In this document: one piece after another, positions 1 through 43,895 of the stretch | How positions within the stretch are numbered: position 1 is the stretch's first letter | How the letters are laid out: the number at the start of each line of letters is the position of its first letter | DNA from: a virus | Length of the DNA stretch: 43,895 bases | Virus record (IMG/VR): IMGVR_UViG_3300022680_000020 | Coordinates: 1 to 43,895 of that record | Reading direction: 5' to 3' (one strand) | Made by a program: the position numbers and the translations under genes | Notes under the pieces: model-generated | What the model was told of the DNA's origin: nothing | Databases searched by the model: none | The model's input: the letters and a program-made list of their open reading frames with translations, nothing else

Positions 1-2
1 TA

Positions 3-191
3 GGCGACGGCGTCTATGTCGACGTCGAGAGGGGCATGTTGAAGCTAACGACGGAGAACGGAATCGTTGAAACCGATGTCATCTATCTCGAGGCCGAGGT
101 GTTCTTTGCGTTGCTCAGATACACTCAACGGCGGACGAACCTTGCGCTCGTCGAGCTTCTCGGCGAGGCCGACGAGGGGGGCGACTCATGA
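3..191 (+). CDS. Hypothetical protein, 5'-truncated by window edge
   Basis: An open frame enters from the left edge and ends at TGA 189-191, leaving 62 visible residues. The peptide alternates hydrophobic and charged residues (ends ...LALVELLGEADEGGDS) and starts with a beta-like stretch (DGVYVDVERGMLKL). It overlaps the next gene by ATGA, the same coupling used throughout the genome, which supports it as real coding sequence. I do not recognise a family. If the genome is circular, its start lies at the right end of the window, but the simple end-to-end join is out of frame with the start at 43885. Confidence 0.6.
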   Translation, partial: GDGVYVDVERGMLKLTTENGIVETDVIYLEAEVFFALLRYTQRRTNLALVELLGEADEGGDS

Positions 192-490
192 GACGCATCG
201 ACTACATGCGCCGCCTACGCGCCACCGTGGGCCGGTCTGCGACCGAGCGCGGCGAGCCCCCCCGCTATTCATGGGACGCTGCGTGCGAGCGCGGCGTGAG
301 CTACTCGGGATGGGGCCTCGACGAGCTACTGCGCTACCTTGTCTACGCCGCCGCGTGCGAGCGCTGCGAGCAATGCGGCCTCGGAGATTGTCGCCACGAG
401 GCCGCACGGTGCGTCGCGATAGAGCTCGGCCTCTCCGAGGTCGAGGCCGAGCTCGCCGAGGCCGACGAAGCGAGCGAGGGCGAGCCATGA
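188..490 (+). CDS. Small Cys-rich hypothetical protein
   Basis: 100 residues, coupled by ATGA overlaps to the genes on both sides. A central cluster CERCEQCGLGDCRH (about residues 53-66) holds four Cys and one His and could bind zinc. The C-terminus is an acidic Glu/Ala-rich helix. No known family is recognised. It sits in a block of small early-type genes with a helix-turn-helix protein and another Cys-rich protein, so a DNA- or protein-binding accessory role is an inference only. Confidence 0.7.
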   Translation: MRRIDYMRRLRATVGRSATERGEPPRYSWDAACERGVSYSGWGLDELLRYLVYAAACERCEQCGLGDCRHEAARCVAIELGLSEVEAELAEADEASEGEP

Positions 491-750
491 CCCGCGTCGC
501 GGCTCTTCTCCGCGCCTACCGGGACGCGACCGGCCTCACGTGGTCGACCATCGGAAAAACGTGCGGCATGAGCTCGACCTACTTGCACGACGTCGCGCAA
601 GGCCGACGTCGAGTGCGGCCGGCGCGAGCTCAGCGCTACGCGGTGGCCCTCGGCCTCGACGTCGAGGAGTGGACGGTCGCCGCCCTCGACGACGAGCTCG
701 ACGCCAACGGCGGCTGGCTCCCTCCCTCGGAGAGGGGGCGCGGACCGTGA
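487..750 (+). CDS. Small helix-turn-helix (XRE-like) DNA-binding protein
   Basis: 87 residues from ATG 487, which overlaps the previous stop. The segment WSTIGKTCGMSSTYLHDVAQ followed by GRRRVRP and a third amphipathic helix (AQRYAVALGL) matches the layout of a Cro/CI-type HTH: helix 2 'TIGKTCGM', turn, recognition helix 'SSTYLHDVAQGRRR'. Proteins of this type bind operator DNA as dimers. It is a second candidate, besides the - strand regulator at 38025, for binding the CTAC-N5-GTAG palindromes. Same-frame codons run upstream of 487, but coupling to the preceding stop makes this the natural start. Confidence 0.75.
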   Translation: MTRVAALLRAYRDATGLTWSTIGKTCGMSSTYLHDVAQGRRRVRPARAQRYAVALGLDVEEWTVAALDDELDANGGWLPPSERGRGP

Positions 751-1046
751 TAATCTCCTGCGACTGTAGCTGGGAACCCTCAGACCTCGACCAGCCAACC
801 GTCTACGAGAGCCGCATGGTCCGCGCGCGCAAGCCGCACGACTGCTGCGAATGCAACCGGGCGATTGAACCGGGCGAGAGCTACGAGGTCGTACGCGGCC
901 TCTGGGATGGGCAATGGGGCGCCTACAAGACTTGCCTCGGATGCGTGCGGATTCGAGAGCATCTGTGCTCGGGTGGCTGGTCGCACGGCGACCTCGCCGA
1001 GCAAGTCTCGGATTGCGTCGGTTTCAACTACGCCCTCGACGAGTAG
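747..1046 (+). CDS. Cys-rich putative zinc-binding protein
   Basis: 99 residues, starting at GTG 747 inside a GTGA overlap. The pattern resembles treble-clef or zinc-ribbon proteins: CDCSW at the N-terminus, then CCECNRAIEPGE (about residues 33-44), CLGC (about 66-69) and a late HLC. 'HDCCECNRAIEPGESYE' followed by a later CxxC is common in small phage proteins with an HNH-like or zinc-knuckle fold, but no HNH catalytic motif is visible. Last gene of the leftmost operon, followed by a promoter-like spacer. Function unknown. Confidence 0.7.
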   Translation: MIISCDCSWEPSDLDQPTVYESRMVRARKPHDCCECNRAIEPGESYEVVRGLWDGQWGAYKTCLGCVRIREHLCSGGWSHGDLAEQVSDCVGFNYALDE

Positions 1047-1062
1047 CTACCCTCGGCCCGAC

Positions 1063-1091
1063 TTGACGCGGCGTGCTACACGTCGTAGACA
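1063..1091 (+). promoter_or_regulatory. Promoter-like element with CTAC-N5-GTAG operator ahead of the packaging genes
   Basis: TTGACG (1063-1068), a 17-bp spacer, then TAGACA (1086-1091) fit a sigma70-type promoter. The spacer and -10 are covered by the palindrome CTACACGTCGTAG (1076-1088). The geometry, with the TTG box starting 13 bp before CTAC, recurs at 38403/38416 and 40929/40942. The downstream bases GTAGACACAAGGTATGGA are nearly repeated at 10072-10089. Confidence 0.55.
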
Positions 1092-1097
1092 CAAGGT

Positions 1098-1154
1098 ATG
1101 GATAGCCTCACGATTGACGGCATAGGCGGCAAGGCGCAGAGGGGGCGCGCGTAG
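1098..1154 (+). CDS. Possible 18-residue leader peptide
   Basis: ATG 1098 opens an 18-codon frame (MDSLTIDGIGGKAQRGRA) that stops at TAG 1152-1154, immediately before the GTG of the terminase small subunit. It starts 10 bp after the palindrome and would be the first translated codon on that transcript. It could couple translation into the terminase gene. It may equally be chance, since no separate strong SD is visible. Confidence 0.25.
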   Translation: MDSLTIDGIGGKAQRGRA

Positions 1155-1670
1155 GTGGGCGGTCCAGGAAGCGGCCGCAAGCCTCGCGAGGGTAAAAAGA
1201 ACGGGCGTCCGACGGCGCTCACGCCAGCGGTTCAGACTGCCATCGTCGCCCATCTCCGAGCTGGCAACTACCTCGAGACGGCCGCGAACCTCGCCGGCCT
1301 CAACCGAACGACGGTGTTCTCGTGGCTTCGCCAGGGGGCGCAGACGAAGGACCCTGATAGCCCCCACAAGCGGTTCCTCGACGCTGTAAAAGAAGCGGAA
1401 TCGTACGCCGAGGCCGACGCGCTAGAACGACTGAGGGCTCACGGTGGGCAATACTGGCAAGCCGAGGCGTGGTATCTCGAAAGAAGACACCCGAGGCGAT
1501 GGGGGCGAAAGGACCGTGAGCCCGTCCCAGAAAGCAACGCGGACGAAGCGCGCGAAACGCTCGCCAACCGTGACGTGCGACGACTCCTCGACGAGGCGTC
1601 TCGAAAACTTGATGTGGCTCGCAAGCCCCGCCGCAATGGCGGCGACACTGAGCCGGGGGAAGTGGAATAG
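1155..1670 (+). CDS. Terminase small subunit
   Basis: 171 residues from GTG 1155, with an AGAGGGGG-type SD just upstream. The N-terminus (GGPGSGRKPREGKKNGRPTAL) is the basic Gly/Arg lead-in common in phage terminase small subunits. It is followed by a helix-turn-helix (about residues 40-60, NYLETAANLAGLNRTTVFSWLRQG) that recognises packaging-site DNA, then a helical region carrying ALERLRAHGGQYWQAEAWYLERRHPRRWGRK, typical of this family. It sits directly before the large subunit, whose start lies inside this gene in another frame. Role: DNA recognition and regulation of the packaging motor. Confidence 0.85.
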   Translation: MGGPGSGRKPREGKKNGRPTALTPAVQTAIVAHLRAGNYLETAANLAGLNRTTVFSWLRQGAQTKDPDSPHKRFLDAVKEAESYAEADALERLRAHGGQYWQAEAWYLERRHPRRWGRKDREPVPESNADEARETLANRDVRRLLDEASRKLDVARKPRRNGGDTEPGEVE

Positions 1671-2940
1671 AGCGCCTCACATAGACTTACTATCGGGGCT
1701 CCTCGGCGACGCCGCCTACGGCGAGACGCCGAGAGTCATCGTTTCCGAGCCACCGCGGCACGGCAAGTCGGAGCTTGTGAGCCACTGGTTTCCGGTCTGG
1801 TATCTCACGCTCAATCCGACGAAGCGTGTCATCCTGTGCAGCTATGAAGCGGACTTCGCGGCCTCGTGGGGTCGCCGCGTGCGCAACACTATCACCGAGC
1901 ACACCGAGCGGCTCGGCATTGCAGTCGCTCCCGACTCGGCGGCCGCGAACCGCTGGGACCTCACCGCGGGCGGCGGCATGGTCACCGCGGGCGTCGGTGG
2001 CCCTATCACCGGCAAGGGGGCCGACCTCCTGATAATTGACGACCCGGTGAAAAATTTCGCCGACGCCTACTCGGCGACGATCCGTGAGACGGCGTGGAAC
2101 TGGTATCGGTCGACGGCTCGCACTCGCCTCGAACCGGGCGGCGTCATCGTCGTTGTCATGACACGGTGGCATGAGGACGACCTGGTCGGCCGCCTACTGG
2201 CCGGCGATGGCGAGCCATGGCATGAGGTCAGACTCCCCGCTATCGCCGAGGGAGACGACGCCCTAGGCCGCTCAGAGGGCGAGCCGTTGTGGCCTGAGCG
2301 CTACGACGCCGAGGCGCTCGCGACCATTGAGAAGACCGTCGGGAGCCTCGTCTGGGCGGGCCTTTACCAGCAACGCCCAGCGCCTCTCGAGGGCGGCATC
2401 GTCAAGCGGGCGTGGCTCCAATTCTACGACGCCCCTCCGAAGCGGTTCGACGAGCTGATTCAGAGTTGGGACTTCCCCCAGAAAGGAAACCTTGACTCGG
2501 ACTATGTCGCCGGTCAGGTATGGGGTAGGCTCGGGGCCGACTGCTATTTGCTCGACCAGGTGCGGGGGCGTATGGACTTCCCAGCGATGCTCAAAGCGTT
2601 CGAGGCCCTCACGCTACGGTGGCCGCAAGCTCACCGCAAGCTGGTCGAGGACGCCGCCGCGGGGGCTCCCCTCGTCTCGACGCTGCGCTCGAAGATAGCC
2701 GGCATCGTGCCGGTCACGGCGAGGGCGAGTAAAGAGGCGCGCCTCGCCTCGGTGTCCTCGACCTTCGAGGCCGGCAACGTACACCTCCCGAAACACACGG
2801 CGTGGACCGAGGCTTACATCGACGAGCTCGTGACGTTCCCGGGGGCTAAAAACGACGACCAGGTCGACGCGACCTCGCAAGCCCTGGCTCGGCTCAGTAA
2901 CAGCGCGCTAGAACGACTCCGTCGCCTGGCGTCGAGGTGA
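1612..2940 (+). CDS. Terminase large subunit (ATPase-nuclease packaging motor)
   Basis: 442 residues from ATG 1612. GTG 1570 in the same frame, or ATG 1636, are alternative starts. Walker A is PPRHGKSE (residues 47-54) and Walker B is LLIIDD (139-144), followed by the coupling motif VVVMTRWHEDD. The C-terminal RNase H-like nuclease shows SWD (D287), a middle acidic VEDAAAG and DDQVDA (D419). This architecture cleaves concatemers and pumps DNA into the prohead through the portal. About 59 bp overlap the small-subunit gene. The intact motifs suggest an active enzyme. The Terminase_6-type family often packages by headful, but the mode cannot be read here. Confidence 0.95.
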   Translation: MWLASPAAMAATLSRGKWNRAPHIDLLSGLLGDAAYGETPRVIVSEPPRHGKSELVSHWFPVWYLTLNPTKRVILCSYEADFAASWGRRVRNTITEHTERLGIAVAPDSAAANRWDLTAGGGMVTAGVGGPITGKGADLLIIDDPVKNFADAYSATIRETAWNWYRSTARTRLEPGGVIVVVMTRWHEDDLVGRLLAGDGEPWHEVRLPAIAEGDDALGRSEGEPLWPERYDAEALATIEKTVGSLVWAGLYQQRPAPLEGGIVKRAWLQFYDAPPKRFDELIQSWDFPQKGNLDSDYVAGQVWGRLGADCYLLDQVRGRMDFPAMLKAFEALTLRWPQAHRKLVEDAAAGAPLVSTLRSKIAGIVPVTARASKEARLASVSSTFEAGNVHLPKHTAWTEAYIDELVTFPGAKNDDQVDATSQALARLSNSALERLRRLASR

Positions 2941-2944
2941 GACG

Positions 2945-4747
2945 ATGACGACGAAGCGGACTGCCGAGGCCAGGGCCGACGGCTGGGAAAACACGATCAC
3001 TGGCATCGGTCGGTGCATGGACAAGCGAAGCGGGACGAGGATCAAGGCCGTCGCCGTCGAGGGCTCGCGCGACCGATATGATGCTTTCTACCACGGCGAC
3101 GACAGCGCAGCGACTATCGCCGAGCTCCCCGCGAAGGAGATGACGCGCGAGTGGATTACATTGCAGGTCGACGACTCTGTGCAAGGCGAGAGCGGCGTGC
3201 GGGCCGAGGCCGGCCTCGACGAGAGGGCGCTCACGGCGAAGCAAATTATCCAGGCGCTCGACGACCTCTCGGCGAAGTCGGTCTTCTGTCGCGCCCTGCT
3301 ATGGGCTCGCGTGCATGGTGGCTCGCTCGTTTTCCTCGGCGTAGACGACGGAGTCGAGGACCTCGCCGAGCCGCTCAACGTCGACGCCGTGCGAAGCCTC
3401 GACTTCCTTACGGTGTTCGACCGTTGGGAGGCCCAGATAATCTCGACGGTGACGGACATCCGAAGCCCGGATTTCGGCAAGCCCGAGGTCTATCTCCTCA
3501 TTCCCACGACCGAGACTGGCGTCGGCGCAGCGTCGCCGGCGACGATGATTCATGCCTCTCGGTTCATTCGCTTCGAGGGCACGCTCACGAGCCGATACCG
3601 AATGGCCCTCAATAGCGGCTGGTCTGATAGTGTCTATACTAGGGTCGAGGAAGTCTTGAGAGACTATGGCTCCTCGTGGGCCTCGGTGGCGCATCTCATT
3701 CAGGACTTCTCTCAAGCGGTATTCAAAATGCAAGGCCTTCACGACGCCATTGTGCAGAACGAGCGCAACCTCGTTCTCGACCGAATGCTCGCCATGGATA
3801 TGTGTCGCTCGGTCGCGAGGGCCGTGCCTCTCGACGCCGAGAGCGAGAGCTTCGAGCGCGTGGCAACGCCGCTCACCGGCTTGTCCGATGTCCTCGACCG
3901 AATGATGCTCAGGCTCAGCTCGGCCGCGCGGATACCGGCCACCCTTCTTTTTGGGCAGTCGCCAGCGGGTCTCAACGCCACGGGCGAGAGCGACATACGG
4001 CTCTTCTATGACCACATAAAAGCCGAACAAGAGGAGACCCTACGGCCTCGGCTCGACCGTCTCCTCGACGTTCTTCTCGCCTCTCGAGAGGGACCGACGC
4101 GCGGCGTCGCCCCCGAGAATTGGAGCTACACGTTCGACCCGCTATGGCAGGAGACCGACAAGCAACGCGCCGAGACGCGCAAGCTCACCGCTGAGACCGA
4201 CGCAATCTATATCGCCGATGGGGTCCTCGACCCGGACGAGGTCGCTCAGTCGCGCTTCGGTGGCGACGCGTGGTCCTCTGAGACCATTCTCGACACCGAA
4301 GCGCGGACCGAGGGTATGGGGGCGCCTAGCGATGGGGCGTCGGAGGGTGACGTCGACACCTCCGACGTGTCCGACGACGACACCATGCCATCGACGGACG
4401 TCGCGCAAAGCGCCGCTGAGGGGGCCGCCGCATTGCCGCAAGCCACGCTCAACGGGGCGCAGATAGCAGCCCTCGCCGACACCGTCAAGGCAGTCATAGC
4501 AGGCGAATTACCGCGCGACACGGGCGTTCAGATTGTGAGCGCGTCGTTCCCTCTGGACCCGGCGAGGGTTGAGAGGCTATTCCGAGATGTCGAGAAGGGC
4601 TCGGCCGTTGTCCCGGTTACGGGGCTACCGCCGTTCGGCGACGCTGCGCCGACGCCCTTCTCGAAACCAGGCGAGGGCCAGGGGGCCGAGGGCGATGACG
4701 ATGACGAAGGGGCCGAGGGCGACGATGGAGGAGAGGGCGACGCGTAG
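2945..4747 (+). CDS. Portal protein (DUF1073 type)
   Basis: 600 residues starting 4 bp after the terminase stop. The central region (RIPATLLFGQSPAGLNATGESDIRLFYDHIKAEQE, spanning about 340-375) is the signature of DUF1073 portal proteins. The N-terminal wing has DRYDAFYHGDD and GLDERALTAKQIIQALDDLSAKSVFCRALLWARVHGGS. The C-terminus is a long acidic tail (Asp/Glu/Gly repeats over the last 25 residues), which may contact scaffold or neck proteins. The portal forms the dodecameric vertex ring through which terminase packages DNA. Confidence 0.9.
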   Translation: MTTKRTAEARADGWENTITGIGRCMDKRSGTRIKAVAVEGSRDRYDAFYHGDDSAATIAELPAKEMTREWITLQVDDSVQGESGVRAEAGLDERALTAKQIIQALDDLSAKSVFCRALLWARVHGGSLVFLGVDDGVEDLAEPLNVDAVRSLDFLTVFDRWEAQIISTVTDIRSPDFGKPEVYLLIPTTETGVGAASPATMIHASRFIRFEGTLTSRYRMALNSGWSDSVYTRVEEVLRDYGSSWASVAHLIQDFSQAVFKMQGLHDAIVQNERNLVLDRMLAMDMCRSVARAVPLDAESESFERVATPLTGLSDVLDRMMLRLSSAARIPATLLFGQSPAGLNATGESDIRLFYDHIKAEQEETLRPRLDRLLDVLLASREGPTRGVAPENWSYTFDPLWQETDKQRAETRKLTAETDAIYIADGVLDPDEVAQSRFGGDAWSSETILDTEARTEGMGAPSDGASEGDVDTSDVSDDDTMPSTDVAQSAAEGAAALPQATLNGAQIAALADTVKAVIAGELPRDTGVQIVSASFPLDPARVERLFRDVEKGSAVVPVTGLPPFGDAAPTPFSKPGEGQGAEGDDDDEGAEGDDGGEGDA

Positions 4748-4922
4748 CTTGCATGAGAACCTCGAGGCGGCCGAGGGCCACCTCGAAGCAATCGAGGCGA
4801 GCTCAGGCATCGTCGAGAGGCTGTGGCGCATCCTACTTGCGGCGCAGCGATTGACGCGAGCCGAGAGGCTCCTCGACCAGCTCGACGAACACTATCAGGG
4901 GAGGGGACACTATGGCGAGTAG
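4725..4922 (+). CDS. Small helical hypothetical protein
   Basis: 65 residues from ATG 4725, which lies inside the end of the portal gene with a GGAGGAGAGG-rich context. The sequence is almost entirely predicted helix (HENLEAAEGHLEAIEASSGIVERLWRILLAAQRLTRAERLLDQLDEH), with heptad-like leucines suggesting a coiled coil. No family is recognised. It overlaps the next gene by 11 bp. Position between portal and MuF genes suggests a small head-assembly accessory. Confidence 0.6.
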   Translation: MEERATRSLHENLEAAEGHLEAIEASSGIVERLWRILLAAQRLTRAERLLDQLDEHYQGRGHYGE

Positions 4923-5138
4923 TATGCCACCGCTCGGGCGGCCGAACATGGTAGCCATATCAGGCATGGCCGCGAAGGACCTCTTCGAGCTCAGAGAGTA
5001 TTACATCGTCAAGCTCGTTCAAGCTCACCGTGCGCACGACTCCGACACGGTTGTCGTGTGTCTCGACTGGATTTCTGCGCTCGTCTCAGAGATGCGCATG
5101 AGAGGCGGCCGACCGACGGCCGCGCCGAGTGTCATCGC

Positions 5139-5142
<4 letters not shown>
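4912..5142 (+). CDS. Small hypothetical protein between portal and MuF genes
   Basis: 76 residues from ATG 4912, with upstream SD AGGGGAGGGG (4900-4909). The middle (AAKDLFELREYYIVKLVQAHRAHDSDTVVVCLDWISALVSEMRMRGG) looks helical. The stop overlaps the GTG start of the MuF gene (GTGA at 5139-5142). No family recognised. Confidence 0.6.
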
Positions 5143-7192
<2,050 letters not shown>

Positions 7193-7196
<4 letters not shown>

Positions 7197-7465
7197 TAGG
7201 TCAGATCTACAAGCTCGACGAAGATGGCCGAGAGGTCGTGCTCGCAACCTATACCGTGGTCGACGGGCGCGCCGTGGGCGACTGGCGCCTCGACGTGAAC
7301 CCCGACTTTGTCGAGGACGTCGAGGCCGGCGTCTACGGCCTCGGGGGCGTTTTCGTTCGGCCGTCCGACGGCGAGGCGTTCGTCGAGGCGCTCGACGTCG
7401 CATTCTCGGCGAGCTCACGGATCAATGGTAGGACGAAGGACGAGCATTCTACCAGCGGGGGCTGA
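7193..7465 (+). CDS. Small protein downstream of MuF-kinase; possible partner or immunity protein
   Basis: 90 residues, ATGA overlap with the MuF fusion gene. The N-terminal half is beta-rich with tight turns (MIGQIYKLDEDGREVVLATYTVVDGRAVGDWRL) and the centre contains GVYGLGGVFVRPSDGEAFVEAL. The last 25 residues are encoded within the 94-bp direct repeat and reappear at the C-terminus of the 8739-9320 protein. In MuF polymorphic-toxin loci an immunity gene commonly follows the toxin, so this is the natural candidate, but no family is recognised. Confidence 0.65.
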
Positions 7466-7483
7466 CACAATGACCGACGGCAT
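7390..7483. repeat. 94-bp direct repeat, left copy
   Basis: Identical to 9245-9338 over 94 bp (offset 1855 bp). It covers the 3' end of the 7193 gene and the start of the 7470 gene (MTDG). After the repeat, similarity resumes briefly: GGGGCGCGG at 7484-7492 matches 9346-9354 after a 7-bp insertion in the right copy. The two copies bracket an accessory block. Confidence 0.95.
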
Positions 7484-8024
7484 GGGGCGCGGAATGAACG
7501 CCTTGCGGGTCCCTGGTCTTATGGCTCTGGTCGATGCGCTCATCGAAGGCGAATTCTGCGACGACCGCGACCGCGACGACCTCGTCGCGACCACGGCGCG
7601 GTGGGCTGAGACTTGCGGGCTCATCGACGCGAGCCAGCGCGAGCACGCAAAGTCGATGGCCGATGAGGGTCGCAAGCGCGCCATCATTGCAGATTATGTC
7701 GCCCTGGCAAAGCAGACGCGGAGTGTCAGCCGGCGCTCGGCGAAGATTGCGGCGCTGGGAATCAACCCATCGACCTTGAACCATTGGGCCAGGCGCTTGC
7801 ATGGGCCAGGCTATCTCGCTCAATTTGGACCGCCGTCGGCAACGGCGCTCGTGCTCGAATACGTGCGCCGCAGACCAGGCTCGACGCGGAGACAGATACT
7901 CGCGCACTCCGGCGTCTCGCCGAAGTCTATGCCTGGCGCGCTGGATTGGAGCTTGCGGCGCGGTCGCCTTCGACGCGAGCGAGACGACGGCGAGCGGCTC
8001 TGGCGATGGTACGCGAATGTGTGA
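7470..8024 (+). CDS. Hypothetical DNA-binding-like protein of the accessory block
   Basis: 184 residues from ATG 7470, with GGGGG-type SD 10 bp upstream. Two regions look like winged-helix or HTH segments: VSRRSAKIAALGINPSTLNHWARRLHG (about 90-115) and ATALVLEYVRRRPGSTRRQILAHSGVSPKSMPGALDWSLRRGRLRRE (about 125-172), ending in WRWYANV. The second reads like a winged helix (helix, turn, helix, then a hairpin ending in ERLWRWY). Codon choice (more GAA, TTG, CTG and CGC) differs from the surrounding CTC/GAG-rich genes, suggesting transfer. A truncated copy of its start (MTDGIEHGAR-stop) lies at 9325-9357. Confidence 0.65.
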   Translation: MTDGMGRGMNALRVPGLMALVDALIEGEFCDDRDRDDLVATTARWAETCGLIDASQREHAKSMADEGRKRAIIADYVALAKQTRSVSRRSAKIAALGINPSTLNHWARRLHGPGYLAQFGPPSATALVLEYVRRRPGSTRRQILAHSGVSPKSMPGALDWSLRRGRLRRERDDGERLWRWYANV

Positions 8025-8433
8025 TTGGCTCGAGACCTACTCGAAGCATCGGCGCAAGCTCGTCGCGCAGGCGGCTCGACTGGTGCCAGAGCGACACGCC
8101 GAGGACGTCGTGCAAGACGCCGCCGAGCTCGCGCTGCGACGAGGCGCCAGGCGGTTTGCGTGGTATTGGGCCATGATGACGGCGCGCCGGTTGTATCTGA
8201 TGAGGCGCGATGGTCTGACGGCGACCGGGCGCGCAAGCGGCGTCGGGCACCGCAACGTCGCCGTCGCGATGCAAGCGGCGACGGTCGTTGCGCTGGTCGG
8301 CTCCGAGACCGCGCACCGCATTGCCTGCGGCGAAGCGTCACGGGACGCACGCCGCGCTAGGGGGAGACTTGAGCGAAGGCACGAAGTACGCGCTCGGCGT
8401 TGCGCTATCGGCTGCAGTGCCGCTATGGTTTGA
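8017..8433 (+). CDS. Hypothetical protein with sigma-region-2-like segment
   Basis: 138 residues from ATG 8017, overlapping the previous stop by 8 bp. Residues about 10-70 (RKLVAQAARLVPERHAEDVVQDAAELALRRGARRFAWYWAMMTARRLYLMRRDG) follow the pattern of sigma70-family region 2: an RLV helix, an acidic AEDVVQDA, then aromatic/ARRL. The C-terminus has no clear region 4 and is unusually Arg-rich. It could be a degenerate sigma-like regulator or an unrelated helical protein. The last 65 bp overlap the next gene, so its true end is less certain. Confidence 0.5.
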   Translation: MCDWLETYSKHRRKLVAQAARLVPERHAEDVVQDAAELALRRGARRFAWYWAMMTARRLYLMRRDGLTATGRASGVGHRNVAVAMQAATVVALVGSETAHRIACGEASRDARRARGRLERRHEVRARRCAIGCSAAMV

Positions 8434-8749
8434 GCGAGTCGCGAGGTATCGGCCTGAAACGCGCCTCGAGCGAGCGCGGGCGGCGGGCGAGATATTGGCG
8501 TGCTACGGCGACGTGCTGCAGTTTCGCGCTAAGGCCCGGCGCGGTGATGACGCTGAGCATAGGGACTTGGTAGATATGTGGCTCGCGGAGACGGGAGACT
8601 ACCACGATTTGCGACCGGGCCCGACGCCTGGCGAAGTATTCAACGCGCTCGCCGAAGGCATCGCCTGCGCGACGCTGCCGGGCGATTGCTCGGATGAGGT
8701 GTTAGAGATGCGCAACCGATACGTTTGGAGTGTCTTCGATGTGCTCTGA
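8369..8749 (+). CDS. Hypothetical protein of the accessory block
   Basis: 126 residues if translation starts at TTG 8369, which has GGGGAGA immediately upstream (8361-8367). The frame is open further upstream, but that part only shadows the 8017 gene. The protein is mostly helical (ALGVALSAAVPLWFERVARYRPETRLERARAAGEILACYGDVLQFRAKARRG) with a DYHDLRPGPTPGEVFNALAEGIA segment. No family recognised. It overlaps the next gene's start, so all four genes of the block appear translationally coupled. Confidence 0.55.
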   Translation: MSEGTKYALGVALSAAVPLWFERVARYRPETRLERARAAGEILACYGDVLQFRAKARRGDDAEHRDLVDMWLAETGDYHDLRPGPTPGEVFNALAEGIACATLPGDCSDEVLEMRNRYVWSVFDVL

Positions 8750-9320
8750 GTACCGAGAGCTCGACGGTTCACGAGTCGTCGCGATTCTGGAAAAGGATTG
8801 CGTGCCCGCGCTGCAATGGGAAGGCGACCCTATCGACGCCGGCAGAATCGTCGGGCTCGTGCGCGACGTCGGCTTTCTGACGCCGGTCTGGCTGACTGAG
8901 GTCCTAGAGCGCAACGCAGAGTCCCTTCGCGTCGTCGTGCGTTGCATGCTCGGCGCGGCGGCTGCCTGCGACTGGTATGGACCGCCGACTTGGGAAAGCG
9001 TTTATGAGCCTGGCGCCTGGCACGCGATGGACACTGGCCCTTGCAATTACGACGTTTACGGAGTCTTGCCAGGCGCCAACGCTGGCCCGCCCGTCGTCGT
9101 TGACTTGGCGTACGTTGTCGTGCCGCGCTTGCGCATGTTCGTGCCGCCGCCGTATCGGCGCAAGTATTGCTGGTATACTGAAAAGGCCGTAGCAGATAAC
9201 CAGCGCCGAGCCCGCTTGTCTTCGATGCGCTCTGAATATCGAGAGCTCGACGTCGCATTCTCGGCGAGCTCACGGATCAATGGTAGGACGAAGGACGAGC
9301 ATTCTACCAGCGGGGGCTGA
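8739..9320 (+). CDS. Hypothetical protein with a C-terminus acquired from the direct repeat
   Basis: 193 residues from ATG 8739 (GTG 8730 is in the same frame). The N-terminus MCSEYRELDGSR is echoed near the end by MRSEYRELDVAF. The DNA at 8733-8766 and 9219-9252 matches at 31 of 34 positions. From 9245 the reading frame enters the 94-bp repeat and borrows the same 25-residue tail as the 7193 protein. The gene looks like a fusion made at a short CTCGACG microhomology between a second copy of its own start and the phage gene. The middle (GPPTWESVYEPGAWHAMDTGPCNYDVYGVLPG) resembles no family I know. Confidence 0.5.
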   Translation: MCSEYRELDGSRVVAILEKDCVPALQWEGDPIDAGRIVGLVRDVGFLTPVWLTEVLERNAESLRVVVRCMLGAAAACDWYGPPTWESVYEPGAWHAMDTGPCNYDVYGVLPGANAGPPVVVDLAYVVVPRLRMFVPPPYRRKYCWYTEKAVADNQRRARLSSMRSEYRELDVAFSASSRINGRTKDEHSTSGG

Positions 9321-9338
9321 CACAATGACCGACGGCAT
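9245..9338. repeat. 94-bp direct repeat, right copy, with truncated gene start
   Basis: Identical to 7390-7483. In this copy the ATG at 9325 (matching the start of the 7470 gene) leads only to MTDGIEHGAR and then TAG 9355-9357, a stub that ends directly before the GTG of the 9358 frame. It appears to preserve the uninterrupted phage junction, with the 1855-bp block inserted to its left. Confidence 0.95.
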
Positions 9339-9357
9339 TGAGCACGGGGCGCGGTAG

Positions 9358-9681
9358 GTGGATACGTCGGGGGGGTCCTACACGACGACCGTTTCCTCGA
9401 GCTCGAGCGGCGCGACTATTGTGCTCACCTACCATGACGACGCGTGCGACTCGACGTGCGACTCGACGTGCGACTCGACGTGCGACGGGGCGTGCGGTTA
9501 CGATGCGCTCAGCTCGACGTCCGACGCTCAGGTCACGTTCGAGGACGACGAGGCCGAGGAGCCCGAGCCCGAACCGCATCGGACCCCATATGACCGCCTC
9601 GGCTTTCGGCGGACGTCTCGACCGCTATCGCTGTACTCACCTCGGGCCCGCTCACCTCCTCCGATGCGACGCGCATCCTAG
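9358..9681 (+). CDS. Small Cys-repeat hypothetical protein
   Basis: 107 residues from GTG 9358, directly after the stub stop. It begins Ser/Thr-rich (SYTTTVSSSSSGATIVLTYH). Then come three tandem 12-bp units encoding Cys-Asp-Ser-Thr (within 9446-9486) followed by CDGACG, giving six cysteines in about 18 residues. An acidic stretch (FEDDEAEEPEPEP) and a basic tail follow. Cys clustering could bind metal. No family recognised and the coding status is uncertain. Codon use resembles the phage core more than the accessory block. Confidence 0.4.
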   Translation: MDTSGGSYTTTVSSSSSGATIVLTYHDDACDSTCDSTCDSTCDGACGYDALSSTSDAQVTFEDDEAEEPEPEPHRTPYDRLGFRRTSRPLSLYSPRARSPPPMRRAS

Positions 9682-9690
9682 TTGGTGTAC

Positions 9691-9718
9691 GGCGCCCCGG
9701 CGCGACCACCGGGGCGCC
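9691..9718 (+). terminator. Strong hairpin, terminator-like
   Basis: GGCGCCCCGG (9691-9700) pairs perfectly with CCGGGGCGCC (9709-9718) across an 8-nt loop. It is followed by a pyrimidine run CTCTCTCTCCCTC rather than a pure T run. It lies in the spacer after the 9358 frame and before the MazG-like gene, so it may end transcription from the accessory block. Confidence 0.6.
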
Positions 9719-9745
9719 CTCTCTCTCCCTCGAAGCGAGAACCCT

Positions 9746-10012
9746 ATGAACGACCGAGACGCCGACGCGAAAGAAGCGATTCCTAGGCTACTCGTCGCGA
9801 TGTTCGACAAGCTAGCAGCCAACCGACACAAGCCGCATTGGCGACGGCAGCCACCGCGCGAGCTATGGGGCGAGCTGTGCAATGAGGTGATCGAGCTCCT
9901 CGAGGAGGTCGTGCGGGACGGTACGGCCGAGGCGGTATGGGCCGAGGCGGCCGACGTCGCTAACCTCGCCATGATGGTCGCCGACGCCTACACGACTCAG
10001 GAGAAACGATAG
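9746..10012 (+). CDS. MazG-like nucleotide pyrophosphohydrolase
   Basis: 88 residues from ATG 9746. The helical core has the all-alpha NTP-pyrophosphatase signature: acidic ELCNEVIELLEE (E47 and E50) and EAADVANLAMMVAD (E67 and D70) form the ExxE...ExxD magnesium site. Short phage proteins of this kind hydrolyse (d)NTPs or alarmones and are thought to tune host nucleotide pools during infection. It is isolated between a hairpin and a promoter-like spacer, away from the replication genes. Its length is typical of minimal phage MazG-like proteins. Confidence 0.75.
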   Translation: MNDRDADAKEAIPRLLVAMFDKLAANRHKPHWRRQPPRELWGELCNEVIELLEEVVRDGTAEAVWAEAADVANLAMMVADAYTTQEKR

Positions 10013-10013
10013 C

Positions 10014-10089
10014 TTGACGCGACCCCTTAGTCGTGTGACAAATCAAGCACCTAGCCAATGCGCTACTAGCCGTAGTCACAGGGTATGGA
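10014..10089 (+). promoter_or_regulatory. Promoter-like spacer with CTAC-N5-GTAG operator before the head operon
   Basis: TTGACG (10014-10019) is followed 18 bp later by ACAAAT (10038-10043), a weak promoter match. Downstream is the palindrome CTACTAGCCGTAG (10063-10075). The following bases GTAGTCACAGGGTATGGA (10072-10089) match those after the terminase operator (1085-1102) with two differences, so the two sites share more than the palindrome. Confidence 0.5.
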
Positions 10090-11286
10090 ATGCTTCTCTC
10101 GGTCGACTCGAACGCCATGCGCTATGACGCCGCGACGTACAGCCGACCCGTCGAGACGCCGAACGGCTACCTACGCTGCGACGCCGTGATCACTCGGTGC
10201 GGAGTGTTTCCCTACCGATGCGCCGACGGGAGCGTGCGGCGCGAGCTCAGGCTTCCCGAGGAAGTGTTTCGCGAGGACTCGCTCGCGACCTTCGCGGACA
10301 TCCCGATCACCGACGGCCACCCTCCGACGGGCCTCGTCGACGCGAAGAACACGCGCCGTTTTTCCGCTGGTTTCGTCCGCTCGGTTTGCCGAGACGACGC
10401 TCGCCTTGCGGCCAACCTCCTCATGACTGACGCCGAGGTGATAGCGGCGGCGAAGCGAGGCAAGCGCGCCCTCTCGTGTGGCTACCGCTGTGACCTCGAG
10501 TGGACGCCAGGCGTGACTCGTGGAATCGAGGGCGTCGAGGACGGCCTAGAGTACGACGCAATTCAACGAAACATTCGCGGTAACCACGTCGCCATTGTCG
10601 ACGCTGGCCGAGCTGGCGCCGAGGCAACCCTTCGCCTCGACGGCGCCGACGCGGCTTCTGTAGCGCTGCTACCTCAACCGAAAGGACAACCCAGAATGAA
10701 GGTTCGCATCGACGGCGTCGACTACGAAATCGACGATACTCCCGCTCAGGCAGTCCGCAAGGTTGTCGTCCGCCTCGACGAGGTCGAGGCCGAGCTCGCC
10801 ACGGCGAAAAAGGCTCAGGCCGAACAGCAAGCCAGGGCCGACGCCGCCGAGGAGGGCCTCGAGGCCGAGAAGAAATTGCGCACCGACGCGACGAGCGACG
10901 ACAAGGTGCGCGAGCTCGTCCGCTCTCGCGTGGCCCTCGAGACGAAGGCCGCGAAGGTCCTCGGGGACGAGGCTCGCCTCGACGAAATGAGCGACGACGA
11001 CCTCCGACGCGCCGTCATTCTCAAGGTCTCCCCTGGCGCTGAGAAGCGTCTCGAGGGAGCCGAGGCCGCCTACGTCGAGGCTCGCTACGACGCCGCTCTC
11101 GAGGCGTTCGAGGCGGGCTCGGCCGGTGACAAGGACGACAAGCCAAAGCCGAGCGAGCGCGTGCGGGCGAAGGCCGCCACCGTCTCGACGCAACGCCTCG
11201 ACGCGAGGAGTGCGCGCGAGAAGATGCTCGAAGAAAACTACAAGCTCGGGCGTGAGCCCGTCCGACCGACGCCCATACCGTCCTGA
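10090..11286 (+). CDS. Head maturation protease with C-terminal scaffold (DUF2213)
   Basis: 398 residues from ATG 10090. Residues about 20-175 match DUF2213: RCGVFPYRCADGSVRRELR, LATFADIPITDGHPP (H77) and ALSCGYRCDLE (S129), giving a plausible His/Ser prohead protease site. From about residue 200 the chain becomes a charged coiled coil (LDEVEAELATAKKAQAEQQARADAAEEGLEAEKKLR) as in scaffold proteins. An internal ATG at 10696 (residue 203) preceded by AAAGGA could start a free scaffold in the same frame. It lies directly before cement and capsid genes, as expected. Confidence 0.85.
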   Translation: MLLSVDSNAMRYDAATYSRPVETPNGYLRCDAVITRCGVFPYRCADGSVRRELRLPEEVFREDSLATFADIPITDGHPPTGLVDAKNTRRFSAGFVRSVCRDDARLAANLLMTDAEVIAAAKRGKRALSCGYRCDLEWTPGVTRGIEGVEDGLEYDAIQRNIRGNHVAIVDAGRAGAEATLRLDGADAASVALLPQPKGQPRMKVRIDGVDYEIDDTPAQAVRKVVVRLDEVEAELATAKKAQAEQQARADAAEEGLEAEKKLRTDATSDDKVRELVRSRVALETKAAKVLGDEARLDEMSDDDLRRAVILKVSPGAEKRLEGAEAAYVEARYDAALEAFEAGSAGDKDDKPKPSERVRAKAATVSTQRLDARSAREKMLEENYKLGREPVRPTPIPS

Positions 11287-11345
11287 GACGCGCGAGCGAC
11301 AGGGCGCAGAAGCGATAGGCAACACTCTCAACGGAGATACACGAC

Positions 11346-11837
11346 ATGAGTCAGACCAACTACGCCGTCGACCCAGCGCTTGCCTATCGCGGGCTATTGG
11401 GCGATCCGAACAAGGATGCAGTGATTTCGCCCTTCGCCAACGGCTCGGGCGCAGACGTCGGATTTGGTATCATGGTTCGCCGCGACGCGACGAACCTTGA
11501 AGACCAGTTCGACAATTTCTCGGCGACCGGCCAGACGCCCCTCGGTATCCTCGTCCATACGCACGCAACGCAGAGTCGTGCGCTGGCAGGGAGCGACGGC
11601 CTCGAGGCCCTCGAAGAAGCCTCGGTTCTGAGCAAGGGTCGGATCTGGGTCGCCGTCGAGGAGGCGATCACCGTGGGCGACGACGTCTACTTTCGCCATA
11701 CGGCCGGCACCGGGACCGAGATCGGTGCTTTCCGCAACGACGCCGACACGGCATCCTGCGACCAGATCACAAACGCACGCTGGCTCCAGGGGAGCACGGG
11801 CGCTGGCGTCGCCCTGCTAGAGATCAACATTCCCTAG
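11346..11837 (+). CDS. Structural cement / capsid decoration protein (Gp24/DUF2190-like)
   Basis: 163 residues from ATG 11346 with ACGGAGATAC upstream. The order of a low-complexity N-terminus, DVGFGIMVRRD, a GILVHTHATQSR segment, KGRIWVAVEEAITVGDDVYFRHT and a C-terminal ARWLQGSTGAGVALLEINIP matches phage structural cement proteins. These form beta-barrel trimers on the capsid between the scaffold and major capsid genes. Expected role: stabilising the expanded head. Confidence 0.7.
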   Translation: MSQTNYAVDPALAYRGLLGDPNKDAVISPFANGSGADVGFGIMVRRDATNLEDQFDNFSATGQTPLGILVHTHATQSRALAGSDGLEALEEASVLSKGRIWVAVEEAITVGDDVYFRHTAGTGTEIGAFRNDADTASCDQITNARWLQGSTGAGVALLEINIP

Positions 11838-11892
11838 CGCGCACGCCTGAACCTCGACCCGAGCACGACAGCAACGAAAGGGAGCCGCAGCC

Positions 11893-12801
11893 ATGGTAGA
11901 ACACCTCAGACTTGACGCCGCCGAGGGCGCATTCTTCGATCGACAGCTAGAGTTCATCTACTCTCGAACGTACGACATCAAGTACGCCGAATTGAAGGCG
12001 CGCCGCTACATTCCCGTCTCGGGACAGGCGAACGCGGGCGCAACGACGGTGACGTACCAGCAATTCAACGAAGTCGGTCGTGCGCGCATCGGCTCCGACA
12101 AGAGCACCAGGCCACCTCGCGTCGACATCAACGGCGTTGAGTTCTCTCGCCCCGTGCGCCCCGTCGAGGCCAGCTACGGCTACACGGTGAAAGAGATCAA
12201 GTCCGCTCAGATGGCAGGAATGGACTTGAATCCTCGCCGTGCGTCGGCCTGTCGCCGAGCAATCGAGAGAGAGCTCGACGAGATTGCTACGTTCGGCGCG
12301 CCTATCCATGGCATCGTCTCGGGCGCCGTCAACGAACCGGCCTCGACCATCGACGCCAGCGGTGGCTCGTGGGTTGCGCCAGCGGCGCCGGACACCATCA
12401 TTGCCGAGGTCTCGGCAATGTGGCAGGGAATCATCGACGATACCCTCGAGGTCGAGACGGCCGACACGTTGCTCATGCCAGGGCGCGAGTGGGCTCACAT
12501 TGCCACGACGCCGAGGAGCACGACGAGCGACACGACAATCCTGTCGTTCATTCGCAACTCATTCCCGGACCTCACGACGATCGAGCCGTGGTATCGCCTC
12601 ACGGCGGCCGGCGCTGGCGGCGTGCGTCGCGCCATGATGTATCACCGTTCTCAAGACGTCTTACAGCAGGAGATTGTCAACGACTTCGAGCAACTGCCGG
12701 TTCAGCCCGAGGGCCTGCAATACCTTGTCTATTGCATGGCTGAGACGGCCGGCGTCGCCGTCTATTACCCTCTGGCTATGCGGTACTTGGACGGGATTTA
12801 G
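11893..12801 (+). CDS. Major capsid protein (DUF2184 family)
   Basis: 302 residues from ATG 11893, with a clear AAGGGAG SD. The sequence carries DUF2184 hallmarks: YDIKYAELKARRYIPVSGQANAGATTVTYQQFNEVGRARI, VRPVEASYGYTVKEIKSAQMAGMDLNPRRASACRRAIERELDEIA and a C-terminal DVLQQEIVNDFEQLPVQPEGLQYLVYCMAETAGVAVYYPLAMRYLDGI. This is an HK97-fold subunit that forms the icosahedral shell. Its position after protease/scaffold and cement genes is canonical. Confidence 0.9.
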   Translation: MVEHLRLDAAEGAFFDRQLEFIYSRTYDIKYAELKARRYIPVSGQANAGATTVTYQQFNEVGRARIGSDKSTRPPRVDINGVEFSRPVRPVEASYGYTVKEIKSAQMAGMDLNPRRASACRRAIERELDEIATFGAPIHGIVSGAVNEPASTIDASGGSWVAPAAPDTIIAEVSAMWQGIIDDTLEVETADTLLMPGREWAHIATTPRSTTSDTTILSFIRNSFPDLTTIEPWYRLTAAGAGGVRRAMMYHRSQDVLQQEIVNDFEQLPVQPEGLQYLVYCMAETAGVAVYYPLAMRYLDGI

Positions 12802-12803
12802 CT

Positions 12804-13367
12804 ATGCAGGTACGCGTCGATAGTACCCGCTCGGGAAAGCTCCGACTCAGGGGCGGCGTTACTCTCGAAAAGGGAGTCAACAACGTCGACCCCGAGGCGT
12901 GGGACAAATCGAAGGAGTGCCCGATCACGCGTCACTTTCTCAAGCTCGGAGTCATCGCGGTCGTGGCGAACCCGGTTGCTCGCAAGCCCTCGGCGACGAA
13001 GGCGAGCGACGCCCCTATAAAACCGATGCCTGTCGAGGGGGCGAAACCGGGCGCGCCGCATAACGATGCGACTTCCGATATTAGTGGCTTATCGGAAGTA
13101 ACACCGTCGCCCTATGCGACGACGGCAGAAAGGCCCTTCGCTGGGACCCCGGACGCCCCGAGGGAGGAAACAAGCTCCCCTCCCTCGGGGCCGACGGCGG
13201 CCCCGGTTGTCCTCGACCTAGCGCTCCTCTCGACGAGGGAGGCCATCGCCGCCGTCGGCGGCGTTGACGACGTATCGGTCCTCGAGAAAGCCCTCGAACA
13301 AGAGGCCAGGGGCCGCGTCGTCAAGGCGCTAAAGCTGCGCATCGCATCAATGAAGGGTGGCGATTGA
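12804..13367 (+). CDS. Head-associated hypothetical protein with disordered linker
   Basis: 187 residues from ATG 12804, 2 bp after the capsid stop. The N-terminal 55 residues form a small beta-rich unit (VRVDSTRSGKLRLRGGVTLEKGVNNV) similar in style to small phage proteins placed after the capsid gene. Residues about 60-130 are a Pro/Ser/Thr-rich linker. The C-terminus is helical (LALLSTREAIAAVGGVDDVSVLEKALEQEARGRVVKALKLRI), resembling a HeH/LEM-like repeat. The linker DNA contains two perfect hairpins, described separately. Likely head or neck accessory. Confidence 0.65.
   Translation: MQVRVDSTRSGKLRLRGGVTLEKGVNNVDPEAWDKSKECPITRHFLKLGVIAVVANPVARKPSATKASDAPIKPMPVEGAKPGAPHNDATSDISGLSEVTPSPYATTAERPFAGTPDAPREETSSPPSGPTAAPVVLDLALLSTREAIAAVGGVDDVSVLEKALEQEARGRVVKALKLRIASMKGGD
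13071..13099. other. Perfect inverted repeat inside a coding linker (hairpin 1)
   Basis: ACTTCCGATA (13071-13080) pairs with TATCGGAAGT (13090-13099) over a 9-nt loop. The stem is unusually AT-rich for this genome. It lies in the part of the 12804 gene encoding a low-complexity linker, shortly downstream of the major capsid gene. Confidence 0.8.
13156..13190. other. Perfect 12-bp hairpin inside a coding linker (hairpin 2)
   Basis: CCCCGAGGGAGG (13156-13167) pairs fully with CCTCCCTCGGGG (13179-13190) over an 11-nt loop. There is no T run, so it is not a textbook terminator. As RNA it would be very stable and could slow transcription or protect the upstream capsid message. Confidence 0.8.
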
Positions 13368-13746
13368 GGTGACTGTCACGGCCGACACCGTGCGCGAGAC
13401 GTTCCCGGAGTTCGACGGTTGTTCAGACACGGCCGTCGAACGCTGGCTCGCACACGCCGCTCGGCGCGTTAACGAAACGCAATGGGCCGGTATGTACGAC
13501 GACGGCGTTCTCTGGCTCACGGCGCACCTACTGAAAATCAACGCCAACCTCAGCGTCGGTTTGCAGGCAGGGACGGGGGCGGTTAAGTCTCAACGCGTGG
13601 GCGACCTCTCGGTGACGTTCGAGGTCCCTCAGCGCATGTCGCAATCGTTCCTCGCCTCGACCACGTACGGTCAGTATTTTCTCGACATGCAGGCGAACGT
13701 GTTCCCGACTCGCGTGCTAGGGTCGTGCTCGACCGGGTGCGCCTAA
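13357..13746 (+). CDS. Head-tail connector (DUF4054-like)
   Basis: 129 residues from GTG 13357. GTG 13369, with AAGGG 11 bp upstream, is an alternative start giving MTVTADTVRETFPEF. The helical pattern TVRETFPEFDGCSDTAVERWLAHAARRVNETQWAGMYDDGVLWLTAHLL is typical of DUF4054/gp6-like adaptors, which bind below the portal and build the neck. The C-terminal FLASTTYGQYFLDMQ also fits. It is the first of three neck genes coupled by overlaps. Confidence 0.75.
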   Translation: MAIEVTVTADTVRETFPEFDGCSDTAVERWLAHAARRVNETQWAGMYDDGVLWLTAHLLKINANLSVGLQAGTGAVKSQRVGDLSVTFEVPQRMSQSFLASTTYGQYFLDMQANVFPTRVLGSCSTGCA

Positions 13747-14219
13747 TGCCATCTGGCGTTCGAGACGTCGACCGAGGCTATAAGAAGCTCGGGCGCACGC
13801 TGCGCAGCATGTCACGCAAGCCGCGCGTCGTGCGTATCGGGGTTCAAGGCGCCGAGAACAACGAACCTCGAGACGTGTTCGGGACCTCGAACATTGAGCT
13901 CGCCCTCGTCCACGAGTTCGGCTCGCGCGATGGTCGCGTGCCGCAACGCTCGTTCATTCGCTCGACCGTCGACCGAGAGCGACAGATGTTCGAGAGGCTG
14001 CTACAGCGCGCCGCGCGTATGCTCGCCGAGGGGACCGACGAGTATGTCGCCCTCGGCCAAGTGGGCGAGGTTGTGAAGTCCGAGATGGTCCGCACGATTG
14101 ACGAAACGATCGGCCTAAAGCCGCTCGCGCAAGCGACGAAGGACCGCAAGGGGAGTAGCGTCCCTCTCGACGACACGAGTCAGATGAAAAACTCGATCTC
14201 GTGGGTGCTCGAATCATGA
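13746..14219 (+). CDS. Neck/tail completion protein (HK97 gp10 / virion morphogenesis-like)
   Basis: 157 residues from ATG 13746 (TAATG overlap). The motif IELALVHEFGSRDGRVPQRSFIRSTVDRE is the signature of HK97 gp10-like and Mu gpG-like proteins, with VRIGVQGAENNE upstream. A helical C-terminus ends GLKPLAQATKDRKGSSVPLDDTSQMKNSISW, the usual end of this family. Role: joining the head and tail or completing the tail during virion assembly. Confidence 0.8.
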   Translation: MPSGVRDVDRGYKKLGRTLRSMSRKPRVVRIGVQGAENNEPRDVFGTSNIELALVHEFGSRDGRVPQRSFIRSTVDRERQMFERLLQRAARMLAEGTDEYVALGQVGEVVKSEMVRTIDETIGLKPLAQATKDRKGSSVPLDDTSQMKNSISWVLES

Positions 14220-14575
14220 TCGGCGATATCATCGACACGTTCGCAACGCCGCTGTGCGTACGCCGTGCGTCGACCGAGACGACGTATGTCGGCGGCCTCG
14301 CTCAGGTCGTGACGTCCGTCGAGGAGTTCACGATACAGTGCTCGTCGGTGCAGCCGATGGGCGCTCAAGAGAGGCTTCTCGTCCCCGAGATGATTCGCGA
14401 CCACGAGCTACTCAAGACGTACACGCGATTCGCGCTGCGCTCAGTCGACGTCGACGGCAAGGTGCGCGCCGACCGTTGTACCTACGGCTGCGACAACTAC
14501 GTCGTTCAGTCGGTCGAGGACTGGTCGGCGCATGGCGCGTTCTACAAGGTCGTCCTGCTAAAGGAGGATGACTAG
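14216..14575 (+). CDS. Neck protein, head-closure candidate
   Basis: 119 residues from ATG 14216 (ATGA overlap). The protein is beta-rich (MIGDIIDTFATPLCVRRASTETTYVGGLAQVV, RFALRSVDVDGKV, YVVQSVEDWSAHGAFYKVVLLK). The position between gp10-like and tail terminator genes, size and strand pattern suit a head-closure or stopper component. No single diagnostic motif is visible. It contains an AAGGAGG SD at its own 3' end (14561-14567) for the next gene. Confidence 0.6.
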   Translation: MIGDIIDTFATPLCVRRASTETTYVGGLAQVVTSVEEFTIQCSSVQPMGAQERLLVPEMIRDHELLKTYTRFALRSVDVDGKVRADRCTYGCDNYVVQSVEDWSAHGAFYKVVLLKEDD

Positions 14576-15522
14576 TGGCGGTCGTTGCGAACCCGGTCGA
14601 CTGGTCGGCGCTCTATCTCGCGCTGTACTCGTGGGCCTCTGGCGCCTCGGGATGGACGACGCGCTGGGCCGACCAGGATGAGGCGCGCCCAGACTACCCG
14701 TACATTCTCCTCGACGTCGTCTCAATGGTGAAAGAGGGGGGGCAGGATATCCTCTCGCGCTCGACCGACCTCACGCGTGCTCGCGATATCACCGTCGTTC
14801 CGACGGTCGAGAGCGGCGCTCTCTACCGCGTGACGATCAACGGCACGGCGTTCGAGTACGTCTCGCCGGCGCTCGCCACCGTGGGCGAGATTGTGACGGC
14901 GCTCGTGGCCGCTATCAACGCTGGCTCGGAGCCGGTGACGGCGGCGTACGCCTTCACTCCGTCGACGCTCGCCTTTCAATTCAACGTCGCCGGCGCTGGT
15001 TTCGACCAGGGCCAGCTCGGCGACACCGCGACGACCTTCACAGTCGTTGGCGACGACGAAGCGCTCAACCCCGGCACGCCGCAAGTGTTCAACGTCGAGA
15101 CGACCGACAACCTCTCGTGGGAAAACAACGACGAGGGGGCCGAGGTGGCGACGACGGTGCATGGCTCGCGCGTCGTGACGCTCAACGTGCAAGGCTTCGT
15201 CCGAAACACTCGCACCGACAACGCCGCTATCGACCCGTCGCGCAACGCCTACAACATGCTCACGAGGCTACAGTCGAGCCTCAACCTACCCTCGGTCATG
15301 ACGACGCTTGCCAGCGCTGGCATGGCCCTCGTGCAGGAGCACGACGTCGTCGACCTCTCGGAGAAGGTCGAGGATAGCATTCTTAGCCGAGCAAGCCTCG
15401 ACGTGCGTCTGCGCATCGTCTCTGAGCTCGTCGAGTATTCTGGCTTTATCGAAACCGTGGCGGGCTCAAGTGTCTTCTCGGGCTCGCGCGACTCACCTAT
15501 CTACGACTCTCTATCGGCATAG
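14575..15522 (+). CDS. Tail terminator-like protein with inserted beta domain
   Basis: 315 residues from GTG 14575, one-base overlap and a strong AAGGAGG. The outer segments (PVDWSALYLALYSWASGASG...RPDYPYILLDVV and HGSRVVTLNVQGFVRNT...NAYNMLTRLQSSLNLPSV...LDVRLRIVSEL) match phage neck terminator (LIC_12616-type) proteins, which cap the tail tube at the head end. Residues about 71-145 are an inserted domain (YRVTINGTAFEYVSP...VAAINAGSEPVTA) that also occurs in the adjacent sheath protein. Expected size without the insert is about 200-230 residues. Confidence 0.7.
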   Translation: MAVVANPVDWSALYLALYSWASGASGWTTRWADQDEARPDYPYILLDVVSMVKEGGQDILSRSTDLTRARDITVVPTVESGALYRVTINGTAFEYVSPALATVGEIVTALVAAINAGSEPVTAAYAFTPSTLAFQFNVAGAGFDQGQLGDTATTFTVVGDDEALNPGTPQVFNVETTDNLSWENNDEGAEVATTVHGSRVVTLNVQGFVRNTRTDNAAIDPSRNAYNMLTRLQSSLNLPSVMTTLASAGMALVQEHDVVDLSEKVEDSILSRASLDVRLRIVSELVEYSGFIETVAGSSVFSGSRDSPIYDSLSA

Positions 15523-15537
15523 GAGCGGAGAGACACC

Positions 15538-16842
15538 ATGGCCAATCCTGACAACATCGTAGCCGTTAACATCACCATACAGGACGCGGCCGTTTCTCAG
15601 GCCGGTTTCGGGACGCCGCTTGTCATGACTCACGAGAGCCCCTACGGGCCAGAGCTCGTGAGGTCGTACGCGAACACGGCGGCGATGGTCTCTGATGGCT
15701 TCGCAGCGGACGGCGCCGCGGTGGCTTGCGTGGGCGCCATTCTGTCGCAGAACCCGAAGGTTCCGACCGTCAAGGTGGGCCGACGCGAGAGCACGCCCTC
15801 GGCGATGACTCGGATCATGACTGTCGCGACCGCGGTCGACGATACCGACTACACGGTGACGATCAACGGTACCGCGTTCACGGTCGACTCGGGCTCCTCG
15901 GCGACGGCGACGACGATCGGGACGGCGCTTGCGGCTGCTATCAACGCGGGCTCCGAGCCAGTGAGTGCGACCGACAACGCCGATGGAACCTTCGATCTCG
16001 TGGCCGATACGGCGGGCGTCGAGTTCGGCCTCAGCCACACCGTCGGCCTGATAACTCAGGACGACACGACGACCGACGCCGGAATCGCCTCCGACTACGC
16101 TGCGATCAAGGTCGAGGACGGCGACTTTTACGGCGTGCTCATGACGTCGGGATCGACCCTCGAGGCCGTGGCGCTCGCCGCCGCCGTCGAGGCCGACCGT
16201 CGGATCCTCGGCGTATCGTGCGCCGACTCCGACGTCCTCGCCGACACGGCCGGCAACCTGTTCGAGACCCTCGAGACGGCCGGTTACAATCGGACGTTTG
16301 CCATTTTCAGCCAGGACAATTTCGACTTTGCGGCCGCCGCATGGATGGGCGTCCAGCTCCCGAAGGGCCCGGGCTCCTCGACGTGGGCGTTCAAAACGCT
16401 GGCCGGTGTCGCCGTCGATGCTCTGACCGACACGCAAATCTCGAACATCGAGAGCAACGACGGAAACCACTACACGGCGACGAAGGGCCTCTCCATGGCG
16501 CTACAAGGCACCATGGCCTCGGGGCGATTCATCGACGTGCAACGCGGCATCGACTGGCTCACGGTGCGAATGCAGGAACGCATCCTGCAACTGCTGAGCA
16601 ACTCCGAGAAGATCGCCTATACGCAGTCTGGCATCTCGGCTCTGGAAAACGAGGTGCGGGCGCAGCTACAAGAGGCGGTCAGTAACTCCGTCGTCACCGA
16701 TGACTACACGGTGACGCCGCCCTTGATCGGGAACGTCTCGAGCACCGACAAGGCCAACCGCGTGCTCGGCGACCTCGACTTTTCGGCGACGTTGCAGGGT
16801 GCAATCCATCAAGTCACGATCAACGGCTCAGTGAGCGTCTAA
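15538..16842 (+). CDS. Contractile tail sheath protein (DUF3383-like)
   Basis: 434 residues from ATG 15538 with GGAGCGGAGAG upstream. The N-terminal VAVNITIQDAAVSQAGFGTPLVM and the C-terminal part with GIDWLTVRMQERILQLLSNSEKIAYTQSGI, VTPPLIGNVSSTDKANRVLGDLDFSATLQGAIHQVTINGSVSV match DUF3383-type myophage sheaths. An extra domain (about 97-165, DYTVTINGTAFTV...AAAINAGSEPVSATDNADG) is shared with the preceding gene. The sheath surrounds the tube and contracts on infection. Its presence, with the tube and wedge genes, defines this as a myovirus. Confidence 0.88.
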   Translation: MANPDNIVAVNITIQDAAVSQAGFGTPLVMTHESPYGPELVRSYANTAAMVSDGFAADGAAVACVGAILSQNPKVPTVKVGRRESTPSAMTRIMTVATAVDDTDYTVTINGTAFTVDSGSSATATTIGTALAAAINAGSEPVSATDNADGTFDLVADTAGVEFGLSHTVGLITQDDTTTDAGIASDYAAIKVEDGDFYGVLMTSGSTLEAVALAAAVEADRRILGVSCADSDVLADTAGNLFETLETAGYNRTFAIFSQDNFDFAAAAWMGVQLPKGPGSSTWAFKTLAGVAVDALTDTQISNIESNDGNHYTATKGLSMALQGTMASGRFIDVQRGIDWLTVRMQERILQLLSNSEKIAYTQSGISALENEVRAQLQEAVSNSVVTDDYTVTPPLIGNVSSTDKANRVLGDLDFSATLQGAIHQVTINGSVSV

Positions 16843-16855
16843 GGGGGACCCTGAT

Positions 16856-17284
16856 ATGAGCGTACGCAACTACGACCCGGCAAACGTCTCCATGTTTTTC
16901 GGGCCCATCGAGGTTAACGGCTTCGCTCAGGACGCCGCAATCTCCGTCGAGCACGACGAAGACGACTGGAGTCTCGTCGTCGGAGTCGACGGCGAAGGCA
17001 CTCGGAGTAAGACGAGCAACGCGAGCGGGACGATCACCGTCTCGCTCATGCAATCGTCGCCGGCCAACGACCTCCTCTCGGCGCACCGAACGCTCGACAA
17101 GAACACGCCGGGCGGAATCGGGGGCGTCCCGCTGCTGATCAAGGACAATTCAGGGACTTCGATCTACGCCGCCGAGACGGCCTGGATTCAGAAGGCTCCG
17201 ACGGCCGAGCTCAACCGCGAAGCGTCAACGCGCGAGTGGGTTTTCCGCACCGACGTCCTAGTCGCCCACCACGGCAGCAACTAG
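16856..17284 (+). CDS. Tail tube protein (DUF3277)
   Basis: 142 residues from ATG 16856 with GGGGGACC upstream. NYDPANVSMFFGPIEVNGFAQDAAISVEHDEDDW, then TRSKTSNASGTITVSLMQSSPANDLLSAH, is the characteristic pattern of DUF3277 tube subunits, with a C-terminal AAETAWIQKAPTAELNREASTREWVFRT. It forms stacked hexamer rings inside the sheath. The order sheath-tube-chaperone-tape measure is canonical. Confidence 0.85.
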   Translation: MSVRNYDPANVSMFFGPIEVNGFAQDAAISVEHDEDDWSLVVGVDGEGTRSKTSNASGTITVSLMQSSPANDLLSAHRTLDKNTPGGIGGVPLLIKDNSGTSIYAAETAWIQKAPTAELNREASTREWVFRTDVLVAHHGSN

Positions 17285-17308
17285 CGCTTGCGTCTCCCTC
17301 CTCCCTGC

Positions 17309-17327
17309 GATACCTACAGACTGTATC
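17309..17327 (+). promoter_or_regulatory. Operator-like palindrome before the tail chaperone
   Basis: GATACCTACAGACTGTATC: GATAC and GTATC form arms around CTACAGACTGTAT (17314-17326), a one-mismatch version of the CTAC-N5-GTAG element. Its core CTACAGACTGTA is identical to that at 38933-38944. The following GTATCTCTACAG repeats part of the arm. It sits in a 69-bp spacer between the tube and chaperone genes. Confidence 0.5.
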
Positions 17328-17353
17328 TCTACAGCAATCGCGACGGGGGGATC

Positions 17354-17830
17354 ATGGCGCGCGATACTCACTCGACCGAGATAGACGGCTACCGCTACGA
17401 GATGACGATGTTCGGGGCGACGCAATCCTATCGCCTATTCCATCGGCTGTTTCGGATGCTCGGTCCTACGCTCGGGCCTCTCCTCGAGGCCCTCGGCACG
17501 GCGAAGAATCTCGACGACGTAGACGTAGGCTCCGAGGCGGCAATCGCCGCAATCCGGTCGCTCACGCAATCGGTGAGCGAGGCCGACCTCGACCACGTCA
17601 TCGGTCAGCTTCGCGAGGCGACGCATGTCGGCGTCGAGGTGGGCTCTGAGAAGACGGTGCCGCTAAAACAGGTTTTCGATCTGCACTTCGCCGGTCGGTT
17701 CGGACCCATGGCGCGATGGATTGCATGGGGCCTCGGCGTTCAATACGGCTCTTTTTTGCCCGCCTTCGCGACTATGGGGACGCCAAGCGAGGGCGCCGCA
17801 TCCCTGGCGTCTCTGGCGGCGACAGCATAG
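17354..17830 (+). CDS. Tail assembly chaperone, unshifted product
   Basis: 158 residues from ATG 17354, preceded by GGGGGG at good spacing. The frame is open upstream, but this SD decides the start. YRYEMTMFGATQSYRLFHRLFRMLGP...DVGSEAAIAAIRSLTQSVSEADLDHVIGQLREATHVG resembles gpG-type chaperones that coat the tape measure protein before tube polymerisation. It ends at TAG 17828-17830 unless ribosomes slip at TTTTTTG (17752-17758). Confidence 0.8.
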   Translation: MARDTHSTEIDGYRYEMTMFGATQSYRLFHRLFRMLGPTLGPLLEALGTAKNLDDVDVGSEAAIAAIRSLTQSVSEADLDHVIGQLREATHVGVEVGSEKTVPLKQVFDLHFAGRFGPMARWIAWGLGVQYGSFLPAFATMGTPSEGAASLASLAATA

Positions 17831-18021
17831 CGATCCCCGAAAGGATCGACTGGTTTGTCTGGCGCCCCGTGTTTTCGCAGCACACTAGGGGCACGACGAA
17901 GGCTGAGGTAGACTCGCAATGGAGCATCCTAGATCTGGTCGATGCTCATGAATTGATCGACTTGCACGACGAGCTCGACCGGCGAGCGGCGGCGCAAGCG
18001 AAGCGGGGGAGCCGTGCCTAG
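17354..18021 (+). CDS. Tail assembly chaperone, -1 frameshift product (G-T type)
   Basis: A -1 slip at T-TTT-TTG moves translation into the frame reading ARLRDYGDAKRGRRIPGV and onward. It continues through RIDWFVWRPVFSQHTRGT, VDSQWSILDLVDAHELIDLHDELDRRAAAQ to TGA-side stop at 18019-18021. The shifted extension adds about 87 residues and ends inside the start of the tape measure gene. That matches the G/GT arrangement conserved in long-tailed phages, where the T domain recruits the tube protein to the tape measure. No independent start codon with SD is apparent for the extension. Confidence 0.75.
17752..17795 (+). promoter_or_regulatory. Programmed -1 frameshift signal (TTTTTTG plus stem)
   Basis: TTTTTTG at 17752-17758 is read in the zero frame as (TC)T TTT TTG, a canonical X-XXY-YYZ slippery heptamer. 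Two bases later CGCCTTCGC (17761-17769) can pair with GCGAGGGCG (17787-17795), eight Watson-Crick pairs and one G-U, a possible stimulatory stem. The short spacer suggests the lowest pairs may be open when the ribosome stalls. Confidence 0.8.
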
Positions 18022-20527
18022 TCTGCGAGACGTGTTCGTTCGGCTCGGAGTCAAGACCGACAAGAAGGACTTCGATCGGGCCGACAAGGGTATAGGCAAG
18101 CTCAAGGACGGCGCGAGCAAGCTCAGCTCTGTCATGAGAAACGCCATGGCGGCGCTCGTCGGCGTCGGCGTCGTCGCAGGGTTGCGCTCTATCACCGAAC
18201 AAACGAGGGCGCTCGGTGACCGCCTCGACAAGGTCTCTCAGCAAATAGGCGTCTCGGCCGACGCCCTACAAGAGTTCGAGTTCGCCGCGGGCCTCGCTGG
18301 CGCGAGCTCAGACGACGTCTCCATGTCGTTGCGCATTCTAGCGCGCAACGCTCTCGAGGCGTCGCAGGGCTCGAAGGAGTACGCCGACGACTTCAAGGCG
18401 CTAGGAATTCAGCTCACCGACGGCGCCGGTAGAATGCACACCGTCGACAACCTCCTCATGCAAGTCGCCGATGGTATGTCGCGCCTCGGCACCGACACCG
18501 AGCGGACGGCGCTCGCGCAATCGGTTCTCGGCCGCTCGGGCTCGAAGCTGATACCTCTTCTGAAGCAAGGCTCCGCAGCGATCGCCGAGCAACGGGCCGA
18601 GGCTCGCGAGCTCGGCCTCATGAATAAGCGACAGATCGCTCAGGCTGTCGAGCTCACTGATAACCAGCTCCGCATGAGCAAGGCGATCGCGACCGTCAAG
18701 TTCCTTCTCGTCGACCAGCTCCTACCCGGTATCAACGACGCAACGGTCGCCATGACCGATTGGCTAAAGAGCAACCGAGAGGCGATCCGTATCGGCCTCG
18801 GGCGTTTCTTCTCTCGCCTCGGTCGTGTGATCAAGGCCGTTGGCCGATTCATCGGATCCGTGGTAGACGCAACATCGTCATGGGCAGACGAGCTCGACCC
18901 CCTCGGAAAGCAGATACTAGGGATCGCGAAGATCGTCCTTGGGTTGCTCGCCGTCCTCATGCTTCCCGGGGGGGCGATGCTCCTCATTGGCGCCGCCGTC
19001 GCCCTATTGATCGAGGACTTCCAACGATGGCGTGAGGGGGGCGAGAGCGTCATCGGCGACCTGGTCGAGGCGTTTCGGGGGCTCGCCCTTTTCATCGGCG
19101 ACTGGGCTTCTGAGGCGCTCGCGCCCATCAAGTCGTGGGCGAAAGGCGCTGGCGCCGCGGTGGCCTCGGTGTTCGCCTCGGCGAAGGACGCACTCGCCGA
19201 GCTCGGCGCCGCCGTCGAGGGCTACGCGGGGCGCCTCTCCGAGGCCGGCGCGGCCCTCGGGCAATGGGTCGACGACCATCGCGAAGGCATCTCGATCGTT
19301 ACGTCGATGGCGACGGCCGCCGCCCTCGTCGTCTCGAGGGCATGGATTGCGTCGGCCGCCCGTGCGGCGCTGGCGTGGGTCCGATGGCACGCCCTCGGCG
19401 CGTCGATCTACTTGCGATACTTCCTCAAGGTCGTCGTGCCGACGGCGCTCAGAACCTCGGCGGCGTGGGTCGCCTCGGCGGCAAGGTCGTCGGCGGCGTG
19501 GGTTGTTGCGCAAGCCAGAATGGCCGCACGCTTCGTCGCCACCTCGGCGGCGGCCGTCGCCTCAGCAGTCGCCACCTCGGCGGCGTGGGTTGCCTCGGCG
19601 GCGCGTACGGCGGCCGCGTGGCTCGTCTCCATGGCGCCGCTCGTCCTCACCTCGGCGTTGCTCGCCATCATTGTCGGCACTGTGATCTTCCTCGGGCGCG
19701 AGCTCGTTCGGCTCGCCCTCGGGCAGGAGAACGTCTTCTCGACAATGTGGCAGGGAATCAAGGATCTCATTGCCAAGTACGGCGGGATCCTACCGGCCAT
19801 CGGCGAGATGCTCACCGAGGCGCTGCGCTATTGGGTTAAGTTTTTCGGAGGGACCGGCGAGCAAGTCGACAAGTGGGTCGCGTCCCTCAAGGCGACGCTC
19901 ACCGACGTTTGGGACACGACGATCGACTATTGGGAGACGAAGGCGAAGGCGTTTTTCGACTGGCTCGGCGAGCTCGTCCCAGACTTCGGTTTCGGTGTCG
20001 ACGACGAGGCCGAGGCCGAGGCCGAGGCCGAGGTCGAGAAGCCAGCGCCAGCGGACGATCGAGGGGCGCCGCCGCAACGGCCAGCGCTTGCGCGCCTCGC
20101 AGGAGCGACCGGCGCTGGCCCTCTGATAGACGATGCTCGGTATGGCGTCGCCGAGCTCGGTATGGGGGCCGGCGTCGGTCCACTGCGCCCCGGCGAGCCC
20201 GGGACCCCTGGCCTCTCAGGGGCGCCAGGGACCCCTGGCCTCTCAGGGGCGCCAGGGGCGCCAGGGGCGCCAGGGGCGGCCGGTTTACCGGGGGCCGAGG
20301 CTCTGCCATTCTTCGAGGCGTTCGCCGCTCCTACGGCCACCGCGGCACCGAGAAACGTCTCGCAGACCGTCACTCACAATGAGAGGCAGACCGTCAACGT
20401 CGAGGTTAAAGCGACCCCTGGCATGAACGAGGAGCGGCTCGCCGAGTCGACGGCGAGAGTGGTTAGTAAGGTCCTCGACAGCAAGCTCAGAATGGCGCAG
20501 CAGTCCTACGCCCTCGAGGCGCCATGA
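18014..20527 (+). CDS. Tail tape measure protein
   Basis: 837 residues from GTG 18014 with GGGGGAGCC upstream, overlapping the chaperone extension by 8 bp. The N-terminus (LRDVFVRLGVKTDKKDFDRADKGIGKLKDGASKLSSVMRNAMAALVGV) and the region IGVSADALQEFEFAAGLAG are typical. Hydrophobic, likely membrane-active segments lie at about 300-345 (ILGIAKIVLGLLAVLMLPGGAMLLIGAAVALLI) and 535-570. Ala/Trp/Ser repeats occupy about 480-540. Unusually, residues about 727-761 are a collagen-like Gly-X-Y tract. The protein sets tail length and may help DNA cross the membrane. Confidence 0.88.
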   Translation: MPSLRDVFVRLGVKTDKKDFDRADKGIGKLKDGASKLSSVMRNAMAALVGVGVVAGLRSITEQTRALGDRLDKVSQQIGVSADALQEFEFAAGLAGASSDDVSMSLRILARNALEASQGSKEYADDFKALGIQLTDGAGRMHTVDNLLMQVADGMSRLGTDTERTALAQSVLGRSGSKLIPLLKQGSAAIAEQRAEARELGLMNKRQIAQAVELTDNQLRMSKAIATVKFLLVDQLLPGINDATVAMTDWLKSNREAIRIGLGRFFSRLGRVIKAVGRFIGSVVDATSSWADELDPLGKQILGIAKIVLGLLAVLMLPGGAMLLIGAAVALLIEDFQRWREGGESVIGDLVEAFRGLALFIGDWASEALAPIKSWAKGAGAAVASVFASAKDALAELGAAVEGYAGRLSEAGAALGQWVDDHREGISIVTSMATAAALVVSRAWIASAARAALAWVRWHALGASIYLRYFLKVVVPTALRTSAAWVASAARSSAAWVVAQARMAARFVATSAAAVASAVATSAAWVASAARTAAAWLVSMAPLVLTSALLAIIVGTVIFLGRELVRLALGQENVFSTMWQGIKDLIAKYGGILPAIGEMLTEALRYWVKFFGGTGEQVDKWVASLKATLTDVWDTTIDYWETKAKAFFDWLGELVPDFGFGVDDEAEAEAEAEVEKPAPADDRGAPPQRPALARLAGATGAGPLIDDARYGVAELGMGAGVGPLRPGEPGTPGLSGAPGTPGLSGAPGAPGAPGAAGLPGAEALPFFEAFAAPTATAAPRNVSQTVTHNERQTVNVEVKATPGMNEERLAESTARVVSKVLDSKLRMAQQSYALEAP
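20192..20296 (+). repeat. Collagen-like Gly-X-Y tract encoded in the tape measure gene
   Basis: Eleven uninterrupted triplets (GEP GTP GLS GAP GTP GLS GAP GAP GAP GAA GLP) followed by GA. At the DNA level a 27-bp unit occurs twice and then a 9-bp unit GGGGCGCCA repeats, showing recent expansion. Such tracts are common in tail fibres but unexpected in a tape measure. Confidence 0.9.
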
Positions 20528-21030
20528 TGGCAATCGTGAGTCTGATATTCAAGCGACGCGTTCGCCTCGGAGTGGCGGCCTCGGACGAATTCCTACCGTT
20601 CGGCGCAATCGAGCTCGACGCGAGCCTCGACGAGACGCACGTCGCCGAGAACGAGGTTACTCAATTCCCGGTCGAGGTGGGCGCCGATATCACCGACCAC
20701 GTTCGGCGTCAGCCAGACCGTTGCACGATCCGAGGGCTTATCAGTAATCACCCTCTCGTCCCCGGCCTCGGCGTCGGAGGGGGCCGAGCGGCTGAGGGCT
20801 ATCAGAAGCTCCTCGCCATGGTCGACGAGGCTCAGCTCATTTCAGTCGTGACGACGCTGCGCCAATATCAGGACATGGTCATAGAGAGCCTCGAGGTTCC
20901 GAGAGACCCTCAGTTCTCGTCGTCGGTGCAATGCTCGATCTCGCTGCGACAAGTCCTCACCGCGGAGGTCGCGACGTCGGCGGGCACGACCGACCTCGGA
21001 CGGCAGAACGCGACGGAGGTGGCGGGCTGA
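20524..21030 (+). CDS. Baseplate Dit-like distal tail protein
   Basis: 168 residues from ATG 20524 (ATGA overlap). GAIELDASLDETHVAENEVTQFPVEVGADITDHVRRQPDRCTIRGLISNHPL, then GYQKLLAMVDEAQLISVVTTLRQYQDMVIESLEVPRDPQFSSSVQCSISLRQV, is the pattern of Dit-like proteins in small-baseplate myophages. It is expected to form the ring at the tube tip that anchors plug, hub and wedge proteins. Confidence 0.8.
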   Translation: MMAIVSLIFKRRVRLGVAASDEFLPFGAIELDASLDETHVAENEVTQFPVEVGADITDHVRRQPDRCTIRGLISNHPLVPGLGVGGGRAAEGYQKLLAMVDEAQLISVVTTLRQYQDMVIESLEVPRDPQFSSSVQCSISLRQVLTAEVATSAGTTDLGRQNATEVAG

Positions 21031-21347
21031 TGGCAACGCTCAACCTTCCCGTGTTCGCAAGCAACCTCGACCATCGCTACTCGATCGTCCTCGACGGCGA
21101 GACGTTCATTCTCGAATACCATTACAACGCACGGGCCGACCGTTGGACAATGCACGTCCTCGACGTCACGAGCTCGCCGGTTCGCCACGGCGTCCGCCTC
21201 GTCGTCCTCGACGATCTACTCCGACGCGTGGCGCTCGCGAGCAAGCCCGCTGGTCAGCTCGCCATCGTCGACCCGAGCGGAAACGACACCGAGCCCTCGG
21301 CCTCGACGTTCGGCGCTGAGGCGTTGCTGAGATACGTCGAGGCCTGA
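21030..21347 (+). CDS. Baseplate plug protein
   Basis: 105 residues from ATG 21030 (TGATG overlap). The motifs LDHRYSIVLDGETFILEYHYNARADRWTMHVLD and the C-terminal DLLRRVALASKPAGQLAIVDPSGNDTEPSASTFG are typical of the phage baseplate plug family. These small beta proteins lie between the Dit-like ring and hub in compact baseplates such as cyanophage Pam3. Length is normal. Confidence 0.8.
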   Translation: MATLNLPVFASNLDHRYSIVLDGETFILEYHYNARADRWTMHVLDVTSSPVRHGVRLVVLDDLLRRVALASKPAGQLAIVDPSGNDTEPSASTFGAEALLRYVEA

Positions 21348-22189
21348 TGTCTACGCGTCTCTACAATCGCGACGTGAGGGTCGTTGCAGGGCCTCTCACG
21401 ATAGAGCCGAGGACGGCGACGGGCGAGAATCAGCCCATGCTGGCGCTCACGTTCTCGGTCGCAGCGAACCGAAGCCGAGAGCCGAACACGGGCGAGATCA
21501 GGATCTACAATCTGAGAGCAGAGAACCGCGCCGCCCTACAAGAGGCGGGCCTCGAGGTCGTCCTCGAGGCGGGCTACGTCGGCGACCTCCGAACGCTATT
21601 CAAGGGCGACACCGTCACGACGACAATCGAGCGCGACGCCGTCAACTGGGCGACTACGGTCGAGCTCACCGACGGCGGAAAGGAGATGGCGAAGGCGAGA
21701 GTCAACGTCTCCTCGCGCGGTGGCCAGGGCGTCGGAGGTGCGCTTCGCGAGGTGGCGAACGCCCTCGGCCTCGACGTTGGCAACCTCGAGGACAAGCTCG
21801 CCGGCAACCGATCGGTACTCAAGGAATTCCTCTCGGGCTTCTCCTTCTCGGGCTCGGCGGCCGACGCCGTCGACCAGCTCGCGTCGTCGATGGGCCTCGG
21901 CTTCTCGGTGCAGGGTAAGACGATGCAATTTCTCGGGGCGAAGGAGGCATTGCCAGGGCCGGCCGTCGTGCTCAGTCCGTCGACCGGATTGCTTGGCTCG
22001 CCCTCGGTGGGCGAGAAGGGCGTCGTCACGGCGAGGTCGTTGCTCAACGGATTGCTTGTCCCTGGCCGGCGCGTCGAGCTGAGCTCGGCCATCGTCGAGG
22101 GCGCCTATGTCTGCGACTCAGTGAAGCACGACGGCGATACATGGGGCGACGCGTGGACCTCCGAGGTTGAGTTAGGGGGGATAGCATGA
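21347..22189 (+). CDS. Baseplate hub protein (gp27/gpD-like)
   Basis: 280 residues from ATG 21347 (TGATG overlap). The N-terminal RLYNRDVRVVAGPLTIEPRTATGENQPMLALTFSVAANRSREPNTGEIRIYNL is characteristic of small myophage hubs. The middle helical domain (GVGGALREVANALGLDVGNLEDKL...AVDQLASSMGLGFSVQG) and the ending EGAYVCDSVKHDGDTWGDAWTSEVELG also fit. It forms the trimeric hub linking the tube to the spike encoded next. Confidence 0.8.
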   Translation: MSTRLYNRDVRVVAGPLTIEPRTATGENQPMLALTFSVAANRSREPNTGEIRIYNLRAENRAALQEAGLEVVLEAGYVGDLRTLFKGDTVTTTIERDAVNWATTVELTDGGKEMAKARVNVSSRGGQGVGGALREVANALGLDVGNLEDKLAGNRSVLKEFLSGFSFSGSAADAVDQLASSMGLGFSVQGKTMQFLGAKEALPGPAVVLSPSTGLLGSPSVGEKGVVTARSLLNGLLVPGRRVELSSAIVEGAYVCDSVKHDGDTWGDAWTSEVELGGIA

Positions 22190-22932
22190 GGGCTCAGAGC
22201 CGAACGCCAGACCTCGCCGAGGTCCTTCGGTCCGCCGTCAAGGCCATGCAGGCTCAGCTTCATACGTCCCTACCGGGACGCGTGCTAGCCTACGACGCCA
22301 CCGAACAAAAGGCCGACGTTCAACCGCTCCTGCGACGGCCTCTCGTGGCCTCGGACGGCACCGAGCTCGACGCCGAGAGCTTGCCGATCCTACACGACGT
22401 CCCGGTCGCGTTTCCTCGAGGGGGCTCGGGGACTGGCGCATTCTTTCTGAGCTGGCCTCTCGCCGCGGGCGACCTCGTCCACCTCGTTTTCGTCGAGCAC
22501 TCGATCGATCAATGGCTCGCGACGGGGCCGACGGCCTCGGGCGAGATGCCCGAGGTGACACCGCTCAACTACCGATCGCACGACCTCTCGGACGCGGTGG
22601 CCTATCCTGGTCTCTACCCTCGCGCTCTCTCGCTTCCCGACGCCGACGCCGACGACGCCGTTCTCGGGCGCAGCGAGGGTATTCAGATCCACGTCACGCC
22701 GGGGGACACCGTCGAGCTCAGGGTCGACGGCGCCGCCGAGGTGAGCGCTTGCGTCGCCGAGACGCTCAGGCAATGGTGGGACTCCGAAGTCAAGCCGAGG
22801 CTCGACGCGTTCGACGCTCACACTCACGCAACGGGCGTCGGCCCTAGCGGGCCACCGACGCCGACGGTTGCAGCCCCGGCGATGGACACCGAGATTGCAA
22901 GCGATCGCCTCAAGCTCAAGGCCAACGGATGA
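22186..22932 (+). CDS. Membrane-puncturing spike (Gp138 type)
   Basis: 248 residues from ATG 22186 (ATGA overlap). LHTSLPGRVLAYDATEQKADVQPLLRRPL and VPVAFPRGGSGTGAFFLSWPLAAGDLVHLVFVEHSIDQW match the Gp138 OB-fold. HDLSDAVAYPGLYPRA follows. A beta-helix-like region with DAFDAHTHATGVGPSGPPTPTV (His-rich tip) ends the protein, as in central spikes that may hold a metal ion. Role: piercing the host envelope after contraction. Confidence 0.85.
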   Translation: MRAQSRTPDLAEVLRSAVKAMQAQLHTSLPGRVLAYDATEQKADVQPLLRRPLVASDGTELDAESLPILHDVPVAFPRGGSGTGAFFLSWPLAAGDLVHLVFVEHSIDQWLATGPTASGEMPEVTPLNYRSHDLSDAVAYPGLYPRALSLPDADADDAVLGRSEGIQIHVTPGDTVELRVDGAAEVSACVAETLRQWWDSEVKPRLDAFDAHTHATGVGPSGPPTPTVAAPAMDTEIASDRLKLKANG

Positions 22933-23405
22933 CGATGTCCGAAAACACGCTGGCGCTCCTCCTCGAGGGCCTCACTCCGACGGACGACGAGGCCGAGGCG
23001 CGAGAGGCGCTGGCCGACGCGTATGCAAGCTACGCCGGGGACGCCTCGGCCGGCGAGGTCGATATGCCCGAGGTGAGCGAGGAGACGGGGCGAGCTGCGA
23101 TGGCCGCCGCCCTCGTGGGCATGAGCGCGCCGAACGCCGGCCTCTCAGTCATACCGTCGGCCGTCGTCGCATTCTGGGCGGCCGCCGTGGCGCCGCCCTG
23201 GCCGCCCTCGGTGGCCGCTACGCCGCCGCCGAACGCAACCCTTGCTGCGACCTTCGCCTCGACGTGCGCGGCTCTCACGGACGCCAGCGCTACTCTCGAG
23301 GAGGCCGCCGAGGCTATCGCCGCGACCATGCACGCCGAGGCCATCGAGGGGGGCGAGATGCTTATACCGCCACCGGCGACCGGGACAGCGACGGCGATTG
23401 AATGA
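22929..23405 (+). CDS. Baseplate-region hypothetical protein, Ala/Pro-rich
   Basis: 158 residues from ATG 22929 (ATGA overlap). The helical acidic N-terminus (ALLLEGLTPTDDEAEAREALADAYASYAG) is followed by GRAAMAAALVGMSAPNAGLSVIPSAVVAFWAAAVAPPWPPSV, a conserved-looking pattern found in proteins encoded between spike and wedge genes in similar phages. No biochemical role is known to me. Probably a small structural or assembly factor. Confidence 0.65.
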   Translation: MTMSENTLALLLEGLTPTDDEAEAREALADAYASYAGDASAGEVDMPEVSEETGRAAMAAALVGMSAPNAGLSVIPSAVVAFWAAAVAPPWPPSVAATPPPNATLAATFASTCAALTDASATLEEAAEAIAATMHAEAIEGGEMLIPPPATGTATAIE

Positions 23406-23415
23406 GGGGGACGCT

Positions 23416-23784
23416 ATGGACCTAGCGCTCACGACCGCGGGCGACCTCGACCTCGCCGAGAACGACCTCGCTCTCGTCGACGGCCTCGAGGCGATCCGGC
23501 AGGAATTGCAGATCCGATACCGTTTTTTCCTCGGGGAATGGTTCCTAGACCGCGGCGAGGGAGTGCCGTATATACGGGATGTTCTCAAGAAAAACCCGAA
23601 CGAGGGTCAGGTGAGGGCGCTCCTCGCCGAGGTGGCGCGCACGACGCCGGGGGTTACCGAGGTGCAACGGATCGAGCTCGACCTCGACGCCGCGCAACGA
23701 TTGCTAACGGTGACGCTCGACTTGCAAGCTAGCGTTGACGGCGAGCTGGCATATCTCCCGTTCGTTGTCGAGGTGAGCATATGA
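23416..23784 (+). CDS. Baseplate wedge protein (gpW/gp25-like)
   Basis: 122 residues from ATG 23416, with GAGGGGG 5 bp upstream deciding this start over the longer open frame. DLALTTAGDLDLAENDLALVDGLEAIRQELQIRYRFFLGEWFLDRGEGVPYIRDVLKKNP is the classic gp25-like pattern; RFFLGEWFLD and GVPY are diagnostic. It forms the inner wedge that connects hub and baseplate J to the sheath. Confidence 0.88.
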   Translation: MDLALTTAGDLDLAENDLALVDGLEAIRQELQIRYRFFLGEWFLDRGEGVPYIRDVLKKNPNEGQVRALLAEVARTTPGVTEVQRIELDLDAAQRLLTVTLDLQASVDGELAYLPFVVEVSI

Positions 23785-25424
23785 GCTCCTACGGTGTGCT
23801 CTCGACCGGCTTCGCGAAGAAGACTCGGCAGCAAGTCATCGACGAGGTCGTCGCCGAGCTCAAGGCGACCGTGTCGCCGAACCTCAACACCGAGTCGACC
23901 TCGGTGCTCGGGCAAATCATTGGCGTTCTAGCCGACCAGGTGAGCGAGGACTGGGACGTTCTCGAGGAGGTCTACCTTTCTCAGTATCCCGATAGCGCCT
24001 CGGCCGCATCGCTCGACGGCGTGGCCGCTCTCACCGGCGCGACGCGGCTTGCGGCCACGGCCTCGACGGTGACGCTCACGCTCACCGGCGACGACGCGAC
24101 CTCCGTTGCCATCGGCCGCCAGGCTCGCGTTCCATCGGGCGGCACCTTCGCCACGACGGCCGCCGCGACGATCACCGAGGCGACCGCGTGGGATGGCTCG
24201 GCGGCCTATAGCGTGGGCGATATCGTCCGCAATGCGTCGCCCGATCGGATCTACCGATGCGCTATCGCCGGGACCTCGGCGGCCTCGGGGGGGCCGACGG
24301 GGACTGGCTCGGCCATCGTCGATGGCTCGGTGACGTGGAGACATATCGGCCTCGGCGAGGGCTACGCGACGGCCGCCGCGACGGCGACTGAGACGGGGCC
24401 GGTCGCAGGTGCGGCATACCAGGTCACCGAGATTGTTACCGCGGTCTCGGGGTGGCTCGGAGTCAACAACCTCTCCGACGCCGACCTCGGGCGCGATATC
24501 GAAACGGATGCCGCGTTTCGGCGCCGCCGCGAAAACCTACTGACCATCGGGGGCAAGGGCACCGTCGAGACGATCCGCGCGAAGCTCCTTCTCGTCGACG
24601 ACGTCACCGAGGCGTTTGTGTTCGAGAACACAAGCGACCTCACCGACGCGAACGGCGTACCGCCTCACGCCATTGAGTGCGTCGTGCTCGGGGGCCTCGA
24701 CGCCGATATCGCTCAGGCGATATTCGACGACAAGCCAGCGGGCATCGCCACCTACGGGGGCGATATCACCGAGACGGTTACCGATGCTCAGGGGACCTCT
24801 CACGAGATCAACGCGAGCCGCGCCGACCAGATCGAGATCTACATTGCGATCACCGTGCGCACCGATGGCAACTACCCGGCCGACGGCGACGACCAGGTTG
24901 CCGCTCAGCTTGCGGCGCTGGGCGAAACGCTGAGCATCGGCGACGACGTGATCTATAACCAGTTCCTTGGCGAGTCGCTCACGACCGCGGGCGGCGTCTC
25001 GGGCGTGGTCGACGTCGTGGCCATGGCCCTCGACAAGCGACCCGTCACGCTCACGACGACGAACACTGAGACCTTCGCCCTCGCCAACGGCGAGACGCTC
25101 ACCGTCAAGGTCGACGGCACGACTGAGCAAACCGTGACGTTCTCGACCGGGGACTTTGCGGACATCGCGAACGCCACGGCGGCTGAGGTGGCCGCGGTCC
25201 TCTCGACTCAGCTCGCGACACCGTCGGCCACGGGCGGGACGAGCGCGGGGGCGGTTACCCTCACGAGCGACTCGGGCGGCACGGTGCAAGTCACGGGCGG
25301 CACGGCGAACGCGGCCCTTGGGTTTCCGACGGCGTTCGTACCGACCGGGACGAGCAACGTCTCGATCGGGAGCCGGCAAGTCGCCGTGTTCGATACCTCA
25401 CGGATCGCGGTGGCCTCGGTATGA
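23781..25424 (+). CDS. Baseplate J-like protein (gpJ/gp6-like)
   Basis: 547 residues from ATG 23781 (ATGA overlap). The N-terminus SYGVLSTGFAKKTRQQVIDEVVAELKATVSPNLNTESTSVLGQIIGVLADQVSEDWDVLEEVY and the J core (LGRDIETDAAFRRRRENLLTIGGKGTVETIRAKLLLVDDVTEAFVFEN) are typical. Residues about 430-535 add a beta domain (TFALANGETLTVKVDGTTEQTVTFS...LGFPTAFVPTGT) related in style to the small inserted domains of the tail terminator and sheath. It forms the wedge arms. Confidence 0.88.
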   Translation: MSSYGVLSTGFAKKTRQQVIDEVVAELKATVSPNLNTESTSVLGQIIGVLADQVSEDWDVLEEVYLSQYPDSASAASLDGVAALTGATRLAATASTVTLTLTGDDATSVAIGRQARVPSGGTFATTAAATITEATAWDGSAAYSVGDIVRNASPDRIYRCAIAGTSAASGGPTGTGSAIVDGSVTWRHIGLGEGYATAAATATETGPVAGAAYQVTEIVTAVSGWLGVNNLSDADLGRDIETDAAFRRRRENLLTIGGKGTVETIRAKLLLVDDVTEAFVFENTSDLTDANGVPPHAIECVVLGGLDADIAQAIFDDKPAGIATYGGDITETVTDAQGTSHEINASRADQIEIYIAITVRTDGNYPADGDDQVAAQLAALGETLSIGDDVIYNQFLGESLTTAGGVSGVVDVVAMALDKRPVTLTTTNTETFALANGETLTVKVDGTTEQTVTFSTGDFADIANATAAEVAAVLSTQLATPSATGGTSAGAVTLTSDSGGTVQVTGGTANAALGFPTAFVPTGTSNVSIGSRQVAVFDTSRIAVASV

Positions 25425-25972
25425 CGACGATGCAAGTCAATCGAGCCCGCATCTCCGAGGCGCTCGCCCGCTTGATCGACCAGTTCCGAGGGCAACCTAT
25501 CATCGGCGCGTTCGTCGCGGCATGGGCTCGGCAGTCTCAGGCGGTCGAGGCCACATCGTTCGGGCTCCTCGAGGAGACTTGGCTCGCGACGGCGATCGGA
25601 GTTCAGCTCGACGGCCTCGGAGAGATCGTGGGCGTCGAGCGCGGCGGCCTCTCTGACACCGACTACCGATTGCGCATCCGAGCTCAGGTGAAACGAAACG
25701 TCTCGTCCGGCACGATAGACGAGCTCCTCGAGTTATGCACCGACCTCGGGGCGACGAGCGTCGTGCTCACCGAAACGCCGCCCGCAAAGATCGCCCTCGA
25801 CTCGCAATCGATCGTCGTGAGCGGTTTGCAGATCGGGCGTCTCGCCGCATCGGCGAAGCCCGCTGGCGTGGGTTTCAGCTTTACCTGGTACGAAAGCTCG
25901 ACTCCATTCAAGTTTGACACCGCTGGGCAGGGGCTCGACCAGGGCGAGCTCGGCGAAATGATCACCGTCTGA
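25421..25972 (+). CDS. Baseplate/fibre connector (DUF2612-like)
   Basis: 183 residues from ATG 25421 (ATGA overlap). GVQLDGLGEIVGVERGGLSDTDYRLRIRAQVKRNVSSGTIDELLELCTDLG is the DUF2612 signature, and the end LIGR-like part plus FKFDTAGQGLDQGELGEMITV is also typical. It is the last wedge-side protein before the fibre genes and probably anchors the receptor-binding fibre. Confidence 0.82.
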   Translation: MTTMQVNRARISEALARLIDQFRGQPIIGAFVAAWARQSQAVEATSFGLLEETWLATAIGVQLDGLGEIVGVERGGLSDTDYRLRIRAQVKRNVSSGTIDELLELCTDLGATSVVLTETPPAKIALDSQSIVVSGLQIGRLAASAKPAGVGFSFTWYESSTPFKFDTAGQGLDQGELGEMITV

Positions 25973-25982
25973 GGGGATACCG

Positions 25983-28900
25983 ATGCCGAACAAGCCAACG
26001 ACAGTGCCGAGCCTAGACACGAACGAGACGAACCGCGTGGCCCCCGTCGCATCAAAGGTCACCGACGGCTACGTTGCCAACGACACGCTACCGGCGAGCA
26101 ACGCGAACTATCTGTGGGGGTGGGCCGGCGACTGGCTGAGCTGGCTCGACGCGAATTTTGCCGATGGCAATAGCGCAGACGACCTTCGCATCTCGCCGCC
26201 CGGTTCCGGCGACCTCGAGGTCGACACCGACCTCGTCCCGGTAGGTGACAGCTCGCATCAACTCGGCATCAATGCCGAGCGATGGTCTGTCGGCTACATG
26301 AATCGCCTCGAGGTAGGACCGGCGAACGAGATCGAGACGAACTATTCTGCACACGTTCGCAATGAGAGTCTAGGTGGCGGCGCCCTTATCGCTGCGCAGA
26401 TCCTAACCGGCGACACGACAGGGATCACGAGGCGCGCGGCTCGCTTCGCAATTCAGGAGTCTTCTGGCGTCACTGGCAACGCGGCGAACGTGTACGGCGT
26501 ATCGTCGGTCTACTCCAAAATACAGGCGAACACAGTCGACAACGCCATCATGGTCCGCTCGGCTATCACATGCACAGAAGCCTCAGAGGTGACTCGGTTC
26601 GCTTCTTTCGAGGCTCAGTATTATGGTACGGTGGCACTCACTGCGACCGACATGTATGGCCTCTATCTGAGCGACCTGCCCAGTGCCTTCGTCGTCACAA
26701 ACCAGTATGGGATCTACCTCGAGGACCTCGACGAGGGGGCGAACAGCTACGGCCTCTGGATTCAAGGTGCGGGCACCGAGGCGATCCACGTCCAGAACGG
26801 ACTCTCGGTCTTCTGCGGAGTGCAGCCACGGCAGGCTGACAACTTCGACATCGGGGCCAGTGCGAACCGCTGGCAGAACGTGTTCGCCAACAGCGTCAAC
26901 CTGGATACCACCTACCGCATGGAGATGGACGCTGCTGGGCCGCGTATCATCTTCGACACGAACGACCGCCTCGACTACATCCGAGCGGCGGGAACAGGAC
27001 GTTGGGACTGGGTTATCGACAACGCGGACGTTGCCTCTCTCGGGGCCACCGAGCTTGCGCTAACTGTCGACATTGCCCCTACCGTGACTGAAACGCATAT
27101 CTGCGGAGCGAACGCTAGGCGCTGGTCCGAGGTAAACGCGAAGCAACTGTTCGTCGGGCCTACGAACCAAGAAACGACGTGGCAAGCCTACATTCGCAAC
27201 GGCGGGACGGCCATTGCGGACGGTGTCCTGTACGCCCACGATGATCAGTTTTCAGATATCACAGGCGTCACTCGCACGGGAGTCTATTCGCACTTTCAGA
27301 CGAACAGTGCGACCTCGGGGGCCGCCACACTGCTGAGGTGTTTCCGCTCGTTCCTGCAACTAAACCAGGGGACCCCTACCGCCGACAGTGCGATCGGCTA
27401 CGCCGCCGACGCCTATATCTCGAAGGGCCCGATCACACGTTACGCCGGGTTCGAGAGCGACCTTCGCGGTCTGAGCGACCCTGGCGTGACGACGGCCTAT
27501 CACGTCTATCTGCACAACGCAGAGGCCGGCGTCGACGTCGGGACTCAGTATGGCCTCTACCTAGAGGACATGACCGGGGGGGGCGCGAACTACGGGTTAT
27601 GGATCGCTGGCGCGAGCACAGAGGCACTTCGCGTCGACTCTGGCCTCTCGGTGTTCGGTGGCAACGTGCGGCCGAAAACGACCGAGACGTACAACCTCGG
27701 TTCTAACTCCCTCCGCTGGTCGGATGCCTACGTCGAACGTCTCGAGGTAGGCGAATCCGACAGCGAGGATGCGACATACCAGGCGCGAGTCAGGAACATC
27801 TCGCGCAGCGGTGGGGCGCTGCTCTGCGTCCAAACTCTGGACGGCGACATGACTGGAGTCACGAGGCGCGCCGCTAGGTTTGCGATCGGTGAAGGAGCAT
27901 TCGTCACCGGTAACGCCGAGAACGTGTACGGCGTATCGTCGGTCTACACGAAGATCGAGGCGAACAGCGTCGACAACGTGATCATGTATCGCTCGGCGAT
28001 CACCTGTACCGAGGCATCGACCATCACGAGATTCGCGGCGTTCGAGTCTCAACACTTCGGCACCGAGGCGCTGACCGCCACCGACTGGTATGGCCTTTTC
28101 GTCAACAACCTACCGAGTGCCTTCGTTGTCACGAATCAGTATGGCATCTACCTAGAGGACTTGGACGAGGGAGCGAACAGCTACGGGATCTGGATTGAGG
28201 GTGCGGGCACCGAGGCCATTCACGTGCAGAACGGCCTCTCGGTATTCTGCGGCGTTCAGCCACGGCAAGCTGACAACTTCGATATTGGGGCCAGCGACAA
28301 CCGCTGGCAGAACATCTTCGGAAATAGCGTCAACCTCGACACCGCCTACCGCTTGGAGATGGATGCCGCGGGACCGCGCATCGTGTTCGACACGAACGAC
28401 CGCCTGGATTACGTTCGGGCGGCTGGGGATGGGCGCTGGGACTGGGTCATCAACAACGTTGACGTTGCCTCTCTCGGGGCGACCCAGCTTGCGCTGACTG
28501 TCGATATTGCCCCTACCGTGACCGAGACGCATGTCTGCGGATCGAACGCTAAGCGATGGTCAGAGCTCAACACTCAGCAGCTTTTTGTCGGTCCTACCGG
28601 GCAGGAAGCTACATGGCAGGCGTACATCCGAAACGGCGGTACGGCGTTCGAGGACGGCGCGTTGTACGTCCACGACGATCAATATGCGAGTATCGCCGGG
28701 CTCACTCACGACGTCGTGTACTCACACTTTCAGACGAACGCGGCCACCTCAGGGGCCGCGTCTCTGATCCGTCTGTTCTCATCCTACTTCCATGCTCAGC
28801 AAGGCACGGCCACCGTCGATAGCGCCATCGGCTACAACGCCGATGCCTACATCTCGAAAGGTCCGGTCACTCGGTACGCCGGTTTCGAGAGCACCGTTCG

Positions 28901-29960
28901 AGGCTCTCTGAATCCAGGGATCACAAACGTCTACCACTTCATAGCCAACGACTGCGAGTCCGACGTCGGCGTGGTAAACCAGTATGGCGTGTACGTCGCG
29001 GGCATGACGGGCGCGACGAACAATTACGGTATACGAATTGGGTCGGTGACGGGCACGGTCGGGATCGGCCTGTATATCGCCGACGCGTCCGATGCAGCGA
29101 TACAGGTGCAGAGCGGCCTGTCAGCGTTCGGTGGTGGCGTCGTTCCGTTGACGCACAATGGCTCCGTTCTCGGCGGATCTGACAGAAGGTGGGGCAACGT
29201 CTACTCTGGCGCGCTCAACGTCCTAAGTGAAGTAGGGACGCCGGTTGCGTTCGAGAGGGATTCCGGCTCTCAGAACGACAGTACGTGGTCGACTCTACAG
29301 ATGAGGGCGAGCACAACCGAGGCGACGTGGGACGCGGGCTACGGGCCCCAGATATTCATGCAACGCGAGCGGGACGGCGGCACGATCAACACACTGGCGA
29401 TCCGCTCGCGCGCGGTGGCGACCGGGACGGCCAGCGATAGCTACATGGAGATCGCGACCTCGGACGACACCGACCTGCGAGAGGCGATGCGTCTCTACGC
29501 TGGCCGGTTGCAGGTCCTCGGCGACGTCCAACTCGTCCCGACGGATGCCTCGGGCGACCTCGGTTCTGACCACGCTCAGCATTGCGTCTCGACCGTCGCT
29601 CGCATTCGCGAGAGCGTCGGCACGGTCGTACAAGGGTCGCTACTCCGAGCGGTTCATAGTTCTGGCGGCGAGCTCGAGGTCGAGCTCACGAATTCAGCGG
29701 ACGCCGTGGGCGTCGTGTTCGGCGTCGCGCTCTCCGCTGGCTCCAACGGCACCGAGATTCAAGTCGCGACTCACGGGATGGCCCAAGTTCAAGTCAATTC
29801 TGGCCAGGCGACGACGGCCGGCGAGAGGGTCGTTAAGAGCACGACTCTGAGCGGCGTCGCGAACAGCGACGGGGCGCCGAGCGGCGGCGCTGCAATCGGG
29901 ACGTTCGTTGAGACGTCGGGTGCGGGCTCGACGCGCAACGTATGGTGTTACCTACACTGA
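25983..29960 (+). CDS. Large tail fibre built from duplicated units
   Basis: 1325 residues from ATG 25983 with GAGGGGAT upstream. A short N-terminal adaptor (NETNRVAPVASKVTDGYVANDTLPASNANYLWGWAGDWLSWLDANF) likely binds the baseplate. Two long copies of about 478 residues follow, each starting at an LG-x-N-x-x-RW motif. Recurrent NQYGIYLEDLDEGANSYG and SGLSVFGG segments also occur. The C-terminal 110 residues form a knob-like domain with VVQGSLLRAVHSSGGELEVELTNSADAVGVVFGVAL. No intramolecular chaperone endosialidase is visible. Likely host-recognition fibre. Confidence 0.85.
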   Translation: MPNKPTTVPSLDTNETNRVAPVASKVTDGYVANDTLPASNANYLWGWAGDWLSWLDANFADGNSADDLRISPPGSGDLEVDTDLVPVGDSSHQLGINAERWSVGYMNRLEVGPANEIETNYSAHVRNESLGGGALIAAQILTGDTTGITRRAARFAIQESSGVTGNAANVYGVSSVYSKIQANTVDNAIMVRSAITCTEASEVTRFASFEAQYYGTVALTATDMYGLYLSDLPSAFVVTNQYGIYLEDLDEGANSYGLWIQGAGTEAIHVQNGLSVFCGVQPRQADNFDIGASANRWQNVFANSVNLDTTYRMEMDAAGPRIIFDTNDRLDYIRAAGTGRWDWVIDNADVASLGATELALTVDIAPTVTETHICGANARRWSEVNAKQLFVGPTNQETTWQAYIRNGGTAIADGVLYAHDDQFSDITGVTRTGVYSHFQTNSATSGAATLLRCFRSFLQLNQGTPTADSAIGYAADAYISKGPITRYAGFESDLRGLSDPGVTTAYHVYLHNAEAGVDVGTQYGLYLEDMTGGGANYGLWIAGASTEALRVDSGLSVFGGNVRPKTTETYNLGSNSLRWSDAYVERLEVGESDSEDATYQARVRNISRSGGALLCVQTLDGDMTGVTRRAARFAIGEGAFVTGNAENVYGVSSVYTKIEANSVDNVIMYRSAITCTEASTITRFAAFESQHFGTEALTATDWYGLFVNNLPSAFVVTNQYGIYLEDLDEGANSYGIWIEGAGTEAIHVQNGLSVFCGVQPRQADNFDIGASDNRWQNIFGNSVNLDTAYRLEMDAAGPRIVFDTNDRLDYVRAAGDGRWDWVINNVDVASLGATQLALTVDIAPTVTETHVCGSNAKRWSELNTQQLFVGPTGQEATWQAYIRNGGTAFEDGALYVHDDQYASIAGLTHDVVYSHFQTNAATSGAASLIRLFSSYFHAQQGTATVDSAIGYNADAYISKGPVTRYAGFESTVRGSLNPGITNVYHFIANDCESDVGVVNQYGVYVAGMTGATNNYGIRIGSVTGTVGIGLYIADASDAAIQVQSGLSAFGGGVVPLTHNGSVLGGSDRRWGNVYSGALNVLSEVGTPVAFERDSGSQNDSTWSTLQMRASTTEATWDAGYGPQIFMQRERDGGTINTLAIRSRAVATGTASDSYMEIATSDDTDLREAMRLYAGRLQVLGDVQLVPTDASGDLGSDHAQHCVSTVARIRESVGTVVQGSLLRAVHSSGGELEVELTNSADAVGVVFGVALSAGSNGTEIQVATHGMAQVQVNSGQATTAGERVVKSTTLSGVANSDGAPSGGAAIGTFVETSGAGSTRNVWCYLH
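26283..29189 (+). repeat. Tandem duplication inside the tail fibre gene
   Basis: Unit 1 (26283-27716, 1434 bp) and unit 2 (27717-29189) align along their whole length at protein level. Some stretches are nearly identical, for example around 26697-26910 and 28131-28344. Unit 2 is 39 bp longer because of an insertion encoding about 13 residues near 29050-29090. Within each unit a half-length repeat is also visible. Confidence 0.9.
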
Positions 29961-29966
29961 GCAACC

Positions 29967-29982
29967 GCGCCCTCGAGGGCGC
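29967..29982. terminator. Short GC palindrome after the tail fibre gene
   Basis: GCGCCCTCGAGGGCGC is a perfect 16-bp palindrome that folds as a 6-bp stem with a TCGA loop, in the 40-bp spacer after the fibre stop. ATCAAATAG follows, without a T run, so termination is uncertain. Confidence 0.4.
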
Positions 29983-30000
29983 ATCAAATAGGGGGGTTCC

Positions 30001-30360
30001 ATGGAGAAGCAACGACAGAAGACGAACGGGGCGAAGCCGCAACCGAGAGCGGTCGAGGCCGCGCCGCAACCGTCTCCCGAGGCACCGGCGACGGCAACCT
30101 CGAGGGCGAACGAATACGTCAACGGACTCCTCGCCGGCGACATCAAGCCTCCGAACCGCTTCGTTGCCGACCTCGTCGCTCAGATGAGAGAGGCGACGGC
30201 TCGGCTCGCGAACACGAGGGCCGCCGTCGAGCGCCTCGAGAAAGGTCTCGAGGAGGCCAGGGCGAACCGTATCGGCCTCGACGCGATTGTGCAGAACATC
30301 GGCGCGACGCTTGCCTCGTGGCAGGACGACGCGACGAAGAACGGACGCAAGGGCAACTGA
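30001..30360 (+). CDS. Coiled-coil hypothetical protein
   Basis: 119 residues from ATG 30001 with GGGGGG 4-9 bp upstream. A disordered basic/Pro-rich head (about 1-40) is followed by ANEYVNGLLAGDIKPPNRFVADLVAQMREATARLANTRAAVERLEKGLEEARANRIGLDAIV, a helical coiled-coil stretch. No family recognised. It lies between the fibre and a membrane gene. Confidence 0.65.
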   Translation: MEKQRQKTNGAKPQPRAVEAAPQPSPEAPATATSRANEYVNGLLAGDIKPPNRFVADLVAQMREATARLANTRAAVERLEKGLEEARANRIGLDAIVQNIGATLASWQDDATKNGRKGN

Positions 30361-30364
30361 CACC

Positions 30365-30378
30365 GTCGGCGCGCCGAC
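30365..30378. other. Perfect 14-bp palindrome in the spacer after 30360
   Basis: GTCGGCGCGCCGAC folds as a 5-bp stem with a CGCG loop, directly before the SD (GAGGGGG) of the next gene. It could be a weak terminator or a translation-modulating hairpin. Confidence 0.4.
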
Positions 30379-30391
30379 ACGAGGGGGAATC

Positions 30392-30808
30392 ATGGAGTGG
30401 GCAACCGTCTATCAGATACTCGCGCCAGCCCTTGTGTCGGCCGCGACGTGGCTCTGTGCTAGGGCGAGCGCATGGTTCAAGACTCGCACCGACTCTGAGC
30501 TTGCGCATCGCATGGCCGAGGCGCTCAACGGCGCCGTGATCGAAGCCGTGCGCGCCACGGCGCAGCAAGCCGACCAGGTAATAGGGCGCTCTCGGTCGGT
30601 CGCATCGGCCGGGGGCTCACGGTTTACCGACGGCGAGAGGCGCGAGCTCAAGGCAGCCGCCATGGATTCCGCGAAGCGAAACCTCGGGCCTGGCCTTGTG
30701 ACGAAGGTTCGCAAGGCTCTCGAGATCGAGAGCGACTCGGCCCTCAACGCCGTGCTCTCGACGAAGATCGAGGCAACGCTCGACCGCTTGAAAAAGGGCG
30801 TGCTGTGA
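30392..30808 (+). CDS. Membrane-anchored protein, possible LLH-type holin
   Basis: 138 residues from ATG 30392 with GAGGGGG. One N-terminal transmembrane helix (VYQILAPALVSAATWLCARASAWF, about 6-29) is followed by a soluble helical region (RMAEALNGAVIEAVRATAQQADQVIG and DGERRELKAAAMDSAKRNLGPGLVTKVRKAL). This arrangement matches LLH-type phage holins, which have a single TM and a helical tail. It is coupled by GTGA to a second single-TM protein, a common holin pair layout, though it sits in the fibre region rather than beside the endolysin. Confidence 0.6.
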   Translation: MEWATVYQILAPALVSAATWLCARASAWFKTRTDSELAHRMAEALNGAVIEAVRATAQQADQVIGRSRSVASAGGSRFTDGERRELKAAAMDSAKRNLGPGLVTKVRKALEIESDSALNAVLSTKIEATLDRLKKGVL

Positions 30809-31086
30809 ATTTCGACACGCTAGCAGGGCTCGCTGGCGACCTCGGGGCTATGGGTTTCATCCTGTGGCTCACGCACCGTCTCACGACTCACACGATACCG
30901 AGGCTCGCCGACACGTTCGAGGCATCGGTGCGCCAGCAACGGGCCGACTTTCGCGAGGCTCTCGCCGAGCAACGGTCGGACTTTCGCGAGTGGAATCAGC
31001 GAGAGCATGAGAACCATCTCGAACAGAGCAAGGCGCTCGTCGAGTCGATGCGAGAGCTCGCGCGAGAGGTTAGGGGCAAGCAATGA
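30805..31086 (+). CDS. Small single-TM coiled-coil protein, holin-like
   Basis: 93 residues from GTG 30805 (GTGA overlap). One N-terminal hydrophobic helix (LAGLAGDLGAMGFILWLTHRL) is followed by a long charged coiled coil (VRQQRADFREALAEQRSDFREWNQREHENHLEQSKALVESMRELAREV). Similar small phage proteins are annotated as holin-associated or spanin-like. The role is inferred from topology and from its partner at 30392. Confidence 0.6.
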   Translation: MNFDTLAGLAGDLGAMGFILWLTHRLTTHTIPRLADTFEASVRQQRADFREALAEQRSDFREWNQREHENHLEQSKALVESMRELAREVRGKQ

Positions 31087-31424
31087 CGACTCGGACGACG
31101 CGACCTCAGAAGTACCCTCACGTATTCACTGAGGGCGATCGTCTGCCAGAAATCATCGGAACGCTCTCGGGCGTCGACCTCACCGGCTATACGATCGAGT
31201 TTGACCTCGCGCAACCGGGGGGCGCCGTGGTCGAGAAGAGCACGGCGACGAGCGGCGTTGTCGTTGTCAACGCCGCCGATGGCGTTTTCAAGATCACATG
31301 GGAGTCGACCGACCTTGTGACGGGCAAGGGCCAGGGGGCGCAAGTCCGCTTCATTGATACCGCCGGGCGCCCTCTCACGTCGAGCGACTTTCTCCTCGAC
31401 GTCAAGGCGAAGAAACGCTCATGA
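31083..31424 (+). CDS. BppU-N-like beta-sandwich protein
   Basis: 113 residues from ATG 31083 (ATGA overlap). PHVFTEGDRLPEIIGTLSGVDLTGYTIEFDLAQPGG, then DGVFKITWESTDLVTGKGQGAQVRFIDTAGRPLTSSDFLLDVK, resembles the N-terminal domain of phage baseplate upper proteins. These attach receptor-binding proteins to the baseplate. It is followed by several fibre-like genes, supporting an adaptor role. Confidence 0.65.
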   Translation: MTTRTTRPQKYPHVFTEGDRLPEIIGTLSGVDLTGYTIEFDLAQPGGAVVEKSTATSGVVVVNAADGVFKITWESTDLVTGKGQGAQVRFIDTAGRPLTSSDFLLDVKAKKRS

Positions 31425-32167
31425 CGTGCGACGGCCTCTCACTGAGCACGACGGTGCCCGAGCTCACACTGAGCTCGGAGGGCAACGACCTTACTCTCGA
31501 GGGAGGGGGCGCGCCGCTCACGCTCTCGAACGACGAGTGCATGTTGACTCTCGCCGTCGAGAGTCGCCTTGCGTTCGAGGTCTCGACGACCGAGCTCTCC
31601 CTCGAGACGACGCCGACCGAGCTCTGTTTTTCTTCGCCAGTCCCGGTCGGCTCGGGCGAGGCGAACACGGCGAGCAATTGCGGCACGGGCGCGGGCGTCT
31701 ACCGCGACCAGCAAGGCGTCAATCTCCGTTTCCGCTCGCTGCGCTCCCTCGCCGACGGCCTCAAGGTCGAGGAGAATGACACCGACTGCACAGTCGACTT
31801 CGACCTCTCGGAGGGATTCTTCGCGAATTGCTCCGAGGCCGACGCCGTCGGCGAGCTCGTCTACGTCTCGGGGGCGACCCTCGGTGTCCTCGACGTCGCC
31901 CCGGTCGACATCGCCGACCCGGCGAAGATGCCAGCGCGAGGGACGATCGAGAGCAAGCAATCGGGCACGGTGTGCTTTGTGCGAACGCACGGCGTCTCAG
32001 GAGGCTTCGCGGGCTTGGCCGAGGGGCAACGCTACTTCGCCGGCAACGGGGCGCCCTCGGCCTCGCCACCGGCCTCGGCGGGCGAGATTGTCCAGCTCGT
32101 CGGCGTCGCCGTCTCAGAGACGGAGCTGTACCTGGACCTGAGCGGACAACTCATGAGGAGAGCATAA
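31421..32167 (+). CDS. Fibre/adhesin-like structural protein
   Basis: 248 residues from ATG 31421 (ATGA overlap). The N-terminal 75 residues are repetitive beta-strands of the form L-x-L-S-x-x-x-x-x-L-x-L (TVPELTLSSEGNDLTLEGGGAPLTLSNDECMLTL). The C-terminal half (NCSEADAVGELVYVSGATLGVLDVAPVDIADPAKMPARGTIESK and GFAGLAEGQRYFAGNGAPSASPPASAGEIVQLVGVAVSETELYLDLSG) is a small beta-barrel domain common at the tips of phage fibres. Probable accessory fibre. Confidence 0.65.
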   Translation: MTCDGLSLSTTVPELTLSSEGNDLTLEGGGAPLTLSNDECMLTLAVESRLAFEVSTTELSLETTPTELCFSSPVPVGSGEANTASNCGTGAGVYRDQQGVNLRFRSLRSLADGLKVEENDTDCTVDFDLSEGFFANCSEADAVGELVYVSGATLGVLDVAPVDIADPAKMPARGTIESKQSGTVCFVRTHGVSGGFAGLAEGQRYFAGNGAPSASPPASAGEIVQLVGVAVSETELYLDLSGQLMRRA

Positions 32168-32168
32168 G

Positions 32169-32609
32169 ATGGAATCGGGACCCGTCGAGATGAAAACGAA
32201 GCCAAGGGCGACGAAGAAGCGACGAGCGAAGAAGAAGACCGCGAAGAAGCCAGCGCGGGCGCGCAAGGCCGAGGCCGTCGCGCCGACCATCGACGCCGCC
32301 GACGCGACAGTCAAGCTCGACGCGACGGACGCTCTCCGGTTTGGCAAGCTCGACGCCGAGGTGCGAAACGCGCTCCTCGGCCTACAGGTAACCGACCTGG
32401 AGATACAAGGGCTAGACCGCGCGCACCGTGACCAGCGCGCCGTGCTCCTCGAGAAGAAACGTCAATTAGCGGGGGAAGTCTCACGGCGCCGGGCAGAGTA
32501 TACGGCGCTCGTTACGACGCTCTCGGTGCGGTACGATATTCCGGCAGAGTGCATGGCAATCGACCCTGACACCGGCATCGTCCACACGGTCGAGCAATCG
32601 GCGGCCTAG
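32169..32609 (+). CDS. Lys/Arg-rich coiled-coil protein
   Basis: 146 residues from ATG 32169 with AGGAGAG upstream. Residues 8-40 are strongly basic (PRATKKRRAKKKTAKKPARARK), like histone H1-type tails. A coiled coil (VRNALLGLQVTDLEIQGLDRAHRDQRAVLLEKKRQLAGEVSRRRAEYTAL) and a short C-terminal domain follow. Similar tail-region coiled-coil proteins exist in phages, but no function is established here. Confidence 0.6.
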   Translation: MESGPVEMKTKPRATKKRRAKKKTAKKPARARKAEAVAPTIDAADATVKLDATDALRFGKLDAEVRNALLGLQVTDLEIQGLDRAHRDQRAVLLEKKRQLAGEVSRRRAEYTALVTTLSVRYDIPAECMAIDPDTGIVHTVEQSAA

Positions 32610-32629
32610 CCGCTAAAGGAGACTCCCCC

Positions 32630-34123
32630 ATGGCAACGCGCAAACCCCTATTCATTTCTGGCGAAGGCTTCTCTGAGGAGATGGCGGCGGCCGACGACAT
32701 AGTCCTCGGCAGTCTAGCCATCGGCTCGGGCGGCAATATCACCGTCTCGGGCGGCGGCGAGCTCACCGGCCTACCGGCCACGCCGACGGGCGACACGGCG
32801 GCGGCGAGCAAGGCGTATGTCGACTCCGTTGTTCAGGGGCTCGACGTACACGAGAGCGTTGTTGTCGCCACGACGGGGCCTGGGACGCTGGCGACGTCGT
32901 TTGCCAACGGCCAGACCATCGACGGGATCACGCTCTCGACGGGTGATCGGATTCTAATCAAGGATCAAGTTTCCGGCGTCGAGAACGGGATCTACATTGT
33001 TCAGGCGAGCGGCGCTCCCGTGCGTGCGGACGATTGGGCCGTGGGCTACGCGGCCGCGGGCGCCTTCGCCTTCGTCGAGGAGGGGACCGCGAACGCAGAC
33101 TCGGGGTGGGTCTGTACGAATAACGCGGGCTCGGACGTCACCGGGACCGACGCGTTGACGTTCTCGCAATTCTCGGGCGCTGGTCAGATCACGGCGGGCG
33201 ACGGCCTCACGAAGACCGGCAACACGCTCGACGTGGGCGCTGGCAACGGCATCGCCGTCGCTGCGGACTCTGTCGCGGTCGACTCGGACACCGAGACGGG
33301 CGGCAATATCCAGGGCGTCAACCTCACGGCGAACGGCGTCGGCCTCGACGTCAACGCCATTGCGGGGACCGGCCTCGAGGCCGACGGCTCGGCGAACCTC
33401 CGCATTGCGGCGGCGGCGGCCGGCGACGGCCTCACCGGGGGCGCTGGCTCGGCGCTGGCAGTCAACCTCGAGGCGAGCAATCCCTCACTCCAGATCGTCA
33501 CCGACGAGCTCGGCCTCAAGATCGACGCGAGCGGCGGACTACAGAAGGGCGCAGCGGGCGTCGGCCTCAAGCTCGACGATACGCCGGACACGCTCGACGT
33601 TGACTCAGACGGCCTAAAGGTCGTGGGACTCCCGGCGCTGTTTAAGCTGGCCGGCACCGCGGTCGGCTCGGACGTCACGGCGGCGAACCTCGACACGCTC
33701 ACCGACGGCAGCAACGCCGATGCTCTGCACGTACACGCCGACCAGCCAGCCACCGAGGCGCCGCGCGTTGAGAACACTCTCACGACTGCGACGGACGCGA
33801 CGGCGAACGGCGATCCGGTCTACGTCAACGGCTCGGCCACCGTGGGCAAGGGCGACTCAGCCGTCGATGCGAAGGCTCGCTTGATCGGCGTCATTCGCAC
33901 GGGCGCTGGCGCCGCGGGCTCTAGCGTCGAGGTCGTCTCAGAGGGTATCTGCGCCGGCGTTCTCAGCGGGGCGACGCCAGGGACGCCCTACTACCTACAG
34001 AGCGGTGGCGGCATCGGCACGGCGTTGCCAGGGGCCAGCAACCGATTGATCACGGTCGGCTACGCGTGGACCGCCACCGACCTCTGGGTCGAGATGCGCG
34101 ACTACGGCAAAAAGGCCGCGTAG
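32630..34123 (+). CDS. Tail fibre protein with repetitive beta shaft
   Basis: 497 residues from ATG 32630 with AAAGGAGA. The N-terminal domain (AASKAYVDSVVQGLDVHESVVVATTGPGTLATSFANGQTIDGITLSTGDRILIKDQ...ENGIYIVQ) is a well-known phage fibre module. The shaft (about 190-340) repeats G-L-x-x-D-A/V-x-x-G-x-G (NTLDVGAGNGIAVAADSVAVD and on). The C-terminus (GDPVYVNGSATVGKGDSAVDAKARLIGVIRTGAGAAGSSVEV) is a beta domain of the same style as those ending the large fibre and the 31421 protein. Confidence 0.75.
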   Translation: MATRKPLFISGEGFSEEMAAADDIVLGSLAIGSGGNITVSGGGELTGLPATPTGDTAAASKAYVDSVVQGLDVHESVVVATTGPGTLATSFANGQTIDGITLSTGDRILIKDQVSGVENGIYIVQASGAPVRADDWAVGYAAAGAFAFVEEGTANADSGWVCTNNAGSDVTGTDALTFSQFSGAGQITAGDGLTKTGNTLDVGAGNGIAVAADSVAVDSDTETGGNIQGVNLTANGVGLDVNAIAGTGLEADGSANLRIAAAAAGDGLTGGAGSALAVNLEASNPSLQIVTDELGLKIDASGGLQKGAAGVGLKLDDTPDTLDVDSDGLKVVGLPALFKLAGTAVGSDVTAANLDTLTDGSNADALHVHADQPATEAPRVENTLTTATDATANGDPVYVNGSATVGKGDSAVDAKARLIGVIRTGAGAAGSSVEVVSEGICAGVLSGATPGTPYYLQSGGGIGTALPGASNRLITVGYAWTATDLWVEMRDYGKKAA

Positions 34124-34150
34124 CATAGGCTGATAGAGAGGGCTCGGGCC

Positions 34151-34708
34151 ATGGCGATTGATCGCGTGCAGGTAATGAAACGCGAGAGCACGGCGCTCGG
34201 CGGCGACGACGCCGACGCCTCGCCGTGGCCCGAGCCTATCTCACCGCAGGAAGATGCAATCGAGTGCAGGCGACTCTACTTGCAGGACGAGAGCAACCGC
34301 GACGAGGCGGTCTACGTCGACCGCGACGGCGACGATATGGTCTTCGTCGACCCGGCGACTCCCGAGGCGCGCACGCTCTCGTCGTTGCTCACGCGCTCAG
34401 ACCATCGGACGGTTCGCCAGCTCGTCCACTACCTCGACGACGGACCCGGCGACGGGTTCGCCTCGGGGGCGTACCGAGAGACGATACCCTCTGGCAATCC
34501 GTTTCCGACCGAGTGGATATGGTGGGAGAGCGCCAGCAAGGCGAAGCGCATCGTCGACCTGGTCGTGACGCGCAACGCGAACAAGACACCGGCGACCGAG
34601 CAATGGAGAGTCTACGACACCGACGGCTCGACGGTGCTCGCTACGGTGACCGACACGATTGCCTATAGCGGCGTTTTCGAGACGTCGAGGACGAGGGCGA
34701 TAGCATGA
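34151..34708 (+). CDS. Fibre-region hypothetical protein
   Basis: 185 residues from ATG 34151. An N-terminal EDAIECRRLYLQDESNRDEAVYVDRDGDDMVFVDP segment precedes a beta-rich domain (TIPSGNPFPTEWIWWESASKAKRIVDLVVTRNANKTPATEQWRVYDTDGSTVLATVTDTIAYSGVFETSR). The latter half looks like a small adhesin or adaptor fold. ATGA overlap with the next gene. Family not recognised. Confidence 0.65.
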   Translation: MAIDRVQVMKRESTALGGDDADASPWPEPISPQEDAIECRRLYLQDESNRDEAVYVDRDGDDMVFVDPATPEARTLSSLLTRSDHRTVRQLVHYLDDGPGDGFASGAYRETIPSGNPFPTEWIWWESASKAKRIVDLVVTRNANKTPATEQWRVYDTDGSTVLATVTDTIAYSGVFETSRTRAIA

Positions 34709-35328
34709 GCCGCAACCCCGCTGCGATACTCTACGACTCGTCTGGCAACGCGATTGACTCCGTCCTCGACGATAACGCCGTGCGGCGCCTCGAGGTGAAC
34801 ACAAACTTCCCGCCCGGTCAGAGCATCATTATCGGGACTCAGATACCGCCAGACTTGAGAGAGATCGTTCGGGCGTTCGTCCTCAATGGGGCGAGCGACG
34901 ACCTCGCCGTCGATGGTTCGACTACGCCGGTCGCGTTCGACTACGACGCCGACTCGGTCGATGATATCGCGGTCTATGAAGTCCGCTTCATTTTCGGCGC
35001 TCAGGATATCATCTTCGACGGTGTTTCATTCGGACCTCTCTCAGCGCTAACCAACGGCCTCAAGCTAGATATCACATTCGACAACGGCGTGACCTTCGAG
35101 GCGGCGAACGTCAAAACGAACGAGGACCTGCTCATGTTTCCGAGCCCGGGCAATTCCATTCTGAATAACACGGGTCCGAAGGACATCCTTGTCATGGGAA
35201 TGTTTCTCGGAGGTGGCCCTATCCTCAAGGCTGGGACGTCCGACCGCGTGCGGGTCACGGTGCGAGACGACCTCGACAGCAACTCGATCTCAGTCCTTAA
35301 GGCGCAAGTGTTCGGCGTCAAGATCTAG
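34705..35328 (+). CDS. Fibre-region protein, paralog of the 36088 protein
   Basis: 207 residues from ATG 34705 (ATGA overlap). After a 55-residue lead, residues about 60-207 align with the 36088 product: LAVDGSTTPVAF, LIF/FIF, LTNGLKLDI against LPNGIEVEV, DRVRVTVRDDLDS against DYFKVTINDDLSG, and VFG near the end. The DNA at 34903-34938 is identical to 36154-36189. The fold looks like a beta-sandwich, suggesting a duplicated receptor-binding or adaptor module. Confidence 0.65.
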   Translation: MSRNPAAILYDSSGNAIDSVLDDNAVRRLEVNTNFPPGQSIIIGTQIPPDLREIVRAFVLNGASDDLAVDGSTTPVAFDYDADSVDDIAVYEVRFIFGAQDIIFDGVSFGPLSALTNGLKLDITFDNGVTFEAANVKTNEDLLMFPSPGNSILNNTGPKDILVMGMFLGGGPILKAGTSDRVRVTVRDDLDSNSISVLKAQVFGVKI

Positions 35329-35337
35329 GGGTAGACA

Positions 35338-36078
35338 ATGGGACGCAAGGTCAGAGTCGAGGACGGTTTCGATTGGGTCGCCCTCAACAACTTGCCGAAA
35401 GGCTGCTACAAGCAAATTCTCGGCGAGGGCGACGACGTCGCCAACGGGGCCAGGGGCGACGGCGCCTCGTTCGAGATCTCAGAGAGCACGACGGGCGACC
35501 ACGACGTCGAGTGGCAGCACACGCAACTCGCCTACGTCCTCGGTGGGATCTGCCACGCGTTCGACCACGTCGAGGGCGACGTGATCTCGTTCGGCGTCTA
35601 CGCGCCGGCCACCGCTGGCGTGTCGAACACTGGCGCTGGCGACTACGACAAATCCATCGTTGGCGCTGGCAAGTATCGGTTTCGACCCGTGGGCGAGGGC
35701 GAGGGAGACTGGGACCTCAACATCTCCGAGACGCTCAACGGCAACGTCGGATTCACGAAGGCCGTTCCCTACCCGAACCCGTACGGGACGGGATACTTCA
35801 ACTTCAACCCGGCGACGGGGGCGCTCACCGCTGCGCCAGCGGGCAACGGAGGGTATGACGTCTACGACCACGCGAAGGAGCTGAGCACGTTCGTTTTCAG
35901 GATCCCCGTTGTCGCCGTTCTCGACCTTCGCGACGACGGCGTTGTGAGTACGCCAGTGCTCCCTCACTACCGCTGGCGCGTGCGCTACAACCGCGCCTCG
36001 GCCTCGGCCTTTCGTTGTTGCTGGCGCATCACACTTGGATTCTACGACACGCGAACCGGCCTATGGGGCGACGCGTAG
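35338..36078 (+). CDS. Fibre-region hypothetical structural protein
   Basis: 246 residues from ATG 35338. An aromatic- and Gly-rich beta protein (KGCYKQILGEGDDVANGARG, FNFNPATGALTAAPAGNGGYDVYDHAKELSTFVFRIPVVAVLDLRDD, YRWRVRYNRASASAFRCCWRITLGFYDTRTGLWGDA). It lies between the two paralogous modules and is probably a virion surface component. No named family recognised. Confidence 0.65.
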   Translation: MGRKVRVEDGFDWVALNNLPKGCYKQILGEGDDVANGARGDGASFEISESTTGDHDVEWQHTQLAYVLGGICHAFDHVEGDVISFGVYAPATAGVSNTGAGDYDKSIVGAGKYRFRPVGEGEGDWDLNISETLNGNVGFTKAVPYPNPYGTGYFNFNPATGALTAAPAGNGGYDVYDHAKELSTFVFRIPVVAVLDLRDDGVVSTPVLPHYRWRVRYNRASASAFRCCWRITLGFYDTRTGLWGDA

Positions 36079-36087
36079 GGGGCTCAT

Positions 36088-36594
36088 ATGGGGACAGGGA
36101 TCAAGGGCCGACGGCCTATCGCGACACGTCTCGACAACGCGGGCGACACCGAGCTCGCCGTCGATGGTTCGACTACGCCGGTCGCGTTCTCGTTCGACGC
36201 GCTCGCCGACGATGACGCCGTGATCACAGAGCTACAGCTTATCTTCGAGGACAACTCAGATATCGACTTCGGAAACCGATTCATGGGCCTCGGAAGCGGC
36301 TCTCAGCTCCCGAACGGCATTGAGGTCGAGGTGAAAACCGAAGAGGCGCTGATTCACATCCAAACGATCAAGGCGACTCGGGGGCTCCTTCGCTTCTCGT
36401 CGGCGGGCAATTTCGAGCTCCATTCTGGAGCTGGTTTCCGTTACATCGTCAAGGCGTCGCGGTCGTTCCCGGACGGTCTCATGATCCGTCGGGCCGGTAG
36501 CTACCCGACGAACGACTACTTCAAGGTGACGATCAACGACGACCTCTCGGGGCTCACGTACGGGGTTGCCACCGTGTTCGGCTTTCGGCTATGA
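36088..36594 (+). CDS. Fibre-region protein, paralog of the 34705 protein
   Basis: 168 residues from ATG 36088 with GGGGG upstream. It consists almost only of the module shared with the C-terminal 150 residues of the 34705 protein (ELAVDGSTTPVAFSFDALADDDAVITELQLIFEDN...). The first shared stretch is still identical in DNA over 36 bp, showing a recent copy or gene conversion. It lacks the partner's N-terminal lead. Probably a small spike or adaptor of the virion. ATGA overlap with the next gene. Confidence 0.65.
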   Translation: MGTGIKGRRPIATRLDNAGDTELAVDGSTTPVAFSFDALADDDAVITELQLIFEDNSDIDFGNRFMGLGSGSQLPNGIEVEVKTEEALIHIQTIKATRGLLRFSSAGNFELHSGAGFRYIVKASRSFPDGLMIRRAGSYPTNDYFKVTINDDLSGLTYGVATVFGFRL

Positions 36595-36953
36595 CGACGC
36601 GCACGATCACACTCTGGGCGATGCTCGGGGCGACGGTCGCTATCCTGGGCTACGACGTCGTGGTCGCGACGAACGACGTCACGGGCGACACGATCTCAGA
36701 AATCAGCCGCGACCTCGCCTCGGCCTGGTTTTCGCTGCCGTTCGCATGGGGCGTTGTCGTCGGCCACCTATTCTGGCCGGCGAAGGAGGTCCGACAGAAA
36801 TGGCCACGCATAGCGGCCCTCTGGGCCCTCGGGGCGGCGGTCCTCGTCCTCGACGTGACGACGCCGATTCAAGCCCCGGCGATTGCGGCCGTCGTCCTCG
36901 GCCTCGTCATGGGTCGGTTGCTATGGCCTCAGCTCGCGCCTCGAGGGGCGTAG
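36591..36953 (+). CDS. Multi-pass membrane protein A (holin candidate)
   Basis: 120 residues from ATG 36591 (ATGA overlap). About four hydrophobic segments are visible (LWAMLGATVAILGYDVVVA, FSLPFAWGVVVGHLFWP, IAALWALGAAVLVLDV, AIAAVVLGLVMGRLLWP). Two of them end in the motif G-H/R-LFWP/LLWP. It is followed by a clear tandem paralog and then the endolysin, a classic holin location. The repeated GH-x-x-WP ending is not one I associate with a named holin family. Confidence 0.65.
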   Translation: MTTRTITLWAMLGATVAILGYDVVVATNDVTGDTISEISRDLASAWFSLPFAWGVVVGHLFWPAKEVRQKWPRIAALWALGAAVLVLDVTTPIQAPAIAAVVLGLVMGRLLWPQLAPRGA

Positions 36954-37348
36954 TGCGAGAGCCGGTCGGCGGCAACGTCCTCGCCACCGGCGCGAAGCTC
37001 TCGGCGCTCTCGGTTACGCTGGCCGCCCTGTGCTACGATGCTTGGGCGGCCTACGACACAATGCACGGCGACACCGCACTTGAGATCGCATCGGCCATCG
37101 CATGGCGTTGCCAGACCGTCGCGTGGTTTTGGGGCGTGCTCGCCGGCCACCTATTCTGGCCGACGTTCGAGCGGCGCGCCGGTCGGCGAGCTCGTCGCCT
37201 CTCGGCCCTCTGCGCCTTCGGTGGCGCGCTGGCGCTGGTCGACTACTTCGCGGTCGGGACGATGATACCAGCGTGGCCGGTCGTGCTCGGCGTCGTCATG
37301 GGCCACGCTCTCTGGCCGCATGAACCGAGGGGGGATCTCAATGCGTAG
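36953..37348 (+). CDS. Multi-pass membrane protein B, tandem paralog (holin/antiholin candidate)
   Basis: 131 residues from GTG 36953, which overlaps the previous stop by one base. In-frame ATG 36923 would extend it by 10 residues. It aligns with the preceding protein: YDxWAAYDTMHGDTALEIASAIA, TVAWFWGVLAGHLFWP, LCAFGGALALVDYF, IPAWPVVLGVVMGHALWP. The middle loop is more Arg-rich (FERRAGRRARRL). Tandem paralogs before an endolysin suggest a holin and a modulating partner, though a nutrient- or host-interaction role cannot be excluded. Confidence 0.65.
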   Translation: MREPVGGNVLATGAKLSALSVTLAALCYDAWAAYDTMHGDTALEIASAIAWRCQTVAWFWGVLAGHLFWPTFERRAGRRARRLSALCAFGGALALVDYFAVGTMIPAWPVVLGVVMGHALWPHEPRGDLNA

Positions 37349-37967
37349 CTTGACAGTCTACGACGCGACGGCCGACTGCTTTGATGGCAAGTATCAACGC
37401 AAGCAACGCGACCCGTCCGCACTCATTATCCATCGTTGCGGGCGCACCGTGGGCGAGACGGCCGCCGAGGTCGCGCGTTTCTTCGCCCGAGAGGGGCGCG
37501 AGTACACGGCCGGCAATATGCCCTACACGTACGTCGTGACGCACTCCCTGGTCGAGCAAGGGCTCCCTCTCGACGAGCGAGGCGCGCACGCTCAGAGATG
37601 GGGCAACGCCTTCGGAATCGGAATCGCTATCATTGGGGACTGGAATCGAGAGCGCCCTAACTCGGTGCAATGGTCTCTCGCCGTGCGACTCTGCGCCGAG
37701 CTACTCCCTTGGCTCGCGCCACGGGCGGCCGAGGACGACGTGTTACTGCCAATGAGGCTTCGCAACGTCGTGCCCGTCTACGGCCATGGAGAGCTACCTC
37801 ATTGCATTCGGGGGGCAGGGGAGAAGCGCCAACCGGACGGCGCCTACGCTTGCCCTGGTCGGCAATGGGACATGGACGACTTTAGAGAAGAGGTGGCCGC
37901 CGAGGATCGGCGGCTCGCCGCAATGGAGCTTCACGCGCGCGGCCATAGGCTCACCGGCGAGACGTAA
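37341..37967 (+). CDS. Endolysin, N-acetylmuramoyl-L-alanine amidase
   Basis: 208 residues from ATG 37341, chosen because GAGGGGGG lies 6 bp upstream. ATG 37320 is in frame but has no such SD. The Amidase_2/PGRP zinc site is visible: H31 (LIIHRCG), H149 (VYGHGEL) and C171 (CPGRQWDM). YTYVVTH and GIGIAIIGDWN give the typical central strands. It cleaves the amide bond between muramic acid and the stem peptide. No signal peptide or cell-wall-binding domain is evident, so release probably depends on a holin. Confidence 0.85.
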   Translation: MRSLTVYDATADCFDGKYQRKQRDPSALIIHRCGRTVGETAAEVARFFAREGREYTAGNMPYTYVVTHSLVEQGLPLDERGAHAQRWGNAFGIGIAIIGDWNRERPNSVQWSLAVRLCAELLPWLAPRAAEDDVLLPMRLRNVVPVYGHGELPHCIRGAGEKRQPDGAYACPGRQWDMDDFREEVAAEDRRLAAMELHARGHRLTGET

Positions 37968-37972
37968 AAAAA

Positions 37973-38001
37973 GGCCTGGCCACTGTCGCGGTGGCCAGGC
38001 C
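37973..38001 (-). terminator. Rho-independent terminator of the - strand regulator gene
   Basis: GGCCTGGCCAC (37973-37983) pairs perfectly with GTGGCCAGGCC (37991-38001) over a 7-nt loop. The seven A residues at 37966-37972 become a T run after the stem on the - strand, so it ends transcription of the 38025-38348 gene. The same stem may also slow rightward late transcription after the endolysin. Confidence 0.85.
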
Positions 38002-38024
38002 AACGAAACGGCTCGGGGGCCACC

Positions 38025-38348
38025 CTAAGCCGATCTCGCTTGCTGCCGTGGTATGCGTTGTGAGCGCGGCACTATCCCTCGCTCGCGCGAGGCGCCGCTT
38101 CGGATCTGGCACCATGAATACACGTCGACCGCACCGTTCGTCGCCTTGTCGATGCGCACGGCGAGGTCGAGAGACGCGCGTCGGCGGCCGGCGAGGAGGT
38201 GCGAGATCTGCAATGGCGTGCAGTCCGCAAGCCGCGCGAGCTCGGAGATGTTCAGTTGCGTCTGACCGAGGAACCGGCGCAACCGCTCATGACCGATCGT
38301 GTTCGTCGGTCGTTTGCACCGCATCGGAGTGGTTATTAGATCTGCCAT
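38025..38348 (-). CDS. Cro/CI-like (XRE) transcriptional regulator
   Basis: 107 residues on the - strand, start ATG 38348-38346. The central HTH reads NISELARLADCTPLQISHLLAGRRRASLDLAVRIDKATNGAVD, a typical XRE domain with recognition helix near TPLQISHLLAGRRR. The C-terminus is short and basic, with no peptidase or oligomerisation domain, so it is more Cro-like than CI-like. It is the only convincing - strand gene and faces the early operon across an 89-bp spacer holding a CTAC-N5-GTAG palindrome. That makes it the prime candidate for reading this element genome-wide. Confidence 0.8.
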   Translation of the reverse strand: MADLITTPMRCKRPTNTIGHERLRRFLGQTQLNISELARLADCTPLQISHLLAGRRRASLDLAVRIDKATNGAVDVYSWCQIRSGASRERGIVPRSQRIPRQQARSA

Positions 38349-38402
38349 ACCATCGGTCTATCATGGACGATCGGAGAGATGCAATAGGCAAACGGCTACC
38401 GC

Positions 38403-38431
38403 TTGTCTTTTCTGGCTACCCGTGGTAGCTG
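38403..38431 (+). promoter_or_regulatory. Early promoter with CTAC-N5-GTAG operator
   Basis: TTGTCT (38403-38408), 17 bp, TAGCTG (38426-38431), with palindrome CTACCCGTGGTAG at 38416-38428 (extended arms GCTAC/GTAGC). A half-site CTACCGCTTGT lies at 38393. It is located between the - strand regulator and the first early gene, so it could control both directions. Confidence 0.6.
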
Positions 38432-38437
38432 GATTGG

Positions 38438-38623
38438 ATGTCTGCACTCGGAGAATCGATCGCGCTCGACCGGGCGGCGAGGCGCCTTCGTTGGCTACTT
38501 GCCCACGATAACACACTCTCGCCTGGCGAGCGAGCGCGAATGACGCGCGAGGCCGCAGAGCTAGAGCGCGAAGCGAAATGGGCGTACGCCGCCGCAAGGG
38601 ACGAGTGCGAGGAAGGAGACTGA
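38438..38623 (+). CDS. Small helical early protein
   Basis: 61 residues from ATG 38438. Entirely helical and charged (LDRAARRLRWLLAHDNTLSPGERARMTREAAELEREAKWAYAAARDECEEGD). First gene of the early operon, only 10 bp downstream of the operator, so its message would have a very short leader and no strong SD is seen. Function unknown. Confidence 0.6.
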   Translation: MSALGESIALDRAARRLRWLLAHDNTLSPGERARMTREAAELEREAKWAYAAARDECEEGD

Positions 38624-38626
38624 GCA

Positions 38627-38926
38627 ATGATCGAACCTAAGCTCCCGACGCGCTTCGTCGAGGGAATGCGTCTCTGGCTTCTCTACGGCGTGAGGCCAGG
38701 GTCGTTTTTCTTCGCGGTCCTCTGCAACGACCTCAGAAACGCCATCGGCTACGCCGACCCTTACTCGCTGGTCGAGCTACCGGGTATCGTGAGCTGGCTT
38801 CACAACGAAGCGCCAGCGGCGGCATGGGGCTCGCCCGAGCAATGCAAGGCGTGGCATGAGGAGCGGCGAAAGGTTCACGAGGACGTACAGAAGGAGCAAG
38901 CGAAACTACTTGCAAGCGGGGGTTGA
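38627..38926 (+). CDS. Early hypothetical protein
   Basis: 99 residues from ATG 38627 with GGAAGGAGACTGAGCA SD. It starts LPTRFVEGMRLWLLYGVRPGSFFFAVLCNDLRNAIGYADPYS and ends in a basic helix (QCKAWHEERRKVHEDVQKEQAKLL). The pattern 'F-x-x-GMRxWLLYGVxPGSFF-x-AVLxNDLxxAxGxAD' is widespread among small phage early proteins of unknown function. It is encoded between the early promoter and the recombination nuclease. Confidence 0.7.
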   Translation: MIEPKLPTRFVEGMRLWLLYGVRPGSFFFAVLCNDLRNAIGYADPYSLVELPGIVSWLHNEAPAAAWGSPEQCKAWHEERRKVHEDVQKEQAKLLASGG

Positions 38927-38930
38927 ATCG

Positions 38931-38947
38931 GGCTACAGACTGTAGCC
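38931..38947 (+). promoter_or_regulatory. 17-bp perfect palindrome abutting the nuclease start codon
   Basis: GGCTACAGACTGTAGCC is a perfect 8+1+8 palindrome containing CTAC-N5-GTAG at 38933-38945. The next base begins ATG 38948, so the site occupies the position of the SD. TTGAAT lies 10 bp upstream of the CTAC. Bound protein could block transcription, and RNA hairpin formation could hide the start. Confidence 0.65.
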
Positions 38948-40015
38948 ATGCCAAGAATCTCAGCACTCCCGACGTTTATCTCCTGCCCCTCCTCTATGCT
39001 CGAAACCGAGCACCCATATGACCCTGGCTCTGTGGCGGGCCTCACGGGCGACGCCACCCACGACGCGCTTGCGACGCGCGTTTTGGGCTCGGTGCCGGAC
39101 GTACCAGCGATCGCCAAGAAACACGGTGTCGATCTCGACGAGCTCTCGTTTCTCGTCTCCTCTGGCGAGGCGGCGTGGCGTGAGGTTGAGAAACACTTCC
39201 CGAACCCCCGCACCGAGGAGCCGCTCGACGGAGGGGAGATCTGGGGGACGGCCGACGTTTTTGCATACGACGGCGTCCGCATGGGTATCCTCGATTGGAA
39301 AAGCAATCGAGTCAAGCGAGCCTATCTGCCGCAAGTCCTTGGGTATGTCGCCGCGGCCACCGCTCAATACGGTTGGCCAGAATCGGGCAAGGTCGTCGCG
39401 GTACTCGCCTGGCTTCGGTTCGGCGAGTTCGACGTCTGGACGTTCGACCGCTCCGACGTCGAGGGTCTGTATCACTCGGTCGAGCGTGCTCAGCGCGAGA
39501 TCGGAGAGGTCTATGCGCCGGGTGACCCATGCCATTATTGTCGCCGCCAGCTCGTGTGCAGTGCCCGTCACGAGTTTCTTTCCTCGGCGCGCGAGGCGGT
39601 TATCTCGGCGGCCGGCGTCGCAGTCACAAGGGAGGTTCTCGCTTCACTGTATCCGCGGGCGAAACTACTGCGCCATGCCCTCGACCAGTTTGACCAGGCC
39701 CTCCGCATCGCGCTGAGAGACGGCCCTCTCTCCGATGGCAACGACCACGAGCTCGCCCTCGTCGAGCAATCTCGAGACGTCATCGACGCGCAAGCCGCGT
39801 GGCCGATCCTGATAGAGAACGGACTCACCGAAAATCAACTAGCACAGTGCGTTACCATCGGCAAAACTAGGTTGCTATCTGCGTTTACCGATGGTAAGAA
39901 GCGAGGCACGAAGGGCGCTGCAAAAACAGAGCTAATGAGGGCTCTCAGCGAAGGCGGCGCAGTCAAAAAACGCGTAACCGAGGTTATGCAGATCAAAAAA
40001 CCCGGGGGGGGATAA
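38948..40015 (+). CDS. Cas4/RecB-like PD-(D/E)XK exonuclease
   Basis: 355 residues from ATG 38948. Residues 1-210 carry the Cas4/RecB-type features: C13 in ISCPSS, H39, D103 (GTADVF), D116-x-K118 (GILDWKS), Q129 and Y133 (QVLGY), then C195-xx-C198-x5-C204. The four cysteines could hold an iron-sulfur cluster. The C-terminal 140 residues are helical. It resembles DUF2800-type phage proteins. It would degrade DNA ends to feed the annealing protein encoded next (TAATG overlap). There is no SD; the palindrome sits in its place. Confidence 0.82.
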   Translation: MPRISALPTFISCPSSMLETEHPYDPGSVAGLTGDATHDALATRVLGSVPDVPAIAKKHGVDLDELSFLVSSGEAAWREVEKHFPNPRTEEPLDGGEIWGTADVFAYDGVRMGILDWKSNRVKRAYLPQVLGYVAAATAQYGWPESGKVVAVLAWLRFGEFDVWTFDRSDVEGLYHSVERAQREIGEVYAPGDPCHYCRRQLVCSARHEFLSSAREAVISAAGVAVTREVLASLYPRAKLLRHALDQFDQALRIALRDGPLSDGNDHELALVEQSRDVIDAQAAWPILIENGLTENQLAQCVTIGKTRLLSAFTDGKKRGTKGAAKTELMRALSEGGAVKKRVTEVMQIKKPGGG

Positions 40016-40908
40016 TGGACGACGAAGCCATGATGCTACATGCAGTCCCGGATGAGTTTCAAGAGAGTAGCGCGTTGCAGCGCGTCGAACCGACCGCCCT
40101 TGAGTCTGTGACTCGAGGCGAGGTCGACATGCAAGTGACGACCGCGAAGAGGTTCCCACGCAGCGTGCAGGCGTTCAAACGAGACGCCCTCTCGCTCGCG
40201 ACCGTCAACAAGGAAGTCGCGACCGCGTGCGTCTACGCGCTACCACGCGGGGGAAAAACGATCGAGGGACCGTCGGTGCGCCTCGCTGAGATCGTCGCCG
40301 GCGCGTGGGGTAACCTCCGAGTCGAGGCGAGAATCCTGTCGGCCGACGAAAAAGAGATCACAGCGCAAGCGACTTGCTGGGACATGCAAAGGAACGTCGC
40401 CGTCAAGATCGAGAAAAAGCGCCCTATCACAGGGAAAAACGGGCGAAGATTTAACGACGACATGATCACAATGGCGGGCAATGCGGCCGCATCAATCGCG
40501 CTGAGAAACGCGATCTTTCGCATCGTTCCCATGGCCTACATCAACGAGATCGTGACGCATTGCAAGCGCATCCGTGCGGGCGGCGGCAACGGCCTCGAGG
40601 AGACGCGGGCGAAGTGGATGCTCTACTTCGAGCGGCGAGGCTACTCGGCTGCTCAGGTGTGCGCGCTGCTGGACAAGACGGGCGTCGAGGACATCGACCT
40701 CGAGGACGTGGGGACACTCCAGGGCATTCACACCGCGGTCGACCAGGGTGAAACGACTCTCGAAGAAATCTTCTCGGAGATCGCGCCCGAGCTGAGCGCC
40801 GGAAAGCACGCGTTCGGCTTCGGAAAACGACGCGCCGGCGTTCGCAGCGCCGGCGCGCCCAGCAACGAAAAAGAGCCCGAGAGCGATCCCGATCCGTCCG
40901 ACCCCTGA
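40015..40908 (+). CDS. Putative single-strand annealing recombination protein
   Basis: 297 residues from ATG 40015, coupled to the nuclease by TAATG and preceded by a G8 tract acting as SD. The core GKTIEGPSVRLAEIVAGAWGNLRVEARILSADEKEITAQATCWDMQRNVAVKIEKKRPIT, followed by NDDMITMAGNAAASIALRNAIFRIVP, is a conserved phage family usually left unnamed. Its location after an exonuclease and its beta-rich core with a later helical tail fit a Rad52/Redbeta-like annealing protein. Function is inferred from context rather than from a diagnostic motif. The end is acidic and disordered. Confidence 0.7.
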   Translation: MDDEAMMLHAVPDEFQESSALQRVEPTALESVTRGEVDMQVTTAKRFPRSVQAFKRDALSLATVNKEVATACVYALPRGGKTIEGPSVRLAEIVAGAWGNLRVEARILSADEKEITAQATCWDMQRNVAVKIEKKRPITGKNGRRFNDDMITMAGNAAASIALRNAIFRIVPMAYINEIVTHCKRIRAGGGNGLEETRAKWMLYFERRGYSAAQVCALLDKTGVEDIDLEDVGTLQGIHTAVDQGETTLEEIFSEIAPELSAGKHAFGFGKRRAGVRSAGAPSNEKEPESDPDPSDP

Positions 40909-40928
40909 CCCTTCTCGTCGATCTCCGT

Positions 40929-40957
40929 TTGCATCTTTCTTCTACGCCTTGTAGCGT
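40929..40957 (+). promoter_or_regulatory. Promoter with CTAC-N5-GTAG operator before the replication initiator
   Basis: TTGCAT (40929-40934), 17 bp, TAGCGT (40952-40957), with palindrome CTACGCCTTGTAG at 40942-40954. The spacing is identical to the elements at 1063 and 38403. Confidence 0.6.
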
Positions 40958-40958
40958 A

Positions 40959-40994
40959 GCGCCAGCGGCCGTCAACAACAACGACCGCTGGCGC
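40959..40994. terminator. 10-bp perfect hairpin upstream of the initiator gene
   Basis: GCGCCAGCGG (40959-40968) pairs with CCGCTGGCGC (40985-40994) around an A/C-rich loop. There is no T run. It begins 5 bp after the operator, so it lies in the 5' leader of any transcript from that promoter and may be an attenuator or mRNA-stabilising stem. Confidence 0.5.
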
Positions 40995-41025
40995 AATCCA
41001 GCGCCCACTAGACCCGAGGTGACGA

Positions 41026-42030
41026 ATGCCGTGGGTTAGGCTGGACGACTCAATCTTAGATCACCCCAAACTGATCAACGCTGGCCCCATGGCCGAGCGG
41101 CTCTATATCCGGTCGATAGTCTGGTCGTCCAGGCATTTAACCGACGGCGCCGTGCCGAAAAAGGCCGTCGACCATATCTGTAGGTGGGACGGCGTCACGG
41201 CTCCGAGCAACGTCGAGCTCGCCGGCCACCTCGTCGAGGCCGGTCTCTGGCACCCGACCGAGGAGGGCTGGGCCATCCATGACTTCGCCGACTATCAGCC
41301 GAGCCGAGAGCAAGTCCTCGCGAAGCGGACGAAGGCGCGAGAGGCCGTCGAGACGAAGCGCGAGAAGACCCGAGAGAGGACTCGGAGGTGGCGAGAGCGG
41401 AAACGCTCCGAGCGTGACGCCGTCGACGTGACGCTCTCCGAGAGCGTCACCGAGCGTCACGGTGACGTCACCGAGCGTCACACGGTGTCACCGCTCGCAG
41501 CGGAGAGCGTCACCGACGCCCCGGTGACGCTTCTCGAGGCGACAGAAAAACCCTCAGAAATCAACGGTGTGACGCATGTGACGCTGCCGATTGCGGAGAG
41601 CGTCACACGTGACGCGAAACGCACGGGTGACGCGTCACACCCCCTTCCTCCCATCCCATCCCATAGATCAACTACAGAGAGAGAGAGAGATAGCACGGTG
41701 ACGCAATCCGAATGCGTCACAGGTCCGCTGTCGGCGGCCGACCTCGAGAAGGAGGGGTTCCGGCGTTTCGGGAGCCTCGGAGGTATCAACATCGTCCGGG
41801 CTCGCGAGCTCGCCCCCGTCGCGCGGTGGGAGTGGGATGCCGCACTCAAGACCGAGGGCAAGTCGTGGGCGTACGCCCTAAAGGTCCTCAGAAGCATGAG
41901 AGAGGAGCAAGCTAACCCCAAGCCTAGGGCCGCCTCGCCCTCGGCGCCTCGGCGCCCTCGGAGAGCTCAGGGGGGCAATCTGAGGCAAGCGACGGACAAG
42001 CTCATGGAGTGGGCGGTCGCTCATGGCTGA
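41026..42030 (+). CDS. Replication initiator-like winged-helix protein
   Basis: 334 residues from ATG 41026 with GAGGTGAC 5 bp upstream. The N-terminus (MPWVRLDDSILDHPKLINAGPMAERLYIRSIVWSSRHLTDGAVPKKAVDHI...VELAGHLVEAGLWHPTEEGWAIHDFADYQPSREQV) is a winged-helix domain shared by phage replisome organisers. The middle (about 125-230) is a low-complexity linker encoded by iteron-like repeats. The C-terminal domain (LEKEGFRRFGSLGGINIVRARELAPVARWEWDAAL) may contact the helicase. The following gene is a helicase-loader-like protein, supporting an initiation role. Confidence 0.75.
   Translation: MPWVRLDDSILDHPKLINAGPMAERLYIRSIVWSSRHLTDGAVPKKAVDHICRWDGVTAPSNVELAGHLVEAGLWHPTEEGWAIHDFADYQPSREQVLAKRTKAREAVETKREKTRERTRRWRERKRSERDAVDVTLSESVTERHGDVTERHTVSPLAAESVTDAPVTLLEATEKPSEINGVTHVTLPIAESVTRDAKRTGDASHPLPPIPSHRSTTERERDSTVTQSECVTGPLSAADLEKEGFRRFGSLGGINIVRARELAPVARWEWDAALKTEGKSWAYALKVLRSMREEQANPKPRAASPSAPRRPRRAQGGNLRQATDKLMEWAVAHG
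41414..41720. repeat. Iteron-like GTGACG/CGTCAC cluster, candidate replication origin
   Basis: About 17 copies of the hexamer GTGACG in either orientation lie within roughly 307 bp, several as back-to-back inverted pairs (for example GTGACGCGTCAC near 41632-41643). The cluster also holds A-rich stretches (GACAGAAAAACCC) and a GA dinucleotide run at about 41675-41689. Origins embedded in initiator genes are known from lambda O and many replisome organisers. Confidence 0.65.
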
Positions 42031-42562
42031 GACCATCACACGCCCCGAGTTCGTCGAGCTCATGACGCGACTCAGGACTTGCTACCCTCAGCCAATGAGC
42101 GACCCCGAGGCATGGATGGCCCTCGTCGCGACTTACTACTCCGTCGTCTCGAGGTACGACGCGCCCTCGGTTCGCCGTGCGATGGCGTCCGCATGGGCGC
42201 GCCACCGAGAATGGTTCCCGACCCTCGGCCAGCTCGTGGCCATCGTCGAGGGAGACTCTCCTCCCTCGCTTCGCGCCGCCGAGGCGTGGCCCGAGGTCCT
42301 TCGCCTCGCAGCGGGGGCAGGGGGCGCGCACTCCGACCCGACGGCGGCCGAGGCAATGGCGCTTATGGGCGGCGCCGACGGCCTCGGGCAATGGGACGCG
42401 AGGGAGCTAGAGCGCTACGGGCGAGCTCGCTTCGTCGCGACGTACGTCGAGCTGGTCGAGCGGCGGCGCCTCGGGCCTGGTAGGCCGGCGCTTCCCGACG
42501 CCGACCCGAGACTCGCGAGGCTCGCTGGGGAGGTGGCAGATCGGCGCGCGATGCAACGATAG
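42023..42562 (+). CDS. Helicase-loader-like protein
   Basis: 179 residues from ATG 42023, overlapping the initiator end by 8 bp. The N-terminal ITRPEFVELMTRLRTCYPQPMSDPEAWMALVATYYSVVSRYDAPSVRRAMASAWARHREWFPTLGQLVAIV resembles the helical N-domain of G39P-type loader/inhibitor proteins, including the common W-x-x-L...FPT-x-x-x-L pattern. The C-terminal half is a disordered, Ala/Arg-rich tail. Adjacent placement after an initiator gene supports delivery of the replicative helicase to the origin. Confidence 0.65.
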   Translation: MAETITRPEFVELMTRLRTCYPQPMSDPEAWMALVATYYSVVSRYDAPSVRRAMASAWARHREWFPTLGQLVAIVEGDSPPSLRAAEAWPEVLRLAAGAGGAHSDPTAAEAMALMGGADGLGQWDARELERYGRARFVATYVELVERRRLGPGRPALPDADPRLARLAGEVADRRAMQR

Positions 42563-42626
42563 CGAGTCGGCAATCCAAACGACGCTGGTCGCAATCTGCG
42601 CCGCGCGTGGGGTCGGATGCTTCGCC

Positions 42627-42917
42627 GTGCCGAACGGTACGTGGCTCGGAGGTGGTGTGCGCGGCACGGCTCGGTTCGCCTACCTCGCGAGACTGAAGCG
42701 CGAGGGCGTGCTCGCTGGCGCTCCTGACCTGGTTTTCTTCGACCTCGACCTCCGAGGGCGTCCCGTGGCCCTCGAACTAAAGGCGCCCCGGGGGAGGCTC
42801 TCGACGGCGCAGAGGGCGCTTCACGGGCGAATGCGTGCGGCGGGATGGACGGTGCTCGTAGCCTACGGCCTCGACGATGCGCTGCGCCAGCTCTCGGAGT
42901 GCGGACTGTGGCGGTAG
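42627..42917 (+). CDS. VRR-NUC domain nuclease
   Basis: 96 residues from GTG 42627, the first ordinary start in frame. The VRR-NUC core is clear: RLKREGVLAGAPDLVFF (D34), ALELKAP (E50-x-K52), and Q62 in LSTAQRALHGRM. Upstream codons continue in frame with SESAIQTTLVAICAARGVGCFAV, which matches the expected first helix of this family. The real start is therefore probably near 42540-42590 and non-standard, or the sequence has an error. Phage VRR-NUC proteins act as structure-specific nucleases, for example on branched DNA. Confidence 0.75.
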   Translation: MPNGTWLGGGVRGTARFAYLARLKREGVLAGAPDLVFFDLDLRGRPVALELKAPRGRLSTAQRALHGRMRAAGWTVLVAYGLDDALRQLSECGLWR

Positions 42918-42921
42918 GTGG

Positions 42922-42945
42922 CCCTCGGAGAGGGAGGTCGTTTTT
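42922..42945 (+). terminator. Weak hairpin with T run after the VRR-NUC gene
   Basis: CCCTC (42922-42926) pairs with GAGGG (42930-42934) over GGA. Six bases later comes TTTTT (42941-42945). Weak but in the right position to end the early operon. Confidence 0.35.
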
Positions 42946-42956
42946 GCATCCGTCAC

Positions 42957-42996
42957 TTGACGTATGCGGAGCCATGCACTACGATAGGTATATAAC
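42957..42996 (+). promoter_or_regulatory. Promoter-like region before 43022 with near-match operator
   Basis: TTGACG (42957-42962), 17 bp, TACGAT (42980-42985). A second -10-like TATAAC lies at 42991-42996. CTACGATAGGTAT (42979-42991) is a one-mismatch CTAC-N5-GTAG element covering the -10. Confidence 0.5.
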
Positions 42997-43021
42997 GAGC
43001 ACAGCAACGAAAGGCAAGAAG

Positions 43022-43303
43022 ATGAGTGAGACGAAAACAATCGCCCAGCGCATCGCGGACATGTTCGACAACGACGGTAGGCGTTTCGAGCTCGACGACG
43101 GAACGACGTTCGACGACGTCTGCGGAGAGCACGACGTGGTTACGTGCTGCGCCCTCGACGAAGGTGGAACGAAGTGGACCTTCGCCGATGACAGTATCCT
43201 GGTCTCCTTCGGTGACGGCTGGGACATCGGCCTGAGCCACGATTGCTCGTGCGTCGTAGGCACCGGCCATGACGACGACTACTGCGAGGCGCATTCGGCG
43301 TAA
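43022..43303 (+). CDS. Small acidic Cys-containing protein
   Basis: 93 residues from ATG 43022 (SD AAGGCAAGAAG). TIAQRIADMFDNDGRRFELDDGTTFDDVCGEHDVVTCCALDEGGTKWTFADDSILVSFGDGWDIGLSHDCSCVVGTGHDDDYC reads as a small alpha/beta protein with Cys and His at the end, possibly metal-binding. Short, strongly acidic phage early proteins often inhibit host factors, but nothing specific is visible. Confidence 0.65.
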   Translation: MSETKTIAQRIADMFDNDGRRFELDDGTTFDDVCGEHDVVTCCALDEGGTKWTFADDSILVSFGDGWDIGLSHDCSCVVGTGHDDDYCEAHSA

Positions 43304-43315
43304 CAAGGCAACGAC

Positions 43316-43335
43316 GGGGGGGCCACGGCCCCCCC
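43316..43335. terminator. GC-only hairpin between 43022 and 43352 genes
   Basis: GGGGGGGCC (43316-43324) and GGCCCCCCC (43327-43335) form an inverted repeat with a 2-base centre; a real loop would be wider. No T run. It lies in the 48-bp spacer. Confidence 0.4.
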
Positions 43336-43351
43336 CGAGAAAGGCGAGACG

Positions 43352-43888
43352 ATGACTCAGGAATCATGCTGCGTCAATTGCAGCGCGGGCGGAATCGAGG
43401 CACCGGGACAAATCAAGGCGGTTTGGTACGACGAGGCGGGAAAGACCGACGGAAAGCGGCATCTAGTATGCCACGCATGCCTTTACGCCGGCAACCCAGA
43501 CGGTCCGGGGTATCGCCTTGGCGCGCACCAGCTCGACCTCAAGCGGGCGATAGACGAAGCGCAAGGGCGATGGATTGGCGCAGACTGGAAACACGAGTTT
43601 CGCCGCGACGGCGCCATCGTCCGCAGCGACGACGGCGAGACGCCGGTCTACTGCAACGGAGAGCTCGCCGACTGCGAGCTCTGCGCAGCGGCGAAGCTCG
43701 CCTCGTTCGACGCTCATGCGAGGTCTCACGAAGCGCGCAGAGCCATCGCGAGAGGCGACTTCGCCACCGCAGCGGAGCTGCTATCGGCCGCTCGCGACCT
43801 CGAGGCAGCCTACGGCGACGCTCCTGCGTGGGGACCCGTCGCCGAGCTCGCCGAGCGGCTACGCGACGAGCAAGGGGGCGAGCGATGA
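43352..43888 (+). CDS. Hypothetical Cys-containing early protein
   Basis: 178 residues from ATG 43352 (SD AAGGCGAGA). The N-terminus has CCVNCSAGG and HLVCHACLYAG (two CxxC-type pairs, residues about 6-47), a zinc-ribbon-like layout. Later come CNGELADCELC and a helical C-terminus (ARSHEARRAIARGDFATAAELLSAARDLEAAYG). ATGA overlap with a truncated next gene. Family not recognised. Confidence 0.65.
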   Translation: MTQESCCVNCSAGGIEAPGQIKAVWYDEAGKTDGKRHLVCHACLYAGNPDGPGYRLGAHQLDLKRAIDEAQGRWIGADWKHEFRRDGAIVRSDDGETPVYCNGELADCELCAAAKLASFDAHARSHEARRAIARGDFATAAELLSAARDLEAAYGDAPAWGPVAELAERLRDEQGGER

Positions 43889-43895
43889 CGATGAA
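43885..43895 (+). CDS. Start of a gene truncated by the window edge
   Basis: ATG 43885 overlaps the preceding TGA and continues ATG ACG ATG AA to the end of the window. Only three complete codons are visible. Confidence 0.4.

What the first reader, a model, noticed from the sequence alone, without database searches (positions are those of the whole stretch)
1076..42991. Phage-wide palindromic operator CTAC-N5-GTAG at transcription-unit starts
Exact copies: 1076-1088, 10063-10075, 38416-38428, 38933-38945 and 40942-40954. One-mismatch copies: 17314-17326 and 42979-42991. All lie in short spacers directly before transcription units. At 1063, 38403 and 40929 a TTG-type -35 hexamer starts exactly 13 bp before CTAC, so the palindrome covers the spacer and -10. 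A rough base-composition estimate gives under one chance match in a window this size. This suggests one regulator coordinates packaging, head, tail-chaperone, recombination and replication operons, unusual in linking early and late genes.
Basis: partly seen in the sequence, partly recalled or inferred. Interest (0 to 1): 0.8.

Follow-up and report, generated by a model that had tools for sequence, protein, structure and literature searches.

The report
Phage-wide repressor operator, eight sites
This tailed phage carries one short palindromic DNA sign, repeated at the starts of its early and late gene blocks, which is very probably the landing site of its own small repressor protein; an uncultivated relative carries a slightly changed repressor and a matching, slightly changed sign, so this is a new case of a known kind of phage-wide genetic switch.

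Summary
CTAC-N5-GTAG occurs exactly five times (0.15 expected), all between genes, although spacers are only 2.75% of the window. It is the top inter-gene palindrome of all 4-base half-sites with spacers 0-20. Every inter-gene gap of 60 bp or more holds a site. The real core is TAC-N5-GTA. A weight matrix adds an eighth site (38347), at the start of the repressor gene 38025-38348(-).

The one syntenic relative with an early region (G049, 44 kb, uncultivated; repressor 48% identical) carries ATAC-N5-GTAT five times (0.08 expected). Its TAC-N5-GTA sites lie in matching spacers: before the terminase operon, at the repressor start, the early promoter, the exonuclease, and after the VRR nuclease. 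Core and positions are conserved while the outer base changed along with the repressor. In 6 of 13 sites a TTG-type -35 lies 13-14 bp upstream (0.31 expected), so the palindrome overlaps the -10.

Best explanation: a dimeric Cro/C1-type repressor silences itself and at least six operons, early and late. The second HTH protein (487-750) has no counterpart in G049. No integrase was found, so lysogeny versus lytic timing stays open. Binding is untested. A new member of a known kind.

The parts
1076..1088 (.). operator CTACACGTCGTAG before the terminase operon
   Evidence: exact; gap 1047-1154; G049 has TAC-N5-GTA sites at 1144 and 1253 upstream of its terminase operon
1063..1068 (+). -35-like TTGACG, 17 bp before TAGACA
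   Evidence: sequence; TTG enrichment 13-14 bp before the core
10063..10075 (.). operator CTACTAGCCGTAG before the DUF2213 head gene (10090)
   Evidence: exact; relative L087 has ATACTATCCGTAT at 644 just before its DUF2213 gene
17314..17326 (.). operator CTACAGACTGTAT before the tail assembly chaperone gene (17354)
   Evidence: one mismatch; highest-scoring site of the matrix scan; not conserved in L086 or G049
38347..38359 (.). weaker operator ATACCATCGGTCT at the start of the repressor gene (autoregulation)
   Evidence: among the top eight matrix hits, intergenic, not used to build the matrix; G049 has ATACAATAGGTAT at the same place
38025..38348 (-). repressor, HTH_31/HTH_3 (Cro/C1 fold), 107 aa; an internal ATG at 38324 is an alternative start
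   Evidence: Pfam, AF2 model with high confidence over most of residues 20-80, 45-48% identical homologue in G049
38416..38428 (.). operator CTACCCGTGGTAG at the early promoter, divergent from the repressor
   Evidence: exact; G049 counterpart ATACGTTTGGTAT over TTGACA-N16-TATGAT
38403..38408 (+). -35-like TTGTCT, 17 bp before TAGCTG
   Evidence: sequence
38933..38945 (.). operator CTACAGACTGTAG 2 bp before the exonuclease start (38948)
   Evidence: exact; G049 counterpart ATACCAATGGTAT at 36006 before its exonuclease; start codon supported by alignment
40942..40954 (.). operator CTACGCCTTGTAG before the replication initiation gene (41026)
   Evidence: exact; no counterpart in G049
40929..40934 (+). 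-35-like TTGCAT, 17 bp before TAGCGT
   Evidence: sequence
42979..42991 (.). operator CTACGATAGGTAT before the gene at 43022; a TTGACG (42957) lies 17 bp before TACGAT in the palindrome
   Evidence: one mismatch; G049 counterpart ATACGGACCGTAT at 41666 after the homologous nuclease gene

Best explanation
The palindromes are operators of one phage-encoded repressor, the 107-aa Cro/C1-type HTH protein at 38025-38348(-). A dimer would read TAC-N5-GTA, each subunit one half-site, with a lineage-specific outer base (C here, A in G049). At the sites with a recognisable promoter the operator covers the spacer and the -10 hexamer, so a bound dimer blocks RNA polymerase. The repressor shuts its own gene (38347), the divergent early operon (38416), and the exonuclease, replication, post-nuclease, terminase, head and tail-chaperone units. 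Shown here: the motif, its enrichment, its placement, its conservation in matching spacers, and the presence of the homologous repressor in the one relative that has the variant motif. Inferred: binding, dimerisation, repression rather than activation, and the use (lysogeny-type immunity, or timing during lytic growth).
For: Exact motif 5 seen, 0.15 expected; top inter-gene palindrome of all tested; only at spacer 5. All six gaps of 60 bp or more carry a site. The top eight matrix hits in the window are all intergenic (seven of them built the matrix, so only the eighth is independent). G049 is syntenic over nearly the whole genome, carries a 48% identical repressor in the same divergent position and ATAC-N5-GTAT five times against 0.08 expected, placed at the repressor start, early promoter, exonuclease and post-nuclease spacers, with further TAC-N5-GTA sites before the terminase operon. 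The HTH segment TPxQxxHLLxGRRRASL is nearly identical in both repressors, differing at L46M, I48V, S49A and A53K. TTG lies 13-14 bp upstream of the core in 6 of 13 sites; mean 0.31 at random positions, 0 of 20,000 trials as high. The second HTH protein has no counterpart in G049. Five-helix HTH fold, nearest solved folds DdrO N-terminal domain, C.BclI and HigA, at weak E-values.
Against: Only one relative with both repressor and early region was found, so co-change of repressor and operator rests on two genomes. Sites 17314 and 40942 are not conserved in G049, and the four closest late-region relatives lack the exact motif. -10 hexamers of the form TAGnnn are poor sigma-70 matches, and 10063, 17314 and 38933 have no good -35 at 13-14 bp. 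Binding was not measured.
Confidence: 0.8

Rival explanations
1. The same operators are bound by the other HTH protein, 487-750(+), acting as a C-protein-like timing regulator.
For: It is an HTH_31/HTH_3 protein of 87 aa with weak similarity to C.AhdI; a C protein, C.Csp231I, reads CTAAG-N5-CTTAG, also a palindrome with a 5-bp spacer (PMC4321490).
Against: No homologue in G049 at any useful score, although G049 has the operator; it is not next to a site that would be its own.
Confidence: 0.07
2. The palindrome is an activator site or a recognition element of a phage sigma factor or polymerase that switches these units on.
For: It lies at transcription-unit starts of both early and late genes; the -10 hexamers are weak.
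Against: It overlaps the -10 itself, where activators seldom bind; G049 has TTGACA-N16-TATGAT at such a site; two-fold symmetry and a site at the HTH gene's own start fit a dimeric autorepressor.
Confidence: 0.08
3. The palindromes act in RNA as hairpins at 5' ends or as translation operators.
For: Two sites fold stably as RNA (-8.5 kcal/mol, 38416 and 38933); 38933 lies 2 bp from a start codon.
Against: Other sites in the window fold weakly or not at all (0 to -3.9), while the TAC/GTA letters, not stem strength, are what is conserved; most sites lie over the presumed -10 and would not be transcribed.
Confidence: 0.03
4. Chance or a by-product of base composition.
For: One-mismatch matches are no more frequent than chance.
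Against: Exact and core counts, inter-gene placement, and the matching sites in G049.
Confidence: 0.01

Closest known systems
Repressor/stoperator systems of cluster A mycobacteriophages (L5, Bxb1, Trixie)
   Same: One repressor with many short sites in inter-gene spacers across the genome, an autoregulatory site at the repressor gene, and operator motifs that change along with the repressor between relatives (PMC9283540, PMC6550527).
   Different: Those sites are asymmetric 13-mers, more than twenty, bound by a monomer with two DNA-binding domains; here the sites are symmetric, about eight, and the protein has one HTH domain.
Lambda-type CI/Cro switches
   Same: HTH of the same general fold, symmetric operators, divergent repressor and early promoters, autoregulation (lambda features from general knowledge).
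   Different: Sites are spread over early and late units rather than clustered at two control regions; the 107-aa protein has no C-terminal cleavage/oligomerisation domain.
C proteins of restriction-modification systems (C.Csp231I, C.BclI)
   Same: Similar fold and, for C.Csp231I, a palindrome with a 5-bp spacer, CTAAG-N5-CTTAG.
   Different: No restriction-modification genes beside the repressor, and a different half-site.
HigA-type antitoxins
   Same: Weak profile match, below cutoff (TIGR02607), similar fold, probable autoregulation.
   Different: No toxin gene is recognised beside it, and the sites are phage-wide.

Membership tests
Cro/C1-type HTH phage repressor | HTH_3/HTH_31 five-helix fold | tested here: met
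   Pfam hits a little below the cutoffs; AF2 model plus Foldseek
Cro/C1-type HTH phage repressor | divergent from the early operon with operators between | tested here: met
   sites 38347 and 38416 between 38348(-) and 38438(+); same plan in G049
Cro/C1-type HTH phage repressor | binds the operator as a dimer and represses | not testable with these tools
   needs EMSA and reporters
L5-type stoperator system | asymmetric, oriented 13-mer sites | tested here: not met
   sites are two-fold symmetric
L5-type stoperator system | sites in many inter-gene spacers genome-wide | tested here: met
L5-type stoperator system | sites stop elongation | not testable with these tools
   38933 has no clear promoter of its own and would be a candidate
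HigBA toxin-antitoxin | paired toxin gene | tested here: not met
   no toxin recognised beside it: amidase and late genes on one side, early genes on the other
Integrating temperate phage | integrase gene | tested here: inconclusive
   none found among the window or G049 proteins scanned, but not every gene was scanned

The most novel reading that the evidence does not exclude
A myophage lineage without an integrase uses a cI-like master repressor not for integration-type lysogeny but as a timing switch (or plasmid-prophage immunity) over early and late operons alike, with repressor and operator specificity drifting together between relatives by a single base per half-site.
Probability: 0.25. 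Interest if true: 0.55.

Novelty: new member of a known kind. Interest (0 to 1): 0.42.

Why it matters
It gives a predicted regulator, its operator and its regulon for an uncultivated phage lineage, plus a natural pair (window and G049) in which a few recognition-helix changes go with one base change per half-site. That pair makes immunity specificity directly testable, and it shows that an operator map can be read from two metagenomic genomes.

Tried and rejected
Relatives by terminase were too distant and showed no motif. The closer relatives L086-L089 found through the major head protein cover only the late half and lack the exact motif; L087 has ATAC-N5-GTAT before DUF2213. The distant repressor-like hit L104 shows no enrichment of the core (9 against 14 in the reversed control). 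Phages sharing only early proteins such as phrog_3657 (G075, G076, G077, G084) have no comparable palindrome set, which also serves as a negative control. Two scans of bacterial genomes gave no relative, so no host or prophage is known. Protein search for the repressor in the phage collection gave nothing. The matching overlap of the operator with the repressor ATG in both phages was first taken as strong evidence, then discounted, because CATAC itself contains a reversed ATG and the window protein may start at 38324. The RNA hairpin reading was rejected on uneven stability.

Full report
Observation. The window is a 43.9-kb myophage genome: terminase 1155-2940, portal 2945, MuF-type protein 5139, DUF2213 gene 10090, major head protein 11893, sheath 15538, tail chaperone 17354, further tail genes, amidase 37341-37967, then a single minus-strand HTH gene 38025-38348 and an early block (exonuclease 38948, phrog_3657 protein 40015, replication initiation 41026, VRR nuclease 42591). 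CTAC-N5-GTAG occurs at the five stated places and with one mismatch at the two others.

Chance. One-mismatch matches are not above chance, but exact ones are: 5 against 0.15, and TAC-N5-GTA 9 against 1.99. Seven of those nine are intergenic though spacers make up 2.75% of the window. In an unbiased scan of every 4-base half-site with spacers 0-20, CTAC-N5-GTAG has the most intergenic copies, and all five of its copies are intergenic. All six gaps of at least 60 bp have a site. In 48 terminase relatives the pattern is rare (6 copies in total, 20 of the reversed control), and four phages that share only early proteins have no similar palindrome set.

Comparison. L086-L089 (head protein 77-80% identical) hold only late genes; L087 has ATACTATCCGTAT just before its DUF2213 gene, the place of window site 10063. 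G049 (IMGVR_UViG_3300028840_001346, 44,085 bp; coordinates here on its reverse complement) is syntenic over almost the whole genome and has the HTH gene at the same divergent position. Its palindrome is ATAC-N5-GTAT: five copies, 0.08 expected, at the repressor start (32435), the early promoter (32555), a following small gene (33287), before the exonuclease (36006) and after the VRR nuclease (41666, which overlaps the end of the nuclease reading frame in my gene model); two more TAC-N5-GTA sites lie before the terminase operon (1143, 1252). Window counterparts are 38347, 38416, none, 38933, 42979 and 1076. The window site at 38347 was found by a matrix built from the other sites and is among its top eight hits. 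Sites 17314 and 40942 have no counterpart in G049.

Promoter geometry. A TTG lies 13 or 14 bp before the core in 6 of 13 plus-oriented sites; random positions give 0.31 on average and never 6 in 20,000 trials. The downstream half-site then supplies the first letters of the -10 (TATGAT, TATGCT, TATGGC in G049; TAGACA, TAGCTG, TAGCGT here). At 42979 a TTGACG lies 17 bp before TACGAT, so there the upstream half-site supplies the -10. Sites 10063, 17314 and 38933 lack a clear -35; 38933 sits 2 bp before the exonuclease start, which is confirmed by alignment with G049, and may act on read-through transcription.

Regulator. The 38025-38348 protein is the HTH protein shared with G049; 487-750 has no counterpart there. 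The model shows a five-helix HTH with high confidence over most of residues 20-80; nearest solved folds are DdrO, C.BclI and HigA. The two repressors share TPxQxxHLLxGRRRASL and differ at positions 46, 48, 49 and 53, which is consistent with a shared TAC core and a changed outer base; this last link is inference.

Known systems. It works like the repressor regulons of cluster A mycobacteriophages, where sites are scattered through the genome, one lies at the repressor gene, and motif and repressor change together (PMC6550527), but it is not a member: those sites are asymmetric and bound by a two-domain monomer (PMC9283540). The symmetric operator with a 5-bp spacer resembles that of C.Csp231I (PMC4321490). 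No integrase was found, so whether this is a lysogeny repressor or a timing switch cannot be told.

Noticed in passing
5139-7196: MuF/SPP1 gp7-type head protein whose C-terminal half matches PI3_PI4_kinase and the SCO1664 family; the relatives L086 and G049 match only its N-terminal half. Possibly a MuF fusion carrying an extra enzyme.
   Followed up: partly
40960-40994: Strong inverted repeat (CGCCAGCGG...CCGCTGGCG) directly downstream of operator 40942 and before the replication gene; role unknown.
   Followed up: no
37966-38002: A-run followed by GGCCTGGCCAC...GTGGCCAGGCC between the late operon and the repressor, terminator-like for converging transcription.
   Followed up: no
41427-41650: Many copies of GTGACGC/GAGCGTCAC in the replication initiation gene, origin-iteron-like.
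   Followed up: no
13665-13677: TAC-N5-GTA inside a structural gene, also present in L086 and L089; explained by a conserved protein segment, not by an operator.
   Followed up: yes
L102:11489-12718: G049 has an N6/N4 DNA methylase gene directly before its terminase genes, not seen in the window.
   Followed up: no

What the first reader, a model, noticed from the sequence alone, without database searches (positions are those of the whole stretch)
41414..41720. Iteron cluster inside the initiator gene as probable origin
About 17 GTGACG/CGTCAC hexamers in 307 bp, many as inverted pairs, next to A-rich and GA-repeat DNA, within the linker-coding part of a winged-helix initiator. The repeat, not the protein, appears to be under selection there.
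Basis: partly seen in the sequence, partly recalled or inferred. Interest (0 to 1): 0.6.

Follow-up and report, generated by a model that had tools for sequence, protein, structure and literature searches.

The report
Phage replication origin inside initiator gene
A phage packs about 17 copies of a six-letter DNA word into the flexible middle of its replication-initiator gene, and the same layout (repeats, then a C-rich run, often a hairpin) recurs in the initiator genes of many related phages, so this is very probably where the phage starts copying its DNA.

Summary
They use all three codon frames and both strands, and far exceed synonymous recodings of the same protein (mean 4.7, max 10 of 3000). 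The gene (41026-42030) is a phrog_2447 replication initiator, next to a G39P-like helicase-loader candidate.

Comparison with 94 non-redundant relatives shows one case of a family-wide architecture. The DNA between the N-terminal domain and the C-terminal part carries (1) short inverted/direct iterons, most often GTAACG or GTGAC, then (2) a polar C-rich tract of CCC runs about 2 nt apart (67/95 vs 5% of background windows), whose lower strand has a G-quadruplex motif, then often (3) a perfect hairpin. In Propionibacterium phages G4 and Anatole the initiator ORF stops early and iterons plus C-tract lie in non-coding DNA, so DNA rather than protein is selected.

Best reading: an initiator-gene-internal theta origin, working like lambda ori or the pSK41 ori but with a different initiator family. 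Origin activity, protein binding and G-quadruplex formation are inferred, not shown.

The parts
41026..42030 (+). Replication initiator gene (334 aa), phrog_2447 family
   Evidence: phrog_2447 'replication initiation protein' E 7.6e-32 over residues 1-224; tblastn to annotated RepA-like initiators of actinophages, 35-38% over residues 1-104
41026..41340 (+). Conserved N-terminal domain (about residues 1-105), presumed winged-helix DNA-binding domain
   Evidence: alignment A5 of 35 relatives, 29-45% identity; fold not confirmed (Phage_rep_org_N only at E 0.06 in 4 of 35 members; no reliable PDB sequence match)
41414..41638 (.). Iteron array: 15 GTGACG/CGTCAC plus one GTGAC variant (41487), both strands, several inverted pairs, partly spaced by 10-11 bp
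   Evidence: in relatives GTNAC iterons peak in the 50 bp before the C-tract (1.17 per 50 bp per locus against about 0.1-0.2 in flanks)
41640..41662 (+). C-tract CCCCCTTCCTCCCATCCCATCCC; lower strand GGGATGGGATGGGAGGAAGGGGG is a canonical G-quadruplex motif
   Evidence: G4Hunter-like score -2.2; same element in 67/95 family members against 41/834 background windows
41677..41690 (+). (GA)7 purine repeat in the locally A+T-richer stretch 41660-41699
41698..41720 (.). Last two iterons as an inverted pair: perfect 8-bp stem GTGACGCA / TGCGTCAC with a 7-nt loop
   Evidence: 35% of relatives with a C-tract have a perfect stem of 8 bp or more within 75 bp 3' of the tract against 2.3% of background windows
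41731..42027 (+). C-terminal part of the initiator, presumed to contact the helicase or its loader
   Evidence: open frame continues; no family match of its own, and no relative found in viral contigs with this part alone; function inferred
42023..42562 (+). Helicase-loader candidate, overlapping the end of the initiator gene
   Evidence: Inhibitor_G39P (PF11417) E 0.0026, below its gathering score; phrog_109 P-like helicase loader E 0.006; the same neighbour is annotated 'loader and inhibitor of phage' in L003 and 'helicase loader' in L006
38948..40015 (+). Exonuclease of the recombination module upstream (context)
   Evidence: phrog_69 exonuclease E 3.7e-20
40015..40908 (+). Probable single-strand annealing protein (context)
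   Evidence: phrog_3657 E 4e-51, unnamed family; homologues annotated 'ssDNA binding protein' in Gordonia phages

Best explanation
41414-41720 is the cis-acting core of this phage's replication origin, placed in the segment of the initiator gene that encodes the flexible linker between the initiator's DNA-binding and C-terminal parts. Most likely mechanism: (1) the N-terminal domain of the initiator binds GTGACG(C) iterons on both strands (inferred); (2) many copies, partly phased at about one helical turn and paired as inverted repeats, allow a compact nucleoprotein complex like the lambda O-some (spacing shown, complex inferred); (3) the strained DNA opens next to the array, at or beside the polar C-tract and the A+T-richer GA stretch 41640-41699, where G-rich folding of the lower strand may help hold the strands apart (inferred); (4) the C-terminal part and the G39P-like product of 42023-42562 load a DnaB-type helicase (inferred from gene order and weak family matches). 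Peptide sequence in the linker is nearly free, so it drifts to whatever the origin DNA encodes (shown by the nulls and by relatives).
For: 17 hexamers, p about 1e-22. Beyond peptide: synonymous recoding gives 4.7 (max 10), codon shuffling 1.2 (max 6); all frames used. Gene is an initiator homologue, with a loader candidate next door. In 86 non-redundant relatives CGTTAC/GTAACG is found 105 times against 4.5 expected after the N-terminal domain; spacings of 12 and 24 bp (same strand) and 8, 20 and 32 bp (opposite strands) recur. The two nearest rows by N-terminal tree, L122 and L169, carry GTAATG/GTAACG pairs at the same site; the sibling phage L002 has three GTGAC within 25 bp there. C-tract 67/95 vs 5%, codon-shuffled linkers (stricter pattern, loops 1-4) 62 observed vs 1.5 expected. 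Split-type phages G4 and Anatole hold iterons plus C-tract in non-coding DNA right after a short initiator ORF. Precedents: the lambdoid ori lies in the middle of gene O (PMC7466680); pSK41 ori lies centrally in rep and the residues encoded there are dispensable (PMC5703833).
Against: No functional data. GC skew has no inflection near 41.5 kb. No strongly A+T-rich unwinding element. Exact iteron sequence is not conserved, and iteron type follows the tree only weakly (31 changes, shuffled mean 38.1). 14 of 95 members lack a C-tract, including the nearest relatives L122 and L169 and the sibling phage L002. The fold of the N-terminal domain is unverified.
Confidence: 0.85

Rival explanations
1. 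The cluster is a regulatory array: the initiator (or another phage regulator) binds it to repress or time its own gene or the downstream loader, and the replication origin is elsewhere.
For: Many initiators autoregulate through iterons (own knowledge). The array is strand-symmetric, as operators often are.
Against: The array lies about 390 bp inside the gene, not at a promoter. In relatives it stays between the two halves of the initiator, or just after a short initiator ORF, and is followed by a C-tract and often a hairpin, which operators do not explain.
Confidence: 0.08
2. Protein-level repeat: the linker peptide (VT, RH, ESVT units) is selected, and the DNA repeats follow from it.
For: Several hexamers are VT codons in frame (GTG ACG); linker peptides of relatives often show VT or RNGVTN units.
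Against: The hexamer occurs in all three frames and as five different dipeptide contexts; the observed count exceeds every synonymous recoding; split relatives keep the repeats in non-coding DNA; C-tract starts fall in all three frames and its spacers vary.
Confidence: 0.03
3. Another DNA site: partition (parS-like), packaging (pac) or recombination site that happens to lie in this gene.
For: RepA-encoding mycobacteriophage replicons can have repeat-type parS sites next to repA (PMC7157519).
Against: No parAB was recognised among the ORFs examined (not searched exhaustively); the terminase genes lie at the other end of the record; the array stays with the initiator family, not with those functions.
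Confidence: 0.03

Closest known systems
Lambda / Stx-phage ori inside gene O (PMC7466680)
   Same: Iterons that bind the phage initiator lie in the middle of the initiator's own coding sequence; helicase-loader gene (P) directly downstream; a special-composition tract next to the iterons.
   Different: Lambdoid origins have 4-6 iterons of about 19 bp, each an imperfect inverted repeat, plus an AT-rich tract. Here there are about 18 short 5-7-bp cores and a C-rich/GA tract; the initiator hits no lambda O family.
pSK41-type RepA_N plasmid replicons, and pPR9 with a phage-type HTH domain (PMC5703833)
   Same: ori lies centrally in rep, between the DNA-binding N-terminal domain and the C-terminal domain, and the encoded residues are dispensable; in pPR9 the N-terminal domain plus origin segment differs as one block from pSK41.
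   Different: No RepA_N, HTH_36 or Phage_rep_org_N match in the window protein; GC-rich element with a C-tract and hairpin.
RepA-like replication initiators of actinophages (phrog_2447; e.g. Mycobacterium prophiT36-2a, Gordonia JKSyngboy, Propionibacterium G4 and Anatole)
   Same: Homologous N-terminal domain, same gene neighbourhood, iterons and (mostly) a C-tract at the same position.
   Different: Window has the highest copy number of iterons in the set and lacks the classic (CCCGA)n sequence, using CCCAT/CCCTTCCT units instead; host unknown.
RepA-dependent origins of parABS mycobacteriophages Miko, Rachaly, Jeeves (PMC7157519)
   Same: repA plus short flanking DNA (171 bp upstream for Miko) is enough for autonomous replication; the authors found no repeats between tail genes and parS-L and suspected an origin just upstream of or within repA.
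   Different: Predicted HTH at residues 95-132 instead of the first 100 residues; membership in the same family was not tested here.

Membership tests
phrog_2447 phage replication initiators | Sequence similarity of the initiator to the family profile | tested here: met
   E 7.6e-32, residues 1-224
phrog_2447 phage replication initiators | Iterons in the DNA just after the N-terminal domain (feature derived here) | tested here: met
phrog_2447 phage replication initiators | C-tract with G-quadruplex motif on the lower strand, 3' of the iterons (feature derived here) | tested here: met
   41640-41662; loops of 1-7 nt pass, loops of 1-4 nt do not because one spacer is 5 nt
phrog_2447 phage replication initiators | Perfect hairpin a few bp after the C-tract | tested here: inconclusive
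   8-bp stem present but 36 bp downstream and built of iterons
Lambdoid O-gene origin | Origin iterons inside the initiator gene | tested here: met
Lambdoid O-gene origin | Few iterons of about 19 bp, each an imperfect inverted repeat | tested here: not met
   conserved core is 5-7 bp, about 18 copies
Lambdoid O-gene origin | AT-rich unwinding tract beside the iterons | tested here: inconclusive
   only 53% A+T at best
Lambdoid O-gene origin | Initiator homologous to lambda O | tested here: not met
   no such family among Pfam or PHROG hits of the initiator
RepA_N plasmid replicon (pSK41 type) | RepA_N domain (PF06970) | tested here: not met
   no match in the window protein nor listed for its 34 aligned relatives
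Functional replication origin (any) | Autonomous replication, initiator binding, replication peak at the site | not testable with these tools
   needs experiment or reads; composition skew uninformative

The most novel reading that the evidence does not exclude
A large family of phage initiator genes (phrog_2447, mostly actinophages) carries a conserved composite origin in its linker DNA: iterons, then a polar tract of CCC runs separated by about 2 variable nt, then often a hairpin. The conserved run length with variable spacers suggests that G-quadruplex (or i-motif) folding of the tract is the strand-specific unwinding or helicase-loading element in these GC-rich origins, in place of the usual AT-rich element. 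The iteron sequence itself is exchanged quickly between relatives while the rest of the layout stays.
Probability: 0.25. Interest if true: 0.75.

Novelty: new variant of a known kind. Interest (0 to 1): 0.52.

Why it matters
Origins of most actinophages with RepA-like initiators are not mapped in the papers found here, and one study of RepA-dependent mycobacteriophage replicons reported no repeats (PMC7157519; family identity with this one untested). The layout found here gives a precise, testable prediction in hundreds of phage genomes, of which cultured ones such as Propionibacterium phages G4 and Anatole are convenient because the element is non-coding there. It also gives a clean case of coding DNA in which the nucleotide element dictates the peptide, and it raises a specific question: whether a C-tract with G-quadruplex potential can serve as an origin unwinding element.

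Tried and rejected
Iteron type against N-terminal tree: 31 changes vs shuffled mean 38.1, minimum 31, only weak signal, so co-evolution of protein and iteron is not demonstrated. Full-length and C-terminal-only searches for close relatives in viral contigs found none; the pattern GTGACGN{0,20}GTGACG was absent from the 11 contigs reached through sheath, terminase and annealing-protein relatives, most of which are fragments. First alignment for collection scans was too diverse. GC skew and third-position skew: no inflection, but all genes run one way, so uninformative. Rfam: only a chance-level match to RsmW at E 0.8. A Rho-utilisation reading of the C-rich RNA was considered and set aside: the tract is translated in fused genes.

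Full report
Observation. The cluster is exactly as described: nine GTGACG and eight CGTCAC between 41414 and 41720, and an eighteenth GTGAC core at 41487. The rest of the 43,895-bp record (an IMG/VR virus record that is the window itself) has 53 copies, 0.36 per 300 bp; the Poisson probability of 17 in 307 bp is about 1e-22. No other part of the record has a comparable two-strand 6-mer cluster; the other dense 6-mers near 6 kb are one-strand tandem repeats in a head gene. The conserved core extends to GTGACGC in 15 copies.

Protein or DNA? Keeping the linker peptide and recoding with the phage's own codons gives 4.7 hexamers on average and never more than 10 in 3000 draws; shuffling the codon order gives 1.2 (maximum 6). 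Hexamers sit in all three codon frames: GTGACG as V-T in frame and out of frame, CGTCAC as R-H and out of frame. The peptide therefore does not explain them.

The gene. ORF 41026-42030 matches PHROG 2447 'replication initiation protein' (E 7.6e-32) and two further initiator or unnamed families over its first part, and by tblastn the initiators of Mycobacterium, Gordonia, Streptomyces, Propionibacterium, Microbacterium and Arthrobacter phages over residues 1-104. The next gene is a weak match to the phage helicase loader G39P, and the same neighbour is annotated as loader in prophiT36-2a and in Bush. Upstream lie an exonuclease and a probable annealing protein.

Relatives. 80 loci from viral contigs, 24 prophages, 17 annotated phage or plasmid loci and the sibling phage L002 were compared. 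In 86 non-redundant relatives the 420 bp after the N-terminal domain contain CGTTAC/GTAACG 105 times against 4.5 expected from the rest of the same loci. By best-fitting iteron type, 20 rows are GTAAC, 16 GTGAC (window included), 16 CGAAC, 12 AAGCA and 3 GGGAC, with 27 unassigned. These labels use a simple count threshold and should be read as approximate. Iterons concentrate just before the C-tract: 1.17 GTNAC per 50 bp per locus in the last 50 bp, 0.56 in the 50 bp before, against roughly 0.1-0.2 in flanks. GTAACG iterons show same-strand spacings of 12 and 24 bp and opposite-strand spacings of 8, 20 and 32 bp; a 12-bp period is also four codons, so in fused genes it may partly reflect duplication in frame. 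In the window, where spacings are 10, 11, 10, 10 bp, that does not apply. The two rows nearest to the window in the N-terminal tree (L122, L169; support 86) have GTAATG and GTAACG inverted pairs at the same place. L002, which shares the sheath (67%) and annealing protein (51%), has three GTGAC within 25 bp there.

A second element. Searching the same region for other signals revealed a C-tract: four or more runs of CCC with spacers of 1-7 nt in 67 of 95 members (window included) against 41 of 834 background windows; the opposite polarity occurs in only 4. With spacers of 1-4 nt the count is 62 of 95 against 15 of 834, and codon-shuffled linkers give 1.5 (maximum 4). Spacers are mostly 2 nt and vary (GA, GT, GG, AT, AA and others), while the run length is mostly 3. 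The tract encodes RPDPTRP, RPVPSRP, PLPSPP and similar peptides in fused genes, starting in all three frames (42, 21 and 18 cases). The window's version is CCCCCTTCCTCCCATCCCATCCC (41640-41662), lower strand GGGATGGGATGGGAGGAAGGGGG. It is one of three such + strand motifs in the record; the other two lie in the tandem repeats near 6.2 kb.

A third element. Within 75 bp after the tract, 35% of members that have one carry a perfect hairpin with a stem of at least 8 bp, against 2.3% of background windows, usually starting 2-8 bp after the tract. The window's nearest equivalent is the inverted pair of its last two iterons (41698-41720), 36 bp after the tract, which is a weaker match to the pattern.

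Split genes as a natural control. In Propionibacterium phages G4 and Anatole the initiator ORF stops after the N-terminal domain (131 and 121 aa) and a gap of 171-189 bp follows before the next gene. It contains iterons (G4: six or seven GTGAC cores, depending on how far upstream one counts; Anatole: GTAAGC(A) type), then the C-tract (CCCGTCCCGGCCCGTCCCGTCCCGGCCCG; CCCCGTACCCGTACCCGTACCCG). Arthrobacter Sarge has GGAACG/CGTTCC repeats and a GACCAA repeat in its gap; Ardmore and Sneeze have gaps or short ORFs without these exact elements. Annotation of these ORFs is the depositors'. The same DNA thus occurs both as coding linker and as non-coding spacer.

Interpretation. Iterons for the family's own initiator, next to a tract of unusual strand composition and a hairpin, between initiator and helicase-loader functions, are the anatomy of a theta-type origin. 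Precedents for an origin in the middle of the initiator gene are lambdoid gene O (PMC7466680) and pSK41 rep, where the encoded residues are dispensable (PMC5703833). For mycobacteriophage RepA replicons the authors found no repeats between the tail genes and parS-L and suspected an origin just upstream of or within repA (PMC7157519); whether that RepA belongs to this family was not tested. My literature searches found no description of the iteron/C-tract/hairpin layout, but they cover open-access papers only.

What is shown and what is inferred. Shown: the cluster, its excess over peptide-preserving nulls, homology to initiators, recurrence of iterons, C-tract and hairpin in relatives, and their presence in non-coding DNA of split types. 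Inferred: that the initiator binds the hexamers, that replication starts here, that the C-tract folds or unwinds, and that the downstream gene loads the helicase. Uncertain: the fold of the N-terminal domain, the host, and whether iteron type co-evolves with the protein (weak signal).

Verdict. The site is a new variant of a known kind (initiator-gene-internal origin), and the comparative layout, above all the polar C-tract, is the more novel part.

Noticed in passing
window 5058-7196: Head-morphogenesis protein (Phage_Mu_F, residues 196-302) fused through a (VAP)n repeat to a C-terminal segment that matches PI3_PI4_kinase (PF00454, E 1.2e-6, above its gathering score, residues 512-592, with NDDRH and IDNG motifs): a kinase-like domain on a minor head protein.
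   Followed up: partly
window 18014-20527, repeats near 20190-20330: Tape-measure protein with collagen-like GXX repeats (GTPGLSGAPGTPG...) near its C-terminus.
   Followed up: no
window 25983-29960: 1325-aa protein in the tail-gene region with long internally repeated segments; its only family match is a weak cement-protein-like C-terminus.
   Followed up: no
L010, L011, L012 (sheath relatives): Tail sheath homologues 77-79% identical to the window's, but the match spans about 1950 bp for 434 aa, suggesting an insertion of about 200 aa relative to the window's sheath.
   Followed up: no
L100 2501-2893: Actinomycetaceae prophage initiator with an insertion rich in VT units (DVTPHVTQDVTQ) inside the N-terminal domain itself, i.e. 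possible extra iterons there.
   Followed up: no
L005 3337-3547, L007 3397-3567, L201 2367-2579, L208 2367-2555: Gaps after split initiator ORFs also share a downstream stretch such as TTACGTAAGTGCCAAG (G4, Anatole) or ACTCACCTTGG (Sarge has ACTCACCTTGA, Ardmore ACTCACCTTGG), a possible further origin motif.
   Followed up: no
window 38025-38348 (-): Cro/CI-like HTH regulator, the only clear minus-strand regulator found; suggests a temperate ancestry, though no integrase was recognised among the ORFs examined.
   Followed up: no
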